Below, one piece after another: positions 1 to 64,000 of a stretch of DNA of 64,000 bases; the first letter of the stretch is position 1; the number at the start of each line of letters is the position of its first letter. A program made the translations under genes and the position numbers. The stretch spans positions 1,980,001-2,044,000 of the forward strand of contig NZ_CP032418.1 of the NCBI RefSeq assembly GCF_003595195.1, in the 5' to 3' direction. Source of the DNA: Paenisporosarcina cavernae. GTDB lineage: Bacteria > Bacillota > Bacilli > Bacillales_A > Planococcaceae. Below the pieces are notes generated by a model that saw nothing but the letters and a program-made list of their open reading frames with translations, ran no database searches and was not told the origin of the DNA.

Positions 1-206
1 TCTAATTTAGCATCATGCTAAGCGAGAGTCAAGAACGAATTTAATATTTTTTTGAAATAGTATTTTTGCGACGCTTTTTAGTATAAAGGCATACACATTT
101 AGAAGTCAACACTTAAATTTTGATATACTTATTTCAGAGCGATACATTATTCATTTTCATCATACAATCAACTAATAAGGCTTATTCGAGAAAGGAGAAC
201 TATTAG
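1..206. other. Intergenic start of window with a 7-1-7 palindrome
   Basis: There is no gene in this AT-rich leader. A perfect 7-1-7 inverted repeat, TTAGCAT-C-ATGCTAA, lies at 7-21. It could be an operator or the remains of a terminator of a gene left of the window, and it does not match the Fur, Zur or PerR consensus. The rest is presumably the promoter region of the small gene that starts at 207, whose Shine-Dalgarno AAAGGAG ends about eight bases before the ATG. Confidence 0.4.
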
Positions 207-506
207 ATGAGAAACAACGAAATGACCGATTTCATCATTAAGAAATATCAAGAAGATGAACAAATTATGATTCAACTATTCGTTCAGTGGGCAAAAAACA
301 ATCAACTTAATTCTCAAGAATTATACAAACAGGCATATCCTCATCAAGCAAAAAATAAAGCACTCCAAGATGTTCTCGATTCTGTAGAACCAATAGATTT
401 AGAAATAGATACTGCAACACTTATACATTTGCTACAGCTTTTTGGAAATGACGATTTAGCATACGTTGTCAGTAACAAAGCAGAAGAGATGGATCTTTCC
501 AATTAA
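207..506 (+). CDS. Hypothetical small acidic protein
   Basis: This 99-residue protein is not one I recognise. It is acidic, rich in Gln, Asp and Glu, and has no membrane segment, signal peptide or cysteine. Leucine spacing suggests mostly alpha-helix. The ATG at 207 is preceded by GAAAGGAG at good spacing; a second in-frame Met at codon 6 is less well placed. It stands alone, converging on ygxA, and the hairpin at 595-655 separates the two. Function unknown. It is likely real because of the ribosome binding site and uninterrupted frame. Confidence 0.6.
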   Translation: MRNNEMTDFIIKKYQEDEQIMIQLFVQWAKNNQLNSQELYKQAYPHQAKNKALQDVLDSVEPIDLEIDTATLIHLLQLFGNDDLAYVVSNKAEEMDLSN

Positions 507-584
507 CGATACACGATCGAACGTGGATGACATTCTATCTTCAATCAAGTTGCATTGCAATTCCGAATCACCAAATTCTCCTAA

Positions 585-655
585 ACAAAAAATCGAGCAA
601 CCGAAGAAAACATTCTGTTTGTTCGTTAGAAGAACAGAACGTTTTCTTGTTGCTC
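585..655 (-). terminator. Long hairpin terminator after ygxA
   Basis: The arms GAGCAAC (595-601) and GTTGCTC (649-655) begin an imperfect stem continued by AAGAAAAC/GTTTTCTT and TTCTGTT/AACAGAA. Read on the minus strand, the stem is followed by a run of six T (587-592), so it serves ygxA. It may also block read-through from the small gene at 207. Confidence 0.7.
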
Positions 656-705
656 ATTAACCCTTCATTTCTGTCGAGTTAGCCAATCGTATTTATACTC
701 CACTA

Positions 706-1584
706 TTAGTCTATGCGCTTAGTTCCCAATTTATAATACCGGTGGAAGATGGATTCACTTTTTGTTTGAACTTTTTCAATATCAATATATCCTCTTTCCA
801 CTAAAAATTCGATAAACACTTCTAAGTTAACGGAGTAATTTTTTAATTCTTCTTGTTCATGTAAGTCTTGGATCGTCCAATACTCTTTCGACTGAATCAC
901 ATCGAGTATATGCGCTGCTCCATCCTTCGTTCTTGAGTGAATAAAAAATTCGCTTGCTAAAAATAATAATTCAAGACGCTTATCAATTGCTTCTTCACTT
1001 GTTAAAAGTTCATCGTAAAGTTTATAGATGGCGGGTTCAATTTGTTTCACTTGTGCCCAAACAGTTACTTCTGGATGCAATCCATTTTCAAACACAGCTA
1101 ATCTCGCCAAGTGATGAAGCGATTCCACAATGTGATGATACGCATCCATGAACTGTTTGTTTTCAAACAGTACTTTTCCTTCTAAGTAACGTCGTATCAA
1201 TTTTGCAAACTCAATTCCCATTTTCATTTTCCGGCCATAGAATGGAAAATCTTTTAATTCTGTTTTTAACTCTTGAACAAATTCATTACGATCGAAAACG
1301 ATTCGGCCGTTTAATATCCATTCGACTACCTTCCGATTCGTTCCAAGTAGTAGCCATTTACGCAATTGCTTTTCGGTAATTAAATGCATCGCAGCTTTTT
1401 GTGTACCGAATGTATAATGTTTGGTGAATACTGGAACGTCCGCTTCTTTTATTAAAATAAATAGAATGGTGTCAAAGTTGTCAGTGCTCGGACTCACTTC
1501 TTGCATTTTTTCCACAATGATGACACCTAGTGTGTTTGGTTGGCTCGCTCGTTCTTGATAAATTGGTCTCAATAAATGTTCCAC
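706..1584 (-). CDS. ygxA: YgxA nucleotidyltransferase-like protein
   Basis: This 292-residue protein matches the YgxA family of Bacillus, annotated as nucleotidyltransferase-like with no proven reaction. The N-terminal part (about 1-120) resembles a nucleotidyltransferase-type fold and the rest is helical. No signal peptide or membrane segment is visible. The start at 1584 begins MEHLLRPIY and follows a GAGGAGAC-like ribosome binding site. It is transcribed away from ygzB, the same divergent arrangement as in B. subtilis, which supports the name. Function unknown. Confidence 0.8.
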   Translation of the reverse strand: MEHLLRPIYQERASQPNTLGVIIVEKMQEVSPSTDNFDTILFILIKEADVPVFTKHYTFGTQKAAMHLITEKQLRKWLLLGTNRKVVEWILNGRIVFDRNEFVQELKTELKDFPFYGRKMKMGIEFAKLIRRYLEGKVLFENKQFMDAYHHIVESLHHLARLAVFENGLHPEVTVWAQVKQIEPAIYKLYDELLTSEEAIDKRLELLFLASEFFIHSRTKDGAAHILDVIQSKEYWTIQDLHEQEELKNYSVNLEVFIEFLVERGYIDIEKVQTKSESIFHRYYKLGTKRID

Positions 1585-1706
1585 TCGTTGCAGTCTCCTC
1601 TCGAGATCTGGATACGTACTTTTTTCGACATATATTTTAAGATTCCTTCCTATTTTCGAAGAACTTATTTATGGTATAGTAAAAATGCTTAAGGAGGTAT
1701 TAACGT

Positions 1707-2066
1707 ATGAAACCTTATAAAAATAAGATTAACCGAATTCGTTCGTTTGCATTAGCTTTAATCTTCATAGGATTTGTCATTATGTATCTTGGCATCTTTT
1801 TCCGTTCAAATCAACTTGTGATGTTAATCTTTATGTTGCTTGGTGTTGTGGCAATTATTGCAAGTACTGCCGTTTACGCGTGGATTGGTTTATTATCCAC
1901 TAAAGCTGTTCAAGTCGTTTGTCCTAATTGCGGGAAGTATACCAAAGTGTTAGGTCGAGTTGACATGTGTATGTATTGTCGCGAACCGCTTACACTTGAT
2001 CCGAATTTAGAAGGTAAAGAATTCGATGAAGATTATAATCGAAAAGCTTCGATGGAAAAGAAATAA
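1707..2066 (+). CDS. ygzB: YgzB, UPF0295 membrane protein
   Basis: A 119-residue UPF0295 family protein. Two hydrophobic segments (about 13-33 and 37-63) are followed by a cytoplasmic tail with four cysteines in zinc-ribbon spacing, C72-x2-C75 and C88-x2-C91, so it probably binds zinc or another metal. The ATG is preceded by AAGGAGG. It lies next to perR and opposite ygxA as in B. subtilis. Its role is unknown. A strong terminator follows at once, so it is a single-gene unit. Confidence 0.85.
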
Positions 2067-2079
2067 TCAGCACGCATAC

Positions 2080-2119
2080 GCCTATTTTCTACGTTCAATA
2101 GTAGAGAATAGGCTTTTTT
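2080..2119 (+). terminator. ygzB terminator
   Basis: A perfect 13-bp stem GCCTATT(T)TCTAC with its complement at 2101-2113 and an 8-base loop is followed by six T. Confidence 0.9.
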
Positions 2120-2260
2120 GTTCCCTCTATCCAGAAAAGCAATACACAGCGAGATGAGATCTACCCCTCTAATTCTTCCAATAAAGTAGTCGTTCCTCAT
2201 CGTCTTCTTATCCTAGCTTCCATAGAGTCCTTAGCTAGAGGAGTGTTTCATTCCCAAAAG

Positions 2261-2290
2261 AAAAACCATGAACAAATTCGCTCATGGTTG
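2261..2290 (-). terminator. perR terminator
   Basis: The stem AACCATGA/TCATGGTT with a 10-base loop has, on the minus strand, a T run directly after it. It lies just downstream of the perR stop. Confidence 0.85.
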
Positions 2291-2306
2291 AATAGATGTC
2301 GGTATC

Positions 2307-2750
2307 TTATTGAACGTTTGTGGCTTGTTCTTGACAAGTCGGGCATGTGCCGTAAATTTCCATGCGATGCGTATTGACTTTGAAGCCTGTAACATGACTT
2401 GCTAGATGTTCCACTTCGTCTAAACCAGGATAATGGAAGTCGACGATTTTGCCACACGAATCACAAATAATGTGATAGTGATCGTTTGTAACAAAGTCAA
2501 AACGACTAGAAGAATCTCCATAAGTTAGTTCTTTTACAAGTCCCGCTTCTCGGAATACACGCAAATTGTTGTAAACGGTAGCGACACTCATATTGGGAAA
2601 ACGGCTTTCTAGCGCTTTATATATATCATCAGCTGTAGGATGGATCATGGACTGAATGAGAAACTCAAGAATCGCATGACGTTGAGGAGTAATTCTCACT
2701 CCCGTGGATTTTAACGAATCCAACGCGTCTCGTAAATGCACTTCTGTCAT
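2307..2750 (-). CDS. perR: Peroxide-stress regulator PerR
   Basis: Fur-family repressor (147 residues) that senses peroxide by iron-catalysed histidine oxidation. All residues known from B. subtilis PerR fall at the same numbers: regulatory-site H37, D85, H91, H93 and D104, and structural zinc cysteines C96, C99, C136 and C139. The N-terminal winged helix spans about 10-85 and the dimer domain follows. A Per box covers its promoter, implying autoregulation. Its likely targets in this window are itself and the P-type ATPase at 31211. The start follows the Shine-Dalgarno GAGGTGAGG. Confidence 0.97.
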
Positions 2751-2783
2751 AAGTCCTCACCTCATTTCAGTAAAATTCTTTCT

Positions 2784-2798
2784 TAATAATCATTATAA
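2784..2798 (-). promoter_or_regulatory. Per box at the perR promoter
   Basis: The 15-mer TAATAATCATTATAA matches the Per box consensus TTATAATNATTATAA at 13 of 14 fixed positions. It lies 34 bp upstream of the perR start and overlaps the probable -10 (TATAAT on the minus strand). Autorepression of perR is known in Bacillus. Confidence 0.85.
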
Positions 2799-2850
2799 TT
2801 AGTATAAGAAAGAATTGCGCATCATGTCAACAAATTGACCGCCTAAAGGC

Positions 2851-3405
2851 TTATTCGCCTGCGTGCAATCCTTTTTCTTTTTGACCGAGTTGTATATTGA
2901 CATATCTTCCCACTACAAATAGATAGTCCGATAATCGGTTTAAATAAGCAATAACAGATGGAGATACATGCTCACCGACTTCTAATGAAGCGCGTTCTGC
3001 CCGTCTAACAATGGTTCGTGCGACGTGAAGGGCTGCACCTCCTGGATGTCCACCAGGTAGAATAAAGTTTGTCAGAGAAGGAAGTGTTTCGTCCCATTGA
3101 TCAATCGCTTGTTCAAGTGCTTCAATAGATGATTCTTCGAGTTTCCATTTCACTTCTTTACCAGCTGGAGTTGCAAGTTCCGCACCTACGTGAAAAAGAG
3201 TGGTTTGAATTTGATGAAACTCATCCATTAAGGTGTCTTTGCCATCAAAAAACTCACTTTGCAAATGACTTACCGCTAAACCAATCATGGAATTTGCTTC
3301 ATCACACGTCCCATAAGCATTCACTAACGGATCGTTTTTCGCTACTCGGCTACCGTAAATAAGAGAAGTTGTTCCTTTATCACCTGTTTTTGTATAAATT
3401 TTCAT
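2851..3405 (-). CDS. Cob(I)alamin adenosyltransferase, PduO type
   Basis: A 184-residue PduO-type ATP:cob(I)alamin adenosyltransferase (YvqK-like in Bacillus). It transfers the adenosyl group of ATP to reduced cobalamin to give coenzyme B12. The N-terminal ATP-binding motif TKTGDKG (5-11), the catalytic arginine cluster RRAER (134-138) and NRLSDYLF (156-163) are all present, and length is normal. The upstream gene's stop is only two bases before the start, so it is probably co-transcribed with the dehydrogenase. No cobalamin riboswitch is seen and no other B12 genes occur here. Confidence 0.93.
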   Translation of the reverse strand: MKIYTKTGDKGTTSLIYGSRVAKNDPLVNAYGTCDEANSMIGLAVSHLQSEFFDGKDTLMDEFHQIQTTLFHVGAELATPAGKEVKWKLEESSIEALEQAIDQWDETLPSLTNFILPGGHPGGAALHVARTIVRRAERASLEVGEHVSPSVIAYLNRLSDYLFVVGRYVNIQLGQKEKGLHAGE

Positions 3406-3407
3406 GA

Positions 3408-4349
3408 TTAATACCCCTTTTCCAGTTGAATTTGATTCCTAAAATCTGTCTCTCCTGCTAGCCATTTTTTCAAGTTGTACTCGAAAATTTCCATCGCACG
3501 AGGGATGTAATTTTTAGAGTGGCTAGAAACGTGTGGCGAGACAATGACTTGCTCCATCTCCCAAAATGGATGGTTACTCGGAAGTGGTTCTTCCTCGTAC
3601 ACATCTAATATGGCAAGTGCTAGTTCCTTGTCTTGTATGGCTTGCAAAAGTACATTTTCTGCAACGACGTCTCCCCGGCCAAAATTCATAAAAATAGCAG
3701 AGTCTTTCATTGCTAAAAAATGCTCCTGTGTGAATAAATGATGTGTTTTCTCGGTACTAGGTAGGAGGGACAACACAATATCCGCCTTTGGCAATACTTC
3801 TGAAAGTTTGCTCATCGGCACTGTTTCATCCATATTCTCTACGGAATCGCCACTCGTGTTGACGCCGATTGTCTGCACGCCAAATGCTTTTAACACCCCA
3901 CCAACAGCGGATCCAATTGCTCCAGGACCTAAAATGACGATCGTCGCGCCAGCAAGTTCTGTTTGCGGAACTTTTCTGCTCCATTCTTTTTCTGCTTGTT
4001 GACGATAAATTTGTCGCAGGTTACGTTTTACAGCTAGAATGTGCGCTAATATCGATTCACTCATGGGAATTTGGTGGATTCCTTTTGCGTTTGTGACGAG
4101 AATCCCTCGCTCACTCAGTTCCGCAAGCGGCATTTTTTCTAACCCCGCGGAAGCTACACTGACCCATTTCAACTTGGAGGCTTTCGCGATTATGTCCGCA
4201 TCTAAATCTTCTCCATATGTAACGAGGATTTCCGTCTGATGAATGATGTCATCCTCTACGGATCCGATGTGAAATTGTATTTCGGGATACGCTTCCTCCC
4301 ATTTCGTTTGATACTTAGAACTAATTGGAAACGACACTAATGCGATCAC
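3408..4349 (-). CDS. D-isomer 2-hydroxyacid dehydrogenase
   Basis: NAD(P)-dependent 2-hydroxyacid dehydrogenase family protein (313 residues). It has the Rossmann motif LGPGAIGSAVG and the family's active-site Arg (NFGRGD), Glu (DVYEEEPL) and His (SPHVSSHS). Substrate cannot be read from sequence; glyoxylate/hydroxypyruvate or a phosphoglycerate-like acid is possible. I chose the GTG at 4349, preceded by GGGGGAG, rather than the ATG at 4472. The longer form adds 41 residues foreign to the family and would cover the gsaB promoter. It probably forms an operon with the adenosyltransferase. Confidence 0.85.
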   Translation of the reverse strand: MIALVSFPISSKYQTKWEEAYPEIQFHIGSVEDDIIHQTEILVTYGEDLDADIIAKASKLKWVSVASAGLEKMPLAELSERGILVTNAKGIHQIPMSESILAHILAVKRNLRQIYRQQAEKEWSRKVPQTELAGATIVILGPGAIGSAVGGVLKAFGVQTIGVNTSGDSVENMDETVPMSKLSEVLPKADIVLSLLPSTEKTHHLFTQEHFLAMKDSAIFMNFGRGDVVAENVLLQAIQDKELALAILDVYEEEPLPSNHPFWEMEQVIVSPHVSSHSKNYIPRAMEIFEYNLKKWLAGETDFRNQIQLEKGY

Positions 4350-4408
4350 GTGAAAACTCCCCCTTCTTCTCTCATCGTACCCGATTGTCCCCATTATTTT
4401 CAATTTCT

Positions 4409-4438
4409 TTGGCAATGAAACACAACATTGTCTATTAT
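4409..4438 (+). promoter_or_regulatory. Sigma-A promoter of gsaB
   Basis: A -35 TTGGCA (4409-4414) and -10 TATTAT (4433-4438) with an 18-bp spacer lie 33 bp before the gsaB start. The promoter sits between divergent genes. Confidence 0.6.
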
Positions 4439-4470
4439 AGATAGAAGAAAACGCTACTTGGAGGTACATC

Positions 4471-5763
4471 ATGATTCATTCACAATCAGAAAAATTACAC
4501 GCAGAAGCTCTTGAACATATAGTTGGTGGAGTAAACAGTCCGTCTCGATCGTATAAAGCAGTAGGTGGAGGATCGCCAGTTGTCATGGAACGTGCTCAAG
4601 GTGCTTACTTTTGGGACGTTGATGGCAATAAATACATCGATTATTTAGCTGCATATGGTCCAATTATTACAGGGCATGCACATCCTCATATTACAAAAGC
4701 AATTACGAAAGCCGCAGAAACAGGAGTACTTTATGGAACACCTACCCCTCACGAAGTGACTTTTGCAAAGATGTTAAAGGAAGCAATTCCATCTCTGGAT
4801 AAAGTACGCTTTGTCAATTCAGGAACAGAAGCTGTTATGACGACCATTCGGGTAGCTCGTGCTTACACGGGAAGAACAAAGGTCATGAAATTTGCAGGAT
4901 GTTATCACGGACATTCTGATTTGGTGCTAGTCGCTGCAGGCTCTGGTCCAGCAACACTAGGAACACCGGATTCTGCAGGTGTTCCAAAATCCATTGCAGA
5001 AGAAGTAATCACAGTTCCGTTTAATAACCCGGAAGCATTTCGTGAGGCAGTGGAAAAATGGGGCGCAGAACTTGCATGTATCTTAATCGAACCGATTGTC
5101 GGGAACTTTGGCATTGTAGAGCCAAATGAAGGATTTTTAGCATTAGTACATGAATTGGCAACAGAATATGGATTCTTAACAATATACGATGAAGTAATTA
5201 CGGCATTTCGATTCCATTACGGTGCCGCTTCCACGTTACTTGGTTTTACACCAGACTTAACAGCAATGGGGAAAATTATAGGTGGTGGATTACCTATTGG
5301 AGCGTATGGTGGTAAAAAAGAAATTATGAATACCGTCGCACCACTTGGACCAGCGTATCAAGCGGGAACAATGGCAGGCAATCCAGCGTCCATTCTTTCC
5401 GGTATTGCTTGTTTAGAAGTATTAGCGGAAAAAGACGTTTACAATGAATTGGATCGTTTAGGTAGGATGCTAGAAGAAGGAATAGTAGCTGCTGCGAATA
5501 AATATGGAATAACCATAACCACTAATCGCTTAAAAGGAGCTTTAACGATTTACTTTACAGATGTAAAGGTAGAAAATTACGAGCAAGCAGAAGCCAGTAA
5601 CGGGGAATTGTTTGCGACATTTTTCCGTTTGATGTTAGAACAAGGAATCAATCTAGCTCCTTCTAAATACGAAGCATGGTTTATCACAACTGCACACACG
5701 GAGGAAGATATAAAGCAGTCTATACAAGCAGTAGAACACGCTTTCGAAGCAATGTCCGTGTAA
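4471..5763 (+). CDS. gsaB: Glutamate-1-semialdehyde 2,1-aminomutase
   Basis: PLP enzyme (430 residues) that converts glutamate-1-semialdehyde to 5-aminolevulinate in the C5 haem pathway. The PLP lysine is K268 in [12 protein letters not shown], and the family motifs NSGTEA (116-121) and CYHGHSD (144-150) are present. Position beside ygaE and near perR and ygaD matches the B. subtilis paralogue gsaB rather than hemL of the hemAXCDBL operon, which is the reason for the symbol. Sequence alone does not separate the two. The start has GGAGG at good spacing. ygaE follows 19 bp downstream. Confidence 0.93.
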
Positions 5764-5782
5764 GAAAGGAATTTTATCATTT

Positions 5783-6862
5783 ATGAAATTAGGAGCAAGA
5801 ATTCTTAAAACAGGAGTAGCGATTGTTTTTGCATTATTTCTAGCTGATTTGTTGCATTTGCCTTCTCCTGTTTTTGCAGGAATTGCTGCAATCTTTGCGT
5901 TACAACCATCTATCTATCGTTCCTATTTAACGATTATTGAACAAATTCAGTCCAACTTAATCGGGGCGATAGTAGCGGTCCTGTTCGCGACAATTTTTGG
6001 GCATAACTACGTTGCAATAGGATTAGCAGCCGTTATTACGATCGCGATTATGTTGAAACTCAAGTTAGAAAAATCCGTGTCTCTAGCACTCGTTACGATT
6101 ATTGCGATCATGGAAATACAAGGTGATAACTTCCAAGAATTTTCATTGCTACGATTTGCAACCATCGTCGTAGGTGTACTGGCAGCTTTTTTGGTGAATT
6201 TAATTTTCATGCCGCCGAAATATGAAACGCGATTGTATCAAACGATTCAACTCACCCAAGATGAACTAATTCGTTGGACAAGACTCGCCGCGCGACAAGC
6301 ATCCGATCATCAAGCAACGAAACAAACGTTGGAGCTGATTCGGGATAAACTCGTCAAGCTTGATCAAATTTATTTATTTTATAAAGAAGAGCGTAACTAT
6401 TTAACACGTGAAAAACGTTCGAAAGCTCGAAAATTAGTCGTGTATCGTCAAATGATTGCTGTTACGAATAAATCCTGGGATTTGCTCAAGAGATTTCATT
6501 TACATGAAAACGAATTAAGTCATTTACCCCCCGATTTTCGAGAAATGCTACAATCGCGAGTGGATGGCCTGTTAGCGTATAACGAACAGCTTTTGCTTAA
6601 ATACACTGGGAAGTTAAAACCTGAACATACCGGTGTAACTAGCGAGAGCAGTCGTTTAAACAAACAAGAAGTAATGGACTTTTTCGCGAAAAAGTTGACC
6701 GAAAAAAGCTCAGAAGATTCTCTTGGTTCATACCACCTCTTGCACCTAATTTCTTCGATACTCGATTACGAAGAACAACTCGAACATCTAGATACACTCA
6801 TTGTTTCTCACCAGAATTACCATGGAGAGGAAATTCAGTTAAAACTAGAAGATACATTTTAA
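5783..6862 (+). CDS. ygaE: YgaE, aromatic-acid-exporter-like membrane protein
   Basis: A 359-residue FUSC/ArAE_1-type (DUF939) protein. The N-terminal half has about five to six hydrophobic segments (roughly 8-150), and the C-terminal half is a charged, helical cytoplasmic domain. Family members are proposed to export aromatic acids, but this is not proven for YgaE. AAGGAA precedes the ATG closely and gsaB is 19 bp upstream, so the two genes form an operon ended by the hairpin at 6866. Confidence 0.85.
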   Translation: MKLGARILKTGVAIVFALFLADLLHLPSPVFAGIAAIFALQPSIYRSYLTIIEQIQSNLIGAIVAVLFATIFGHNYVAIGLAAVITIAIMLKLKLEKSVSLALVTIIAIMEIQGDNFQEFSLLRFATIVVGVLAAFLVNLIFMPPKYETRLYQTIQLTQDELIRWTRLAARQASDHQATKQTLELIRDKLVKLDQIYLFYKEERNYLTREKRSKARKLVVYRQMIAVTNKSWDLLKRFHLHENELSHLPPDFREMLQSRVDGLLAYNEQLLLKYTGKLKPEHTGVTSESSRLNKQEVMDFFAKKLTEKSSEDSLGSYHLLHLISSILDYEEQLEHLDTLIVSHQNYHGEEIQLKLEDTF

Positions 6863-6865
6863 TAG

Positions 6866-6906
6866 AAACACTCTTTTTTACTCACCGAAGTAGAGGGAGT
6901 GTTTTT
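6866..6906 (+). terminator. gsaB-ygaE terminator
   Basis: Stem AAACACTC (6866-6873) with GAGTGTTT (6897-6904), followed by T residues. The loop is long (23 bases). Confidence 0.75.
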
Positions 6907-7018
6907 AAGTTTGAGATCCTTCTTTCGTACTTTTCCTCTTAAGTTTTCACAATTTTAATAGAAGAAACAAGAAATTAGTGGATTTTCAGAAATATGGTTA
7001 TTTCGTTGAATCAATTGA

Positions 7019-7097
7019 ACTAGTAAATGTGCGGTAATTTAAAATTTGGTGCGATAATGTCGAATTTGGTGCGAATTAAAATTACCGATTTACTAGT
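7019..7097. repeat. 20-bp tandem repeat inside a 79-bp inverted repeat
   Basis: GTGCG recurs at 7029, 7049 and 7069, exactly 20 bp apart. Two copies sit in the longer AATTTGGTGCGA (7043 and 7063). The block is framed by inverted arms: ACTAGTAAAT/ATTTACTAGT (7019-7028, 7088-7097) and CGGTAATTT/AAATTACCG (7032-7040, 7079-7087). It lies between the terminators of two convergent genes and is the smallest member of the array family described under findings. Confidence 0.8.
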
Positions 7098-7103
7098 GTA
7101 ATC

Positions 7104-7149
7104 ACAAAAACATCCTCCGACAAAGGTCATTCCAGATGTCGGAGGATGT
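7104..7149 (-). terminator. Terminator of the peptide ABC operon
   Basis: A perfect 13-bp stem, ACATCCTCCGACA (7110-7122) with TGTCGGAGGATGT (7137-7149). Read leftwards it is followed by TTTTTG. It ends the five-gene importer operon. Confidence 0.95.
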
Positions 7150-7153
7150 TTTA

Positions 7154-8044
7154 TTAGCTTTTCATTTTTGGATCAAGTGCATCACGCAAGCCATCACCCA
7201 TTAAGTTAAATCCTAATACGGTCAGCATGATTGCTAATCCTGGGAAGATCATAGTCCATGGTGCGTTGATTAGATATTGTCTAGCATCTGCCAGCATTTT
7301 CCCCCACTCAGGTGTAGGCGCTTGTGCTCCAAGTCCTAGGAAGCCGAGTGCTGCAGCTTCAATAATTGCAGTGGCAATTGCTAATGTTCCCTGAACAATG
7401 ACGGGTGCCATCGAGTTCGGGAGGATATGTGAGAATAAAATCCGGAAGTCTTTCATTCCAATTGCTTTTGCAGAAGTAATGTATTCTTCTTCTTTAATAC
7501 TCAATACTTTGGATCGAATAAGTCGACCGAAGTTAGGAATATTGATAATGGCAATCGCGATTAATGCATTTTGAAGAGAAGGTCCTAATACTGATACAAC
7601 TGCAATCGCAAGTAGAATACTTGGAAAAGCAAGCATGATATCAAAAATACGAGAGATAATGGCATCTACCCAGCGACCATAGTACCCTGCAATGATACCG
7701 AGTGTACTTCCTACGATAACGGATCCAATAACAGAAAAGAAACCAACCCATAATGATATACGAGCTCCATGAATAATTCGGGAAAGAATATCTCGACCGA
7801 AATCATCCGTTCCTAGCCAATGTTCCGCTGATGGAGCTTGTAAGCGTATGCTCATATTTTGTTCGTTAATCCCTTGTGGTGCAATCCACGGTGCGAAAAT
7901 GGCAAGTAAGATAAAGAAGATGACGATTCCAGCTCCAACAAGAGCTACTTTGCTTTTTTTGAAGCTTCGCCAAGCTTCCCTCCATGGTCCTGCTTCGCGT
8001 TCTTTTTTTACTGCAACGTTTGCTTTTGGCGCTAATTCAGACAT
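7154..8044 (-). CDS. Peptide ABC importer permease, DppC/AppC type
   Basis: Inner-membrane permease subunit (296 residues) of an oligopeptide or dipeptide importer. It has about six transmembrane segments and the binding-protein-dependent permease (EAA) loop EAAALGFLGLGAQAP near 215-230, which docks on the ATPases. An N-terminal cytoplasmic OppC-N extension (about 1-40) is present. It is the last gene of the operon, 17 bp after the other permease. The substrate is not evident from sequence. Confidence 0.92.
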   Translation of the reverse strand: MSELAPKANVAVKKEREAGPWREAWRSFKKSKVALVGAGIVIFFILLAIFAPWIAPQGINEQNMSIRLQAPSAEHWLGTDDFGRDILSRIIHGARISLWVGFFSVIGSVIVGSTLGIIAGYYGRWVDAIISRIFDIMLAFPSILLAIAVVSVLGPSLQNALIAIAIINIPNFGRLIRSKVLSIKEEEYITSAKAIGMKDFRILFSHILPNSMAPVIVQGTLAIATAIIEAAALGFLGLGAQAPTPEWGKMLADARQYLINAPWTMIFPGLAIMLTVLGFNLMGDGLRDALDPKMKS

Positions 8045-8061
8045 AGACGGGAGCCTCCTTC

Positions 8062-9075
8062 TTAATCATATTTAATACGTGGATCAATTAAGCTGTAAAG
8101 TAAATCAATAAGCAAGTTAATCATTACGAAGATAAATGCGACGACTAAAATACCAGATTGAATAACTGGGTAGTCTCGGAAGTTAATTGCCTCATAAATA
8201 TAACGACCGATACCTGGCCATCCGAAAATGGTTTCCGTTAAAATCGCACCACCAAGTAATAATCCCATTTGTAATCCAATGACGGTTAACACTGGGATAA
8301 TGGCATTTTTCAACGCGTGTTTGTAGACAACCCAAAACATTTTTTGTCCTTTTGCCCGTGCTGTACGAACGTAATCAGAACGCATCACTTCTAACATACT
8401 TGAACGTGTCATACGAGCAATGATTGCCATCGGAATCGTAGCAAGTGCAATTCCAGGTAATACTAAATGTTTCAACACAGTACCTAACTGGTCAAGCCTA
8501 CCAGTCATAAAGATGTCGATCACATAAAGTCCCGTGACGGCTTGAACGGGATCTCGAACTTCTTCTCGACCTGTAGTTGGTAAAATATCTAATTGAATTC
8601 CAAATACCCATTGCAGCATGAGACCTAGCCAGAAGATCGGCATGGAAACGCCGACAAGCGCTAGAATCATCGCCGTGTAATCAAACCAAGAATTTTGGAA
8701 CCAAGCAGAAATAATACCGGCATTCACCCCAATAATAACTGCGATAATAATGGCGAATAAGGAAAGCTCTAATGTAGCAGATAAATACTGCCAAATTTCA
8801 TCCTGCACTGGAACTTTTGTCCGGAGAGACTCCCCTAAATCCCCTGTGAATAATCCCTTTAAATAATCAAAATATTGAACATACCAAGGATTATCTAATC
8901 CGAGCTTTGCTCGTAATGATTCGATCGCTTCTTTCGTCGCCTGCTGCCCCAAAATTACTTGTGCAGGATCTCCAGGTATCGCCCGAATGATCATGAAAAC
9001 GACAAATGTCATGCCCAGCAAAACTGGGATTAATTGTAAGAGTCTTCTTCCAATATAGTGAAGCATCGTCTTCAC
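8062..9075 (-). CDS. Peptide ABC importer permease, DppB/AppB type
   Basis: Permease subunit (337 residues) paired with the downstream DppC-type protein. It shows the family start MLHYIGRRLLQLIPVLLG, six hydrophobic segments and a C-terminal EAA loop (LGGAILTETIFGWPGIGR). Residues about 170-215 form the extracellular insertion seen in DppB-type proteins. The start has GGTGAAG. A stem-loop separates it from the binding-protein gene. Confidence 0.92.
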   Translation of the reverse strand: MKTMLHYIGRRLLQLIPVLLGMTFVVFMIIRAIPGDPAQVILGQQATKEAIESLRAKLGLDNPWYVQYFDYLKGLFTGDLGESLRTKVPVQDEIWQYLSATLELSLFAIIIAVIIGVNAGIISAWFQNSWFDYTAMILALVGVSMPIFWLGLMLQWVFGIQLDILPTTGREEVRDPVQAVTGLYVIDIFMTGRLDQLGTVLKHLVLPGIALATIPMAIIARMTRSSMLEVMRSDYVRTARAKGQKMFWVVYKHALKNAIIPVLTVIGLQMGLLLGGAILTETIFGWPGIGRYIYEAINFRDYPVIQSGILVVAFIFVMINLLIDLLYSLIDPRIKYD

Positions 9076-9113
9076 CTCTCCATCTAATGCAGTATTGTGT
9101 AGCGAAAATCATA

Positions 9114-9147
9114 TAAACAGGGGAGAAATCACGATGACTTCTCCCCT
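9114..9147 (-). terminator. Intra-operon stem-loop after the binding-protein gene
   Basis: GGGGAGAAA (9120-9128) pairs with TTCTCCCC on the far side (9139-9146). Read leftwards the stem is followed by TGTTT only, so termination should be partial. Such hairpins after a binding-protein gene usually raise the binding protein's yield over the permeases, and I infer the same here. Confidence 0.65.
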
Positions 9148-9158
9148 TTTGTTGTAAC

Positions 9159-10772
9159 TTATTCGAAGTCTACTGTTTCCAATTTATCTGAACCAGTTGG
9201 ATGTGGTAAGAAACCAGTAATGTCCGCACGGCCAGCTAACAATGGTGTTGAGTGTGCAATTGGTACCCATGGTGCATCGTCAAAAATGATTTCTTGAGCT
9301 TGCATATATAGGTCATTACGTGCATCTTCATCAACAGTAGATTGCGCTTCAATCAGGATGTCGTGTAATTCGTCGTTGCTATAGTATGAATAGTTATTGC
9401 TTCCAATGTTGTCTTTGTCTAACAGAACGTAAATGAAGTTATCAGCATCTCCATTATCACCAGTCCATCCTAGTAAGAATGCATCTGCTTCTCCGTTACG
9501 TGCTTTTTCTAAATACGTAGCCCACTCGTATGAAACGATGTTTGCTTTGATTCCAACATCAGCTAAGTTCTTTTGCATTGCTTCCGCTACTTTTTGACCA
9601 TCAGGCATATAAGGACGTGGAACAGGCATAGCCCATAGATCCATTTCAAAGCCATCAGGGAAGCCAGCTTCTGCTAACAATTCTTTTGCTTTTGCTGGAT
9701 CGTAATCGTATCCAGGAATATCGTCATTGTATCCACCGATTACTGGAGGCATAGGGTTTTTCGCAACTTCTGCACGGCCTTCGAAGAATGCATCCACAAT
9801 CGCCTGCTTATCAATTGCATGGTTAATCGCTTGACGTACTAATTTGTTGTCAAACGGAGGTCGTGTGCTTGTTAAACCAAGGTACCCTACGTTCATAGAA
9901 GGACGTTCAAACAATTGTAACTCGTCATTACTTTCAACAGTTGCTCCATCAGCAGGGTTTACACCATCTGCTAAATCAATTTCACCAGTAGTTAAAGCGT
10001 TTAAACGAGCAGAGTTATCTGGAATAGAACGGAAGATAACTTTGTCTAACTTCGGAAGGCCATCTTGCCAGTAGTCTTCGTTTTTCTCGATTGTAATAGA
10101 GTCATTACGTTTCCATTCTACGAACTTAAATGGTCCAGTACCAACTGGATTGTCACCAAACGCTTCCCCTTTTTCTTCAACTGCAGCCGGGCTAGCAATT
10201 GCGAATGGGCTCATTGCAATATTTTTTAAGAATGGTGCTTGTGGACGTTTCAGTTTGAAAACAACTTTGTAATCGCCATCAGCAGTTACTGAATCAATTA
10301 CGTGGCCTTCATCCCCTTTGTATCCACCAAACATAGAAGAATAATAGTAGAAATCTTCCCCAGAACCATTTGCCCAACGATCGAAGTTGAATACAACTGC
10401 ATCCGCGTTGAAGTCTGTTCCATCATGGAATTTGATTCCTTCGTTTAACGTAAACGTGTATGTTAAACCATCATCTGACGCTTCCCATTCTTTTGCAAGA
10501 CCAGGATGAATTTCTGTATCTTGGTCGCCAAAGTTTACAAGCGTTTCAAAAACGTTTTTTGTTACTTTAAAAGATTCTCCATCTGTTACTGTTGCCGGAT
10601 CTAGAGATACCGAATCTCCACCGCGACCGAATACTAAAATCTTCGGTTTAGAGCTATCTCCACCATTATCTCCATTTGCATTATCGTCATCACCAGATGA
10701 ACATGCAGCTAAGATGGTAGAAAGGGTTAAAACTAGAAGTACAGCTAAAGACCATAATTTCTTTTTACTCAA
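9159..10772 (-). CDS. Peptide-binding lipoprotein of ABC importer
   Basis: Family 5 extracellular solute-binding protein (537 residues), similar to DppA/AppA. The N-terminus has a lipoprotein signal: basic SKKK, a hydrophobic stretch, then lipobox LAAC with the lipidated Cys at residue 24, followed by an Asp/Asn-rich linker. I chose the TTG at 10772 because GGAGGGG stands seven bases before it. An upstream ATG at 10802 overlaps the previous stop (ATGA) and would add ten residues, so it remains possible. It captures peptides at the outer membrane face and delivers them to the permeases. Confidence 0.88.
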   Translation of the reverse strand: MSKKKLWSLAVLLVLTLSTILAACSSGDDDNANGDNGGDSSKPKILVFGRGGDSVSLDPATVTDGESFKVTKNVFETLVNFGDQDTEIHPGLAKEWEASDDGLTYTFTLNEGIKFHDGTDFNADAVVFNFDRWANGSGEDFYYYSSMFGGYKGDEGHVIDSVTADGDYKVVFKLKRPQAPFLKNIAMSPFAIASPAAVEEKGEAFGDNPVGTGPFKFVEWKRNDSITIEKNEDYWQDGLPKLDKVIFRSIPDNSARLNALTTGEIDLADGVNPADGATVESNDELQLFERPSMNVGYLGLTSTRPPFDNKLVRQAINHAIDKQAIVDAFFEGRAEVAKNPMPPVIGGYNDDIPGYDYDPAKAKELLAEAGFPDGFEMDLWAMPVPRPYMPDGQKVAEAMQKNLADVGIKANIVSYEWATYLEKARNGEADAFLLGWTGDNGDADNFIYVLLDKDNIGSNNYSYYSNDELHDILIEAQSTVDEDARNDLYMQAQEIIFDDAPWVPIAHSTPLLAGRADITGFLPHPTGSDKLETVDFE

Positions 10773-10798
10773 TTTGACCCCTCCATATTGTGTATTTA

Positions 10799-11782
10799 TC
10801 ATTGTTGCATCTCCCCATTATATAAATGGCATGCAACAGAATGACCGGATTCAACTTCTTCCAATTTTGGAACCACTTGCGTGCACACATCCATTTTGAA
10901 AGGACAACGTGTGTGGAATGTGCATCCACTTGGTGGATTGGAAGGACTTGGGATATCTCCCTTAATAATAATTTGCTCTCTCGTAAAGTTCGGGTCAGGA
11001 ACCGGAACTGCAGAAAGTAGCGCTTTGGTGTATGGATGCAAAGGTTTGTCATATAGACCTTCGCTTGATGCAAGTTCCACCATTTTCCCTAAATACATTA
11101 CGCCTACACGATCGCTAATATGTCGAACGACACCAAGATCATGAGCAATAAAGATGTATGTTAACTTCAAGTCTTTCTGCAAGTCTTGCATTAAATTAAG
11201 AACTTGCGACTGAATGGAAACATCGAGTGCAGACACTGGTTCATCCGCTATTATCAATTTCGGATTTGTCATCAAAGCGCGTGCAATTCCTATTCGTTGA
11301 CGTTGCCCACCACTAAATTGGTGTGGATAACGCTTCGCATGATAGCTACTCAATCCTACTATTTCTAATAACTCATATACTTTTTTCTTCCGTTCTTTCG
11401 CATCACCTATACCATGAACAATCAACGGTTCTTCTAATATTTTCCCGATTGTATGACGAGGATTTAAGGAAGCGTAAGGATCTTGAAAGACCATTTGAAT
11501 TTCTCGACGAGCTTTACGCATCTCTTCTTTTGATGCTTCGGTTAAAACTCTGCCGTTAAATGTCACTTTACCTTCTGTAGGATCAAGTAGACGCATGAGC
11601 ATTCGACCCGTAGTCGACTTACCACAGCCAGATTCTCCAACAATCCCAAGTGTTTCTCCCTCATAAACTTCGAAGGAAACATCGTCAACGGCCTTCACGT
11701 GACCTGCTTCTCTTGCTAATAAACCTTTTTTAATTGGGAAATACTTTTTTAATCCTTCAACTTTCAACAGTGGCTCTGTCAT
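10799..11782 (-). CDS. Peptide ABC importer ATPase, DppF/OppF type
   Basis: ATP-binding subunit (327 residues) with Walker A GESGCGKST, signature SGGQRQR, Walker B LIIADEP and the C-terminal oligopeptide-ABC extension with cysteines (CTFHTRCPFKMDVC), a possible iron-sulfur site in this family. Its start lies 26 bp inside the preceding ATPase gene, so translation is probably coupled. Gene order ATPase-ATPase-binding protein-permease-permease is that of the B. subtilis app operon. Confidence 0.93.
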   Translation of the reverse strand: MTEPLLKVEGLKKYFPIKKGLLAREAGHVKAVDDVSFEVYEGETLGIVGESGCGKSTTGRMLMRLLDPTEGKVTFNGRVLTEASKEEMRKARREIQMVFQDPYASLNPRHTIGKILEEPLIVHGIGDAKERKKKVYELLEIVGLSSYHAKRYPHQFSGGQRQRIGIARALMTNPKLIIADEPVSALDVSIQSQVLNLMQDLQKDLKLTYIFIAHDLGVVRHISDRVGVMYLGKMVELASSEGLYDKPLHPYTKALLSAVPVPDPNFTREQIIIKGDIPSPSNPPSGCTFHTRCPFKMDVCTQVVPKLEEVESGHSVACHLYNGEMQQ

Positions 11783-12776
11783 CTACGTGCACCTCCTCGT
11801 TTTCATATAAGAAGCACCGTGTTTGGTGCACCGGAGATGTTTGATACAAGTCAGGATTTTCTGTTAGACACTTATCAAACGCAAACTCACAGCGTGCTGC
11901 AAATCGACATCCTTGTTTAATCGACCCTGGTCTCGGAACATTTCCTGGTATCGAATATAGACGTTGTTTTTTGTAGCGCATATCAGGAACAGATTGCAGC
12001 AATCCTTTTGTATAAGGATGTTGCGGGTCTTTGAAAATAATATCTACTGGACCTTGCTCAACAATTTGCCCTGCATACATCACGATGACGCGCTCGCACG
12101 TTTCAGCCACAACACCTAAATCATGGGTAATTAATAATACGGCTGTATTTAAGCGTTCATTTAAATCTTTCATTAACTGTAAAATTTGCGCTTGAATCGT
12201 TACATCTAGAGCGGTTGTCGGCTCATCTGCGATTAACACTTTCGGGTCACATACGAGTGACATCGCGATCATAACACGCTGTCTCATTCCACCCGAAAGT
12301 TGATGAGGATATTCTTTCATTAGTTCTGAAGCTCTTGGAAGCCCAACTAAAGTCATCATTTCTACTGCTCGATTTCTCGCCTGTGCTTTCGACCAATCTT
12401 TTTTATGTAACAAAATCGCTTCCATCAGTTGATTACCAATGGTAAAAAGTGGGTTTAAAGAAGTCATCGGTTCTTGGAATATCATCGCGACTTCGTTTCC
12501 TCGTACAGATCGCATTTCTTTTTCATTTAATTTCAATAAATCTCTATTTCCGTATAAGATTTCACCACTTGTAATTTTCCCAGGAGGGCTTTGAACCAGA
12601 CCCATAATAGAAAGAGAGGTGACACTTTTCCCACACCCTGATTCGCCTACAATACCTAAGACTTCTCCTTCATGAATCGAGAAATCAATATGATCTACCG
12701 CCGGAATTACCCCGTCATCTGTGAAAAAGGATGTCTGCAGATCCTTTACTTGAAGAATTGCTTTTCGCTCGCTCAT
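11757..12776 (-). CDS. Peptide ABC importer ATPase, DppD/OppD type
   Basis: First gene of the importer operon (339 residues). It has Walker A GESGCGKSV, Q-loop FQEPMTSLNP, signature LSGGMRQR and Walker B VLIADEPTTALD, and ends with the oligopeptide-specific extension (CRFAARCEFAFDKC). The start at 12776 (MSERKAIL) follows AAGGGGG; an ATG at 12839 lies over the -10 promoter element and is rejected. It works as a heterodimer with the DppF-type subunit. Confidence 0.92.
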   Translation of the reverse strand: MSERKAILQVKDLQTSFFTDDGVIPAVDHIDFSIHEGEVLGIVGESGCGKSVTSLSIMGLVQSPPGKITSGEILYGNRDLLKLNEKEMRSVRGNEVAMIFQEPMTSLNPLFTIGNQLMEAILLHKKDWSKAQARNRAVEMMTLVGLPRASELMKEYPHQLSGGMRQRVMIAMSLVCDPKVLIADEPTTALDVTIQAQILQLMKDLNERLNTAVLLITHDLGVVAETCERVIVMYAGQIVEQGPVDIIFKDPQHPYTKGLLQSVPDMRYKKQRLYSIPGNVPRPGSIKQGCRFAARCEFAFDKCLTENPDLYQTSPVHQTRCFLYENEEVHVDDRATVES

Positions 12777-12802
12777 GCTGTTCCCCCTTTTACACAGTTT
12801 AT

Positions 12803-12817
12803 TAATATCAGAATATT
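12803..12817 (-). promoter_or_regulatory. Possible CodY box of the peptide importer operon
   Basis: TAATATCAGAATATT matches the CodY consensus AATTTTCWGAAAATT at 11 of 15 positions and keeps the central TCWGAA. It lies just downstream of the -10, where CodY would block transcription. Peptide importers are known CodY targets in Bacillus, but a four-mismatch site is weak evidence. Confidence 0.4.
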
Positions 12818-12830
12818 TTATATGTTCTTT

Positions 12831-12858
12831 ATTATACAAATAGAAATTATTTTTGCAA
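12831..12858 (-). promoter_or_regulatory. Sigma-A promoter of the peptide importer operon
   Basis: On the minus strand TTGCAA (12858-12853) and a perfect TATAAT (12836-12831) are separated by 16 bp, about 55 bp upstream of the first gene. Confidence 0.8.
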
Positions 12859-12907
12859 TAGTTAATTTGTTATCTGTTAGAACTTTTGACCTACTTGAAA
12901 ATAAAGG

Positions 12908-12934
12908 AAAAACCCTTCAACTATTGAAGGGTTT
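12908..12934 (-). terminator. Terminator overlapping the end of the ygaD-like gene
   Basis: Stem AAACCCTTCAA/TTGAAGGGTTT with a three-base loop that is the stop codon itself, then TTTTT on the minus strand. The last codons and the terminator share bases. Confidence 0.9.
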
Positions 12935-14693
12935 CAGGTGTGGCTGGTTTATCTAGTTGTTGTACTTGGAATAAATTGAAGTACGTTCCTTTGGCTTGCA
13001 TCAGTTCATCATGCGTTCCTTGCTCTTTTAACTCACCATGATCAATGACGAAAATCTGGTCAGCATGCGTAATCGTGGATAGACGATGCGCAACAATTAT
13101 CGTTGTTCTATCTGAAACTAATCGCTCCAGAGAATCTTGGATAAGCGCTTCACTTTCTAAGTCTAGAGCGGATGTCGCTTCATCTAAAACTAAGATCGGC
13201 GGATTTTTTAAAAACACACGTGCAATTGCCACACGCTGCTTTTGACCACCGGATAATTTCACTCCGCGTTCGCCGACTTTCGTATCGTATCCTTGCGGAA
13301 GTGTTTCAATGAAGTCATGAGCGTTAGCTGCTTTTGCAGCTGCTACTACTTCCTCAAAAGTTGCCTCGGGTTTCCCCATTTTAATATTCGACAGGACAGA
13401 ATCGCTAAACAAAATATTATCTTGTAGTACGATACCAATTTGATCTCGTAATGATTTCACTTGAAGACTTTTCACATCATGGTCATCAATTCGAATGGCA
13501 CCTTTTTGTGCGTCATAAAATCGTGGGATTAAGCTAACGATGGTTGATTTCCCGCCGCCACTCATTCCGACAAAAGCAGCAGTCTGACCCGGTTTTACTT
13601 CAAACGACATGTCCTTTAACACTAAATCGTTCTCATCTTCATAATAAAAAAACACGTGATCAAACGTTAACTTACCATCTGCGGTTTTCAACTGACGGGC
13701 ATTACTTGCATCTTGAATATCATACGACTCATCCATTAATTCAAAAACGCGGTCCATAGATGCATATGCTTGCGTTAATGTTGTAGAAGAATTCACGAGG
13801 CGTCGAAGAGGGTTATACAATCGTTCAATATATGCAATGAATGCCACCATCGTACCGACCGTTAAATTTCCTTCAATAACTTGATATCCGGCATAGCCAA
13901 TAACAAGTAACGGTGCCACTTCTGTAATTGTATTCACGACTGCAAATGCCTTCGCATTCCATTTTGTATGATCAATTGCTTTATCTAAAAACTCTCCATT
14001 TGCCTCATCAAAGAGGCCTTGTTCATGCTTTTCTAATCCAAAGCTTTTAATCACGCTCATGCCTTGTACTCGTTCATGCAAGTAACTTTGTACACCTGCA
14101 AGTGCTTGTGAGCGTTTTTTCGTTAAATCTCGTAATCTACCAAAGAAATATTTCACGCTAAATGCGTAAAACGGGAAAGCAAGTAACGTCACAATCGTCA
14201 GCGGAATATCCATCGTTAACATGATTCCTACTGCGATGATAATGGTAGCAAGGTCTAACCATAAGTTCATTAACGCAATCATTACAAAGTTTTTCGTTTG
14301 CTCTACGTCATTAATTACACGAGAAATTACTTCACCTGCGCGTGTATTAGAATAATAGCGCATCGATAATTTTTGAAGATGACCATATAAATTTTGACGG
14401 ATATCAAATAATATCTTGTTACTGACTAGTTGTGCATAATATTGACGATAGTACTCGATTGGTGGTCGCAAAAAGAAAAATACAAGCGCCGTTCCACCTA
14501 ACCAGTAAAATAACTGTCTCATTTTTTCGGCATCTGTTAACGCTGGCGCACCGATAATATCGTCAATAACTACTTTAATCAGGATAGGGATAAAAAGCGG
14601 AATAGCAAATTTTACGATCCCAATAACAATCGTAAACGCAATTTGCCATTTGTACGGTTTTACAAATTCCATATATCGTTTCGTTGCACTCAT
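12921..14693 (-). CDS. ygaD: ABC exporter half-transporter, YgaD type
   Basis: Fused membrane-ATPase exporter (590 residues) of the MsbA/BmrA class. An N-terminal six-helix domain (about 15-310) precedes a nucleotide-binding domain with Walker A GMSGGGKST, signature LSGGQKQR and Walker B ILVLDEATSALD. It should act as a homodimer; lipid or drug export is typical but unproven. Walker A has Gly where most relatives have Ser or Cys, a tolerated change. Position between gsaB and ygaC matches ygaD of B. subtilis. Confidence 0.88.
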   Translation of the reverse strand: MSATKRYMEFVKPYKWQIAFTIVIGIVKFAIPLFIPILIKVVIDDIIGAPALTDAEKMRQLFYWLGGTALVFFFLRPPIEYYRQYYAQLVSNKILFDIRQNLYGHLQKLSMRYYSNTRAGEVISRVINDVEQTKNFVMIALMNLWLDLATIIIAVGIMLTMDIPLTIVTLLAFPFYAFSVKYFFGRLRDLTKKRSQALAGVQSYLHERVQGMSVIKSFGLEKHEQGLFDEANGEFLDKAIDHTKWNAKAFAVVNTITEVAPLLVIGYAGYQVIEGNLTVGTMVAFIAYIERLYNPLRRLVNSSTTLTQAYASMDRVFELMDESYDIQDASNARQLKTADGKLTFDHVFFYYEDENDLVLKDMSFEVKPGQTAAFVGMSGGGKSTIVSLIPRFYDAQKGAIRIDDHDVKSLQVKSLRDQIGIVLQDNILFSDSVLSNIKMGKPEATFEEVVAAAKAANAHDFIETLPQGYDTKVGERGVKLSGGQKQRVAIARVFLKNPPILVLDEATSALDLESEALIQDSLERLVSDRTTIIVAHRLSTITHADQIFVIDHGELKEQGTHDELMQAKGTYFNLFQVQQLDKPATPETLQ

Positions 14694-14713
14694 TCTTTCA
14701 CCTCTTCCAAATG

Positions 14714-14737
14714 AAAAACCTGTTGAATGTCAACAGG
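14714..14737 (-). terminator. ygaC terminator
   Basis: Stem CCTGTTGA/TCAACAGG with a three-base loop, followed on the minus strand by TTTTT. It separates ygaC from the downstream exporter gene. Confidence 0.85.
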
Positions 14738-14739
14738 CA

Positions 14740-15288
14740 TCATTCTTCATTCATTTTCAATTGTTTGTGGAAAGCATAACGACTTGTCCAAACATCAATA
14801 AAGTCTTGTGCAAAAGGACCCTTACGCTGTTTCACCCAGCTAATTAGCTTTTCAATATTACGATATAATATCGCTTCAAGCACATCCGGATAATTCATTT
14901 GCCTCTTGTGCTCTTGAAATTCATCTTCATCTAGAATGGCATAGGACATGTCTGGAAAAACTTTCACGTCTAAATCATAATCGATGTATTTTAACGATTG
15001 GTTATCATAGATGAATGGTGAACTAATATTGCAATAATAGTAAACGCCGTCTTCACGTAACATGCAAATAATATTAAACCAATGCTCTGCATGAAAATAA
15101 CAAATGGATGGTTCCCTTGTAATCCAAGTTCTACCGTCTGATTCCGTTACTAACGTTCGCTCATTTGCTCCAATCACAATATTTTTTGTCCCTTTTAACA
15201 CCATAGTTTCTTGCCAGACTCGGTGGATGTTTCCGTCGTGTTTATAGCTGTGGATCTGAATGCTTTCCCCTTCCGTTGGTACCGACAT
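14740..15288 (-). CDS. ygaC: NtdP/YgaC, nucleoside tri- and diphosphate phosphatase family
   Basis: DUF402 protein (182 residues) closely resembling YgaC/NtdP, whose relatives hydrolyse nucleoside tri- and diphosphates with a metal. Conserved segments include [28 protein letters not shown] and [13 protein letters not shown], whose acidic residues are expected to bind metal. I chose ATG 15288, which has AAAGGTGGG and agrees with the family N-terminus; the in-frame ATG at 15321 adds eleven unmatched residues. It is monocistronic. Confidence 0.88.
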
Positions 15289-15373
15289 AATTTTGCCCAC
15301 CTTTTCGCAAAAAACGCGCACGTATATATTTGGTATGTGTCATATTATAACAACTTCGTATGTAAAACAGTAG

Positions 15374-15411
15374 CAAAAAAAATGAGCAAAGGCAAAAGCC
15401 TCTGCTCATTT
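15374..15411 (-). terminator. sspE terminator
   Basis: Stem AAATGAGCA/TGCTCATTT with inner pairing GGC/GCC, followed on the minus strand by eight T. Confidence 0.9.
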
Positions 15412-15425
15412 GGAGATTAACACCC

Positions 15426-15569
15426 TTATTTGGAACCGTTTGTAGAACGATTTGTCGCCTGACGCTTCGCAGCTTCTGATTGACGATTTTGTTGTTTTAC
15501 TTGACGAATGTCCGTTTCCGTCCCAAATTCTGCTCGTTTGTTGGGTTGGTTGTTCGGATTTTTTTCCAT
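15426..15569 (-). CDS. sspE: Gamma-type small acid-soluble spore protein
   Basis: A 47-residue protein rich in Asn, Gln, Lys and Arg. It contains one AEFGTET motif (13-19), the germination-protease cleavage sequence of gamma-SASP, followed by VKQQNRQSEAAKRQA. Gamma-SASP are amino-acid stores in the spore that are degraded on outgrowth. B. subtilis SspE is 84 residues with two such segments, so this one is a single-segment form. Its place between ygaC and fabL agrees with sspE. A perfect GGAGGTGA precedes the ATG, and a forespore-type promoter lies upstream. Confidence 0.93.
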   Translation of the reverse strand: MEKNPNNQPNKRAEFGTETDIRQVKQQNRQSEAAKRQATNRSTNGSK

Positions 15570-15592
15570 GGATGAATCACCTCCGTGCTAAA

Positions 15593-15622
15593 TAGAATGT
15601 GCAGGAAGGAAGAAATCATACA
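15593..15622 (-). promoter_or_regulatory. Possible sigma-G promoter of sspE
   Basis: On the minus strand TGTATG (15622-15617), a 17-bp spacer and CATTCTA (15599-15593) resemble the forespore sigma-F/G pattern (about GNATA and CATNNTA). Consistent with sigma-G control of gamma-SASP genes; match is partial. Confidence 0.5.
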
Positions 15623-15635
15623 TAAAAAAATTTTT

Positions 15636-17398
<1,763 letters not shown>

Positions 17399-17546
17399 CT
17401 AGTTCCCTCCAGTCATTTGGATTAAGAACATACGATTTCGGGTAATAAATATCGTACTACTTTATCGAACAATTACTTTGTTATTTTAGCAAAAATACTA
17501 TATGATGAACAAAAATTTAGAAGGTTTTAAAAAGGAGTTGATCGGC

Positions 17547-18530
17547 ATGGATACCGGAACACATATCGTAATGGGAATTGCTCTGGGTGGTATCGCCATG
17601 ATCGACCCTGTAGTAGCAGCTCACACGACAACAACAACTGCAGTTATTGCGGGAACGATTATCGGTTCACAAATTCCAGATATCGATACCGTCTTAAAGC
17701 TTCGCAATAACGCGGTATATATACGTCATCACCGAGGCATTACACACTCAATACCGGCTGTCTTACTATGGCCAATCTTGATTGCATATACACTACACTT
17801 CATTTTCCCAGCCTCCAATTTACTACATCTATGGCTGTGGTCTTTCTTAGCAGTATTTTTACACGTCTTTGTGGACATCTTTAATTCTTACGGGACACAA
17901 GCGCTACGGCCCTTTTCAAAAAAATGGGTAGCTTTGAACGTCATTAACACATTTGATCCCATTATTTTCTTCATGCATGTAGCAGGGATTCTACTATGGT
18001 CACTTGGCGCAAATCCCGTGTATACGTTTTTAATGATGTACGCAATCATCGTCATCTATTATATTTTGCGATTTATCGTGCAGTATGCAGTAAAACACAC
18101 CGTAAAACATATGATTTCGGATGCGGAAGAAATTATCGTCGCACCGACCATGACATTTTTCCAGTGGAGACTTGCAGTGTTGACCCCAACGCACCATTAC
18201 GTCGGAAGGGCATATGGACGTTCCATCACGATTTACGACAAATTTGAACGGAAAGAAATTCCCGACTCACCATTAGTAAAAGCTGCTTTAAAAGATAAAA
18301 ACCTACAAGCCTTTACGTCTTTCTCCCCTATCTATCGATGGGAAATTACCGAACATGACCACGTATACGAAGTACGACTAATCGATCTTCGCTATAGAAG
18401 CAACGATTATTATCCATTCGTAGCTGTGGCTCATTTGAATGAAGAGCTTGAAGTCGTTAATTCTTACACTGGTTGGATATTTAGCGAAGACAAACTTCAC
18501 AAAAAGCTCGACTTTACTATGCCAAACTAA
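17547..18530 (+). CDS. yfhP: YfhP, metal-dependent hydrolase family membrane protein
   Basis: A 327-residue YdjM/YfhP (DUF457-type) membrane protein with several hydrophobic helices in its first 220 residues and a soluble tail. The conserved HHRGITHS and HVFVDIFNSYG segments supply His and Asp residues typical of this putative metal hydrolase. The start at 17547 (MDTGTHIVMG) follows AAAAAGGAG and equals the family N-terminus; the upstream ATG at 17502 is not used. B. subtilis YfhP is the same length. Its reaction is unknown. Confidence 0.88.
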   Translation: MDTGTHIVMGIALGGIAMIDPVVAAHTTTTTAVIAGTIIGSQIPDIDTVLKLRNNAVYIRHHRGITHSIPAVLLWPILIAYTLHFIFPASNLLHLWLWSFLAVFLHVFVDIFNSYGTQALRPFSKKWVALNVINTFDPIIFFMHVAGILLWSLGANPVYTFLMMYAIIVIYYILRFIVQYAVKHTVKHMISDAEEIIVAPTMTFFQWRLAVLTPTHHYVGRAYGRSITIYDKFERKEIPDSPLVKAALKDKNLQAFTSFSPIYRWEITEHDHVYEVRLIDLRYRSNDYYPFVAVAHLNEELEVVNSYTGWIFSEDKLHKKLDFTMPN

Positions 18531-18577
18531 AAAGCTGATACTACCGATTGATAATTTGGTAGTACCAGCTTTTTTAT
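18531..18577 (+). terminator. yfhP terminator
   Basis: Stem AAAGCTG-TACTACC with GGTAGTA-CAGCTTT and a tail of T. Confidence 0.88.
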
Positions 18578-19010
18578 TTAGGACTTATCAAAGTGTGACT
18601 TTAACTCTGTACGATTTAGATTTGGCGAATCAAGAATCGCATACCTATTGATCTGAATCGCACACTTATTAATCGGAATCGCACACCTTGCAGGTCTAAA
18701 TAATCCCAATCTACACTTTTGATTATTAATAACCTCTTAATTTTCATACATTTCCATTCAAAAACCTTCAGAAGAATTTCGCGACAGAGAAATTCATCTA
18801 TATTCTAACTCCGTTTACCAAAATCGAACCGCAAATCTTCAAGTAATGCAATTTCTATTTTTTTCTAGTAAATATCAATAAATTTACTTAAATTGGAACT
18901 TTTTCAAGTTATATTCGTTCATGTAATTGGATAATTCTGAGATTACTTAAAAAATTCATTCATAATAAAAGAACACCGAAATCTCTTGCCCATCAAAAAG
19001 GAGCGATCAC
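18578..19010. other. 433-bp gap before the LCP gene
   Basis: No gene is visible. The first part contains the three-copy 21-bp array (18634-18696). The remainder is very AT-rich and should hold the LCP gene promoter, but no clear -35/-10 pair stands out. Confidence 0.5.
18634..18696. repeat. 21-bp tandem array, three copies
   Basis: Units begin GAATCGCA at 18634, 18655 and 18676, exactly 21 bp apart. Copies 2 and 3 share GAATCGCACAC, and copy 1 reads GAATCGCATAC. The array lies after the yfhP terminator. A weaker, diverged copy may precede it at 18613. Confidence 0.85.
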
Positions 19011-20054
19011 GTGAAGGAAAAAACTACTCGCTACGAAAAGAAAGATAATAAAATGAGCAAATGGATTATCATTGCGAGTTTATTCGCGCTTTCCGTAGTA
19101 TTGATATTTGGCATTTTTACAATTGTTCAATTGAAAAATGCGTTCGATAAATCATCCGTTGACCTGGTGCGAGAAGGAGATAAATCGGAGTTGCGAGACG
19201 AAGCGGTTATATTGAGTGATGATCCTATTTCTATCCTTTTACTTGGCATAGAGGATTATTCTAGCGAATCCGAAAATAGCCGAGCAGACACGCAGCTATT
19301 GGTAACTTTAAACCCCTCCACCCATGAAATGACGATGGTCACAATTCCAAGAGATACACGTGTGCATATCGAAAATGCAGGTGATTTCACTGGTATTCAT
19401 AAGATTAATTCTGCCTATACTTACGGCCAAATAACAGGATATGGTGCGTCAAAATTACAAATCGAGACCATCGAGAAGCTTCTTAATATTCCGATCGATT
19501 ACTTTATCGCAGTGAAATTCGATGGATTTCGTGACATTGTAAATGCATTAGATGGTGTAGATATTGATGTGAAAGAAGCTTTCTGGGAAGAAAATTTCTA
19601 TGATAAAACGAGAATTGATTTCAAGAAAGGTCTCACACACCTCAACGGTGAAGAGGCGCTCGCATTTGTCCGAATGAGAGAGCGACCTGTCAATTCCATT
19701 TATTCTCGTGATGAAAGGCAACGTCAATTTTTGGAAGTAATAATTACACAAGCAGTCTCTGCTAAAACCTTATTCACAATTGGAGAAATTTCCGATATTC
19801 TCGGGGATAATGTTCAAACAGATTTCCAGGTAAAGGACTTATATGCCCTTCAAAAACAATACGTTCAATTGAATAATTTATCCATTCGTACCTTGGAAAT
19901 AGAGGGGTCCAATCAATACGTTGGGAAAAGTGCTTTCTATCTTCCAGAGAAAAACAGCTTAGAAGAAGTGAGTCAAAAATTACGTAACATTCTAGCGCTG
20001 GAGGAAGTGGAAAATTTTGAGACAAATGCGGCTTTTGTGAATGAGGGCAGTTGA
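19011..20054 (+). CDS. LytR-CpsA-Psr family cell-wall glycopolymer ligase
   Basis: LCP-family protein (347 residues) anchored by one N-terminal membrane helix (about 18-42). The extracytoplasmic LCP domain carries SRADTQLLVT, the arginine motif IPRDTRVHI and KINSAYTYG, which bind the pyrophosphate of a lipid-linked polymer. Such enzymes attach teichoic acid or capsule to peptidoglycan. The start is GTG, with AAAAAGGAG upstream. It stands alone, convergent with the yfhJ operon. Which polymer it transfers is unknown. Confidence 0.9.
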   Translation: MKEKTTRYEKKDNKMSKWIIIASLFALSVVLIFGIFTIVQLKNAFDKSSVDLVREGDKSELRDEAVILSDDPISILLLGIEDYSSESENSRADTQLLVTLNPSTHEMTMVTIPRDTRVHIENAGDFTGIHKINSAYTYGQITGYGASKLQIETIEKLLNIPIDYFIAVKFDGFRDIVNALDGVDIDVKEAFWEENFYDKTRIDFKKGLTHLNGEEALAFVRMRERPVNSIYSRDERQRQFLEVIITQAVSAKTLFTIGEISDILGDNVQTDFQVKDLYALQKQYVQLNNLSIRTLEIEGSNQYVGKSAFYLPEKNSLEEVSQKLRNILALEEVENFETNAAFVNEGS

Positions 20055-20104
20055 CCTTGATTACCTTAAGACGAGTGAATCCAATCTTTCTCTTTGGATA
20101 AGAA

Positions 20105-20143
20105 AAAGCGGAAGTTACCACTCACAATGGTAATTTCCGCTTT
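20105..20143. terminator. Bidirectional terminator between LCP gene and yfhJ
   Basis: Stem AAAGCGGAA-TTACC with GGTAA-TTCCGCTTT. A/T tracts on both sides allow use by both convergent units. Confidence 0.8.
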
Positions 20144-20175
20144 GTACCTTATCTATTTATATCAATTAAACTTAA

Positions 20176-20433
20176 TTACTCACCTTCATTTAATAAATGG
20201 GCATACTTCGGGTTCGTTGCAGCAAATTCGTGAATGCGATCCCCGTAGCTGTTGATCCATTGACGAATCACTTTTTCGGTGACAGCGTCTCCTTGATAAT
20301 CGTAGCCTGCTTTTGCGTAGGAAGCTTCAAAATCTGACCATAGCAGTTCAATCCATGTGCGTGCTTTTTCTTCGGAAATAGAGGTATTTTTCATTAATAA
20401 TTCATCGGTTAAACGGGTGATTTTTTGTTCCAT
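20176..20433 (-). CDS. yfhJ: YfhJ, WVELL-type small protein
   Basis: An 85-residue soluble protein of the YfhJ family, named for a WVELL-like motif, here WIELLWSDFEASYAKAG (27-43). Function unknown. It is the last gene of the recX-yfhH-yfhJ operon, starting directly after the yfhH stop, with GGAGGG as ribosome binding site. The same grouping occurs in B. subtilis. Confidence 0.85.
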   Translation of the reverse strand: MEQKITRLTDELLMKNTSISEEKARTWIELLWSDFEASYAKAGYDYQGDAVTEKVIRQWINSYGDRIHEFAATNPKYAHLLNEGE

Positions 20434-20760
20434 TTATTTTCCCTCCTTGAGCGGTTTTAACATGGCAATTGGCAAAGCTTCTTCTTTTTTCTCTCCACCA
20501 AGTCGGTGTCCCCAAGCAAATCGACCTTTTAAATAGTCCACTTGAAAAAACATGCCAGGGTCTCCTTCAATTCGGTACATCTCTCCGGGTTTAATTGTAG
20601 CTGGATCGATTAAATAGCTTTGCGCCATGACAACTTTTCGTTCTAATACTGCGAATTCATTAATATATCCCATTTGACTCGCTTTTTTTGCTTTTTCCAT
20701 TAAAGAGGCTATTTCAGTCTTTATTTCTTGTTCCGTCATTTCACTAAATTTCTTCTCCAT
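20434..20760 (-). CDS. yfhH: YfhH, DUF1811 protein
   Basis: A 108-residue DUF1811 protein. The N-terminal half is helical and charged, and the C-terminal half (about 57-105: PGEMYRIEGD, FAWGHRLGGEKKEEALP) is a small beta barrel like known YfhH structures. No enzyme motif is present and the function is unknown. Its start lies 17 bp inside recX, so expression is coupled to the recombination modulator. Confidence 0.85.
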   Translation of the reverse strand: MEKKFSEMTEQEIKTEIASLMEKAKKASQMGYINEFAVLERKVVMAQSYLIDPATIKPGEMYRIEGDPGMFFQVDYLKGRFAWGHRLGGEKKEEALPIAMLKPLKEGK

Positions 20761-21562
20761 TTTCTTCGTTCACCTTTCGTTCGATAAAATTATCGATTTG
20801 TTCGGATGGAAATCCTTTTTGATATAGTGCTTGTTTGACTCGCATAGTTCGTTCATAGCCGCTGTATTTTTTGGCAAACTTGTCCCAGACTTTCTCTCCT
20901 TGAGCAGAGATTAGTTCCAACCATTCTTCTGTCTCCGTTTCCCATTCAACTTCTTCATTGACTGTTCGAATGATTTCAAAGTTAAATCCTTTTCTCATTA
21001 AGGTTTCTTGGATTTTGTTTTTTGTTTGAGAGGGTGTTTTAGATGTCAGTTTGCGAATCACTTTATCACGTATTTCTCGGGCAGTAGCTAATTGGTCTTC
21101 TTCTGAGTAGTCATTTAGAATAGATTCTTGCAACTTTTTATCAATTCCTTTTTTCATGAGTTCTTGTTGAATCGCTCTAGGACCTTGTTTGTTGGAATTC
21201 TTCTTCGTTTGCATGAGTGCCTTCGAAAATTCTTCATCATTTAAGAAACCTAATGTATATAATTTACGCACTGCTTCAATAATGACAGCTTCTCCGTAAC
21301 CAAGTTTTTTCAGCTTATCCTTCACTTCTTTTTCACTACGCATGCGAAACCCTAAAAAATGCAGCGCTTTATTAAAGGATTTCTGAACTTCCTCATCGAA
21401 TAATATTTCATCTCTTTCCCAGTCTTCGAGGACGCGATCTTTTGCCAGTTCATACTGTACCAAAACGGCTTCATCTACTGCAAATTCATACTTTCCGTCT
21501 AAATAGATATTGTATCGTTCTTGATTGTTTTTCTGACGACTTATTTTTGTAATAGTTGGCAA
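20744..21562 (-). CDS. recX: Recombination regulator RecX
   Basis: RecX (272 residues) binds RecA filaments and modulates their activity. It has repeated three-helix RecX motifs, for example LGFRMRSEKEVKDKL and LGFLNDEEFSKALMQ, and the extended length typical of Bacillales. I chose the TTG at 21562 (LPTITKIS) because GAGGTG lies six bases before it and family N-termini align there; the ATG at 21568 sits against the Shine-Dalgarno. First gene of the recX-yfhH-yfhJ operon. Confidence 0.92.
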   Translation of the reverse strand: MPTITKISRQKNNQERYNIYLDGKYEFAVDEAVLVQYELAKDRVLEDWERDEILFDEEVQKSFNKALHFLGFRMRSEKEVKDKLKKLGYGEAVIIEAVRKLYTLGFLNDEEFSKALMQTKKNSNKQGPRAIQQELMKKGIDKKLQESILNDYSEEDQLATAREIRDKVIRKLTSKTPSQTKNKIQETLMRKGFNFEIIRTVNEEVEWETETEEWLELISAQGEKVWDKFAKKYSGYERTMRVKQALYQKGFPSEQIDNFIERKVNEENGEEI

Positions 21563-21847
21563 GTTCATCACCTCTTATTTTAAGTATACCGTAACATTCT
21601 CGAAACTAGTTTGGTAAAGCATATTAAAAGGAGTACCGTTTCGACTTGGCGGGTATGATATTTGTAAGAAGTAATCGAGACGCACAAAATGTTTTTAAGT
21701 ATCCGATAACAAGAATTTTTATGGGAAAAACGTGAAGAAAAAGGGAGCTTCTTTTCATTACCAATACAATAAGTAACGTATCAACATGAAGAGACTCGTT
21801 TTTTGAAATAAAACAAGAAATAGAATTGTTCAGAGGAGGAAGGAAGA

Positions 21848-22747
21848 ATGCATGTTGTCATTACAGGTGGTAGCGGGTTTGTTGGTCAAGAATTGACTCG
21901 ATTACTAGAATCTAAAGGTCATACTGTTACGATTTTAACGAGAAAAAATTCGTCTCAAAATGGCATGACAAAAAAAGTGCAGTGGTTAGCGAACGGAGCA
22001 AAACCTGAAATCGAGCTTCACAACGTGGATGCTGTTGTCAATTTAGCAGGCACTTCGATTAATGACGGACGCTGGACTGAAGAACATAAAGAAAAGATTT
22101 ACGAAAGTAGAATGGAAGCAACCGATGAATTGCTGCGAATTGTTGGGGAGTTAGAGCAAAAGCCAAACGTTTGGATAAATGCGAGTGCAATTGGGATCTA
22201 TCCCGCTTCTACGACTGCGATTTACACCGAGAATTCGATCGAACGTGGGACAGATTTTCTAGCGAAAACTGTAATTGATTGGGAACAAAAAGCTGAGCAC
22301 GCTGAAAAGTTCGGAACTCGAGTTGCTTCTGGTCGTTTCGGAATTATTTTAGGGAAAGACGAAGGTGCACTCCCTTTAATGGCCACACCGTATAAAATGG
22401 GTGTTGGTGGAAAAATAGGAAGTGGCGATCAGTGGTTATCTTGGGTACATGTGCATGATGTGGCTCGAGCAATTGTTTTTGCGATGGAAAATGAACATCT
22501 TCACGGTCCATTTAATGTCGTTGCACCAGATGCTAAGCAAAATAATGCGTTTGGAAAAATACTTGGTGCAGTCTTAAATCGGCCACATTGGTTTCCAGTT
22601 CCTTCCTTTATTTTAAAAGCGGTTCTCGGAGACAAAAGTGCTCTTGTTTTAGAGGGTCAACATGTCAAACCAGAGAAACTTGAATCACTCGGATTCCAAT
22701 TCCAATATCCGACGCTGACAAATGCTTTACATGCAATTTACTCATAA
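21848..22747 (+). CDS. yfhF: YfhF, NAD-dependent epimerase-like protein (SDR39U1/TIGR01777)
   Basis: Extended short-chain dehydrogenase (299 residues) of the TIGR01777/SDR39U1 group with the N-terminal cofactor motif GGSGFVGQEL (7-16) and the conserved WINASAIGIYP and GRFGIILG segments. It ends with the DUF1731 region (PHWFPVPSFILKAVLG). Substrate unknown. It is divergent from recX, as in B. subtilis, and is followed closely by pdaA. Confidence 0.88.
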   Translation: MHVVITGGSGFVGQELTRLLESKGHTVTILTRKNSSQNGMTKKVQWLANGAKPEIELHNVDAVVNLAGTSINDGRWTEEHKEKIYESRMEATDELLRIVGELEQKPNVWINASAIGIYPASTTAIYTENSIERGTDFLAKTVIDWEQKAEHAEKFGTRVASGRFGIILGKDEGALPLMATPYKMGVGGKIGSGDQWLSWVHVHDVARAIVFAMENEHLHGPFNVVAPDAKQNNAFGKILGAVLNRPHWFPVPSFILKAVLGDKSALVLEGQHVKPEKLESLGFQFQYPTLTNALHAIYS

Positions 22748-22760
22748 TATTGACCGATTT

Positions 22761-22795
22761 ACGCAACCTATTCAAAAAGAAAGGTTGCGTTTTTG
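22761..22795 (+). terminator. yfhF terminator overlapping the pdaA ribosome binding site
   Basis: ACGCAACCT (22761-22769) pairs with AGGTTGCGT (22782-22790), followed by four T. The 3' arm contains AAGG, the only Shine-Dalgarno for pdaA. Confidence 0.8.
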
Positions 22796-23566
22796 ATGGG
22801 AAAACATATCGGAGGACTCATCCTCGCCATTTCAATAATTATTGCTGGTATTGTGTACAATCCATTTTCAACCGATGCAAGTGCGCTGCATTGGGGCTTT
22901 CAAAAAGCTTCCAATGAAAACCAAGCACAAGCAGGACCTCAGTTTGATGCATTACTCCAAAAATATGATGCCTATTATAAAGGCTCCGCGTCAAAAAAGA
23001 CACTCTATTTAACCTTTGACAATGGGTATGAAAACGGCAAAACAGCTTCTATTTTAGATACGTTAAAAAAGGAAAAAATTCACGCGACGTTTTTCTTAAC
23101 GGGGCATTATGTGGAAAGTGCCACTGAATTAGTGAATCGAATGATTAAAGATGGCCATGAAATTGGAAATCACACGCTAAATCATCCGAATATGGCTCAT
23201 TTAAGTACGGAGAAGATGATCGAGGAATGGAAATCTTTTGACGAATTACTTGCAAGTAAAACGAAAGTGAAAAAGACTCGATTTGTCCGCCCACCAGAAG
23301 GTGTCTTTAACGAAGAAATGCTGCGAGTAGCAAAAGAAAATGGCTATCAACATATGTTTTGGTCTGTCGCGTTTGTCGATTGGTATGCGAATAAACCACA
23401 AGGAAAAGCCTATGCATACAATGAATTGGTGAAACAACTCCACCCTGGCGCAATTATTTTAATGCATACCGTGTCTCAAGATAATGCGGATGCATTGCCA
23501 GATTTTATTCAAACCGCAAAGGAGAAAGGATATACCTTCTCTACGCTTGATGCATTGGTAAAGTAG
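22793..23566 (+). CDS. pdaA: Peptidoglycan N-acetylmuramic acid deacetylase PdaA
   Basis: Polysaccharide deacetylase family protein (about 257 residues) matching PdaA, which deacetylates muramic acid to allow muramic-delta-lactam formation in the spore cortex. After a hydrophobic N-terminal signal/anchor come LTFDNGYENG (metal Asp), GHEIGNHTLNHPN (metal His pair), VRPPEGVF and HPGAIILMHTVS. The start is TTG 22793 or ATG 22796; AAAGG is closer to ideal for TTG. Its ribosome binding site is inside the preceding terminator hairpin. Confidence 0.92.
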   Translation: MMGKHIGGLILAISIIIAGIVYNPFSTDASALHWGFQKASNENQAQAGPQFDALLQKYDAYYKGSASKKTLYLTFDNGYENGKTASILDTLKKEKIHATFFLTGHYVESATELVNRMIKDGHEIGNHTLNHPNMAHLSTEKMIEEWKSFDELLASKTKVKKTRFVRPPEGVFNEEMLRVAKENGYQHMFWSVAFVDWYANKPQGKAYAYNELVKQLHPGAIILMHTVSQDNADALPDFIQTAKEKGYTFSTLDALVK

Positions 23567-23615
23567 TGCAGCGTCCGCTATACTGAAGGCAACAGTAGTA
23601 AAGGACGTGTCGATC

Positions 23616-24989
23616 TTGGTGAATAAAACAATTGTCGAATTAGGACAAAAATTCCCTTTAACCATTAAACGCTTAGGAATTAACGGAGAAGGAATTGGCT
23701 ATTTTAAACGAAATGTTATCTTTGTAAAAGGTGCACTACCGGGAGAAGAAGTAACTGCGAAAGTAACGAAAGTTCATCCGAAATTTGCAGAAGCAACACT
23801 TTTAAACGTTCGAAAGGAATCCAAATTTCGTCAAACTCCCCCCTGCCCTATTTACTGGGAATGCGGGGGCTGTCAGCTTCAACACATGACATATGCAAGG
23901 CAGCTAGTCGAAAAGCGGGACATGGTTGTGCAAGCGTTAGAGCGGTACGTTCGAGAACTTGCACCATCCATTGATGTTCGCGCAACGATAGGGATGGACA
24001 ACCCGTGGCATTATAGGAATAAAAGCCAGTTCCAAACACGAGAACAAAACGGTAAAGTTGCAGCGGGTTTATTTGCAGAAGGAACGCAACAATTGCTTGA
24101 TATAGAAGAATGTATCGTTCAACATCCTGATACGACGAAAGTGACGAACGCCACGAAACGTATATTAGACGAATTGAATATCCCGATTTATGATGGTGTT
24201 TCCCAGGCAGGGCTCGTTCGAACAATTGTTGTTCGAACTGGCATACGGACAGATGAAATTCAGCTTGTACTAGTAACGACAAGAGCTGAATTGCCAAAAC
24301 GTGAACTGCTTATTTCAAAACTAGCTGCCATCGATCCGAATATTGTATCTGTCGTTCAAAACGTCAACGCAAAACAAACTTCCCTTATCTTTGGAGATCG
24401 AACGATATTATTGCATGGCAAAAAAACGCTTCATGAAGAGCTTGGCGAGTTAGCATTTGATTTGTCCGCACGGGCATTCTTCCAATTGAATCCAGCACAA
24501 ACCATTAATTTATATAACGAAATTAAACGTGCGGCGAATTTGACTGGAAAAGAAACCGTTGTGGATGCATACTGCGGAGTCGGCACAATCGGCTTATGGC
24601 TCGCTCCTGAAGCGAAAGAAGTTCGAGGGATGGATGTTATTGCCGATAGCATTTATGATGCGAAGAAAAATGCGGAAAAACATGGCTTTGAACATGTTTC
24701 GTACGAAGAAGGAACCGCTGAAGCATGGCTCGCTACATGGAGTAAAAGCGGATTTGTTCCAGATGTTCTGACGGTAGATCCACCAAGAACTGGTCTTGCT
24801 CCAAGTTTGTTACAAACCATTTTAAACATCCGTCCAAAACGATTTATCTATACATCTTGTAACCCGTCCACGTTAGCGAAGGATTTAAATGAACTAAAAA
24901 AAGCGTATAAAATCAGCTATATTCAACCAGTGGACATGTTCCCACAAACATCTCAAGTAGAATGTGTGACTTTATTGACAAGAAAATAA
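23616..24989 (+). CDS. rlmD: 23S rRNA (uracil-C5)-methyltransferase, RlmCD/RlmD family
   Basis: TrmA-family RNA methyltransferase (about 457 residues). It has an N-terminal TRAM domain (about 10-65), iron-sulfur cysteines in CPIYWECGGCQ plus a later Cys in EECIVQHP, the SAM motif VDAYCGVGTIG, DPPRTGL and the catalytic-cysteine motif SCNPSTLAKD. It methylates uracil in 23S rRNA. The B. subtilis counterpart near pdaA is YfjO (RlmCD). Start uncertain: GTG 23607 is only two bases from AAAGGA, so TTG 23616 or GTG 23619 fits better. Confidence 0.92.
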   Translation: MVNKTIVELGQKFPLTIKRLGINGEGIGYFKRNVIFVKGALPGEEVTAKVTKVHPKFAEATLLNVRKESKFRQTPPCPIYWECGGCQLQHMTYARQLVEKRDMVVQALERYVRELAPSIDVRATIGMDNPWHYRNKSQFQTREQNGKVAAGLFAEGTQQLLDIEECIVQHPDTTKVTNATKRILDELNIPIYDGVSQAGLVRTIVVRTGIRTDEIQLVLVTTRAELPKRELLISKLAAIDPNIVSVVQNVNAKQTSLIFGDRTILLHGKKTLHEELGELAFDLSARAFFQLNPAQTINLYNEIKRAANLTGKETVVDAYCGVGTIGLWLAPEAKEVRGMDVIADSIYDAKKNAEKHGFEHVSYEEGTAEAWLATWSKSGFVPDVLTVDPPRTGLAPSLLQTILNIRPKRFIYTSCNPSTLAKDLNELKKAYKISYIQPVDMFPQTSQVECVTLLTRK

Positions 24990-24995
24990 TTCATT

Positions 24996-25083
24996 ACCTC
25001 CATCTAAAAATAGGATTATACGCGACGTATTTTGGGAATGAAATACTAAGTGAGTCTTTCCTATTAGATAGATGGAGGTTTTT
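24996..25083 (+). promoter_or_regulatory. Hairpin that can mask the ribosome binding site of the zinc peptidase gene
   Basis: ACCTCCATCTA (24996-25006) is an exact complement of TAGATGGAGGT (25069-25079), and AATAGGA (25009-25015) pairs with TCCTATT (25059-25065). GGAGG at 25074-25078 is the Shine-Dalgarno for the gene starting at 25086. A short T run follows, so the element may also act as the rlmD terminator. The loop is about 43 bases. Confidence 0.65.
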
Positions 25084-25085
25084 AT

Positions 25086-25928
25086 ATGAAATGGAGAGGT
25101 AGAACAGCTAGTTCCAATGTTGAAGATAGACGAGGGATGGGCGGTAAAGGAATTGGGATCGCCGGCGGTGGATTTGGACTAGTCATTGCTCTTATTTATA
25201 TGTTTTTAGGTGGCGGAAATCCCGGTGATATTTTAAATGGAGCGGTCGATAATGGCTCCCAAGGTGAATATGTGGAAACGGATCAAGAAAAAGAATTAGC
25301 GAATTTTGCCTCTGTCGTGTTAGCAGATACAGAAGCAGTATGGTCCGATATATTTGCAGATCAAGGGAAAGAATACGTAGAACCTACCATGGTCTTATTT
25401 TCTGGATCGGTAAACTCTGGCTGTGGATCTGCAAGTGCTGCAATGGGGCCGTTTTATTGCCCAGCAGATCAAAAATTATATATCGATTTAAGTTTTTATG
25501 AGGAATTGAAAAATCGATTTGATGCGCCTGGTGACTTCGCGATGGCATACGTAATCGCTCATGAGGTAGGTCATCACGTACAATCTCTTCTTGGGACTAG
25601 TCAACAAGTAAGTGATCTTCGAGGAAAAGTAAGTAAAGCAGAATATAACGAGGCTTCCGTTCGTTTAGAATTACAAGCGGATTATTATGCCGGCGTTTTT
25701 GCAAAATACGCGCAAGGTGAAGGCTACTTAGAAGCAGGAGACATTGAAGAAGCGATGAACGCTGCAAGTGGCGTTGGCGACGATGCGATCATGGAAGACG
25801 CTGGAATGGAAGTAAATCCAGAGTCATTTACGCATGGTACATCGGAACAACGGATGCGCTGGTTTGAAAAAGGATATGAAAATGGCACGATAAAAGGTGG
25901 AGACACCTTCAGCGCGAAAGAATTATAG
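25086..25928 (+). CDS. YpfJ-type neutral zinc metallopeptidase
   Basis: Putative neutral zinc metallopeptidase of the YpfJ family (280 residues). One N-terminal membrane helix (about 21-43, glycine-rich) anchors an outside domain. The zinc site HEVGHH is at 159-164, and a downstream acidic motif (RLELQADYYAGVFA) supplies the third ligand region. CGSASAAMGPFYC may form a disulphide. No substrate is known. The ribosome binding site is embedded in a large hairpin. Confidence 0.9.
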   Translation: MKWRGRTASSNVEDRRGMGGKGIGIAGGGFGLVIALIYMFLGGGNPGDILNGAVDNGSQGEYVETDQEKELANFASVVLADTEAVWSDIFADQGKEYVEPTMVLFSGSVNSGCGSASAAMGPFYCPADQKLYIDLSFYEELKNRFDAPGDFAMAYVIAHEVGHHVQSLLGTSQQVSDLRGKVSKAEYNEASVRLELQADYYAGVFAKYAQGEGYLEAGDIEEAMNAASGVGDDAIMEDAGMEVNPESFTHGTSEQRMRWFEKGYENGTIKGGDTFSAKEL

Positions 25929-25972
25929 GTAGTTTACTGAATTAGAGAAAATGGAATCCATCAATTTCGAAC

Positions 25973-26007
25973 AAAAGCACAATGCTGTGTACTCGCATTG
26001 TGCTTTT
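25973..26007. terminator. Bidirectional terminator between peptidase and HIT genes
   Basis: Stem AAAAGCACAATGC with GCATTGTGCTTTT, nine-base loop. A and T tracts serve both convergent genes. Confidence 0.9.
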
Positions 26008-26452
26008 AATTATGTTGAGGATGATGATCAAGAAGGAGCTGTATTTCCGAAACCAACTTATCCCTCGTTGTAGAAAGGTCTTGTTGACTTGGACGATTCT
26101 CTTCTTTATTTTCCACAAAAAAGGGTTGAAATGATTGAAGTTTATCTCTCGGAACGACATGCAAGTGGAAATGGGTTAAATCGTCTACTTCCCCACCATT
26201 TTGACAAAGCGTAATTCCATCAGGATCATACAGGTTTCGGATTGCTTTTGACACGAGTGTAGTAGCTCGATGTAGTGATTCAGCTGTCTCTCGGTTAAAT
26301 TCATCTAAGTAGCGGTAATGTTGCTTGGGTAGAATTAAAGTATGCCCTTCTTCGTATGGGTCATAATCGAGTAGGCAGGTTACCCAATCATCTTCAAAAA
26401 TGACATTGGCGCTTTCTATTTTGTTCGCTAATTTGCATCCTAAACAATCCAT
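26006..26452 (-). CDS. HIT family nucleotide-binding hydrolase
   Basis: Histidine-triad protein (148 residues). The triad H94-F-H96-L-H98-V-V is intact, and EEGHTLILPKQH is the usual upstream strand. HIT proteins hydrolyse nucleotide-phosphoramidate or dinucleoside polyphosphate bonds. C3 and C6 may bind zinc, as in several bacterial relatives. Ribosome binding site GGGAGAG. It follows the MFS gene on the same strand with a 26-bp gap in the opposite order, so the two are probably co-transcribed. Confidence 0.9.
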   Translation of the reverse strand: MDCLGCKLANKIESANVIFEDDWVTCLLDYDPYEEGHTLILPKQHYRYLDEFNRETAESLHRATTLVSKAIRNLYDPDGITLCQNGGEVDDLTHFHLHVVPRDKLQSFQPFFVENKEENRPSQQDLSTTRDKLVSEIQLLLDHHPQHN

Positions 26453-26477
26453 TGTTCTCTCCCTTTTTCGCGATCAT

Positions 26478-27647
26478 TTAATAGGTTTCTGAAGCAGGTT
26501 TGGTTTTCCCCAGTAAACTGATCAATCCAATTAGCAGCAACAAGCTACTTACTAACCACATATAACTTATTCCTCCACTCCACTCTAAAAAGACTCCTCC
26601 AAAAAACGGACCAGTTAAACTTCCTATACTAAAAAATACACCACACAACAAATTTCCCGTTGGCAATAAATTCCTTGGAGTTAAATCGGTCATGTAAGAT
26701 ATTCCTAATGAGAAAGTAGAACCCACAAATAATCCCGCGATGAAAAAGAACGAAATAACAGCTGTTAAAGAGGCTTCTAAAAATGCTGCTCCCGAAAACG
26801 AGGCTGCGCCCCCAAACAATGCGACTAATATGATCGCTTTTCGACCGATTCGGTCACTCAAAATTCCTAGAGGTAACTGGGAGACAATGCCACCAACAGA
26901 AAAGGAAGCAAGAATAATCGAAACACTCGTAACATCTATCCCTGCACGGAGTGCGTATACAGGAAAAATAGCATGCAAACTGGACTCTAAAAAACCGTAA
27001 CTAAATGGTGGAAGAAAAGCAAAGCCCGCGATGAGAAAACTTGCTTTAAAACGCTGCATTGTTCCTTTCATTGTGGAGCTTTCATGCATATGGCCCGGAT
27101 GTTCATTATCAAGGAAAAACACAAACGTCCAAGCGAGGAGACAAAGTAATCCACTGACGATAAATGGCAAGCCTTCGAATACATTTACTAATGGAACAAA
27201 AAGTGGCCCAATAGCAAAACCTAATCCAAAGGACAGACCGTACAGTGCAATATTTCTTCCAAGACGCTCTTTTGAAGAGAAGCTTGTAATCCAAGTTTGA
27301 GTGGAAAAGTGCAAGGCATGATCGCCAATTCCAATCAATAAGCGTAAAATATACCAGAAAAGGACACTTTTCCAAAGAGGGAAAACTAACAAGGAACTAA
27401 TCACGATTGCTCCTCCAATGAGGATTACTGGTTTGTAGCCAAATTTCCGAAGTGGTATTTCCATAAAAGGTGTAATAAGAATGGTACCTATGTATAATCC
27501 TGTAGCGTTTAATCCATTTAATGCTGAGGACACTCCATCCATTTCAAAAATCACGGAAATAAGTGGCAGTAACATGCCTTGGGAAAATCCAGATATCGAA
27601 ACAATGGACACTAATATCCAAAATCTTCTTTTTTCATTTGCCGTCAT
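26478..27647 (-). CDS. MFS transporter
   Basis: Major facilitator superfamily protein (389 residues) with about twelve hydrophobic segments. The A-motif between helices 2 and 3 is degenerate, but the second-half copy LGILSDRIGRKAI is clear. Drug efflux or sugar efflux is possible and the substrate cannot be read. Length and genome position resemble YfkF of B. subtilis, which is only suggestive. The start has GGAGGAACACC before the ATG. Divergent from the OsmC gene. Confidence 0.85.
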   Translation of the reverse strand: MTANEKRRFWILVSIVSISGFSQGMLLPLISVIFEMDGVSSALNGLNATGLYIGTILITPFMEIPLRKFGYKPVILIGGAIVISSLLVFPLWKSVLFWYILRLLIGIGDHALHFSTQTWITSFSSKERLGRNIALYGLSFGLGFAIGPLFVPLVNVFEGLPFIVSGLLCLLAWTFVFFLDNEHPGHMHESSTMKGTMQRFKASFLIAGFAFLPPFSYGFLESSLHAIFPVYALRAGIDVTSVSIILASFSVGGIVSQLPLGILSDRIGRKAIILVALFGGAASFSGAAFLEASLTAVISFFFIAGLFVGSTFSLGISYMTDLTPRNLLPTGNLLCGVFFSIGSLTGPFFGGVFLEWSGGISYMWLVSSLLLLIGLISLLGKTKPASETY

Positions 27648-27674
27648 GGTGTTCCTCCTGCTGAAACGGTTTCA

Positions 27675-27703
27675 TTGTTGAATATGTCTTAATCCGATAC
27701 AAT
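27675..27703 (+). promoter_or_regulatory. Promoter of the OsmC-family gene
   Basis: TTGTTG (27675-27680), 17-bp spacer, TACAAT (27698-27703), 24 bp before the start codon. Confidence 0.5.
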
Positions 27704-27727
27704 TTTATCATATAGGAGGAATATATT

Positions 27728-28111
27728 ATGCACTTTGTCATGAATGAAAATGGGTTTTCTACAGAATTAGAATTTGGGAAGTTAGAAGTTTCGTCGAATG
27801 AGGAGTTTGGGTTCCGACCATATCAATTACTTGTTTCTTCTTTAGCAGTATGTAGCGGTGGAGTATTAAAGCAAATATGCGAAAAAATGCGAACTCCTCT
27901 TCACTCAATGGATATTGAAGTTAAAGAAGTTGTTCGTAATCCGGATGTTGCGAATCGCGTTGAAAAGGTTCATTTGCATTTTAAATTATCTGGAGAGGAT
28001 TTATCGAAAGATAAATTGCCACGTATCATGGAATTAACTAAAAAAAATTGCTCGATGGTTCAATCCGTTGTTGGATCTATTGACGTTATCGAAACGGTAG
28101 AAATAATTTAA
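27728..28111 (+). CDS. OsmC family protein
   Basis: OsmC/Ohr-superfamily protein (127 residues). The first conserved Cys lies in VCSGGVLKQI on the central helix and the second in KKNCSMVQSV near the C-terminus, the pair used for thiol-dependent peroxide reduction in this family. A role in organic hydroperoxide detoxification is inferred. It is a short YhfA-like form rather than a classic Ohr. Strong AGGAGG precedes the ATG, and it is flanked by its own promoter and terminator. Confidence 0.87.
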   Translation: MHFVMNENGFSTELEFGKLEVSSNEEFGFRPYQLLVSSLAVCSGGVLKQICEKMRTPLHSMDIEVKEVVRNPDVANRVEKVHLHFKLSGEDLSKDKLPRIMELTKKNCSMVQSVVGSIDVIETVEII

Positions 28112-28117
28112 CATAGC

Positions 28118-28158
28118 AAAGGCTCTGTCAATTCATCTATAGAATGTCAGAGCCTTTT
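28118..28158 (+). terminator. OsmC gene terminator
   Basis: Stem AAAGGCTCTG/CAGAGCCTTT with extra inner pairs, followed by T. Confidence 0.9.
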
Positions 28159-28433
28159 ATGTTTTTTTACACCTATCTAATTGTACTTCCATAAATCCAT
28201 TCTCGGCTCGATTGCCGGTGAAATGTTCGAACCCCCTCCTTCAACAAAATTGATTGGTTTCGACTATTCACTACGGCCTCCCCTCATCTATTGAATAAAA
28301 TTACTTTACCATGTTTCTTGAATTATGTAAATATTCTAAATACACAAAATAGTAAAATATTTCAATAGTCCTACCTCCGGTTGTCACATGACGAAAAATG
28401 TCATAAGATTACTGATGAAGCGAGGTGTCCCAA
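28159..28433 (+). promoter_or_regulatory. Leader and promoter of the SE1561-fumarase pair
   Basis: No gene. At its right end TTGTCA (28381-28386) and TAAGAT (28404-28409) form a promoter with a 17-bp spacer. Within the spacer lies an inverted repeat ATGAC-7-GTCAT (28388-28404), a possible operator. The rest is AT-rich and unassigned. Confidence 0.5.
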
Positions 28434-28610
28434 ATGGGTAAACAAATTGACGATCAAGAAAAACAAATTACTTACTTAAAAGAGCGTTTGAATATGTTTT
28501 TAGAAGTATTAGATAGCATGGAGCCTGAATCTACACGCGTAGAAGATATTGACCGGCTAATTGCAATGATGGACGAACTTGAACTTAAAATGGAACAGTT
28601 TAAAAAATAA
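28434..28610 (+). CDS. SE1561 family small protein
   Basis: A 58-residue, highly charged, helical protein matching the SE1561 family found across Bacillales, of unknown function. The heptad-like pattern (ITYLKERLNMFLEVLDSM ... LIAMMDELELKMEQF) suggests a coiled coil or helical hairpin. The ATG at 28434 has GAGGTG six bases upstream; the GTG at 28425 is part of that Shine-Dalgarno. It ends 13 bp before the fumarase start, so the two should be co-transcribed. Confidence 0.85.
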   Translation: MGKQIDDQEKQITYLKERLNMFLEVLDSMEPESTRVEDIDRLIAMMDELELKMEQFKK

Positions 28611-28623
28611 AGGAGCATCTGTG

Positions 28624-30168
28624 ATGTATTTAGAAAATCTAGAACAAAGTATTTATGATTTAATTACCGAAACATCTACGAATCTTCCAAAAGACGTTCG
28701 TCGTGCAGTAGCTGCTGCAAAAAAAGCTGAAAATGCTGGTACTCGTGCCGCTATGAGCTTAGACACCATCACAACAAACATCCAAATGGCGGATGAAAAT
28801 GTTTCGCCTATCTGCCAAGATACTGGATTACCTACATTTAAAATTTACACTCCGGTTGGGGTCAACCAATTGGAAATAAAAGCGGCGATAAAACGTGCGA
28901 TTGTAACTGCTACAACAAACGGAAAACTTCGTCCAAATGCGGTAGACTCCTTAACAGGAAAAAATAGTGGCGACAATTTAGGTGACGGAGTACCTGTTAT
29001 TAAATTTGAACAATGGGAAAACGACACAATTGAAATGAAGCTGATTCTAAAAGGTGGCGGCTGTGAGAATAAAAACATTCAATACAGTCTTCCTTCAGAG
29101 TTAGAAGGTCTAGGTAAAGCCGGTCGTGATTTAGATGGGATTCGTAAATGTATTTTACACTCTGTCTATCAAGCACAAGGGCAAGGATGTTCGGCAGGAT
29201 TTATTGGAGTTGGAATTGGTGGCGATCGTTCTGCAGGGTATGAGCTAGCAAAAGAACAACTTTTCCGTTCCGTCGAAGATGTGAATCCTAACCCTGAGCT
29301 TGCACATTTAGAAAACTATATCGTAGAAAAAGCGAATACACTTGGAATTGGCACAATGGGCTTTGGTGGTGAAGCAACATTACTAGGATGTAAAATCGGT
29401 GTGATGCACCGTATTCCTGCAAGTTTCTTTGTATCCGTAGCCTATAACTGTTGGGCGTATCGCCGTTTAGCCGTTAACATAGATCCTTCTACTGGAGAAA
29501 TTGTGAAATGGCATTACCAAGACGGGGAAAAGATTTCATTTGACGAACAAAATGTCGAACAAGAAACGGAAGAAACAGCAAAAAAAGTGGTAGAACTGCG
29601 AGCTCCTATTTCTGAAGAAGAAATTCGTGCACTCCAAGTTGGAGATGTCGTGAAAATTAGTGGCATGATGTACACTGGTCGCGACGCCATCCATAAATAC
29701 TTATCTGAAAACGATGCACCGATTGATTTAAATGGTCAAATCATCTATCACTGCGGTCCAGTTGTGTTAAAAGATGAAAACGGCGATTATCAAATTAAAG
29801 CCGCTGGTCCAACAACATCTATTCGTGAAGAACCTTACCAAGGCGATATCATGAAAAAATTTGGAATCCGTGCTGTTATGGGGAAAGGCGGTATGGGACC
29901 TAAAACGCTTGCCGCACTTCATGAACATGGCGGAGTCTATCTAAATGCCATCGGTGGCGCTGCACAATACTATGCCGATTGTATCAAAGGTGTAGAAGGT
30001 GTCGACTTAATGCAATTCGGCATTCCAGAAGCAATGTGGCACTTACGAGTGGAGGATTTTACAGCCGTAGTCACAATGGACTCCCACGGGAACAGCCTAC
30101 ACGCAGATGTAGACAAATCATCCCTTGAAAAACTAGCGCAATACTCAGATCGAGTATATCAATCATAG
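28624..30168 (+). CDS. fumA: Class I fumarate hydratase
   Basis: Iron-sulfur fumarase (514 residues) interconverting fumarate and malate in the TCA cycle. The N-terminal alpha part (about 1-280) holds the cluster cysteines, in ICQDTGLP, GGGCENKN and TLLGCK-type contexts. The C-terminal beta part (about 330-514) has the family motifs TGRDAIHKYL and GKGGMGPKT. Both parts are fused as in FumA. The start at 28624 has AAAGGAG; the in-frame ATG at 28579 lies inside the upstream gene. Confidence 0.92.
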   Translation: MYLENLEQSIYDLITETSTNLPKDVRRAVAAAKKAENAGTRAAMSLDTITTNIQMADENVSPICQDTGLPTFKIYTPVGVNQLEIKAAIKRAIVTATTNGKLRPNAVDSLTGKNSGDNLGDGVPVIKFEQWENDTIEMKLILKGGGCENKNIQYSLPSELEGLGKAGRDLDGIRKCILHSVYQAQGQGCSAGFIGVGIGGDRSAGYELAKEQLFRSVEDVNPNPELAHLENYIVEKANTLGIGTMGFGGEATLLGCKIGVMHRIPASFFVSVAYNCWAYRRLAVNIDPSTGEIVKWHYQDGEKISFDEQNVEQETEETAKKVVELRAPISEEEIRALQVGDVVKISGMMYTGRDAIHKYLSENDAPIDLNGQIIYHCGPVVLKDENGDYQIKAAGPTTSIREEPYQGDIMKKFGIRAVMGKGGMGPKTLAALHEHGGVYLNAIGGAAQYYADCIKGVEGVDLMQFGIPEAMWHLRVEDFTAVVTMDSHGNSLHADVDKSSLEKLAQYSDRVYQS

Positions 30169-30177
30169 TTGAAGGAG

Positions 30178-30206
30178 AAGCCATCCCATCGTGGATGGCT
30201 TTTTTG
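30178..30206 (+). terminator. Fumarase terminator
   Basis: Stem AAGCCATCC/GGATGGCTT with a six-base loop and six T. Confidence 0.92.
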
Positions 30207-30255
30207 TGGATGAGAAGATAAGGCTGACTGGAGATTGATTGGAGATCGTGCGGAA

Positions 30256-30801
30256 GTGTCTTAATGTGCGGCGAGAGTGTCCTGAAGTTTTGCGAAAGTG
30301 TCCTAATGTCACTCAAAAGTGTCCTAATGTCTCTCGAAAGTGTCCTAATGTCTCTCGAAAGTGTCCTAATGTCTCTCGAAAGTGTCCTAATGTCTCTCGA
30401 AAGTGTCCTAATGTCACTCAAAAGTGTCCTAATGTGACTCAAAAGTGTCCCAATGTCACTCAAAAGTGTCCTAATGTGTCTCAAAAGTGTCCCAATGTGA
30501 CTCAAAAGTGTCCCAATGTCTCTCGAAAGTGTCTCAATGTCACGGCAAAGTGTCCCAATGTCTCTCGAAAGTGACCTAATGTCCCGGAAAAGTGTCCTAA
30601 TGTCACTCGAAAGTGTCCCAATGTCTCTCGAAAGTGTCCCAATGTCTCTCGAAAGTGACCCAATGTCACTCGAAAATGTCTCAATGTCTCTCGAAAGTGT
30701 CCCAATGTCTCTCGAAAATGTCTCAATGTCTCTCGAAAGTGTCCCAATGTCTCTCGAAAGTGTCCTAATGTCCCACGGAAATGTCTCATTACCCCCACAC
30801 T
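30256..30801. repeat. Large 21-bp tandem array, 26 units
   Basis: Units begin GTGTCCTAATG and end CTCGAAA (21 bp), starting at 30256 and repeating in strict register to 30801 with no insertion or deletion. Variation is confined mainly to CCTAA/CCCAA/CTCAA and to the segment TCTCTCG/TCACTCA/TGACTCA/TCACGGC. Because 21 is seven codons, several frames stay open on both strands, producing heptad peptides such as KCPNVSR and RDIGTLS. It lies after the fumarase terminator. The function of the array is unknown. Confidence 0.97.
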
Positions 30802-30867
30802 TCAGACTTGCAGAAATGCTACATGTAAAATTATGGTACACTCACTCTAAAGAATTGAGGTGATTTC

Positions 30868-30981
30868 GTGGCGTTAGGGTATGCGATTATTTTTCTCTTA
30901 TTACTTGCATTAGCAGTAGCAACAATTGTCTACTTCATACGAAAAAGTAAAACTCATAAGCACAATAACCAATCACGTTAA
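30868..30981 (+). CDS. Small single-pass membrane protein (37 aa)
   Basis: A GTG start preceded by GAGGTGATTTC opens a 37-residue frame: a hydrophobic helix (about 3-25, ALGYAIIFLLLLALAVA...) followed by a short basic tail RKSKTHKHNNQSR. This is the layout of a small positive-inside membrane protein. Not recognised. It lies between the 21-bp array and a strong terminator, with a weak possible promoter (TTGCAG at 30808). It is likely expressed but its function is unknown. Confidence 0.6.
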   Translation: MALGYAIIFLLLLALAVATIVYFIRKSKTHKHNNQSR

Positions 30982-31035
30982 TAATAAATTTCCTCTTCTT
31001 CTATAAATAAAAAGACAATTATTTCCCATGCGGAT

Positions 31036-31062
31036 GCATCTCTGATGAGATGCTTTTTTTTT
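31036..31062 (+). terminator. Terminator after the 37-aa gene
   Basis: Stem GCATCTC/GAGATGC, four-base loop, nine T. A second weaker hairpin with TTTTT follows at about 31079-31102. Confidence 0.92.
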
Positions 31063-31141
31063 ATTTCCAAGACCTCCCCCCTCCATATTGGAGAGGTTTT
31101 TCGACACTTCGTATCGAATAAAGAAATAAAATGTATCCTAC

Positions 31142-31170
31142 TTGTATAACCCTTATTTTTAAATTATAAT
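31142..31170 (+). promoter_or_regulatory. Promoter of the P1B4-ATPase gene
   Basis: -35 TTGTAT (31142-31147) and perfect -10 TATAAT (31165-31170) with a 17-bp spacer. Confidence 0.7.
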
Positions 31171-31178
31171 AATTATAA
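31164..31178 (+). promoter_or_regulatory. Perfect Per box over the -10 of the P1B4-ATPase gene
   Basis: TTATAATAATTATAA matches the PerR consensus TTATAATNATTATAA at every position and covers the -10. This predicts repression by the PerR encoded at 2307 and induction by peroxide. Confidence 0.92.
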
Positions 31179-31180
31179 AG

Positions 31181-31195
31181 TAGTAATCATTACAA
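31181..31195 (+). promoter_or_regulatory. Second 7-1-7 operator-like palindrome (Zur/Fur-like)
   Basis: TAGTAATCATTACAA is three bases downstream of the Per box. It matches the Zur consensus TCGTAATNATTACGA at 12 of 14 fixed positions with symmetrical mismatches, and the Fur consensus TGATAATNATTATCA at 10 of 14. It lies around or just after the transcription start. Confidence 0.55.
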
Positions 31196-31210
31196 TTAAG
31201 GAGATAACTT

Positions 31211-33082
31211 ATGACATTGTCGATACGAACTCATATAGAATTAATCGCTGCTGTATTTTCTGGTATTTTGATTGCATTTGCATGGTGGATTAGTTCGAAT
31301 GGCGATACTCCTCTTTCTATAACGTTGTTTGTGCTTGCCTTTTTAATTGGAGGATACGCGAAAGCGAAAGAAGGGATTCTGGAAACTGTAAAGAATCGCA
31401 CTTTAAATGTGGAAATTTTGATGATTTTAGCAGCAGTCGGAGCTTCAGCTATTGGGTATTGGACGGAAGGTGCTGTTTTAATATTTATTTTCGCATTAAG
31501 CGGTGCGCTTGAAACGTACACGATGAATAAGAGCAAACGGGAAATTTCTGCTTTGATGGAGTTGCAGCCGGAAGAAGCATGGTTAATGGCGGATTCTGGC
31601 GATCTGATTCGTACGGCTGTTTCCGATTTACAGGTTGGGCAGAAAATTCTCGTGAAGCCTGGTGAACGTGTTCCAATTGATGGACTATTGCTTGAAGGTA
31701 CGACCTCGATTGATGAGGCTGCAATCACTGGTGAATCGATTCCGGTAACCAAAACTTCTGGGCAAGAGGTTTTTGCTGGAACGGTGAATTTAGACGGAAC
31801 CATTAAAGTAGAGATGACGAAATCGACGAGCGATTCTTTATTCCAAAAAATCATTCAAATGGTCCAAAGTGCGGAAAGTGAAAAGTCGCCATCACAACAA
31901 TTTATCGAACGATTCGAAAGTACGTATGTCAAAATTGTTTTGGCGGCAGTTGCGTTGATGATGGTTCTTCCTCATTTCGCGTTCGAGTGGGATTGGAACA
32001 CGACAATTTACCGAGCCATGGTACTTCTTGTCGTTGCTTCCCCTTGTGCACTTGTGGCATCCATTATGCCTGCAACGTTAGCGGCAATTTCGAACGGGGC
32101 ACGTAACGGTATTTTATTCAAAGGTGGCGTGCATATCGAACAAATTGGGCATATTACAACGCTCGCAGTGGATAAAACGGGAACACTAACTAAAGGGACT
32201 CCTGTCGTAACGCATTTTAGTGTTCGCTCTGGATTATCAGAAGAAGCGGCGCTTTCCAAAATCGCGAGTATTGAATCTGGCTCTAATCATCCACTAGCAC
32301 ATGCGATTCTTGCTTTTGCGAATGAAAAACAGATTCCTATTGATTCCACATTGCATGTGAAAGATATTCCTGGTTTCGGCTTGGAGGCGATGATGCAAGG
32401 AGAACTCATTCAAGTCGGAAAAGCTGATTTAGTTGGTGCGGAGCGCGCTCTTCAATTTAACAACGGTATCGCGGTGACTTGGGCAAATGAAGGAAACACC
32501 ATTCTTTACGCAGCCGACGATCAAGGTATATTCGCCGCTGCAGCGTTAAAAGATGAAATCCGTGAAGAAACTCACGTCACGATTCAACAACTGAAAGAAC
32601 TCGGAATTGAAGTCGTCATGTTAACTGGAGACAACGAACAAACAGCTACTGTCATTGGTAATGAAGCTGGTGTTAGCTCGGTAATTGCAAATTGTTTACC
32701 GGCATCGAAAGTAGATGAAATCAAAAAATTGCTTGGTACTAACAAGAAAGTAGCGATGGTTGGAGATGGGATTAATGACGCGCCAGCGCTAGCAACTGCA
32801 AATGTTGGAATCGCGATGGGTCAAGGAACCGACGTTGCACTCGAAACCGCTGATTTGGTATTAATGAAAAATGATCTTTCCAAAATTGTGTATTCCATAA
32901 AACTCTCTAGAAAAATGAATCGAATCATTAAACAAAATGTCTTTTTCTCCATCGCTGTCATCTTAGTACTGATTGCCAGTAACTTTATGCAAGTGATAAA
33001 TCTTCCTCTAGGAGTCATTGGTCATGAAGGAAGTACTATCCTTGTCATTTTAAATGGGTTACGTATGTTGAAAAACAACTAG
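31211..33082 (+). CDS. pfeT: P1B4-type metal-transporting ATPase (PfeT/ZosA-like)
   Basis: P1B-type ATPase (623 residues) without an N-terminal metal-binding domain. It shows the membrane motif SPC in VASPCALVAS, phosphorylation site DKTGTLTKG, TGDNEQTA, GDGINDAPA, and HEGST in the last helix. SPC with HEGST marks the P1B4 class. The B. subtilis homologue YkvW, first called ZosA (zinc uptake) and later PfeT (ferrous iron efflux), is PerR-regulated, and the Per box here agrees. Iron efflux is the favoured role; cobalt or zinc cannot be excluded. Start has AAGGAG. Confidence 0.9.
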   Translation: MTLSIRTHIELIAAVFSGILIAFAWWISSNGDTPLSITLFVLAFLIGGYAKAKEGILETVKNRTLNVEILMILAAVGASAIGYWTEGAVLIFIFALSGALETYTMNKSKREISALMELQPEEAWLMADSGDLIRTAVSDLQVGQKILVKPGERVPIDGLLLEGTTSIDEAAITGESIPVTKTSGQEVFAGTVNLDGTIKVEMTKSTSDSLFQKIIQMVQSAESEKSPSQQFIERFESTYVKIVLAAVALMMVLPHFAFEWDWNTTIYRAMVLLVVASPCALVASIMPATLAAISNGARNGILFKGGVHIEQIGHITTLAVDKTGTLTKGTPVVTHFSVRSGLSEEAALSKIASIESGSNHPLAHAILAFANEKQIPIDSTLHVKDIPGFGLEAMMQGELIQVGKADLVGAERALQFNNGIAVTWANEGNTILYAADDQGIFAAAALKDEIREETHVTIQQLKELGIEVVMLTGDNEQTATVIGNEAGVSSVIANCLPASKVDEIKKLLGTNKKVAMVGDGINDAPALATANVGIAMGQGTDVALETADLVLMKNDLSKIVYSIKLSRKMNRIIKQNVFFSIAVILVLIASNFMQVINLPLGVIGHEGSTILVILNGLRMLKNN

Positions 33083-33106
33083 ATATAATGAGCGAAGCAA
33101 ACCTCA

Positions 33107-33151
33107 TAAAAAAAGCAGGAACTCCGATTAAACGGATGCTCCTGCTTTTTT
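33107..33151. terminator. Bidirectional terminator between ATPase and yfkH
   Basis: Stem AAAAGCAGGA/TCCTGCTTTT with inner CCG/CGG, A and T tracts on both sides. The yfkH stop lies in the loop side. Confidence 0.9.
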
Positions 33152-34045
33152 CATTTTCAACAATTCTTTTCGTTCTTGCATGACGGCATTAATTTGACCA
33201 CCTACCATTAAAATGATGCCTGATAAATATAGCCACATCATCAGCACAATGATTGCGCCAATACTTCCGTAGGTTGCAGAATAGTTTCCAAAACTACTAA
33301 CATATAGAGAGAATCCAAGTGATACAATAATCCAACCGATAGTTGCAAAAGCAGCCCCTGGAATCACACTTTTAAAATACAGCTTTCGGTTCGGCGCAAC
33401 CCAATATAAGAACATGAAAACGCCAAAAATCATAATAGGGGGCAAAATCCAGCGTATTCCATCCCATACTGTGAGAAACCCGGATTTGTAACCGATATAG
33501 GCAAAAATGGCAACTCCAATTTGCTTTCCGAAAATTGGTAATAACAATGCGATGATAAATAATACGATTAACAAAATAGTAAACACGAGAGAAATCCCAC
33601 GCGCTACCACGAAAGGTCTCGTTTCGATTAAATTGTACGATCGATTTAACGATTTGATTAACGCATTCATCCCGTTAGAGGCTGACCAAATAGTCGCTAA
33701 AATCCCGATCGATAACAACCCACCATTTCGATTGGTTAACACTTCACTTAATGTACCGTCTATCAACACATATACTTCCTCAGGTGCGTATAGTTGTAGA
33801 ATTTGAAATAGCTGATCTTGCGGGATATGTAAATATGGAAGCAATGTAACAAAGAATATTAACATCGGAAATATGGATAATAGAAAAAAGAATGCCAATT
33901 GGGCACCTAGTGCGGTCACGTCCACTTTTGCTACTCGTTCCATTATTTCGCGAAAAAAGCCCTTCCATGTCAACACATTGTTCACATGGTCGGCTTTTTC
34001 TTTTTTTTGAAACTGCATTAATTTTAGCTTATTTAACCAGCTCAT
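33128..34045 (-). CDS. yfkH: YihY/BrkB family membrane protein (YfkH-like)
   Basis: A 305-residue inner-membrane protein of the YihY family, once misnamed ribonuclease BN. It has about six transmembrane helices and the conserved ALGAQLAFFFLLSIFPM and GSIGAIIVLMMWLYLSG segments. Function is not established. Its ATG overlaps the stop of the upstream YtxH-like gene. B. subtilis yfkH and yfkK lie in the same neighbourhood. Confidence 0.88.
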   Translation of the reverse strand: MSWLNKLKLMQFQKKEKADHVNNVLTWKGFFREIMERVAKVDVTALGAQLAFFFLLSIFPMLIFFVTLLPYLHIPQDQLFQILQLYAPEEVYVLIDGTLSEVLTNRNGGLLSIGILATIWSASNGMNALIKSLNRSYNLIETRPFVVARGISLVFTILLIVLFIIALLLPIFGKQIGVAIFAYIGYKSGFLTVWDGIRWILPPIMIFGVFMFLYWVAPNRKLYFKSVIPGAAFATIGWIIVSLGFSLYVSSFGNYSATYGSIGAIIVLMMWLYLSGIILMVGGQINAVMQERKELLKMKKAGASV

Positions 34046-34458
34046 TGACGATAAGTGGATAATGAAGGATCTAATTCATGCTCAGGCAATACTGGCATGG
34101 TAAATTCTTCATCCTTTCCAACTAGTTGCTTATATTCTTCTTTCGAATCCATAAATGCCGATTTTGTATCTTCAACTAGCGTTTTCACTTGTGGTGTCAT
34201 TTCTTTCACTTCCGCAAATTTAGTGGACAAATATTCAATGTCGTTCGACATTTGACCGTATGTCGTTTGAAGTAATTCTAATTTTTCTTTCAGCATCGAT
34301 TTTAAATCATCGCGATTGGTTGCATAGTATTTCACGTCAGAAGACAAATTCGTCAATTGATGTTTCATGTTTTGTCGAGTAGCTCGATCAAACATACTTA
34401 CACCTGCCCCAACAATTGCACCAACAACTAAACCTTTGACTAATTTACTTTCACTCAT
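34042..34458 (-). CDS. YtxH domain protein
   Basis: A 138-residue YtxH-type protein: an N-terminal glycine-rich hydrophobic segment (LVKGLVVGAIVGAGVSMF, about 4-22) followed by a long charged helical region likely to form a coiled coil. Relatives are general-stress-associated, but no activity is known. The ATG at 34458 has GGAGGG seven bases upstream; the TTG at 34473 belongs to the Shine-Dalgarno region. Coupled to yfkH by a four-base overlap. Confidence 0.82.
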   Translation of the reverse strand: MSESKLVKGLVVGAIVGAGVSMFDRATRQNMKHQLTNLSSDVKYYATNRDDLKSMLKEKLELLQTTYGQMSNDIEYLSTKFAEVKEMTPQVKTLVEDTKSAFMDSKEEYKQLVGKDEEFTMPVLPEHELDPSLSTYRQ

Positions 34459-34596
34459 GTAAAATCCCTCCAAATTTAACTGGTATATGTGTTTAATATT
34501 ACCCTAAAAAGCACTGTTCAAAACAGTCTCATCTAGTTGACAATCTTTTCATTCCATGGAAAGATTATATCCATGCAACGAAAGGTAGGAACGAAG

Positions 34597-34818
34597 ATGA
34601 ATTTAACGAATCCCTCACAAGAAAATGTCGCATACATGATCGACCAAATGAAAGACAAGCTGAAAATGGTCAATGTCGATGCGATGAAATCAGAATCATT
34701 TGATGAGCAACAATATGAAGACTTAGTTTACTTATACAACATGGTGATGAAACGTGAATCGTTTAGTCCAAGTGAAATGCAAGCAATTGTTGCGGAACTT
34801 GGTTCATTACGAAAATAA
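34597..34818 (+). CDS. yfkK: YfkK, UPF0435 (DUF1128) protein
   Basis: A 73-residue DUF1128 protein, helical, with the family segments YMIDQMKDKLKMVN and FSPSEMQAIVAELGSLRK. Unknown function, very conserved in Bacillales. The ATG at 34597 follows AAAGGTAGG; the upstream ATG at 34537 is outside the family length. Ends in its own terminator. Confidence 0.87.
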   Translation: MNLTNPSQENVAYMIDQMKDKLKMVNVDAMKSESFDEQQYEDLVYLYNMVMKRESFSPSEMQAIVAELGSLRK

Positions 34819-34854
34819 CAGCTTGCCGAGTCTATCGGCAGGCTGTTTTTTTAC
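34817..34854. terminator. Terminator between yfkK and methyltransferase gene
   Basis: Stem AACAGC-TGCCGA with TCGGCA-GCTGTT, then seven T. It mainly serves yfkK. Confidence 0.88.
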
Positions 34855-35834
34855 GATGATTTTTGATATTTTACTGCATACCAACTACCTTCACGTATGA
34901 TGGTCGATTTGCCATCAAATCGCAGCTTACTTCCATCTCCCCAGTTGACCAACTCTTCTTCTCTCGGGAGTGGGTGTAAATTTTCAAACGTATGGAAGAA
35001 TCCGTTGAATGCCGCAACAAACGGTGTATCCGATTCTTCTCCAGCGATAGGCGTAATTATCGAAATTTTACCATTTTCTGTTGTCCAGTCAGCTAAACGT
35101 CGGAAGAGATCCTGCCGCTTTTCAGGGTGAATATAATGGATGACATTATTCATAATAACGAGATCAAATTTCTCTTCTGGATCGTACTCCCACAAGTCTT
35201 CATTCAAGACCGTGACATTTACATACTCCTTCGATTTATCCGTTGCCGTAGTTGCCACACATTCACTCATTTCGATGCCGGTAAAGGAAACATCTGGAAA
35301 TTTTCTCGCTAACTTTCGGATATAGCCTGCTTCGCCACATCCAACGTCTAACACTGTTTTCACTTGACCATCTTTTAGAAGTTTTGTGATTTTTGGCATA
35401 GCAACTGTTTCCAGTAATCGACTTGTTTGTGCAACCGTTGGGGCGTGTTTTTCCTCTTCAAATGATTGGCGACTTTTATTTCTCATCAAATCAGGATATT
35501 GTAACAAGCTTGGAATATGTAGCTCCATCATTTCTTTTAAGATAACGCCAGAGGAAGCCTCCCCTTTCGCTCGGGGTAGCTTCCATTTCGCACCTGTTTT
35601 CACCCTCTCACGAGAGGCTCGTTTTAAGTGTCCGATTGCTAATCCGACTGTTACCCATTGCTGTAGCAATTCTTCATCAATATTGTACGCATCTGCAACG
35701 TCCGATGGTTTCATTGGTCGTTCAAAGGCGCTAAATAAGTCCATTTCATATCCTACATACGCATGCCATGAATAGAGGAATGGTTCGTTTCGTTTCATCC
35801 ACATTCTTGCACCTAACATTTTCATAATATCCAT
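34851..35834 (-). CDS. Class I SAM-dependent methyltransferase
   Basis: A 327-residue protein with an N-terminal helical domain (about 1-130) that looks like the dimerisation region of small-molecule O-methyltransferases. A Rossmann domain follows with motif I VLDVGCGEAGYI, an acidic motif II (FTGIEMSE) and FDLVIMNNVIHYI. The substrate is unknown. It follows a flavin monooxygenase gene by 15 bp on the same strand, so the two should act on one small molecule. Start has AAGGGGGAAG upstream. Confidence 0.85.
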   Translation of the reverse strand: MDIMKMLGARMWMKRNEPFLYSWHAYVGYEMDLFSAFERPMKPSDVADAYNIDEELLQQWVTVGLAIGHLKRASRERVKTGAKWKLPRAKGEASSGVILKEMMELHIPSLLQYPDLMRNKSRQSFEEEKHAPTVAQTSRLLETVAMPKITKLLKDGQVKTVLDVGCGEAGYIRKLARKFPDVSFTGIEMSECVATTATDKSKEYVNVTVLNEDLWEYDPEEKFDLVIMNNVIHYIHPEKRQDLFRRLADWTTENGKISIITPIAGEESDTPFVAAFNGFFHTFENLHPLPREEELVNWGDGSKLRFDGKSTIIREGSWYAVKYQKSS

Positions 35835-35849
35835 CTTACTTCCCCCTTC

Positions 35850-37142
35850 TCATTTGCGTTTCCAAGGATAATCTTGTTGATCATTGAAAACATGTTTTTC
35901 TTTCACACCAAGCGATACTTCCCCCATTCGTTTTGGCAATAAACCACCTTGAATGAAGCGATCTTGGATGGATTCTTTCCAAATTCCTAAGCCGGAAACA
36001 TTTAGCATCTGCTTATAATGGAGCGTTGGGTCTTCTTCTATACGCTCAAACGCTTTTCGACGGAACCAACTGACACTTTGATAAGGAAACGAATATGCGA
36101 GTGCGGATAAATGACTCATTTGAAGCATGAAGGAAACCCTCGGACGTCGTACTTTTTCGTACCACGAAATATCCGATGTTTTATTGTCCAAAATATCTGC
36201 CAACAGTTCGCCAAGCACATCTGCATCTTGAATCGCCATGTTCATACCTTCTCCTGCCATTGGATGCACCGCATGCGCTGCATCTCCAATTATGGCAAGG
36301 TGACCATCCGTATACTTGTCTGCATGATATTTAATCGGAATCATGAGCTGAATTTTTTTCCAATCACGTAATTCTTGCACGTAGCCATCAATTGCAGGTG
36401 CCAAATCTGTATATAGTTTATGGAAATAAGCAATTGGCTTTTCTTTAATTTTCTTATACTCCCCTGCGGGAATTAAATAGACGGACCTTACTTGATTGTC
36501 TGGTAATGGAAACAATCCCAAAAATCGATTGTACGTTGAGATAATTTGACCGCCTTCAAAATTTTCCGGTCGTGGAAAAGTGACCGTTAGAAAGTGATGA
36601 TTATAGGTAAAGTTTGTGACCGATTGATTCATTGCTTTACGAGTAACAGAAGCACGACCTTCAGCACCAATGATGTAAGTTGCTTGAATTTCAAATGTTT
36701 CCTGTCCTTGCTTCATTTGCGCGATATGGCCATCTATCGAGGTACATGATGTGGCGGGATAATAGGTAAATTCCTCAAAAGTAAGCGCAATGTCACGCAA
36801 AATCTTTTTTAACTCCTCGTGATGAATCATATATGAGGCATTATAAGGTTGAGGTAACACACGATAATCCATAAACGATTGATCTTTCACCAAATTATTT
36901 CGATCTAATTCAATCAAATCGAGTACATCAATTTGTTTCGAACTATTTTTTACGAGGTCATGCATGCCAAGCTTATCGAAAATTTGCATACTTTTCGGTT
37001 GTAGCAATTCCCCTTTGTATACCTTGTTATTTCCAGGGAGCTTTTCAACAAGCGTCACGTGAACACCACGTTGGACTAATTTCAAAGCAATCGTTAAACC
37101 ACCTATTCCACCACCAATGACGAGCACCTCGGTCGTTTTCAC
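35850..37142 (-). CDS. FAD-dependent monooxygenase (UbiH/PHBH-like)
   Basis: Group A flavoprotein monooxygenase (430 residues): dinucleotide motif GGGIGGLTIALKL at the N-terminus and the second FAD motif GDAAHAVHPMAGEGMN near 275-290, both canonical. Such enzymes hydroxylate aromatic or polyene substrates using NAD(P)H and oxygen. I chose GTG 37142, six bases after GAGGTG; the frame's first GTG is inside that Shine-Dalgarno. Forms a two-gene operon with the methyltransferase. No polyketide or prenyl synthase gene is nearby. Confidence 0.87.
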   Translation of the reverse strand: MKTTEVLVIGGGIGGLTIALKLVQRGVHVTLVEKLPGNNKVYKGELLQPKSMQIFDKLGMHDLVKNSSKQIDVLDLIELDRNNLVKDQSFMDYRVLPQPYNASYMIHHEELKKILRDIALTFEEFTYYPATSCTSIDGHIAQMKQGQETFEIQATYIIGAEGRASVTRKAMNQSVTNFTYNHHFLTVTFPRPENFEGGQIISTYNRFLGLFPLPDNQVRSVYLIPAGEYKKIKEKPIAYFHKLYTDLAPAIDGYVQELRDWKKIQLMIPIKYHADKYTDGHLAIIGDAAHAVHPMAGEGMNMAIQDADVLGELLADILDNKTSDISWYEKVRRPRVSFMLQMSHLSALAYSFPYQSVSWFRRKAFERIEEDPTLHYKQMLNVSGLGIWKESIQDRFIQGGLLPKRMGEVSLGVKEKHVFNDQQDYPWKRK

Positions 37143-37231
37143 GTTCCTCACCTCTTCTCTAATATTCCTTTTAAGCGCTTTTCTAAAACGTCTCGATGCT
37201 CTGGAAATAAAAGAATTTTTTCAAGGAAAAC

Positions 37232-37263
37232 AAAAAAAGCTGCAGACTCAAGGTCCACAGCTT
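37232..37263 (-). terminator. psuKG terminator
   Basis: Stem AAGCTG-GAC with GTC-CAGCTT; minus strand continues with seven T. Confidence 0.88.
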
Positions 37264-37272
37264 CTCTTCCTA

Positions 37273-38184
37273 TTACAACTCGTTATATGCTGCCGCGATT
37301 TGCGCTCCAACAACTGCATTGTGTTTCACTAATGCAATATTCGCCGTTAAACTTTTTCCTTCAGTTAACTCTTTCACTTTACCAAGTAGGAATGGAGTCA
37401 CTTCTTTCCCCGCAATGCCTTGCTCTTTTGCTTCAGAAAGGGCTTGTGCAATAATGCCATTGATGAAATCAGCTTCCATCGCATCTTCTTTCGGGATTGG
37501 ATTCGCGACAACTACTCCGCCTTCTAACTGTAAGTCCCATTTAGCTTGCAATAATTTCGCAAGCTCTTGAGGTGTATCTACTCGGAAATTCACGTCAAAT
37601 TCACTTTCTCGCGTGTAGAACGCTGGTAAAGAATCCGTTTCATATCCGACAACTGGAACACCTTTCGTTTCTAAAAATTCTAGCGTTAGACCGATGTCTA
37701 AAATCGATTTTGCACCTGCGCATATTACCGCAACGCTAGTGGATGCCAGCTCTTCTAAATCAGCTGAAATGTCCATTGAAGTTTCAGCTCCGCGGTGAAC
37801 TCCGCCTATTCCGCCTGTTACAAAAATGCGAATATCCGCTAAGTCTGCACAAATCATTGTCGCCGCTACGGTCGTCGCTCCCATCTGTTTTGTCGCAATT
37901 AAATACGCCAAATCACGACGAGAAGCTTTTGCAACTTTCTTGCTAGTGCCGAGTAACTCTAACTCGTCATTTGATAATCCTATTTTAATTTTGCCGTCCA
38001 TAATTGCGATCGTTGCTGGGACTGCGCCATTATCACGAATGATTTGTTCCACTTCTCTCGCCATTTCCACGTTCTGAGGGTATGGCATGCCGTGTGAAAT
38101 AATCGTGGATTCCAGTGCAACAATTGCTTTCCCTTCTCTTTTCGCTGCTAGAACTTCCTCTGAATACGTTAAATAGTTTTCCAT
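37273..38184 (-). CDS. psuG: Pseudouridine-5'-phosphate glycosidase
   Basis: PsuG (303 residues) cleaves pseudouridine 5'-phosphate to uracil and ribose 5-phosphate, allowing pseudouridine from RNA breakdown to be used. Family segments [31 protein letters not shown] and [11 protein letters not shown], which hold the metal and catalytic lysine region, are intact. It begins directly after the psuK stop (no gap), in the usual kinase-glycosidase operon. Confidence 0.95.
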
Positions 38185-39243
38185 TTAGATTTCCTCCAAT
38201 ACGGTAGTTGTTGATTCAATTGTTGCGGTTGCGTGAACAAGTCCTGCTTGAACACAGTCTTCTATTTTATTTCCCGCCAAAAAAGCATTCAGTGTAGCTG
38301 ACACAAATGCATCACCTGCACCTGTCACATCCACCACTTTCTTCGGGGTAATTGCCTTTACAAAAAAACCTGGTTGATCATCACTTTTCACATACACGCC
38401 TTTTGCGCCGCTTGTAATAATGACGTGGCGCACACCTCTTACTTGAATAGTTTCTAATGCTTCGAAAACTGCTTCCTCCTGTTGGAATGAAGTATTCAAT
38501 AATGTTTCCGCTTCGTCTTTATTACAAATCAGCCAGTCGATTCCCTCTAGCACTGCTGGCAATCGATCCATTTTAGGAGAAGATACCGGAATAATCGCGA
38601 GTGGAATCTTCTCCTCTTTCGCGAAGTCACGCAGATAGGTAACTGACTCTTTCGGAACATTCAAATCTGAGATCAGGAGCGAGGCGTTTCGCAAAAAAGA
38701 CTTTTGCTCTTCTAAATAGGTAGGCGAAAGCTCCTCGTAAATGTCCATATTCGCGAAAGCAACATCCATTTCACCGGAAGGACTAACCACCGCTGAGTAA
38801 GAACCAGTTGTGCCGGTAGGTGAGAATTTAACTGACTGCACTTCGGCAAAGCCACTAGTCTTTGACGCGATTTTTTCCCAGTCTGCATCTTTTCCTGCAA
38901 CTGTTAAAAGACGAACTGTATGTTCCATTCTTCCTAAATTCTCTGCAATATTTCGCGCTACCCCACCAACACTTTCGGAAACAGACACTGGATTCGATGT
39001 ACCTTCAATAAGCTCTTTTTTCAAGAAGAACTTACGATCAATGTTGGCACCACCTACACAAATAATCTCTTTTCGAGTAGGCAAGATATACGCGCGACCA
39101 ATAATGTACCCTTTTTTCTGCATCGCCGAAATCATATTCGCAACAGCTGGTCGTGATAAGCCAATTTCTTCTGCGATCTGCTGTTGGGTGCTATATGGAT
39201 TTTGCTTCAACAGTGCAACGATTGCCCGTTCTTTATCGGACAT
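38185..39243 (-). CDS. psuK: Pseudouridine kinase with N-terminal HTH domain
   Basis: PfkB-family sugar kinase (352 residues) fused to an N-terminal winged helix (about 1-55: STQQQIAEEIGLSRPAVANMISAMQKKGYI). The kinase part has GGANIDRKF, the anion-hole motif DVTGAGDAFVSA with the catalytic Asp, and VSPSGEMDVAFANM. It phosphorylates pseudouridine for PsuG. The HTH fusion suggests the kinase may also regulate its own operon, an inference. Start has GAGGAAATG-type spacing. Confidence 0.92.
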   Translation of the reverse strand: MSDKERAIVALLKQNPYSTQQQIAEEIGLSRPAVANMISAMQKKGYIIGRAYILPTRKEIICVGGANIDRKFFLKKELIEGTSNPVSVSESVGGVARNIAENLGRMEHTVRLLTVAGKDADWEKIASKTSGFAEVQSVKFSPTGTTGSYSAVVSPSGEMDVAFANMDIYEELSPTYLEEQKSFLRNASLLISDLNVPKESVTYLRDFAKEEKIPLAIIPVSSPKMDRLPAVLEGIDWLICNKDEAETLLNTSFQQEEAVFEALETIQVRGVRHVIITSGAKGVYVKSDDQPGFFVKAITPKKVVDVTGAGDAFVSATLNAFLAGNKIEDCVQAGLVHATATIESTTTVLEEI

Positions 39244-39424
39244 TTCCTCACCACCAAATTATATTTGTTTAAAATATAAACTTTTATCATATATATTGTC
39301 AATAATTATGCTGATTATAATGGAAATGCTTAAATAGGTTGGACCTTTTTCGGCATCCTGTAAATACTTTTAGGGATTCCTATAATAGTTAAAATTCCGA
39401 ATTATAAATGGGGTTATTTGGAAA

Positions 39425-39550
39425 ATGTCGCGGAAATTCATTAAAAGGGGTTCGAATTGATCGAGAATGGCGCGAGATTGCACCAAAATGGGCTGGAAAG
39501 AAGCGAAAATGTCTCAACTTTCTATTAAAATGTCGCGGGTCCTACTCGCA
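39425..39550. repeat. 21-bp diverged tandem array, six units
   Basis: Units start at 39425, 39446, 39467, 39488, 39509 and 39530 with exact 21-bp spacing. Five of the six begin ATGTC or ATGG and most end in AAA; copies 1 and 6 share ATGTCGCGG. Copies are only partly alike, so this is an old array whose spacing has outlasted its sequence. CGAAAATGTCTCAA at 39504 also occurs in the array at 30671. Confidence 0.85.
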
Positions 39551-39611
39551 ACTCCGAGATAATTTATCGTTTTGTCTAGAAATGAAATTCCCACGCACTT
39601 TATTTCCATAA

Positions 39612-39641
39612 GAAAACACGATAGACAAATCGTCTATCGCG
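39612..39641 (-). terminator. motAB terminator
   Basis: Stem CGATAGAC/GTCTATCG with a five-base loop; minus strand continues GTGTTTTCTT. Confidence 0.8.
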
Positions 39642-39654
39642 TTAAGAGTTATTT

Positions 39655-40425
39655 CTATTGTTTTTCGTTTGCTGCGGAACCGTCTTTTAGGACAAGTGGC
39701 TGAATTAACACTTCCACTCGTCGGTTTTGAGCTCGACCTTCTGGTGTGTCATTGGAGGCAATCGGTTTAAATTCTCCATACCCTTTTGCGCTAAATAACA
39801 GAGGATCTAGTTCTGGATTTTTTACGATCATTTTTAAGAAATTGACTGCTCGACTCACGCTTAATTCCCAGTTGGAGGCAAATTGTGGGGTATTCATTGG
39901 GACATTATCAGTATGCCCAGTCACGACAATGCTACGTGGCGGGTCGAACTCTAACAGTTGCGCAATGTCCGCTGCAATATTTGTATATTCTGGCTTGATG
40001 GATGCACTTCCTGAGTCGAACAGAATACTGTCTCGAACTGTTAATAGCAATCCTTCATCCGTTAGTTCGGTAGCTAACTGGTTTTCTAATTCGTTCACTG
40101 CGATATATTCATCTACACGGTTTTGGATTTCAGTTAGTGATTTTTGATCTTCCAAGTAGGCAGAGCTTTGTTGGTCTTCTTCATTTGGGCTTTGCGGAAC
40201 TGGGACTGGTGCAGGTGATGGATTATCCATTACCCCTGAACCACCATCAAAGATTTCATTAAACACCACAGAAAGCTGTTGCAGTTTTTCCACATTTATC
40301 GAACTCGATGCAAATAATACAATGAATAGTGCTAATAACAAGGTTAATAAATCTGCGTACGGAATGAGCCATGATTCATCAATATGCTCTTCATGGTGAT
40401 GTTTTTTATGCCTCTTCTTTGCCAA
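39655..40425 (-). CDS. motB: Flagellar motor stator protein MotB
   Basis: MotB (256 residues) anchors the stator to peptidoglycan and forms the ion channel with MotA. One membrane helix (about 21-42) carries the ion-binding Asp D25 in PYADLLTLLLAL. A Pro/Ser linker and an OmpA-like peptidoglycan-binding domain follow (about 120-245, with VVTGHTDNVP and GRAQNRRVEV). Whether it uses protons or sodium cannot be settled. The start overlaps the motA end by 20 bp. Confidence 0.95.
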   Translation of the reverse strand: MAKKRHKKHHHEEHIDESWLIPYADLLTLLLALFIVLFASSSINVEKLQQLSVVFNEIFDGGSGVMDNPSPAPVPVPQSPNEEDQQSSAYLEDQKSLTEIQNRVDEYIAVNELENQLATELTDEGLLLTVRDSILFDSGSASIKPEYTNIAADIAQLLEFDPPRSIVVTGHTDNVPMNTPQFASNWELSVSRAVNFLKMIVKNPELDPLLFSAKGYGEFKPIASNDTPEGRAQNRRVEVLIQPLVLKDGSAANEKQ

Positions 40426-41212
40426 GGCCGCTCGCCCCGCTTTCTGCCATTATGACTTCACGTTCCTCCATTGATAGATAAGAGGAAAGTTTTTGTTCGA
40501 TCACACGCGGTGCTTCCCCTTCTAATACGGAAAGGATCCCTTCGATCATCATCATTTTTTGGCGAACTTCTTGTTTCGATTTACGTTTCAATTTATTTGC
40601 AAATGGATGCCATAAAACATACCCAGTGAAAATACCAAGTAACGTCGCAACGAATGCTGCGGATATAGCATGTCCAAGCTTTTCAATATCATTTAAATCG
40701 GAAAGTGCTGCTATTAATCCAATTACTGCTCCTAACACCCCTAGTGTCGGCGCATATGTACCAGCTTGTGTAAATATTAAAGCGCCACTTAAGTGACGTT
40801 CTTCCATCGCTTCTACTTCTTGCGTTAACACATCCCGAATATAATCTGCGTTTTGTCCATCAATCGCAAGTGTTAGACCATTTTTAAGAAATTGATCTTC
40901 TACTTCTGCCGTACGTCCTTCTAATGCAAGAAGTCCTTCACGTCGAGCTAAATCTGCCCAGCTGGAAAACATTTTGATAATTTCTCCATCTGATTGCAAT
41001 TGCTGTTCTTTGAAAATTAATCCAAATAACTTTGGAACACGCTTCAACTCTCTCATCGGAAATGCGATTGTAACCGCCGCTAACGTTCCAATGATAATGA
41101 TCATAAACGCCGCTGGGTTAATTAATACTCCTATTCCTGCACCCTTTAATATCATTCCGCCAAGAACGGCAACGATACCTAAAACTATCCCAACTATTGA
41201 AGCTAAATCCAT
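40406..41212 (-). CDS. motA: Flagellar motor stator protein MotA
   Basis: MotA (268 residues): four membrane helices and a large cytoplasmic loop with charged residues that contact the rotor. The conserved TAGTYAPTLGVLGAVIGLIAAL-like region (here AGTYAPTLGVLGAVIGL) holds the channel prolines. It is first in the motAB operon. Upstream TCCGAAAT with TTAA in front loosely recalls a sigma-D promoter but is too weak to call. Confidence 0.95.
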   Translation of the reverse strand: MDLASIVGIVLGIVAVLGGMILKGAGIGVLINPAAFMIIIIGTLAAVTIAFPMRELKRVPKLFGLIFKEQQLQSDGEIIKMFSSWADLARREGLLALEGRTAEVEDQFLKNGLTLAIDGQNADYIRDVLTQEVEAMEERHLSGALIFTQAGTYAPTLGVLGAVIGLIAALSDLNDIEKLGHAISAAFVATLLGIFTGYVLWHPFANKLKRKSKQEVRQKMMMIEGILSVLEGEAPRVIEQKLSSYLSMEEREVIMAESGASGLGKEEA

Positions 41213-41366
41213 TTCGTAACCCCCAACTAATTCTTCTCTGTTTTATTTCGGAAAAAAACACAAAAATTAAAGTAGAAATAAAAAGAAATTGCACATTCCT
41301 TCATCGTTGCACAAATATTGTCACAATTGATACTATGAAAGTATGACATACAAAAGGAGATTACAC

Positions 41367-42599
41367 ATGACATCTTTTCAAGAGAACTTAAAGAAATACG
41401 CAGATTTAGCCGTTCAAGTTGGCGTTAACATTCAGCCAGGACAAAGTTTATACATAGGGGCATCTATCGATAATCCCGAACTCGTGCGAGAAATTGTGAA
41501 AAGTGCCTATACAGCAGGTGCTGACAATGTGTACGTAGATTGGACAGATGACGTTGTTTCCCGTACTCGTTTTGAAATGGCTCCAGAAAAATCATTCGAA
41601 GAATTCCCAGCGTGGAAAGTGCAAGAACGCGAAATGCTTGCAGAGAACGGTGCAGCATTTATGAATATCATGTCTTCTAGCCCTGATTTGTTAAAAGGTA
41701 TTGATTCAAAACGAATTGGCACCTTCCAAAAAGCTGCTGGTACCGCCTTAAGCAAATATCGTCAATACGTTCAATCGGACAAAATTAGTTGGACGGTTAT
41801 TGCGGCTCCTTCAAAAGACTGGGCAGCGAAAGTATTCCCTGAACTACCTGCGTCTGAGCAAATGGATGCACTTTGGGATGCTATCTTTAAAGCAGTGCGT
41901 GCTGATCTAGATAATCCGGTAGAAGCATGGAAGAAACATGATGATACACTTCACGAGAAAGTGGAATATTTAAATGATAAAAAATACAAAAAGCTACATT
42001 ACACAGCACCAGGGACAAATTTAACGATTGAGTTACCAGATGGTCACTTATGGTGTGGAGCTGGAAGCATTAACGAAAAAGGCGACGCTTTTATGGCAAA
42101 TATGCCAACAGAAGAAGTGTTTACCGTTCCGCACAAGGATGGCGTAAATGGCTATGTTACCTCTTCCAAACCACTTAGCTACGGTGGAAACATTATTGAT
42201 GACTTCAAAATCACATTTGAAAACGGACGTATTGTAAAGGTAGAAGCAAAAGAAGGGCAAGAAGTGTTAGAACAACTTGTTGCAACAGATGAAGGCGCGA
42301 AGTACCTAGGTGAAGTGGCACTTGTTCCACACCATTCTCCTATTTCAGATTCTGGATTGCTATTTTACAACACCTTGTTTGATGAAAATGCATCCAATCA
42401 CCTTGCGATCGGTAGCGCGTACGCGTTCTGTTTGGAAGGCGGCAAAAAAATGTCTCGAGAAGAATTAGCGAAAAATGGATTAAATGATAGTATTACTCAT
42501 GTTGACTTCATGATTGGTAATGAAAACATGGATATTGACGGTGAATCAGCAGACGGTACGAAGGAAGCTATCTTCCGTGGAGGAAATTGGGCTTTCTAA
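41367..42599 (+). CDS. M29 family aminopeptidase (AmpS/PepS type)
   Basis: Cytosolic metal-dependent leucyl-type aminopeptidase of family M29 (410 residues). Metal-ligand regions are visible as NMPTEEVFTVPHKDGVNG (Glu), LGEVALVPHHSPIS (Glu, His), LFDENASNHLAIG (Glu, His) and THVDFMIGNENMDIDG (His, Asp). The start at 41367 has AAAGGAG; the ATG at 41343 is upstream of that site. A second M29 gene lies at 53172, with very similar C-terminal motifs. Confidence 0.93.
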   Translation: MTSFQENLKKYADLAVQVGVNIQPGQSLYIGASIDNPELVREIVKSAYTAGADNVYVDWTDDVVSRTRFEMAPEKSFEEFPAWKVQEREMLAENGAAFMNIMSSSPDLLKGIDSKRIGTFQKAAGTALSKYRQYVQSDKISWTVIAAPSKDWAAKVFPELPASEQMDALWDAIFKAVRADLDNPVEAWKKHDDTLHEKVEYLNDKKYKKLHYTAPGTNLTIELPDGHLWCGAGSINEKGDAFMANMPTEEVFTVPHKDGVNGYVTSSKPLSYGGNIIDDFKITFENGRIVKVEAKEGQEVLEQLVATDEGAKYLGEVALVPHHSPISDSGLLFYNTLFDENASNHLAIGSAYAFCLEGGKKMSREELAKNGLNDSITHVDFMIGNENMDIDGESADGTKEAIFRGGNWAF

Positions 42600-42664
42600 T
42601 TACGGAGATTTCTAGTATACTAGGACGTAATGTTTTCATTTTCTTTTTGAGAGGAGCTTGAAAA

Positions 42665-42805
42665 ATGGTACTAGGTATTTTTACAGTAGTAGGATTCATG
42701 GTATTACTAGGATTTGTTGGACATTCATTCCTTCATTTCGTAAGTAAATCATTGATTTCTCATGACAGTGTCCACATTGACGAAAAACCAGATACATTAT
42801 ATTAA
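42665..42805 (+). CDS. Small membrane protein (46 aa)
   Basis: ATG preceded by GAGAGGAG opens a 46-residue frame: hydrophobic helix (about 2-20, VLGIFTVVGFMVLLGFVG) with two His in HSFLHF, then a polar tail ending EKPDTLY. Not recognised. It follows the aminopeptidase by 65 bp on the same strand and ends three bases before a strong terminator, which supports a real transcribed gene. Confidence 0.6.
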   Translation: MVLGIFTVVGFMVLLGFVGHSFLHFVSKSLISHDSVHIDEKPDTLY

Positions 42806-42809
42806 AAAT

Positions 42810-42846
42810 AAAGCTGCTATTCCTTTTACTAGGACTAGCAGCTTTT
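42810..42846. terminator. Terminator after the 46-aa gene, bidirectional
   Basis: Perfect stem AAAGCTGCTA/TAGCAGCTTT with T tract; also precedes the end of the convergent hypothetical gene. Confidence 0.9.
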
Positions 42847-42851
42847 CTCTT

Positions 42852-43532
42852 CTAATTTTCTTGAGATGCAATTATTTGTTTCAGCAGACCAAGATCTCCA
42901 TCAATTTCAGGCACTAGCTCTGACGAGATATTAACATAGTGGTTTCCGTCTTTTCGATAAATATGATGAAACGTATTAGGTACTAGAACATCTTTTTTCA
43001 ATAATCGATTTCGGGATTTTTCCACAAATAACAAATACTCTCCTCCCTTAAAGTCGATCGGTTGATCTAAATAAGGAGAAATGCCGCTTTTCGAATCAGA
43101 TAAAACTTGCTGAAGTCCAATTGGAACAACCAAGTCGATCGATTCTTCGGGATCGTTCGTTTCGCTAAAATTGCCTTTTAGTTGTTCCTTCACTTCTAAT
43201 GGATATAAATGACCTACTTCTACCATCGTTGGATCCGCAAACGGGGTTCTCACCACACCATAGTCTTCAGGAAGCCGAACCACGATAATTTCACTTGTAG
43301 ATGCAACTAATTCCTCTAAAGTTGAGTAGCCAGGAAGTAGTAATGCCATTGAAGAATTGCTTTCTATGGAAGACTTCATTGGTTTTTTATTTTCAGCTTG
43401 TCGTTCTGACTGGTAATTTTCGTTTGTGCCTTCTGCTTTTACAGAAGAACCGTCTGAATCACGCGTTATGTAGACAATTGCTAATAAACAACAGACGATC
43501 ATTATACTGATTAAAGCGTTGGTTAACTTCAT
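42852..43532 (-). CDS. Hypothetical membrane-anchored protein
   Basis: A 226-residue protein not recognised. One N-terminal membrane segment (about 4-22, NALISIMIVCCLLAIVYI) is followed by a Ser/Lys/Asn-rich linker (about 28-60) and a folded outside domain with no cysteine. Segments such as IIVVRLPEDYGVV and YLLFVEKSRNRLL suggest a beta-rich domain. The ATG at 43532 follows GGGGGCTAGAG; the one at 43562 is too far upstream. Function unknown. Confidence 0.65.
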   Translation of the reverse strand: MKLTNALISIMIVCCLLAIVYITRDSDGSSVKAEGTNENYQSERQAENKKPMKSSIESNSSMALLLPGYSTLEELVASTSEIIVVRLPEDYGVVRTPFADPTMVEVGHLYPLEVKEQLKGNFSETNDPEESIDLVVPIGLQQVLSDSKSGISPYLDQPIDFKGGEYLLFVEKSRNRLLKKDVLVPNTFHHIYRKDGNHYVNISSELVPEIDGDLGLLKQIIASQEN

Positions 43533-43939
43533 CTCTAGCCCCCATTTCTCTAATATAGCCACTTACTTCCATATATGACTTCTTCAGCATAAACAATCAT
43601 CTTTATTTCATGAAAATTCTGATTACTATCATTGTACATTAATTACTAAATTTGTAAATGAACAATCGAATTATCAGTTATAAAAACTTTAAACCTAAAA
43701 ATTGCCACTCCAAAGCATACAATCCGTGTTGTAAAGAGTTAACTTTTCTTTATCAATCCTATTTCAATCGTATGTCAAAACGATAACATTTAAGGACTTT
43801 CTGACTGTATATCATATTCGATATAAAACTTCCTCCCTATGTAACATGTCAACCTGCCAAACCATCCAGTAAGTACCACATTGCAAGACCTATGAATTGC
43901 TTTATACTTAACATTCGATAGGTTAAAGGAGGAATGACA
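43533..43939 (+). promoter_or_regulatory. 407-bp gap with the mreBH promoter
   Basis: Between divergent genes. TTGCAA (43881-43886) and TATACT (43903-43908) with a 16-bp spacer form a sigma-A-like promoter 32 bp before mreBH. No sigma-I-type element, known for B. subtilis mreBH, was recognised. The rest is AT-rich without repeats or reading frames of interest. Confidence 0.55.
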
Positions 43940-44947
43940 ATGTTTTCTGGTATGGATATTGGAATAGATCTTGGTACAGCAAATATTCTCGTTTATACAA
44001 AAAATAAAGGTATTATATTAAATGAACCGTCCGTAGTGGCGATGGATACACGTAATAACACAGTCATCACTTTTGGAGAAGATGCCAAAAATATGATCGG
44101 AAAAACTCCCGGAACAATTTCAGCTATTCGTCCATTAAAAGACGGCGTAATTGCAGACTTTGATGTTACAACGGAAATGTTGCGTCTTGTTATGAAAAAA
44201 GTAGGTAAGATTTTAGGATCATCCGTTCGGAAACCAAACGTAATGGTTTGTACACCATCTGGCGCGACTTCTGTGGAACGTCGTGCGATTCATGATGCCG
44301 TTAAAAATAGTGGAGCGAAAGAAGTTCATTTAATCGAAGAGCCCGTTGCAGCAGCGATCGGAGCGGACTTACCTGTTAGTGAACCAATTGCTAGTGTCAT
44401 CGTAGACATTGGTGGAGGGACAACCGAAGTTGGCATTATTTCTTTCGGTGGAGTCGTTTCTTCGAACACAGTAAAAGTAGCAGGAGATCGAATGGATGAA
44501 GATATTGTTCAGTTCGTCCGTAAGCAATACAATGTGTTAATTGGAGAGCGTACAGCAGAGAATATTAAAAAAGAAGTTGGCTATGCACTTGTTCCGCATA
44601 AAGTGGAATCCATGGATGTACGTGGACGTGACGTAATGACAGGATTGCCGAAAACAATCTCTGTTAGCTCTGTCGAAGTGCAAGAAACATTAAAAGAGTC
44701 TTTAATGGCTATTTTAGAGACGATTCGTGCAACACTTGAAAGTTGCCCGCCTGAATTATCAGGAGATATAGTGGATCAAGGAATTGTCATTACAGGTGGA
44801 GGAGCCTTACTCAAAGGAATGCAAGAATGGCTGTCTACCGAAATTTCTGTACCTGTTCACTTAGCACCTCAACCTTTAGAATCAGTTGCAATTGGGACAG
44901 GTCGTTCGTTAGTGATGATGGATAAAATTCAAAAAATCGCGCGATAA
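43940..44947 (+). CDS. mreBH: MreBH, actin-like cell shape protein
   Basis: Bacterial actin of 335 residues, the same length as B. subtilis MreBH. The start [24 protein letters not shown] resembles MreBH more than Mbl or MreB. ATP-binding motifs IGIDLGTAN (phosphate 1), [13 protein letters not shown] (phosphate 2) and [13 protein letters not shown] (adenosine) are complete. It organises cell-wall elongation and hydrolase placement at the membrane. The ATG at 43940 follows AAAGGAGG by seven bases; ATG 43934 is too close. Confidence 0.9.
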
Positions 44948-45005
44948 GCGATTTTAGTTTACACTAATAAAGTAAAAACTAGTTAGTGTATTGGAGGAAT
45001 TTACA

Positions 45006-45575
45006 TTGTCAACTTTGCAAGATATTTTATCCTTTAACGAACAGTTTGTGGAAAACAAAGAGTATGAGCCGTATATCACAACGAAATTTCCAGACAAAAA
45101 GATGGTAATCCTAACGTGTATGGATACTCGTTTAGTGGAGTTGTTACCGAAGGCAATGAACGTCAAAAATGGCGACATTAAAATGGTGAAAAGTGCTGGT
45201 GCTGTCATCAATCATCCGTTCGGCGGTATTATGCGCAGTTTATTAGTAGCAGTTTATGAATTAAAAGCAGAAGAAATTTATGTTGTTGGTCATTATGATT
45301 GTGGTATGTCTAGCATTAAACCAGAAGCAATCAAAGAAAAAATTATCGATCGAGGCATCTCGAAAGATACGTTTGATACACTTGCGAATTCTGGAATTGA
45401 CGTAGATGAATGGTTACAAGGTTTTGATAATGTAGCTGATTCTGTTCGTCATAGCATTCATATGATTCGAAAACACCCACTAATGGTGAAAGACATTCCT
45501 GTACATGGATTAGTAATTGATCCTGCTACTGGAAAATTAGATTTAGTGGAAACAGACGAGCACTTAACGAAATAA
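45006..45575 (+). CDS. Beta-class carbonic anhydrase
   Basis: Zinc enzyme (189 residues) that hydrates CO2. The zinc ligands appear as CMDTR (Cys, with the Asp-Arg dyad) and HYDCGM (His and Cys), as in YtiB-like beta-carbonic anhydrases. I chose TTG 45006, six bases after TTGGAGGAA; the TTG at 44991 is inside the Shine-Dalgarno. It follows mreBH by 58 bp and has its own ribosome binding site, so it could be in the same transcript. Confidence 0.92.
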   Translation: MSTLQDILSFNEQFVENKEYEPYITTKFPDKKMVILTCMDTRLVELLPKAMNVKNGDIKMVKSAGAVINHPFGGIMRSLLVAVYELKAEEIYVVGHYDCGMSSIKPEAIKEKIIDRGISKDTFDTLANSGIDVDEWLQGFDNVADSVRHSIHMIRKHPLMVKDIPVHGLVIDPATGKLDLVETDEHLTK

Positions 45576-45609
45576 AAGAGGCAAGGGAAATAATTCCCTG
45601 CCTCTTTTT
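45574..45609 (+). terminator. Carbonic anhydrase terminator
   Basis: Stem AAAGAGGCA-GGGAA with TTCCC-TGCCTCTTT, then T; overlaps the stop codon. Confidence 0.92.
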
Positions 45610-45646
45610 CTAGTGTGGACTATACTTTCCCTTCATTCTGGTTTTA

Positions 45647-46066
45647 TCAGTACGAAGGATTTTTCCGTCGATACTTCCACTGTTGATATTGAAATCGGAT
45701 AAAACACCCTACACAGAAGCCCATAATCGCTATAAACGCAGCTAATCCAACCATTATTGTAGAAATGATGGAAAGAATAGTGAAGTGAAAGATTCCACTT
45801 ACTATAGCAATTGTCAAAAAAGTTAATGCGATATATTGATTAAATTTCTGTTGATCTCTGTCCTCTTGAATGTAAGTGTTTAATGGTTTGGACAGAAACA
45901 ATTTAGTGATTTTCATGATTGGATGAAAACCGAAAGCTAACTGACTTATTCCGAAAACAAGCGGAACAATAAGAATCCAGTGGTTTTGAAAAATCAACGC
46001 AGCCAAAACAGATAACACAATAGTCCATTGATTCGCTAATACTAACGGTTTAGGTATTGTTTGCAT
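45647..46066 (-). CDS. DUF4395 membrane protein
   Basis: A 139-residue DUF4395 protein with four hydrophobic segments and the conserved N-terminal P-L-V-x-A-N-Q motif (PKPLVLANQ). Two cysteines in GFCVGCFIRFQ are typical and may be redox-active; relatives often lie beside sulfurtransferase genes, though not here. The ATG at 46066 matches the family N-terminus. The ribosome binding site AGTAGGGAT is weak. Function unknown. Confidence 0.8.
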   Translation of the reverse strand: MQTIPKPLVLANQWTIVLSVLAALIFQNHWILIVPLVFGISQLAFGFHPIMKITKLFLSKPLNTYIQEDRDQQKFNQYIALTFLTIAIVSGIFHFTILSIISTIMVGLAAFIAIMGFCVGCFIRFQYQQWKYRRKNPSY

Positions 46067-46183
46067 ATTAATCCCTACTTTTTTGATTGGTTTTATATAG
46101 ATTATACATACAATAGCGATTCTGTGCCAGAGATAGACATTCGTCGATTTATTTCCCGGGAAATAGACATGTTCAGACATGAA

Positions 46184-46209
46184 AAAAGCACTATCTAAGA
46201 TAGCGCTTC
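46184..46209 (-). terminator. Terminator of the acetyltransferase gene
   Basis: Stem AAGCGCTATCT/AGATAGTGCTT on the minus strand, then six T. Confidence 0.85.
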
Positions 46210-46216
46210 GTTTCAT

Positions 46217-46774
46217 TTATCTTCTTTTCACATCGTGTTCTAGCATTCCATACATGTAATGATCTTCCCATTTCCCATTAATAAAAAGAAGTTCTCGAAG
46301 TAATCCTTCTCTAGTAAAGCCTGCTTTTTCGAGCACTTTAATAGATCCTATATTACGAGGTGACACATATGCTTCAATTCGGTGCAAACGGAGCTTTTTC
46401 CATCCAAAGCTAGTGACTAACCTTACTGCTTCAGTTCCGTACCCAAAACCTGCCCAATCCTTATCAATAGAATAACCGACAAACGCACTTAGAAAAGGGT
46501 GTCGCTTTACTCCATACATAGAAATATTGCCAATCAGTTCACTTGTTTTTGCATCAAAAATCCCAAAATTAAATTCTCTGCCCTTCGACGTTTCAATGAG
46601 TATTTCTCGAATACGTTCTCTTTGCGTTTCGACAGTATAGTAAGCATCTTCATGGCGTGGTTCAAATTCAGACCAATAGTGTCGATTTCTACCGACTAAA
46701 AATGCCATGCGGATAGCATCTTCCTCTCGCAATGTACGCAAATAACACTTCTTACCTTCCATTAAATGATACAT
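46217..46774 (-). CDS. GNAT family N-acetyltransferase (RimJ/RimL type)
   Basis: A 185-residue RimJ/RimL-like acetyltransferase. The acetyl-CoA loop appears as DKDWAGFGYGTEAVRLV (about 103-119), with NIGSIKVLEKAGFTREGLLRE as the C-terminal beta-bulge motif. Such proteins acetylate ribosomal protein N-termini or small amines; the target is unknown. ATG preceded by AAGGTGAC. It follows pepF by 9 bp on the same strand and is likely co-transcribed. Confidence 0.9.
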   Translation of the reverse strand: MYHLMEGKKCYLRTLREEDAIRMAFLVGRNRHYWSEFEPRHEDAYYTVETQRERIREILIETSKGREFNFGIFDAKTSELIGNISMYGVKRHPFLSAFVGYSIDKDWAGFGYGTEAVRLVTSFGWKKLRLHRIEAYVSPRNIGSIKVLEKAGFTREGLLRELLFINGKWEDHYMYGMLEHDVKRR

Positions 46775-46783
46775 ACTGTCACC

Positions 46784-48574
46784 TTACTTCTTCGTCAATG
46801 ACAAAAATTCTGTAACGTCCTCTTCACACAGTGCAATTCCTTTTTCCCAAAATGCGAGTTGTGTAATGTCTTCTTGAAGGTGTTTCATTGCTAAATCCTC
46901 CACGGTCATACTCGCTGTATCTTTTAATAAATCGATATACTTCGACTCAAAAGCAGTTCCTTCTTCTTTTGCCTTCGCATAGATACTTAAGCTAAATAAG
47001 TATCCGAATGTATATGGGAAGTTATAGAATGGTACGCCTGTAATGTAGAAATGCAGCTTAGATGCCCAAAAATGTGGATGAACATCACCTAAGGCATCAC
47101 CAAATGCTTCCCGTTGCGCTTCTTCCATCAACGTATTTAATCGCTCTGCTGAAACGATCCCCTCTTTTCGCTCCTCATAGAAACGAGTTTCAAATAAGAA
47201 TCGAGCATAAATATTCATAAATAAAGCGACGCTTCTTTGAATTTTATCTTCTAGTAAGGCAATTTTTTCTTCCTTCGACGATGCTTCCTTTACAGACGCA
47301 TCAGCAACAATCATTTCAGCAAATGTAGATGCCGTCTCAGCAACACCCATTGCATAATTTGTATTCATCCAATGAACATCTTTCATTGCATAGGAATGAA
47401 ATGCATGACCAAGCTCATGTGCAAGTGTTGCGACATTTGACATCGTGCCACTATACGTCATAAAAATACGCGATTCTTGATCTAGTGGCATATAGGTGCA
47501 GAATCCACCTGGTCGTTTATTATCACGATCCTCAGCTTCAATCCACTCTTTTTCAAAAGCACCCCTTGAAAACGACTCTAGCTCAGGTCCGAATTTCTTA
47601 AAATGTTTCAGGATAAACTCAGCACCTTCTTGGTAGTTCACTTTTGAATTTGCACTAGATACTGGCGCATCTAAGTCATACCAATTTAAGTTTTCTACTC
47701 CTAGCATTTCTGCTTTGCGGTTCATATAGTCTACAAATAGGGATTTATGCGCAGCAATTGCTCCCCACATCGCTTTTAACGTTTCTTCACTCATACGATT
47801 AATCATTAACGGTTCTTTTAATACAGAATCCCAACCACGCTTTTCGTACGTTGCTAAGCGGAAACCACCTAAATGATTTAACGTTTTTGCAAAAAACTCT
47901 TCTTTTTCTGCCCATGCTTTTTCCAATAAATCATGTGCTTCTTTACGTACAGCTGGATCTTCATGCGAGCTTAAATTGCTTGCTTGGCCGACTGAATACG
48001 ACTTTGTCTCTCCATCAATCGTCATCGTGATGCGAACATCACTCACAAGCATGTCGTATAATTGACCCCAACCGTGGTAACCGTCTACTCCAAGCGCTGT
48101 AATTAGTTGCTCTTCTTTTTCTGATAAGCGTTCTGCTGTCCACATTTTCCATTCATTTAATACAAACGCAAAATTCTTTAAATCGTTCGACTCCATCAAC
48201 TTTTCCCACACAACGTCATCTGTTTTAGACATTGTTTGTTGCACTAGCTGGAAACTCGTTGAAAATTTCGCATACAGTGCACTCATTTCAGATTGGAGAA
48301 GGGTTGCTTTTTTATCTTCCGTGTCTTGTGCTACAAAACAACCTATGACGGAGCTCGCTTGATCTAAATTTTTCTCCACACTAGCTGTTGCTTCAATTAT
48401 TTCTGCAAGAGTAGCTGCATCGTCTGCGGAGCTAGGAATTTGTAAATTCTTTGCCTTTTTTTCGTACTCGGTAATTTCTTTTCGCAAGTTTTGCAAATGC
48501 TCTTTTAGCTGAGGCGAATCACTTCCGCCCGAAAAAAATGTGTTAACATCCCATTTTTCTGAATAAGTTACCAT
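46784..48574 (-). CDS. pepF: Oligoendopeptidase F, M3 family
   Basis: Cytosolic zinc oligopeptidase (596 residues) that cleaves short peptides inside the cell. The M3 zinc site HELGHAFHSYAM with the downstream Glu (NYAMGVAETASTFAE) is intact, preceded by the helical N-terminal PepF domain. The ATG at 48574 has GGGGGACTTTCTT upstream; ATG 48616 adds residues with no ribosome binding site. It may process peptides delivered by the 7-13 kb importer. Confidence 0.94.
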   Translation of the reverse strand: MVTYSEKWDVNTFFSGGSDSPQLKEHLQNLRKEITEYEKKAKNLQIPSSADDAATLAEIIEATASVEKNLDQASSVIGCFVAQDTEDKKATLLQSEMSALYAKFSTSFQLVQQTMSKTDDVVWEKLMESNDLKNFAFVLNEWKMWTAERLSEKEEQLITALGVDGYHGWGQLYDMLVSDVRITMTIDGETKSYSVGQASNLSSHEDPAVRKEAHDLLEKAWAEKEEFFAKTLNHLGGFRLATYEKRGWDSVLKEPLMINRMSEETLKAMWGAIAAHKSLFVDYMNRKAEMLGVENLNWYDLDAPVSSANSKVNYQEGAEFILKHFKKFGPELESFSRGAFEKEWIEAEDRDNKRPGGFCTYMPLDQESRIFMTYSGTMSNVATLAHELGHAFHSYAMKDVHWMNTNYAMGVAETASTFAEMIVADASVKEASSKEEKIALLEDKIQRSVALFMNIYARFLFETRFYEERKEGIVSAERLNTLMEEAQREAFGDALGDVHPHFWASKLHFYITGVPFYNFPYTFGYLFSLSIYAKAKEEGTAFESKYIDLLKDTASMTVEDLAMKHLQEDITQLAFWEKGIALCEEDVTEFLSLTKK

Positions 48575-48698
48575 AAGAAAGTCCCCCATTATGTATCTAA
48601 ATTTTCTGACATACATTCACATTATAGCATTCTACGCAAAGTAGTCGTATATGTTGTACAATAAGGAAAGATTATTTTTAGGAGGTGACGGACACTCG

Positions 48699-49415
48699 AT
48701 GTATGTTTTATCTTTTATTGGCTGGTTAGCAGTAGTCATTGTGAACGCCTTATCGAATATTCTCCCTTTTAATGGACAAACAACTGGGGAAATCTCCAAT
48801 AGAATTCCCGTTCTCTTTACTCCAGCAGGATATGTATTTTCGATTTGGTCTCTTATATACGTATTAGCTATACTATGGATTTACTTTCAGTGGAAGAACC
48901 GTCAAAACGAAACGCCGCATACGAGGAAACAACTAACTTTGTTTCTCCTGTCTTGTATTTGGAATATTTCATGGATTTTTAGCTGGCATTATGAATACTT
49001 CTTGCTATCCGTCATCATTATGCTCGCATTTTTGGTGACATTAATATTGCTTTACCACACGTATCCAAAAACCGGAAACAAGTGGTATGAAAAAATGCCA
49101 ATATCCGTCTATCTAGGTTGGATCAGTGTTGCAACCATTGCGAACATTTCGTATGTACTTACGTATTATGAATGGAGCGGATGGGGATTAAGTGATCCGC
49201 TGTGGACGGTTATTATGATGACAATAGGAGCTGCATTGGCTCTTCATATTCGCTACCATGAATACGACATTGCCTACCCACTAGTCTTCATTTGGGCTTT
49301 CATCGGAATCGCTGTACGAAACGGTTTTGATGAATTACTCGTATCGACTGCCGCACTCTTTTTAGCTGCCGTTATCTTAGCAGGAATCCTTTTCATTAAG
49401 AAAAAAGAAAAATAA
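48699..49415 (+). CDS. TspO/MBR-like tryptophan-rich membrane protein
   Basis: A 238-residue protein with seven or so hydrophobic helices and many Trp/Tyr residues. FTPAGYVFSIWSLIYVL recalls the TspO/MBR family motif (P-x-W-x-F-x-x-x-W), with a longer chain than classic TspO (about 160). Ligand could be tetrapyrrole or unknown. AGGAGGTGA lies ten bases before ATG 48699. Divergent from pepF. Called TspO-like rather than tspO because of its length. Confidence 0.75.
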   Translation: MYVLSFIGWLAVVIVNALSNILPFNGQTTGEISNRIPVLFTPAGYVFSIWSLIYVLAILWIYFQWKNRQNETPHTRKQLTLFLLSCIWNISWIFSWHYEYFLLSVIIMLAFLVTLILLYHTYPKTGNKWYEKMPISVYLGWISVATIANISYVLTYYEWSGWGLSDPLWTVIMMTIGAALALHIRYHEYDIAYPLVFIWAFIGIAVRNGFDELLVSTAALFLAAVILAGILFIKKKEK

Positions 49416-49443
49416 AATCGTTCGCATCAGGCGGACGATTTTT
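49414..49443 (+). terminator. Terminator of the TspO-like gene
   Basis: Stem AAAATCGT-CG with CG-ACGATTTT, followed by T. It overlaps the stop codon. Confidence 0.85.
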
Positions 49444-49519
49444 CCTTTTTCAGAAGATAATTTAGCGAACTACTGAGAAGTACTGATAGGTTTATTGTGA
49501 GTTTGACATGTGTATGTTG

Positions 49520-49624
49520 GAAAATCAATCGTCTACGCCCGAGAATCGATCGCCTACCGCTGAGAATCGATCGCCTACCGCTGAGAATCGATCGCCTACC
49601 GCTGAGAATCGATCGCTCTCCATG
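49520..49624. repeat. 21-bp tandem array, five units
   Basis: Units start at 49520, 49541, 49562, 49583 and 49604. The three central copies are identical (GAGAATCGATCGCC then TACCGCT); the outer two are diverged. Each unit carries the palindrome ATCGAT/CGATCG. It sits between the terminators of two convergent genes. Confidence 0.93.
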
Positions 49625-49631
49625 TCTTCAC

Positions 49632-49662
49632 GAAAAAAGCTGACGCAATGTTTGCGTCAGCT
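49632..49662 (-). terminator. map terminator
   Basis: Perfect stem AAGCTGACGCA/TGCGTCAGCTT, five-base loop, six T on the minus strand. Confidence 0.95.
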
Positions 49663-49667
49663 TCCTC

Positions 49668-50438
<771 letters not shown>

Positions 50439-50480
50439 CTAGTCCCTATCATACCATATGCACAACACACGTCGAACAAT

Positions 50481-51059
50481 TTATGCTGTTTTTGCTTCTA
50501 ATAACCTAGGGGCAGCAGCGAATAATAATCCACAAACGATTCCGGTTAATAAAACAAGCGGAATCATATATGTCGCGTTATATACTGCGGAGTAAATAAG
50601 CGCATTTCCTTCTGCATACATCCCCCAGAAAAAGTAGCCTGCGATAACATGAATCACGTAACGAATAGCACCTGCAAATATTACACCGACTATGACAGCC
50701 CCAATCATTTTTCCTTTTGAGCCTTCTTCAAATCCTTCATCAAATCGGTTTTTCATTACTCCAGCCAAACCAATTACCATGAATGCCACAATATATTCTA
50801 ATACTACTTGTAAAATGACAAATTCAAACGATAATGGTGTAATGCTCATCATCCCAGTTACGATTTGTAGCAATCCAAACAAGGCTCCTGTCGCCATGCC
50901 TGCACCAATTCCTCGTCGGAAAGCCATGATCACAATCGGGATCATTGCAAGACTAACTGCACCACCTTGCGGCATACTCCATTTCACGAAATCTAGCGCA
51001 AAAGCAAGCGCTGCAAAAATCGCAATTTCAACCATCCAAACTAACTTCTTATTTCTCAT
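50481..51059 (-). CDS. thiT: Thiamine ECF transporter substrate-binding subunit ThiT
   Basis: ThiT/YuaJ (192 residues), the S component that binds thiamine and uses the shared ECF ATPase module coded elsewhere. Six helices are visible, with the loop WSMPQGGAVSLAMIPI and the aromatic stretch in helices 4 to 6 (IHVIAGYFFWGMYAEGNALIY) that line the thiamine pocket. The ATG at 51059 follows GGAGGAG. A TPP riboswitch with terminator controls it. Confidence 0.95.
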   Translation of the reverse strand: MRNKKLVWMVEIAIFAALAFALDFVKWSMPQGGAVSLAMIPIVIMAFRRGIGAGMATGALFGLLQIVTGMMSITPLSFEFVILQVVLEYIVAFMVIGLAGVMKNRFDEGFEEGSKGKMIGAVIVGVIFAGAIRYVIHVIAGYFFWGMYAEGNALIYSAVYNATYMIPLVLLTGIVCGLLFAAAPRLLEAKTA

Positions 51060-51103
51060 TCCTTCTCCTCCTAAACGATGTAGTGTGGAGGGCGATGGCA
51101 CAA

Positions 51104-51240
51104 AAAAAAGACATCAAGGACAGAGCCCTGACATCTGATTGTCGGTTTCCATCCACATCCCTGCGCAAGTATTAACTTACAGGTTCAAAGAGTTAGAGCA
51201 ATCGCTCAGTCTCAGCCAAAAAGGCACCCCTTGTGGTAGC
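51104..51240 (-). promoter_or_regulatory. TPP riboswitch with terminator
   Basis: On the minus strand the aptamer (51153-51237) has AAGGGGTGCC, GGCTGAGA, TTTGAACCTG and GTTAATACTTGCGCAGGGA, the complete THI-box core, closed by CCACA/TGTGG. It is followed by a hairpin (about 51110-51135) with eight T (51102-51109). High thiamine pyrophosphate should stop transcription before thiT. Confidence 0.96.
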
Positions 51241-51328
51241 TACATCTTATTAAATTACATTCCCATTATACAAATACAAGATTTCAAAAGCAACCTATGT
51301 TTATAATAGGGAAAAAGGAGGGGCTCGT

Positions 51329-52399
51329 ATGATTGAATTATTGAAAGACTTGATTTCCATTAAAAGTGATACGCTAGCAGGAGCAAACGAAGCACTTCAA
51401 TATTGCTCCGAATGGCTCACTAAGCATTCTATCACCCATGAAGTATTAGAAAACAAAGGAAAGCTAATGCTAGAAGCCCGAATTGGTTCAGGAGATTCCA
51501 CGATAATTTGGAATGGCCATGTGGATGTTGTTCCTGGGAATGAAGAGCAGTTTATCCCACGTTTAGAAGGCGACAAATTATACGGACGTGGTGCAGCAGA
51601 CATGAAAGCCGGGGTCGCAGCAATGATGGAAGCATTTCGTCGTATATCGGAAGACCCTACTTCTCTCTCCCACTGCATTCTATTGCATATTGTGACCGAT
51701 GAGGAAACAGGCGGAATGGATACATCTGGCTACCTAGTCGAACAAGGACGCACCGGTGATTTTGTCATCTGCGGGGAACCGACACATTTAGAGCTGAGTA
51801 TTCAATCTAAAGGCATGGTGGATTTAGATATTAATTTCCATGGAAAAGCGGCTCACGGCTCGCGTCCTTGGCAAGGGGTGAACGCAATTGAGATGGCATA
51901 TGATTTCCACGAGAAAATGCAGCAATTACCGTTTACGAAGGCGAACAATGAGTTTTACGAAAGTCCCTCGATCAATTTAGCAAAGATATCGGCTGGCAAC
52001 CGTTACAATGTAGTTCCGGATTGCTGTGAAGTCTCGTATGACATCCGCTTTGTGCCGGGGCAAGATCCAGAAGAAATCGTCAAAGAGCTTACGGAGCTCG
52101 CAACTTCCCTTCATTCCAAAAACGAACTGGAGATTTACGGGATTTCGCCTGCTGTGACTACTGAGCGCTCGAGTGAGTACGTTCAAACGCTTGCGAAGAT
52201 TACGGCCGATGTGCGGGAAACAGAACCGACTATTTTTGGACAACACGGCGCTGCGGATACACGCTATTATGCGGAGACTGGGGCTGGTGCGATTGAATTT
52301 GGCCCTTCTGGGGAAGACTGGCATGGACCGGAAGAATTTGTGTATGTGTCCTCTGCCTTGCAGTTTGTCGAAATTTTGGTGAGACAGGCGACGACGTGA
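51329..52399 (+). CDS. M20 family peptidase/deacylase (ArgE/DapE type)
   Basis: Zinc amidohydrolase (356 residues) of the ArgE/DapE/CPG2 group. Metal-site residues occur in WNGHVDVVPG (His, Asp), GRGAADMKAG (Asp), VTDEETGG (Glu pair) and ICGEPTH (Glu), with the dimerisation domain about 170-280 (GKAAHGSRPWQG) and a late His in FGQHGAADT. The substrate, an N-acyl amino acid or peptide, is unknown. Ribosome binding site AAGGAGGGG. It stands alone, divergent from the thiT leader. Confidence 0.9.
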   Translation: MIELLKDLISIKSDTLAGANEALQYCSEWLTKHSITHEVLENKGKLMLEARIGSGDSTIIWNGHVDVVPGNEEQFIPRLEGDKLYGRGAADMKAGVAAMMEAFRRISEDPTSLSHCILLHIVTDEETGGMDTSGYLVEQGRTGDFVICGEPTHLELSIQSKGMVDLDINFHGKAAHGSRPWQGVNAIEMAYDFHEKMQQLPFTKANNEFYESPSINLAKISAGNRYNVVPDCCEVSYDIRFVPGQDPEEIVKELTELATSLHSKNELEIYGISPAVTTERSSEYVQTLAKITADVRETEPTIFGQHGAADTRYYAETGAGAIEFGPSGEDWHGPEEFVYVSSALQFVEILVRQATT

Positions 52400-52444
52400 A
52401 TCTTTTTCGGATTTCGTTCGTAAAGGAGTGTAGAGGGAGTGATT

Positions 52445-52795
52445 GTGTTGGAGAACAGTCGTATATTATCTGCACTTTGTTATTTTAGCGTGTTTTTCGC
52501 GCCGTTCTTATTACCGATTATTGTGTTTTTTATCACGCCAGATGAGCTAGTGAAACATCATGCGAAGCGGTCATTAATTTCTCATCTCATCCCAATTGCA
52601 CTTGGTATCTTTGGGGCAATAGGATTTAGTCTATTGTTTGCTGGAGTGTCGTATGCGGGTGACGCGGGATACAGTGGTAGTGGAATTGGTTTTGCTGCTG
52701 GATTGCCAATCATCATGGTACTTTTATATGGTATTCTTTCGTTGGTCATCCTGATCTGGAATGTAGTTCAAGGCATCAAAGTGCTTCAAGAATAG
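52445..52795 (+). CDS. DUF4870 membrane protein
   Basis: A 116-residue DUF4870 protein with three hydrophobic helices and the family motif HHAKRSLISHL between helices 1 and 2. Function unknown. The GTG at 52445 lies five bases after GAGGGAG; the in-frame GTG at 52439 is within that sequence. A TTG directly after is also possible. Confidence 0.83.
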   Translation: MLENSRILSALCYFSVFFAPFLLPIIVFFITPDELVKHHAKRSLISHLIPIALGIFGAIGFSLLFAGVSYAGDAGYSGSGIGFAAGLPIIMVLLYGILSLVILIWNVVQGIKVLQE

Positions 52796-52856
52796 GTTTT
52801 ATGACATCTTTTCTAGGGAATACTACCATTACTAATGTGAGTAGGGAGAGATGAAG

Positions 52857-52973
52857 ATGAAGCTAGGTAGGTTAGTAAAAACAGCAATTAAGTACGCACC
52901 GATCATTATCCCCATCGTCAAAAAAGTGATGGATAAGAAGAAAACTAATGGTGTTAGACGTTCGTATAAATAA
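52857..52973 (+). CDS. Small cationic amphipathic protein (38 aa)
   Basis: ATG 52857 with AGGGAG eight bases upstream gives a 38-residue protein rich in Lys/Arg. A central Ile/Pro stretch (YAPIIIPIVKKVMDK) could form an amphipathic helix. Ends RRSYK. ATG 52851 is in frame but too close to the Shine-Dalgarno. Not recognised. It has its own terminator 13 bp downstream, which supports it as a gene. Confidence 0.6.
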   Translation: MKLGRLVKTAIKYAPIIIPIVKKVMDKKKTNGVRRSYK

Positions 52974-52985
52974 TGGTTAAATTGT

Positions 52986-53018
52986 AAATCCCCACGGACT
53001 TTCGTCCATGGGGATTTT
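52986..53018 (+). terminator. Terminator after the 38-aa gene
   Basis: Stem AAATCCCCA-GGAC with GTCC-TGGGGATTT, then T. Confidence 0.9.
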
Positions 53019-53074
53019 CATGTCGAGAATGTATAATTATTATAAATATCAATTTGATATTATAATTAATAATT

Positions 53075-53171
53075 TATGAGCGTTGAAAGTTTCTTTATGA
53101 GCGGCCAATCTCTACTTATAAGCGTTCAATCCGTTTTATAAACGTTCACGGTCAACTTATGATCGCTTCAA
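53075..53171. repeat. 20/21-bp tandem array, about five units
   Basis: TATGAGCG or TATAAGCG-like units begin at 53075, 53096, 53117, 53137 and 53158 (spacings 21, 21, 20, 21). The core is TATRARCGTT. The last copy runs into the stop codon of the aminopeptidase gene at 53172. Located between two convergent genes. Confidence 0.82.
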
Positions 53172-54401
53172 TTAAAACGCCCAGTTTCCTTCGCGGAAGA
53201 TTGCTACTTCAGTGCCATCTTCTTGAATTCCGTCGATATCCATGTGTTCGCTTCCAATCATAAAGTCTTCATGTGTGATGGAGACATTCAATCCGGCTGC
53301 TTTAATTTGTTCTTCGTTCATATCGCGGCCACCTTCGATACAAGTCGGGTATGCTTCTCCTATTGCCAAGTGGTTAGATGCGTTTTCATCAAATAATGTA
53401 TTGAAGAAAAGGATGTTCGAATCGGAGATTGGTGATTTGTGCGGTACTAATGCAATTTCACCTAAGTACGCAGATCCTTCATCGTTTGAAATCATTTCTT
53501 GTAGGATGTCATCACCAATTGCCGCATGCGCTTTGACAATTTTTCCGTTTTCAAATGTTAATTCGAATCCGTCGATGATGTTTCCTTGATACGCAAGAGG
53601 TTTCGTGTTTCGAACTACACCATTTACACCATTCTTAAGAGGTGCTGTATACACTTCTTCTGTCGGCATGTTCGCAATAAATGGCGTATTATCTGGTGTG
53701 CGACTTGCTCCTGACATCCAAATATGGTTTTTTGGAAGTTCAATACTTAAGTCTGTTCCTGGTGCACGGTACACTAATTTTGCAAAGCGTTTTTCATTTA
53801 ACATCGCTGCGCGAGATTCCAACGCATCCACGTGTGCTTTCCATTGTTCCACGGCAGTTCCTTCTCCGATACGAACCGCTTTAAAAATAGCATCCCATAG
53901 TGCAGGAACTTGCTCTTCTTCCGGTAGGTTCGGGAATACTTTTGCTGCCCATTTAGGAGATGGAATTGCAACAATCGACCAAGCAATTTTGTCCGTCATC
54001 GTCGCTTGGCGGAACTTTTCAAGTGCTTTCCCAAATGCTTTCGAGCGTTCTGATAAGCGCTTCACGGATACGCCAGTGAGTGCATCTGGATCTTCTGCAT
54101 CTATCCACAAACTTGCGCCTTTTTGATCGACTAAATAGTCACGTTGCGCAACGATCCAAGAAGGAATATTACTCATTTGGTCTTCTGGTGCTAATTCGTA
54201 AAATGCACGATTAATTTTTTCATCCGTAAACTGAACATGGACATAGCCAGCTCCAGCTTCATACGCTTTTTCTACAACTAAGCGAGTAAATTCTAACGTT
54301 TCCGTTGTTGTTCCAATACTTAAATATTGCCCCTTTTGAATGTTAACTCCAACACGCACTGCAAGTTCTGCGTATTCGGCCATTTTTTCGTGAAAATTCA
54401 T
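53172..54401 (-). CDS. M29 family aminopeptidase, second copy
   Basis: Paralogue of the gene at 41367 (409 residues), sharing PTEEVYTAPLKNGVNG, GEIALVPHKSPISDS, LFDENASNHLAIGEAY and the C-terminal REGNWAF. Metal residues Glu, His and Asp are all kept. The start at 54401 (MNFHEKMAEY) follows AGAGGGAAA; a longer frame to 54506 enters the helicase gene. It begins two bases after the helicase stop, so the two genes are co-transcribed. No clear terminator follows before the 21-bp array. Confidence 0.92.
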   Translation of the reverse strand: MNFHEKMAEYAELAVRVGVNIQKGQYLSIGTTTETLEFTRLVVEKAYEAGAGYVHVQFTDEKINRAFYELAPEDQMSNIPSWIVAQRDYLVDQKGASLWIDAEDPDALTGVSVKRLSERSKAFGKALEKFRQATMTDKIAWSIVAIPSPKWAAKVFPNLPEEEQVPALWDAIFKAVRIGEGTAVEQWKAHVDALESRAAMLNEKRFAKLVYRAPGTDLSIELPKNHIWMSGASRTPDNTPFIANMPTEEVYTAPLKNGVNGVVRNTKPLAYQGNIIDGFELTFENGKIVKAHAAIGDDILQEMISNDEGSAYLGEIALVPHKSPISDSNILFFNTLFDENASNHLAIGEAYPTCIEGGRDMNEEQIKAAGLNVSITHEDFMIGSEHMDIDGIQEDGTEVAIFREGNWAF

Positions 54402-54403
54402 GA

Positions 54404-55546
54404 TTATTTCCCTCTTTTCTCTGTAATTGTCTTTGAGGAACCCTCTATTAAATCCCCGCGATGCCATACTTTCTGAACAGGTTTCGATGGAAGTTCTTTC
54501 GTCCATTTTTTGTAATTCTTCTCGTCAGAATAGGATAATAATGACAGTACTTCCCCGTCCGCTCCTGCACGACCAGTTCGCCCGGACCGATGTAAATACG
54601 GTTCGATACTTCTTGGGACGTCAACATGAATAACATGTGTGACACCTTCAATGTCTAGACCACGAGCCGCTAAGTCTGTTGACATTAATATCGCCACTTC
54701 GCCTTTTCGAAAGCTATCCATCGCTTTTTTCCGCTCTTCTTTTTTCATCTCGGAATGAAGTGCAACAATCTTCGCATCACGGAATGCCAGCTTTGTTTCT
54801 TTCATCAACAACTGATCGAGGTTATTCACGAACGCGAGTCCCTTCATTCCCGGGAGGTGAGACAATCGTCGAAGTAAATCAGTTTTGTCTCGTTCATCAA
54901 CTTTAACATATGAGTGGACGACTTTCCCAACTGCAGGCAGCTCGTCGTTTGTGACCGTAATTCTAACAGGATCTTGAAGCAGTCTATCTGACACTAATTC
55001 AATTTCTTCTGTAATGGTTGCGGATACAATCGCTGTTTGTGCTTTCGCGCCTTGTAAAAAGCCTTTTACCATGTCACGATTTTCACGGGCTAATAGCTGA
55101 TCTCCTTCATCCAAAATAATCGTTTGAATCTCATGAAGCTTCAGCTTTTTTGCTTTCACTAGCTCTTGTAATCTTCCAGGAGTTCCTACCACGATCGTTG
55201 GTTTTTTCTTCAGCTTTTCAATTTGACGTTGCATATTCGCTCCGCCAATCAGTTGTGTGACGGTAATGTCAGTTCCTTGCACCCATTCACGAACCACTTC
55301 GACAATTTGCATCGATAATTCTTGCGAAGGAGCAACAATTAAGGCTTGCGTATTTTTCTTTGTGGCATCTACTTTTTGCAAAATTGGTAGTACATACGCG
55401 AGCGTTTTTCCTGAACCAGTCGGGCTCATCGCCACAACGTCTTTGCCTTCAAGTAATGCTGGAATCATTTTCGTTTGAATGGGCATTTCCGCAGAGAATG
55501 ACCATTTTTTTTGTAATTCTTCATTTAACAAAGGGAGAAATGACAT
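54404..55546 (-). CDS. yfmL: DEAD-box RNA helicase, YfmL type
   Basis: Compact DEAD-box ATPase (380 residues). Motifs in order: Q-motif (IQTKMIPAL), I SPTGSGKT, Ia PSQELS, Ib VGTPGRL, II DEGD in place of DEAD, III SATI, V STDLAARGLD and VI HRSGRTGR. The DEGD variant of motif II keeps the catalytic Asp and Glu, and fits the YfmL-like group, linked to 50S ribosome assembly in B. subtilis. No C-terminal RNA-binding domain. Operon with the M29 peptidase. Confidence 0.88.
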   Translation of the reverse strand: MSFLPLLNEELQKKWSFSAEMPIQTKMIPALLEGKDVVAMSPTGSGKTLAYVLPILQKVDATKKNTQALIVAPSQELSMQIVEVVREWVQGTDITVTQLIGGANMQRQIEKLKKKPTIVVGTPGRLQELVKAKKLKLHEIQTIILDEGDQLLARENRDMVKGFLQGAKAQTAIVSATITEEIELVSDRLLQDPVRITVTNDELPAVGKVVHSYVKVDERDKTDLLRRLSHLPGMKGLAFVNNLDQLLMKETKLAFRDAKIVALHSEMKKEERKKAMDSFRKGEVAILMSTDLAARGLDIEGVTHVIHVDVPRSIEPYLHRSGRTGRAGADGEVLSLLSYSDEKNYKKWTKELPSKPVQKVWHRGDLIEGSSKTITEKRGK

Positions 55547-55558
55547 CGCAATCCCCTC

Positions 55559-56263
55559 CTATTCCGGATTCACTACATCATAGCCACAAGCAACAATCGC
55601 CGCTTCAGCCAAAACAAGTAGTGAATCAATATATTTTTCGCTTAGTGCTAGTTCTTCTCGAACAATCGAAAGCTCCGTGCATCCGAGAATGAAGGACTCG
55701 CACCCTTTTTGTTCCATTGCATGAATAATCGTTTCCCAGTTCTCACGATTTGTTGGTTTGCCTGCTTTTACATCGTCATAAATAACCGACATCACCAGCT
55801 CTTGAATGTCATTATCCGGGATAATGGTTTCTACTCCAACTTCTTCGAACGCTTGTTGGTACACCTTCGAAAAAATTGTCCCTGATGTTGCCAATATCCC
55901 TACGCGCTTCACACCTAAACTCACGGTTTTTTTTGCAGTTTCACGTATCATGTGAAGAACTGGAATATCTAGCTGTTCTTGAATCTCCTCGTAAAAGCTA
56001 TGCGCCGTATTACACGGAATAGCCAATACATCAACGCCAAACGCCGTGAGTTTTTTTCCGTCTTCGACCATCTTAGGAACAGGACTCGGTTTTGCATTGT
56101 CCAAAATGTGTGCGGTTCGATCAGGTATCGAGGTATTGTTGGAAATGACGAATGGCAAATGATCCTGATCTTTTGCAGCTTTCGTATGTTTCACAATCAT
56201 CTCCCCAAGCAACATCGTCGCAAGTGGACCAACGCCACCAATGATTCCTAATGTTTTTTTCAT
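55559..56263 (-). CDS. Aspartate/glutamate racemase family protein
   Basis: Asp/Glu racemase superfamily (234 residues), PLP-independent. The two catalytic cysteines are present in IPCNTAHSFYEE and LGCTELSIV, as is the N-terminal GIIGGVGPLATM. It converts L- to D-aspartate or glutamate. It starts where the ATP-grasp gene ends (one-base overlap), so the pair probably makes and uses a D-amino acid. It is not MurI, whose signature differs. Confidence 0.9.
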   Translation of the reverse strand: MKKTLGIIGGVGPLATMLLGEMIVKHTKAAKDQDHLPFVISNNTSIPDRTAHILDNAKPSPVPKMVEDGKKLTAFGVDVLAIPCNTAHSFYEEIQEQLDIPVLHMIRETAKKTVSLGVKRVGILATSGTIFSKVYQQAFEEVGVETIIPDNDIQELVMSVIYDDVKAGKPTNRENWETIIHAMEQKGCESFILGCTELSIVREELALSEKYIDSLLVLAEAAIVACGYDVVNPE

Positions 56264-57486
56264 TACTCGGACAGTCCTTTGTTGTTGAAGTATTTCTTGT
56301 ATTTACGGTAATAATTCAGGTTGTTCATCATCAACTTCATCCAGCGTTGCCAGTGGAAATCTTTCTTGTAAAACAAATGATTCGTTACTTTTCCTTGGGC
56401 AATTAACTTCTTCGCTTTATCTAGTAACGCGCCGTTTTGTGCGTATTTAAACAGCACACCTTTCGGGATAATCATCCATAAATGCTCATCTTTCGCATAC
56501 GTTAGTTCTTGCGGCACATTGAAAATGTGGTCATCTGCGACATACTTCATTAAATTATGTCCACTCGCGGTTACGTAATAGCTGCTACGACCATTTCGAA
56601 GGTTGATCTCAAACAATTTGTATTGTCCGTCGCGAGAATCATATTTCATATCAAAATTCGCACACCCAACATAGCCGATGTCTTCTAAGAAAAAGCGCAC
56701 TTTGTCGAGCAATGCTTCATCAAATGTATTGATAATTGCTGCATAGCTCCCGATTCCTTCTGGAGAATGTTCTTCTAGGATTGGGTTTCCAAGTGACATA
56801 AGCTTCACTTTTCCATCCTTTCCAACGTATGCATTTAACACACGCATATACGAATCGTCTCCAGGGATGAATTCCTGAATGGTTAAGTTATCCTGGTACG
56901 GCGAGTTATAAATCGCTGTTAAAATTGCCGTTTTTTCTGCTTCATCATGCGCTACGAACACTTTTTTCTTTCCTGGGAATGAAACATTCCAATACGCTAC
57001 AGAGTTCGAAGGTTTAATAATAATTGGATACTGGAAATCTAGCTCGAGCGTATCCTTCGTTTCAGGTGTACAAATGGTTGTTTTCGGATACGAAAAGCCG
57101 TACTTTTCACACATTTCATAGAAATTTTCTTTTAAGACAATTTGATTCATTAATGTTTCGTCAATATAAGGAACGGTGTAGTAATGGGAAAGTTCCGATT
57201 TGTTTTTGATAATCAATTTCGCGTAATCATCTCCACATGCCATTAATAATAACGGCATATTTGGATGATGACTCGCCACTTGAATAAGGGCAGGAACAAA
57301 TACTTTGTCCGTATTTAAATCTGGAATCACTTCAAAATCTAAAATACTGCTATGTTGTGTCGCTGTTAAGTTTGCACGTCCTAATACAAGAGGTTTCACA
57401 CCATACGCTTCATGAAACGCGCGTGCCATTCCATATGCATTCATATCTGAACCGAGTAATACCGGTAAAAAAGCTGTAGTCGTCAT
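56263..57486 (-). CDS. ATP-grasp D-aspartate ligase-like protein
   Basis: ATP-grasp carboxylate-amine ligase (407 residues). The N-terminal FLPVLLGSDMNAYGMARAF closely recalls Enterococcus faecium D-aspartate ligase (AslFm), as I remember it. The ATP-grasp core spans about 120-330, with PIIIKPSNS (nucleotide lysine), QEFIPGDDSY and the metal-binding FEINLRNGRSS. AslFm joins D-Asp to the lysine side chain of peptidoglycan precursor. With the adjoining racemase I infer cross-bridge synthesis with D-Asp or D-Glu. Confidence 0.8.
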   Translation of the reverse strand: MTTTAFLPVLLGSDMNAYGMARAFHEAYGVKPLVLGRANLTATQHSSILDFEVIPDLNTDKVFVPALIQVASHHPNMPLLLMACGDDYAKLIIKNKSELSHYYTVPYIDETLMNQIVLKENFYEMCEKYGFSYPKTTICTPETKDTLELDFQYPIIIKPSNSVAYWNVSFPGKKKVFVAHDEAEKTAILTAIYNSPYQDNLTIQEFIPGDDSYMRVLNAYVGKDGKVKLMSLGNPILEEHSPEGIGSYAAIINTFDEALLDKVRFFLEDIGYVGCANFDMKYDSRDGQYKLFEINLRNGRSSYYVTASGHNLMKYVADDHIFNVPQELTYAKDEHLWMIIPKGVLFKYAQNGALLDKAKKLIAQGKVTNHLFYKKDFHWQRWMKLMMNNLNYYRKYKKYFNNKGLSE

Positions 57487-57590
57487 AATATCTCACTTTC
57501 TTCTTATATACTTTTCCATCCAAAAGTATACCATTAAATGGCCTAATTAGAAAAACCCATCTTTGCAGATGGACTTTGCGTTGAAAATTT

Positions 57591-57715
57591 CCCATCATTC
57601 TTTCAAAATCGCCCATATGGAAGGTGTTTTTACCCATAGGAACCGAAAACTTCCCATAGCGGATTCATTTTTTCCCATAGAGGTCGAAAAATTGCCCATT
57701 GAGTACAATTCCTAG
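57591..57715. repeat. 20/21-bp diverged tandem array, six units
   Basis: CCCAT recurs at 57591, 57612, 57633, 57653, 57674 and 57695 (spacings 21, 21, 20, 21, 21). Most units read TTCCCATAG or close to it, with purine-rich GAAAA between. The sequence outside CCCAT is poorly conserved while spacing is kept. Confidence 0.83.
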
Positions 57716-57740
57716 TTCATTTTTGTGATTGGCAATAAAA

Positions 57741-57771
57741 AAAGGGAAAATCGACAATCCGATTTCCCCTT
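57741..57771 (-). terminator. Terminator of the FbpA-like gene
   Basis: Stem AAGGGGAAA-CG with its complement; minus strand continues with seven T. Confidence 0.85.
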
Positions 57772-57811
57772 CCAAGTTAAAACGCGTTACATTTGTTGTA
57801 CATCGATGATG

Positions 57812-57976
57812 TTATTTCATATTGGATGAATCTTTATCAATTGTTTCTTTCATTAATTCAAATAAAGATAATTCATATAATTGTTTTCCTTCTACTTTAA
57901 AAACACCGTTTTCCACTAAATCATCGATGACGTGTGATTTTTTGTTTTCTAGTGAGTTTTCTTTTGGTGCAAACAT
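57812..57976 (-). CDS. FbpA-like small protein
   Basis: A 54-residue protein of the Fur-regulated basic protein A family: KKSHVIDDLVENGVFKVEGKQ then LYELSLFELMKE matches the family core (helix, G-x-[YF]-K, then QLYELTL). FbpA takes part in the iron-sparing response of B. subtilis with the small RNA FsrA. Here no Fur box was seen upstream, and the protein is not basic, so the regulation may differ. ATG preceded by AAGGAG. Confidence 0.75.
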   Translation of the reverse strand: MFAPKENSLENKKSHVIDDLVENGVFKVEGKQLYELSLFELMKETIDKDSSNMK

Positions 57977-58024
57977 GCGTCATTCTCCTTTAAATCTTTC
58001 TAGCATGTTTACTATACCCGTTAG

Positions 58025-58609
58025 TCATCGTTTAAAACGTTCTCTTACAGTTTCCGGAATGATGGGAATGATGGCCCATCCAATCATCGTTCCAAGGGTA
58101 TTCAACCATAAATCATCCACATCGCTACTCCGCATTTGAGGAAGCTGGAGAAGCTCAATGGACAACGAAAGGAGAAATCCAGTGGCAATATTCACAAAGA
58201 AGTGTTCTCCTTTTCGCGACAAAAGTGCCACGAAAAATCCGATAGGAATAAACATGAGAATATTCCCTAAAAAGTTGATGAAGAATGGTTCCCATAAATT
58301 TAAATACTTAATCGCATTGTACGTTTCCACGATCACTCGAAATGGCTCCGTATTGATGGCTTGATGATGCCCATTTGACATGAAAATTGTCGTTCCACTG
58401 TAACTTATTTTCGGGAAAATCGTTTGAGATAATAATCCGATGAGGAATAATAAAAAAGCATAGATACCAATTTCTCGCAACAACTTTACTTGTCGATGCC
58501 GCTTTTTCCAAATGATGTAGCGATAAATAGCAACAATTGGCAACACAAGTAACATATATAATCCCATCGAGGATAAGTACGATAGTATAATGTGCATAGG
58601 GATTCTCAT
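58025..58609 (-). CDS. VanZ family membrane protein
   Basis: A 194-residue VanZ-like protein with five hydrophobic segments and the family motifs NFLGNILMFIPIGFFVALL and RSSDVDDLWLNTLGTMIGW. VanZ gives low-level teicoplanin resistance, but most chromosomal relatives are uncharacterised. AAGGAG-type site absent; start at 58609 follows AAGAAATGAG. Divergent from the CAP-domain gene. The link to cell-wall genes nearby is only positional. Confidence 0.87.
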   Translation of the reverse strand: MRIPMHIILSYLSSMGLYMLLVLPIVAIYRYIIWKKRHRQVKLLREIGIYAFLLFLIGLLSQTIFPKISYSGTTIFMSNGHHQAINTEPFRVIVETYNAIKYLNLWEPFFINFLGNILMFIPIGFFVALLSRKGEHFFVNIATGFLLSLSIELLQLPQMRSSDVDDLWLNTLGTMIGWAIIPIIPETVRERFKR

Positions 58610-58679
58610 TTCTTAAAAGAGTTACGTTTAGTCTATTGCAATTCACCTATCGATTCAAGAATAGAAGGAGGTGGCGGTG

Positions 58680-59774
58680 ATGAAATTTCTAATTCGCTTA
58701 TTGTTGCTGGTTGTAATTTTGTATGCACTTAGCCCGTTTTGGAGAGGTCCGGCAAGTCAATATATCGACGTTTCATGGCTTGATCCAATCGATGCGCAAA
58801 TGGCGGAATGGTGGGATGACTTAAAAGCAAATCCATATGTAAAGGAAATAGCGAATGACTTACGAAATGAAACGACCGAGATAAAAGAAAAAATACCCGC
58901 TCCTACTCTTGAAAAACCAGATACCGAATTATTTGCCGTCAACAATATTCAACTTGGGGATTCAGAAGATGATGTGATTTCTTTGTACGGTAAACCTGAC
59001 CGAATCTCGATGAATGAATACAAGCAGTCTTGGTATACGTATCATCAAGACTATCAGCATTTTTTCATGCTGACATATGATGCAGAAAAAAAGGTAAACG
59101 GATTTTATACAAACCAAGATTTACTGTCATCGAAGGATGGTATAAAGTGGAAATCCTCGAAAGAGTCCATTCGCACACTTTACGGAGAACCTTTAAAAAG
59201 CATTCGGAAAGGGCTTGTGTCGTACATTATTTCGAATGAAGATATTGATACGTATTTGTTAGACGGACAATATGTAACTTTCTTTTACGATAAACATGCG
59301 AACAATGAGTTAACAGCTATCCAAGTTCTCTCCGAATCGATGGAAATGAAAAAAGAAGAAAATTACGCGGCTCCTAATCCGACGCTGGAAGAGGCATTCG
59401 CGGTGCAATTATTCGATCTTACAAATGCTGAACGTGTCAGTCACGGGTTAAGCGTATTGGAATGGAGTACTACTGCTGCTAAATCAGCAGTCCTTCATAG
59501 CTCTGATATGGCGAAAAATAACTATTTTGCCCATGAAAACTTATCAGGACAATCCCCTTTTGATCGTATGGAAGCACAAGGTCTCCGTTTTCGACTCGCT
59601 GGAGAAAATCTAGCATACGGACAAAATAGCAGTATTTTTGCACACGAAGGGTTGATGAACTCTCTCGGTCATAGGGAGAATATTTTATTAGCCGACTATA
59701 CAAACCTAGGTGTGGGAGTCGACATCAACGACAAAAAACAACCTTATTACACGGAGAACTTTTTTGGAAAATAA
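58680..59774 (+). CDS. CAP domain protein with CAP-associated N-terminal domain
   Basis: A 364-residue exported protein similar to YlbC. It has an N-terminal signal/anchor helix (about 3-22), a CAP-associated domain (about 85-220: LGDSEDDVISLYGKPDRIS, with a second repeat near ESIRTLYGEPLKS) and a C-terminal CAP/SCP domain (about 240-364) with NAERVSHGL, the SSDMAKNNYFAH histidine, GENLAYG and GHRENIL. Function unknown. ATG 58680 follows AAGGAGGTGG. Confidence 0.88.
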   Translation: MKFLIRLLLLVVILYALSPFWRGPASQYIDVSWLDPIDAQMAEWWDDLKANPYVKEIANDLRNETTEIKEKIPAPTLEKPDTELFAVNNIQLGDSEDDVISLYGKPDRISMNEYKQSWYTYHQDYQHFFMLTYDAEKKVNGFYTNQDLLSSKDGIKWKSSKESIRTLYGEPLKSIRKGLVSYIISNEDIDTYLLDGQYVTFFYDKHANNELTAIQVLSESMEMKKEENYAAPNPTLEEAFAVQLFDLTNAERVSHGLSVLEWSTTAAKSAVLHSSDMAKNNYFAHENLSGQSPFDRMEAQGLRFRLAGENLAYGQNSSIFAHEGLMNSLGHRENILLADYTNLGVGVDINDKKQPYYTENFFGK

Positions 59775-59790
59775 AACTCCCTTCCTAGTA

Positions 59791-59827
59791 AAAACAGCGA
59801 GCAGAAACATGTTGTCATTCTGCTCGC
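59791..59827 (-). terminator. Terminator overlapping the AAC(6')-like gene end
   Basis: Stem GCGAGCAGAA/TTCTGCTCGC with an 11-base loop; minus strand continues TGTTTTTAC. The first arm is in the last codons of the gene. Confidence 0.8.
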
Positions 59828-60348
59828 CATTCCATTAACCAACAGTCTCGCTTAACCCCTTCATGCCATTCATGTTTGGGAAGAAGTTTAATCTGTTGAA
59901 ACCCACACTTCTCATAGACCGCTACTGCTCTCCGGTTCTCCACTTGTGGATCTAATATGATTCTTTCTGCACCTAGCTCCTTTTGTAAAAAGCCGACCAT
60001 AGTAGCCACCATTTTTGTACCGATTCCTTTGTTCCAGTAACTCGTTTCTCCGATAAACTGGTCCATTCCAAATACCTTCCCAGCAGGACTGTCATAGGAA
60101 TATTCCTTTTGATGTTCCTTGTTCACTTCGTAATACTGAATGTATCCAATTGGCTGGCCATGATAGGAAACAATGCAAGGAATCGCGATATCTTTTTCCT
60201 CTAGAAAAACTCGCCGAACTTTTTCTTCATCAAATGGATTGTCTCTACCTTCATAAAAGGCAAGTACGACAGGATCTTGTAGCCACTTCGCCATAAGGTG
60301 AATATGTTCGGTTGTCATAGGCAGAAATTCTATTTCATGTGAAGGCAC
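59815..60348 (-). CDS. AAC(6')-Ie-like GNAT acetyltransferase
   Basis: GNAT protein (177 residues) strongly resembling, from memory, the acetyltransferase half of the bifunctional aminoglycoside enzyme AAC(6')-Ie/APH(2''). Shared features are KWLQDPVVLAFYEGRD, FGMDQFIGETSYWNKGIGTKM, IILDPQVENRRAV and HEGVKRDCWLMEWR. It lacks the phosphotransferase half. The GTG at 60348, six bases after AAAGGGGG, is preferred over the ATG at 60414 inside the Nudix gene. Native substrate unknown; aminoglycoside acetylation is possible. Confidence 0.85.
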   Translation of the reverse strand: MPSHEIEFLPMTTEHIHLMAKWLQDPVVLAFYEGRDNPFDEEKVRRVFLEEKDIAIPCIVSYHGQPIGYIQYYEVNKEHQKEYSYDSPAGKVFGMDQFIGETSYWNKGIGTKMVATMVGFLQKELGAERIILDPQVENRRAVAVYEKCGFQQIKLLPKHEWHEGVKRDCWLMEWRAE

Positions 60349-60377
60349 ATGTATCCCCCTTTCTAAATTTATTCCAA

Positions 60378-60842
60378 TTATTTTACGATTGGACGTTTTG
60401 CGCAAGATTGCCAATCGAAAATAAATGCTTGTTGTCGGAGGGTTAAATTTTCCGGAAGTGACCCTGTTTCAAAAAACTGATGGTCATGGGACTCCTCTTT
60501 ATTCGTCCGAATTTCTCCTTCGGGTACCTTACTTTGAAAGATAATTTGAATGCCATACACTTTGTCACCATTTGGATAAGTAGCAAATCCATTTTCACCG
60601 GAATAAATGCCAAAAAGCTCCAAATTTTCAACGATCAAACCTGTTTCCTCGAACACTTCGCGTTTAGCCGCTTCTTCAAACGTTTCGCCAATTTCCATCA
60701 ACCCGCCTGGTATGCACCAGCTGTCTTCGTCTTTGCGATGTTGCAAAAGTATCGAATTGCCTTTTTCTAAAATGACACCACAACCTACCGTTAAGAGCAT
60801 ATCTGAACCAATTTTCTTTCGTATTTGGCGAATATAATCCAT
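60378..60842 (-). CDS. Nudix hydrolase
   Basis: A 154-residue Nudix protein with the full box G-x5-E-x7-R-E-x2-E-E-x-G: GGLMEIGETFEEAAKREVFEETGL (broken here as residues about 46-69). The Nudix box binds Mg2+ and the protein cleaves a nucleoside diphosphate linked to some group; substrate unknown. The Shine-Dalgarno AAAGGGGG is directly upstream of the ATG. It is followed by the acetyltransferase gene on the same strand, 29 bp away. Confidence 0.92.
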   Translation of the reverse strand: MDYIRQIRKKIGSDMLLTVGCGVILEKGNSILLQHRKDEDSWCIPGGLMEIGETFEEAAKREVFEETGLIVENLELFGIYSGENGFATYPNGDKVYGIQIIFQSKVPEGEIRTNKEESHDHQFFETGSLPENLTLRQQAFIFDWQSCAKRPIVK

Positions 60843-60875
60843 TTATCGTAACCCCCTTTTGTCTTTAGCGTATCA

Positions 60876-60909
60876 TAAAAACCCTCTACCATTTCATCGG
60901 TAGAGGGTG
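60876..60909 (-). terminator. Terminator of the oxidoreductase gene
   Basis: Perfect stem ACCCTCTACC/GGTAGAGGGT, eight-base loop, TTTTT on the minus strand. Confidence 0.93.
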
Positions 60910-60923
60910 CTCGACATTTTCAT

Positions 60924-61868
60924 CTATTCCGCTTTTTTAGCGGTAATCACTAATTTACCTTTTGCATGATGTGTTTCACTCACTGCATGTGCATCTTGCA
61001 CACCTTTTTCAGTTAAAGGAAATTCTTGTCCAATAATTGGCTGTAATTTCTTTTCTTCAAATAGTGTTGCGAGAAGTTGAAGTTGTTCTCCGTTTGGCTC
61101 TAACCAAACGAGTCCCGCTTTCACTTCTTTTTCTTTTGCAAGGTGTTCATCTGGGGGTTGGACGATTGATACGAGTGTCCCGCCTTTCTTTAACACCTCA
61201 AAACTTTTTGTTTGGATGTCTCCACCCATTGTATCTAAAACGATATCTAGGTCATTTACTACATCCCAGAAATTCTCTTCTTTGTAATTAATCACACGGT
61301 CTGCCCCTAGTGATGTCAGAAACTCGATATTTTTCCCGCTTGCAGTCGTGTATACATACGCACCATATGCTTTCGCAAGTTGAATAGCAAACGTTCCTAC
61401 ACCACCAGCACCTGCATGGATTAATACGCGATTTCCTTCTTTTATGGAGCTGAAGTCGACTAAGCATTGATATGCTGTCAGTCCTGCAAGAGGAATTGCA
61501 GCCGCTTCTTCAAATGTCATGGAATCAGGCATTTTTGCTATCAAGTTTTCATCTACTGCTACATATTCTGCGTACGTACCACGATTTGTTGTCGCAGGTC
61601 GTGCAAATACGCGTTCGCCAATTTCCACGTTGTCTACAGCTTTGCCTTTTTCTTTTACAACGCCTGCCACATCCCAACCTAAAATAATAGGAAATTCAAA
61701 TGGCATCATTTCTTTTAAATAGCCTTCTCGAACTTTCCAGTCAATTGGATTGACAGAAGTGGCGTATACTTCCACTAATACTTGATTGTCCTGCAAATTG
61801 GGCATTTCCATTTCCTGTTCTTTTAAAACTTCTTTCCCACCGTACGATTGAATGACTACTGCTTTCAT
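60924..61868 (-). CDS. NADP-dependent oxidoreductase, quinone-reductase (zinc-free MDR) family
   Basis: Medium-chain dehydrogenase/reductase (314 residues) of the quinone oxidoreductase group. It has the GroES-like N-terminal domain with no zinc cysteines, then a Rossmann fold with HAGAGGVGTFAIQLAKAYGA for NADPH. Reduces quinones or alpha,beta-unsaturated carbonyls in relatives. ATG 61868 (MKAVVIQSYGG) follows GGAGGAG. It is a single-gene unit, divergent from the ABC exporter. Confidence 0.9.
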   Translation of the reverse strand: MKAVVIQSYGGKEVLKEQEMEMPNLQDNQVLVEVYATSVNPIDWKVREGYLKEMMPFEFPIILGWDVAGVVKEKGKAVDNVEIGERVFARPATTNRGTYAEYVAVDENLIAKMPDSMTFEEAAAIPLAGLTAYQCLVDFSSIKEGNRVLIHAGAGGVGTFAIQLAKAYGAYVYTTASGKNIEFLTSLGADRVINYKEENFWDVVNDLDIVLDTMGGDIQTKSFEVLKKGGTLVSIVQPPDEHLAKEKEVKAGLVWLEPNGEQLQLLATLFEEKKLQPIIGQEFPLTEKGVQDAHAVSETHHAKGKLVITAKKAE

Positions 61869-62022
61869 CAAATCTCCTCCATTCATTAATGAAAGGAAGT
61901 GTATCAAATACTGCTCATAAATTCACGTACACTGCCTCAAGTAAAAACATTCCAATAACTGGTTGTCTGCTGTGAATATTCTGATAATGTAAATAGTAGA
62001 TAGTAAAGAAAGGAGAATCTAC

Positions 62023-62955
62023 ATGACAGAATCGACAGAAAGAATGATTCACGTCCAAGATCTTCGTAAAAATTATGGTAATTTCCAAGCGGTGGATGGC
62101 ATTTCATTCCACGTAAAACAAGGGGAAATATTCGGCTTACTTGGACCAAATGGCGCTGGGAAATCCACTACAATCGAAATGCTTGTCGGACTTCGAAAAC
62201 CAGATGGTGGAACTGCAACTATACGCGGATTTGATGTCGTTCGTGATTTACATCAAGTTAAAGAAGTAATTGGCATTCAGCTGCAATCTACCACATTATT
62301 TGAATTGTTAACGGTAAAGGAAATACTTGAACTGTACGCTAGTTTTTACAAGAAAAGTATCCCTCTCGAGCCGTTAATTGACGATATGTTATTAACTGAA
62401 AAAACAAATAGCCGCATTAAAACGTTATCTGGCGGTCAAAAGCAGCGTCTTGCGATTGCGTTAGCTCTCGTCCATGATCCATTCATTATCTTTTTAGATG
62501 AGCCAACAACTGGTCTCGATCCGCAAGCACGCCGCACGCTATGGGATATCATTTTAAAGCTAAAAGACAAAGGGAAAACGACTGTGTTGACGACCCATTA
62601 CATGGATGAAGCTCAAGTTCTCTGTGATCGAATCGCAATAATGGATCAAGGAAAATTGATTGGACTAAATACGGCAAATGGATTGATTAAGCAGTTGAAT
62701 GCAGACAGCACGGTGGAGTTTTTCGCGAAAGTGGAAATCGCGACTGCTGAATTAGAATCGTTAAACGGTGTTTTGCAAGTAGAAACAAGAAAAGGACGCT
62801 ACACATTATTCACCAACGACCTACAAAATACGCTTGTCTCTCTACTCCAATTTGCGAATGAAAGAGACATCACGCTGAGCGATTTACAAACACATACAGC
62901 AACGCTTGAAGATGTCTTCATTCAAATGACGGGAAGGAGTTTGAGAGAATCATGA
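62023..62955 (+). CDS. ABC-2 type exporter ATP-binding protein
   Basis: ATPase subunit (310 residues) of a two-gene ABC-2 exporter. Walker A GPNGAGKST, signature LSGGQKQR, Walker B FIIFLDEPTTGLD and H-loop TTHYMDEA are canonical, and a C-terminal extension (about 225-305) is typical of drug or lantibiotic-type exporters (YfiL/CcmA-like). Start has AAAGGAG. The stop overlaps the start of the permease gene (ATGA), so the two are coupled. Confidence 0.93.
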   Translation: MTESTERMIHVQDLRKNYGNFQAVDGISFHVKQGEIFGLLGPNGAGKSTTIEMLVGLRKPDGGTATIRGFDVVRDLHQVKEVIGIQLQSTTLFELLTVKEILELYASFYKKSIPLEPLIDDMLLTEKTNSRIKTLSGGQKQRLAIALALVHDPFIIFLDEPTTGLDPQARRTLWDIILKLKDKGKTTVLTTHYMDEAQVLCDRIAIMDQGKLIGLNTANGLIKQLNADSTVEFFAKVEIATAELESLNGVLQVETRKGRYTLFTNDLQNTLVSLLQFANERDITLSDLQTHTATLEDVFIQMTGRSLRES

Positions 62956-64000
62956 GAGCATACGGACAATTAACACTGGCTCAACTTCGAATTTTTATGC
63001 GCAACAAACAAGTGCTGTTCTGGACGCTCGCCTTTCCTATTTTTTTAATGGTCATGCTTGGGTCGTTTTTAGGGAACGGAAATTCCATGTCCGTTCAATT
63101 AGCAATTGTAGACGAAGATAATACTGAAGCATCGAAAGGTCTTCAAGATGCCTTGCAGAAAACGACAGGGCTTGAATTGGAAAAATTGGCATCAGCATCG
63201 GATGCTAAAGCGGCAGTTAAAAATGGGGACTCTCAGTTAGCGCTTGTCATTCCAAAAGGGTATGGGGATTCTACTAAAACTGCTGGAAGTTCCACATTTG
63301 AGCTCCCGATTTTGTTTAATGAAACAAATTTAACCGTTTCCCAGCTCGGCTTAACGCTTGTCAATAGTGTGATTGACGGAATTAGCAAAGCACAAGTGAA
63401 CTATTCTCCTAGCCTTGTAACCGCTCCAGAGGGAGTCGAATCTGTGGAACTTGAATATATCGATTTTCTTGTTCCAGGAATTCTTGCAATGATGATTATG
63501 AGTAACAATATGAACGGAGTTGCAGGGCAAATTGCTGCTTGGAGAGAACGAGGTATTCTGCGCCGCATGCAAGGGACAACACTTCGCGCTTCTACCTTTA
63601 TCTCTGCTCAAATTACGGCGCGACTGGTTCTCAATGGGCTACAAGCCATCATCGTCTTACTAGTCGCAAATCTCATTTTTGATGTGAAAGTAAGTGGCTC
63701 ATGGTTCAATCTCTTGCTCTTTGTCATTTTAGGCACGTTAGCATTTATGGCAATCGGATTCATCATTGCAGGCATTGCGAAAACACCAGAAAGTGCTGCA
63801 CCAATTGCAGGATTTTTGTCGTTCCCTATGCTATTTCTTGGCGGTGTGTTCTTCCCAATCAGTAATATGCCGGAATTTTTACAACCTATCGTCGAAATTT
63901 TACCCATTGCTCATTTAACACACGCACTTCGAGAAACGATGAACGTGGGAACACCAATTACCGATTTAGGTTTAGAAGTACTCATCCTATTTGCATGGCT
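62952..64000 (+). CDS. ABC-2 type exporter permease (partial, runs off the window)
   Basis: Open from ATG 62952 to the window end (349 codons read, no stop). There is one N-terminal membrane helix (about 22-42), a large external domain (about 45-170), then further helices starting at about 175 (DFLVPGILAMMIMSNN). The family motifs GVFFPISNMPEFLQPI and LPIAHLTHALRE are near the visible end, so only a short C-terminus is missing. Partner of the preceding ATPase; the exported compound is unknown. Confidence 0.92.
   Translation, partial: MRAYGQLTLAQLRIFMRNKQVLFWTLAFPIFLMVMLGSFLGNGNSMSVQLAIVDEDNTEASKGLQDALQKTTGLELEKLASASDAKAAVKNGDSQLALVIPKGYGDSTKTAGSSTFELPILFNETNLTVSQLGLTLVNSVIDGISKAQVNYSPSLVTAPEGVESVELEYIDFLVPGILAMMIMSNNMNGVAGQIAAWRERGILRRMQGTTLRASTFISAQITARLVLNGLQAIIVLLVANLIFDVKVSGSWFNLLLFVILGTLAFMAIGFIIAGIAKTPESAAPIAGFLSFPMLFLGGVFFPISNMPEFLQPIVEILPIAHLTHALRETMNVGTPITDLGLEVLILFAW

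What the first reader, a model, noticed from the sequence alone, without database searches (positions are those of the whole stretch)
7019..57715. A family of phased 20/21-bp intergenic arrays recurs at seven loci
Short tandem arrays with a period of 21 bp (sometimes 20) occupy seven gaps: 7019, 18634, 30256, 39425, 49520, 53075 and 57591. Unit sequences differ between loci, yet the period is the same and is kept even where copies have diverged (39425, 57591). Every array lies beyond the intrinsic terminator of a neighbouring gene, in DNA that should be untranscribed, whether genes are convergent or tandem. 21 bp is two B-DNA turns, so each unit would present the same face to a protein. Arrays at 30671 and 39504 share CGAAAATGTCTCAA, and the 7043 (minus strand) and 18634 arrays share ATCGCAC, which suggests common descent. 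The spacing therefore looks more conserved than the sequence. Possible roles are a nucleoid-protein or topological spacer, an insulator after terminators, or a replicating slippage element; none is shown.
Basis: partly seen in the sequence, partly recalled or inferred. Interest (0 to 1): 0.85.

Follow-up and report, generated by a model that had tools for sequence, protein, structure and literature searches.

The report
Phased iteron-like arrays between bacterial genes
Many gaps between genes in this bacterium and its relatives hold rows of short, species-specific DNA words spaced two turns of the helix apart, which looks like a row of docking sites for an unknown protein rather than junk DNA.

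Summary
The arrays are real and not confined to the window. In 464 kb of this 2.54-Mb genome, chains of four or more repeated words occur 18 times at 20/21-bp spacing and 0 times at ten other spacing pairs; in 80 named relatives' loci (1.63 Mb) 49 against 1. Each unit is a conserved 9-15 bp core plus a much freer spacer, head to tail. Cores differ between species and there are about ten per genome. Family F1 (30293-30772) recurs at 22 loci; its 205 strict core pairs are all exactly 21 bp apart and absent from 260 other genomes of the order. In ortholog arrays cores change less than spacers. Neutral slippage does not explain this; a trans-acting reader would. The format is that of plasmid iterons, and F1 matches the iterons of one Rep_3 plasmid, pMCCL6. 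Other cores match sampled iterons weakly or not at all, and this genome encodes no Rep_3 protein. My preferred mechanism, chromosomal decoys for incoming replication initiators, is inferred (about 0.3). Of the seven claimed loci four are firm, two are supported by context, and 39425 is not supported.

The parts
7029..7074 (-). Array of family F4, core ATCGCAC on the minus strand, period 20, 2.3 copies
   Evidence: TRF; lag 20, p 0.046; F4 recurs in the genome
18634..18688 (+). Array of family F4, GAATCGCACACCTATTAATCG, period 21, 2.6 copies
30231..30813 (+). Array of family F1, core AAAGTGTCCYAATGT plus a variable part, period 21, about 23 units
39423..39545 (.). Claimed diverged array; not supported as a 21-bp array, shares a 14-mer with the F1 array
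   Evidence: best lag in the gap is 15; no chain
49523..49627 (+). Array AATCGATCGCCTACCGCTGAG, period 21, 4.5-5 copies
53074..53156 (+). Array with core TTATGAGCGTTCAA, spacings 21, 21, 20, unrelated spacers
57612..57715 (-). Array of family F2, core CTATGGG on the minus strand, spacings 21, 20, 21, 21, unrelated spacers
   Evidence: family recurs
30180..30206 (+). Terminator-like hairpin and T run between the fumarase gene and the F1 array
   Evidence: read by eye
28579..30168 (+). Fumarate hydratase gene upstream of the F1 array; used to find named relatives
   Evidence: NCBIfam hits

Best explanation
The arrays are rows of head-to-tail binding sites for sequence-specific proteins. Each unit has a 9-15 bp asymmetric core, and successive cores lie two helical turns apart, so that bound molecules line up on one face of the DNA. 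I hold that part at about 0.75. The next step is inferred: the format is that of plasmid and phage replication iterons, so I think the arrays most likely act as chromosomal decoys that titrate or handcuff the iteron-binding initiator of an incoming plasmid or phage, as iterons outside an origin can do. Several unrelated cores per genome would answer to several element groups, core turnover to an arms race, and array growth to dosage. Gaps between terminators would be where such DNA does least harm. I put the whole statement, decoy step included, at about 0.3.
For: Only 20/21-bp spacing gives chains. Core and spacer differ sharply in conservation across 21 F1 arrays. Ortholog cores change less than spacers (24/221 against 63/323). 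502 core 8-mers direct, 0 inverted. At one orthologous gap three core versions occur in four genus genomes, with unrelated spacers. The F1 core matches the 22-bp iterons 24 bp upstream of the Rep_3 gene of pMCCL6 (E 2e-7). 69 of 76 Rep_3 loci of the family plus pMCCL6 have direct repeats at 21-23 bp upstream of rep. Precedents: plasmid-borne lambda iterons take part in excluding lambda (PMC3349717, passages); extra RctB sites titrate an initiator in Vibrio cholerae (PMC3937223, passages).
Against: Without F1 and pMCCL6, chromosomal cores match 36 distinct sampled iterons weakly (9 columns, p 0.025) or not (12 columns, p 0.185). Seven other arrays found nothing in plasmids and F1 nothing in phages. 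The E-value of a tandem repeat against a tandem repeat is inflated, and one match among eight array queries could be chance. Chromosomal spacing is 20/21, plasmid spacing 21-23. The own genome has no Rep_3, RepA_N or IS21, so continued selection on F1 would have to come from visiting elements. Of eight genomes with F4 arrays, three also carry Rep_3, so there is no simple avoidance of such plasmids. The F1 core strand follows replication direction at 17 of 22 loci, which simple decoys do not predict.
Confidence: 0.3

Rival explanations
1. Sites for one or more host proteins that coat DNA between transcription units (nucleoid, insulator or fork-barrier role), with fast-evolving specificity.
For: Scarcity in divergent gaps (8 of 62 placed arrays where divergent gaps hold 31% of intergenic bases, crude gene calls); core changes across a whole locus between genus members; F1 orientation follows replication and not genes.
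Against: About ten unrelated cores in one genome would need about ten readers; presence or absence at one site differs within the genus. No candidate protein was found or sought by experiment.
Confidence: 0.33
2. Self-propagating satellites: units multiplied by an enzyme (transposase, recombinase or nickase) that needs two cores two turns apart, so that cores and phase are kept by the amplification itself.
For: One ortholog pair differs by exactly one 21-bp unit; F1 arrays reuse a few spacer types within a locus; one type of IS21 end in this family has 3-4 repeats at 21-22 bp.
Against: Own genome has no IS21; 10-bp spacers are shared between F1 loci only 10 times (null mean 4.5, p 0.027), so most loci did not copy each other; no enzyme identified.
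Confidence: 0.22
3. Ordinary minisatellites made by replication slippage, without function.
For: Tandem format; unit gain or loss; non-coding gaps.
Against: Slippage has no reason to give only 20/21 bp or to spare the core, nor to keep 21 bp between units whose spacers are unrelated.
Confidence: 0.1
4. Coding repeats (heptads of 7 codons).
For: 21 is a multiple of 3, and some arrays are open in several frames (ORFs between 30071 and 30863). L128 1409-1701 looked coding to me by its repeats and was set aside.
Against: Some arrays are 20 bp or mix 20 and 21 (L081: two chains of 11 and 17 units at 20); cores are conserved as DNA and spacers are free.
Confidence: 0.02

Closest known systems
Iterons of Rep_3 (WH1-WH2 initiator, PF01051) plasmids, e.g. 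pMCCL6 of Macrococcoides caseolyticum
   Same: Head-to-tail direct repeats about two helical turns apart with an asymmetric core; the F1 core matches pMCCL6 iterons apart from one inserted base (by eye)
   Different: No rep gene beside them or in the genome, up to 35 units, dispersed over many loci, 20/21 bp instead of 21-23, most cores without a known iteron counterpart
Initiator-titrating sites outside origins (RctB sites of Vibrio cholerae chromosome II; plasmid-borne lambda iterons)
   Same: Initiator sites away from the origin that can reduce replication (PMC3937223, PMC3349717, passages seen)
Terminal repeats of IS21 elements (IstA sites)
   Same: Short cores repeated at 21-24 bp in several IS21 ends of this family; 23 bp in IS5376 (PMC10122671, passages)
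   Different: Inverted at two ends around istA/istB; few copies; other cores; no IS21 in this genome
Bacterial minisatellites / VNTRs
   Same: Intergenic tandem repeats, unit gain or loss
   Different: One fixed period over many unrelated sequences, and conserved core with free spacer

Membership tests
Rep_3 plasmid iterons | Head-to-tail direct repeats about two helical turns apart | tested here: met
   Chromosome 20/21 bp, 502 direct and 0 inverted core 8-mers; plasmids 21-23 bp
Rep_3 plasmid iterons | Next to a rep gene at an origin | tested here: not met
   No PF01051 match in the own genome; 41 of 261 family genomes have one
Rep_3 plasmid iterons | Core sequence equal to that of known iterons | tested here: inconclusive
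   F1 against pMCCL6 yes; others p 0.025 (9 columns) and p 0.185 (12 columns) without F1 and pMCCL6
Rep_3 plasmid iterons | Bound by the initiator | not testable with these tools
   Needs a binding assay
IS21 terminal repeats | Inverted sets at both ends of istA/istB | tested here: not met
   No IS21 match in the own genome; no inverted cores in or beside arrays
Slippage minisatellite | Unit gain or loss in orthologs | tested here: met
   One of three pairs, one 21-bp gap; the other two pairs have gaps of 1-12 bp
Slippage minisatellite | Change spread along the unit, no preferred period | tested here: not met
Coding repeats | Reading frame kept | tested here: not met
   20-bp and mixed 20/21 arrays
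Structured RNA | Rfam match over an array at the gathering score | tested here: not met
   Window only; the one match is a TPP riboswitch at 51141-51241
CRISPR, TIGR arrays, DnaA-box clusters | Their repeats, proteins or boxes | not tested
   Considered from recall only

The most novel reading that the evidence does not exclude
Planococcaceae and related Bacillaceae chromosomes carry a natural, DNA-coded immunity: arrays of iteron mimics soak up or handcuff the initiators of incoming plasmids and phages. Each core family answers to one group of replicons, array length sets the dose, and cores turn over in an arms race.
Probability: 0.22. Interest if true: 0.95.

Novelty: new variant of a known kind. 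Interest (0 to 1): 0.74.

Why it matters
Intergenic DNA that keeps its helical spacing and core words in a bacterial family while changing the rest implies a DNA-binding system that my searches did not find described. If it is a host protein, it would be a fast-evolving chromosome-organising system. One pull-down experiment could tell these apart.

Tried and rejected
Coding repeats: rejected on 20-bp arrays and the core/spacer pattern. Structured RNA: only a TPP riboswitch in the window. General identity with Rep_3 iterons: a PWM test was weak (z 2.4, Fisher p 0.02). The first profile tests used a null that broke up the conserved core and were inflated; the corrected null gives p 0.025 (9 columns) and 0.185 (12 columns) without F1 and pMCCL6. 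RepA_N: the repeats upstream of rep are 23 bp with other cores. IS21: 30 loci read; one type of end (L298, L303, L306, L311) has 3-4 repeats at 21-22 bp with cores unlike the arrays, others 24 or 35 bp, in most loci no repeats were found. The AATCGCAAG array in L296 proved to lie just after a gene, beside an IS21. Viral contigs: 0, 4, 10 and 2 hits for four core pairs, near what I estimate by hand for chance, although L268 has a third copy by the chain detector and L270 by eye; ORF lists show no long transposase-like frame beside them, and L270 found nothing in plasmids. BLAST of seven arrays other than F1 against plasmids: nothing; BLAST is a poor detector here because spacers differ. Literature: nine searches gave no paper on such arrays that I recognised from the listings; most subscription papers are not in the library.

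Rows dropped or merged: two L128 chains (probably coding), leaving 65 of 67 arrays, 39 of them distinct; 29 places merged by hand into 22 loci. Of 85 listed Rep_3 matches, 74 were fetched (one of them twice), plus pMCCL6, which makes the 76 loci.
Full report
WHAT WAS CHECKED. The window is G000:C1:1980001-2044000 of a single contig of 2,537,131 bases. Its fumarase is 84-89% identical to those of the eight other genus members held, and one of these, G003, reads the same array as the named Paenisporosarcina quisquiliarum locus L062. So the organism is Paenisporosarcina or very near it (inferred). Tandem Repeats Finder and direct reading show arrays at 7029, 18634, 30293 and 49523. A local permutation test over lags 15-28 supports 18634, 30256, 49520 and 53075 (p 0.002 each, the smallest value possible). 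It is borderline for 7019 (p 0.046), weak for 57591 (p 0.11) and does not support 39425, whose best lag is 15. The 57591 array is nevertheless a five-unit chain at 21, 20, 21, 21.

IS THE PERIOD MORE THAN CHANCE. I took 20 evenly spaced 20-kb stretches of the same genome and 80 named loci around fumarase in relatives (the best 80 of 574). A chain detector (four or more 8-mers, at most one mismatch to the neighbour) found 18 chains at 20/21 bp in 464 kb of own sequence and 0 at ten other spacing pairs from 12 to 33 bp. In 1,634,595 bases of relatives it found 49 against 1. The distance histogram of repeated 9-mers peaks at 20 and 21 and near their multiples, while 22 is low (own: 22, 105, 3 at 20, 21, 22; relatives: 40, 141, 5); there is no peak at 31-32 bp, three turns. 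In 18 stretches from other families of the class (328,332 bases) there were 0 such chains; a looser setting gave 2 at 20/21 and 2 at 18/19. In 18 stretches from the own genus and family (324,758 bases) there were 4 at 20/21, with 2 at 18/19 and 1 at 26/27. Of the 80 named loci, 30 hold at least one chain, among them 6 of 6 Neobacillus, 9 of 20 Lysinibacillus, 5 of 14 Sporosarcina and 0 of 7 Kurthia. These counts include L128, which looked coding, and long arrays split into several chains.

ANATOMY. Each unit has a conserved core and a much freer spacer. For family F1, 21 arrays with 282 units were read. In the 240 inner units, core columns are 91-100% one base except one C/T position, while the five spacer columns hold 0.07-0.51 bits (units were admitted with up to 4 of 11 core mismatches, and array ends had to be perfect). 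The spacer is 67% G+C against 39.8% for the window. F1 occurs at 22 loci after merging 29 matches. Its 205 strict core pairs are all exactly 21 bp apart: widening the gap to 10-13 bases added none. None was found in the 260 other genomes of the order, nor in the 120 other genomes of a class sample, 8 of which belong to the same family. About ten other cores exist in the same genome, some of them sharing parts such as AATCG or TTAACTTTC. Relatives have their own cores, for example TTTGTAGAAT in Neobacillus, CCGCGGGTATT in Lysinibacillus and TTTTCGTCCA in Paenisporosarcina. In and beside the arrays 502 core 8-mers are direct and 0 inverted. Of 67 chains, 37 lie in tandem gaps, 17 in convergent, 8 in divergent, 1 inside an ORF call and 4 at edges; divergent gaps hold 31% of intergenic bases (crude gene calls). 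Terminator-like hairpins flank arrays at 7029, 30293 and 49523, read by eye.

SELECTION. Two Neobacillus ortholog pairs and one Paenisporosarcina pair were aligned. With cores defined from both sequences, cores changed at 24 of 221 sites and spacers at 63 of 323 (Fisher p 0.009). The two Neobacillus pairs alone give 8 of 171 against 36 of 270 (p 0.003). A first version, with cores defined from one sequence, gave 20/205 against 67/339. L118 and L127 differ by exactly one 21-bp unit; the other two pairs have gaps of 1-12 bp. In the gap upstream of fumarase, four of the eight other genus genomes have arrays: G003 with TTTTCGTCCA, G007 with TTTCCGACCACTCA, G005 and G006 (identical there) with a shorter and looser TTTATGTCCA array, each with unrelated spacers. 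The other four show none. In the own genome no chain was found there; its array lies downstream of the gene. A core that changes across the units of a locus while its spacers differ points to a trans-acting reader, because copying of whole units would also homogenise the spacers (inference).

WHAT READS IT. Searching plasmids with F1 gave one record, pMCCL6 of Macrococcoides caseolyticum (E 2e-7, 78% identity over 18% of the query). The match is 4.7 copies of a 22-bp repeat just upstream of a gene with Rep3_N and Rep3_C domains. These are plasmid iterons by position, and the F1 core differs from them by one inserted base (by eye). Rep_3 genes occur in 41 of 261 family genomes and not in the own genome. 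Of 76 Rep_3 loci read, 69 show 3-7 direct repeats upstream of rep at 21-23 bp spacing. But once F1 and pMCCL6 are left out, the distinct chromosomal arrays match the distinct iterons only weakly (9 columns, p 0.025) or not (12 columns, p 0.185), and seven other arrays found nothing in plasmids. IS21 (149 of 261 genomes at E<=0.001, none in the own) and RepA_N (20 of 261, none in the own) were tested as other sources and did not fit, although one type of IS21 end has a similar 21-22 bp format. So the format is iteron-like, one family has a plausible iteron counterpart, and the rest have none yet.

MECHANISM. Shown: phase and core are kept, a unit can come or go whole, and orientation within arrays is uniform. 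Inferred: a protein reads the core on one face of the helix. Iterons outside an origin can block replication: plasmid-borne lambda iterons are needed for exclusion of lambda, together with oop transcription (PMC3349717, passages), and extra RctB sites titrate the chromosome II initiator of Vibrio cholerae (PMC3937223, passages). Against it stand the lack of matches for other cores and of a resident Rep_3 in this genome. The F1 core strand follows the replication direction at 17 of 22 loci (strands, GC skew; my binomial, two-sided 0.017; without the locus at the inferred terminus 16 of 21, 0.027). It does not follow gene direction (4 same, 6 opposite among 10 tandem loci of 19 read). That fits a replication-linked origin or role and is not predicted by simple decoys.

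NOVELTY AND VERDICT. Nine literature searches of an open-access library found no description of such arrays that I recognised from the listings. A survey of prokaryotic satellites (PMC6749651, abstract and passages) reports transposed satellite families with long repeats only in Leptospira interrogans and Methanocella conradii. I rate this a new variant of a known kind: iteron-format arrays found in gaps between genes instead of at origins, with no known reader.

Noticed in passing
L007, L009, L013, also L005 and L015 (flanks of F1 arrays): Short palindromes such as GATTTTCGG..CCGAAAATC sit close to several F1 arrays and may be a second dispersed repeat family (seen by eye).
   Followed up: no
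G000, 22 F1 loci: The F1 core strand follows replication direction at 17 of 22 loci and not gene direction.
   Followed up: partly
F1 arrays in G000: F1 spacers are 67% G+C in a window of 39.8%, and rich in CG steps, although variable.
   Followed up: no
L303, also L298, L306, L311: One type of IS21 end in this family carries 3-4 repeats at 21-22 bp with short cores, a format close to the arrays.
   Followed up: partly
L061-L140, both sides of fumarase: Arrays with unrelated cores recur next to the fumarase gene in several genera: downstream in the window and in Neobacillus-type loci, upstream in others.
   Followed up: partly
window 51141-51241, minus strand: TPP riboswitch.
   Followed up: no
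L268, L270: Metagenomic viral contigs with two exact and a looser third copy of an F1-like core at 20-22 bp, origin unknown.
   Followed up: partly
G000 whole genome: At 2.54 Mb it is smaller than the eight other genus members held (2.8-4.1 Mb) and has none of the Rep_3, RepA_N and IS21 proteins searched.
   Followed up: no
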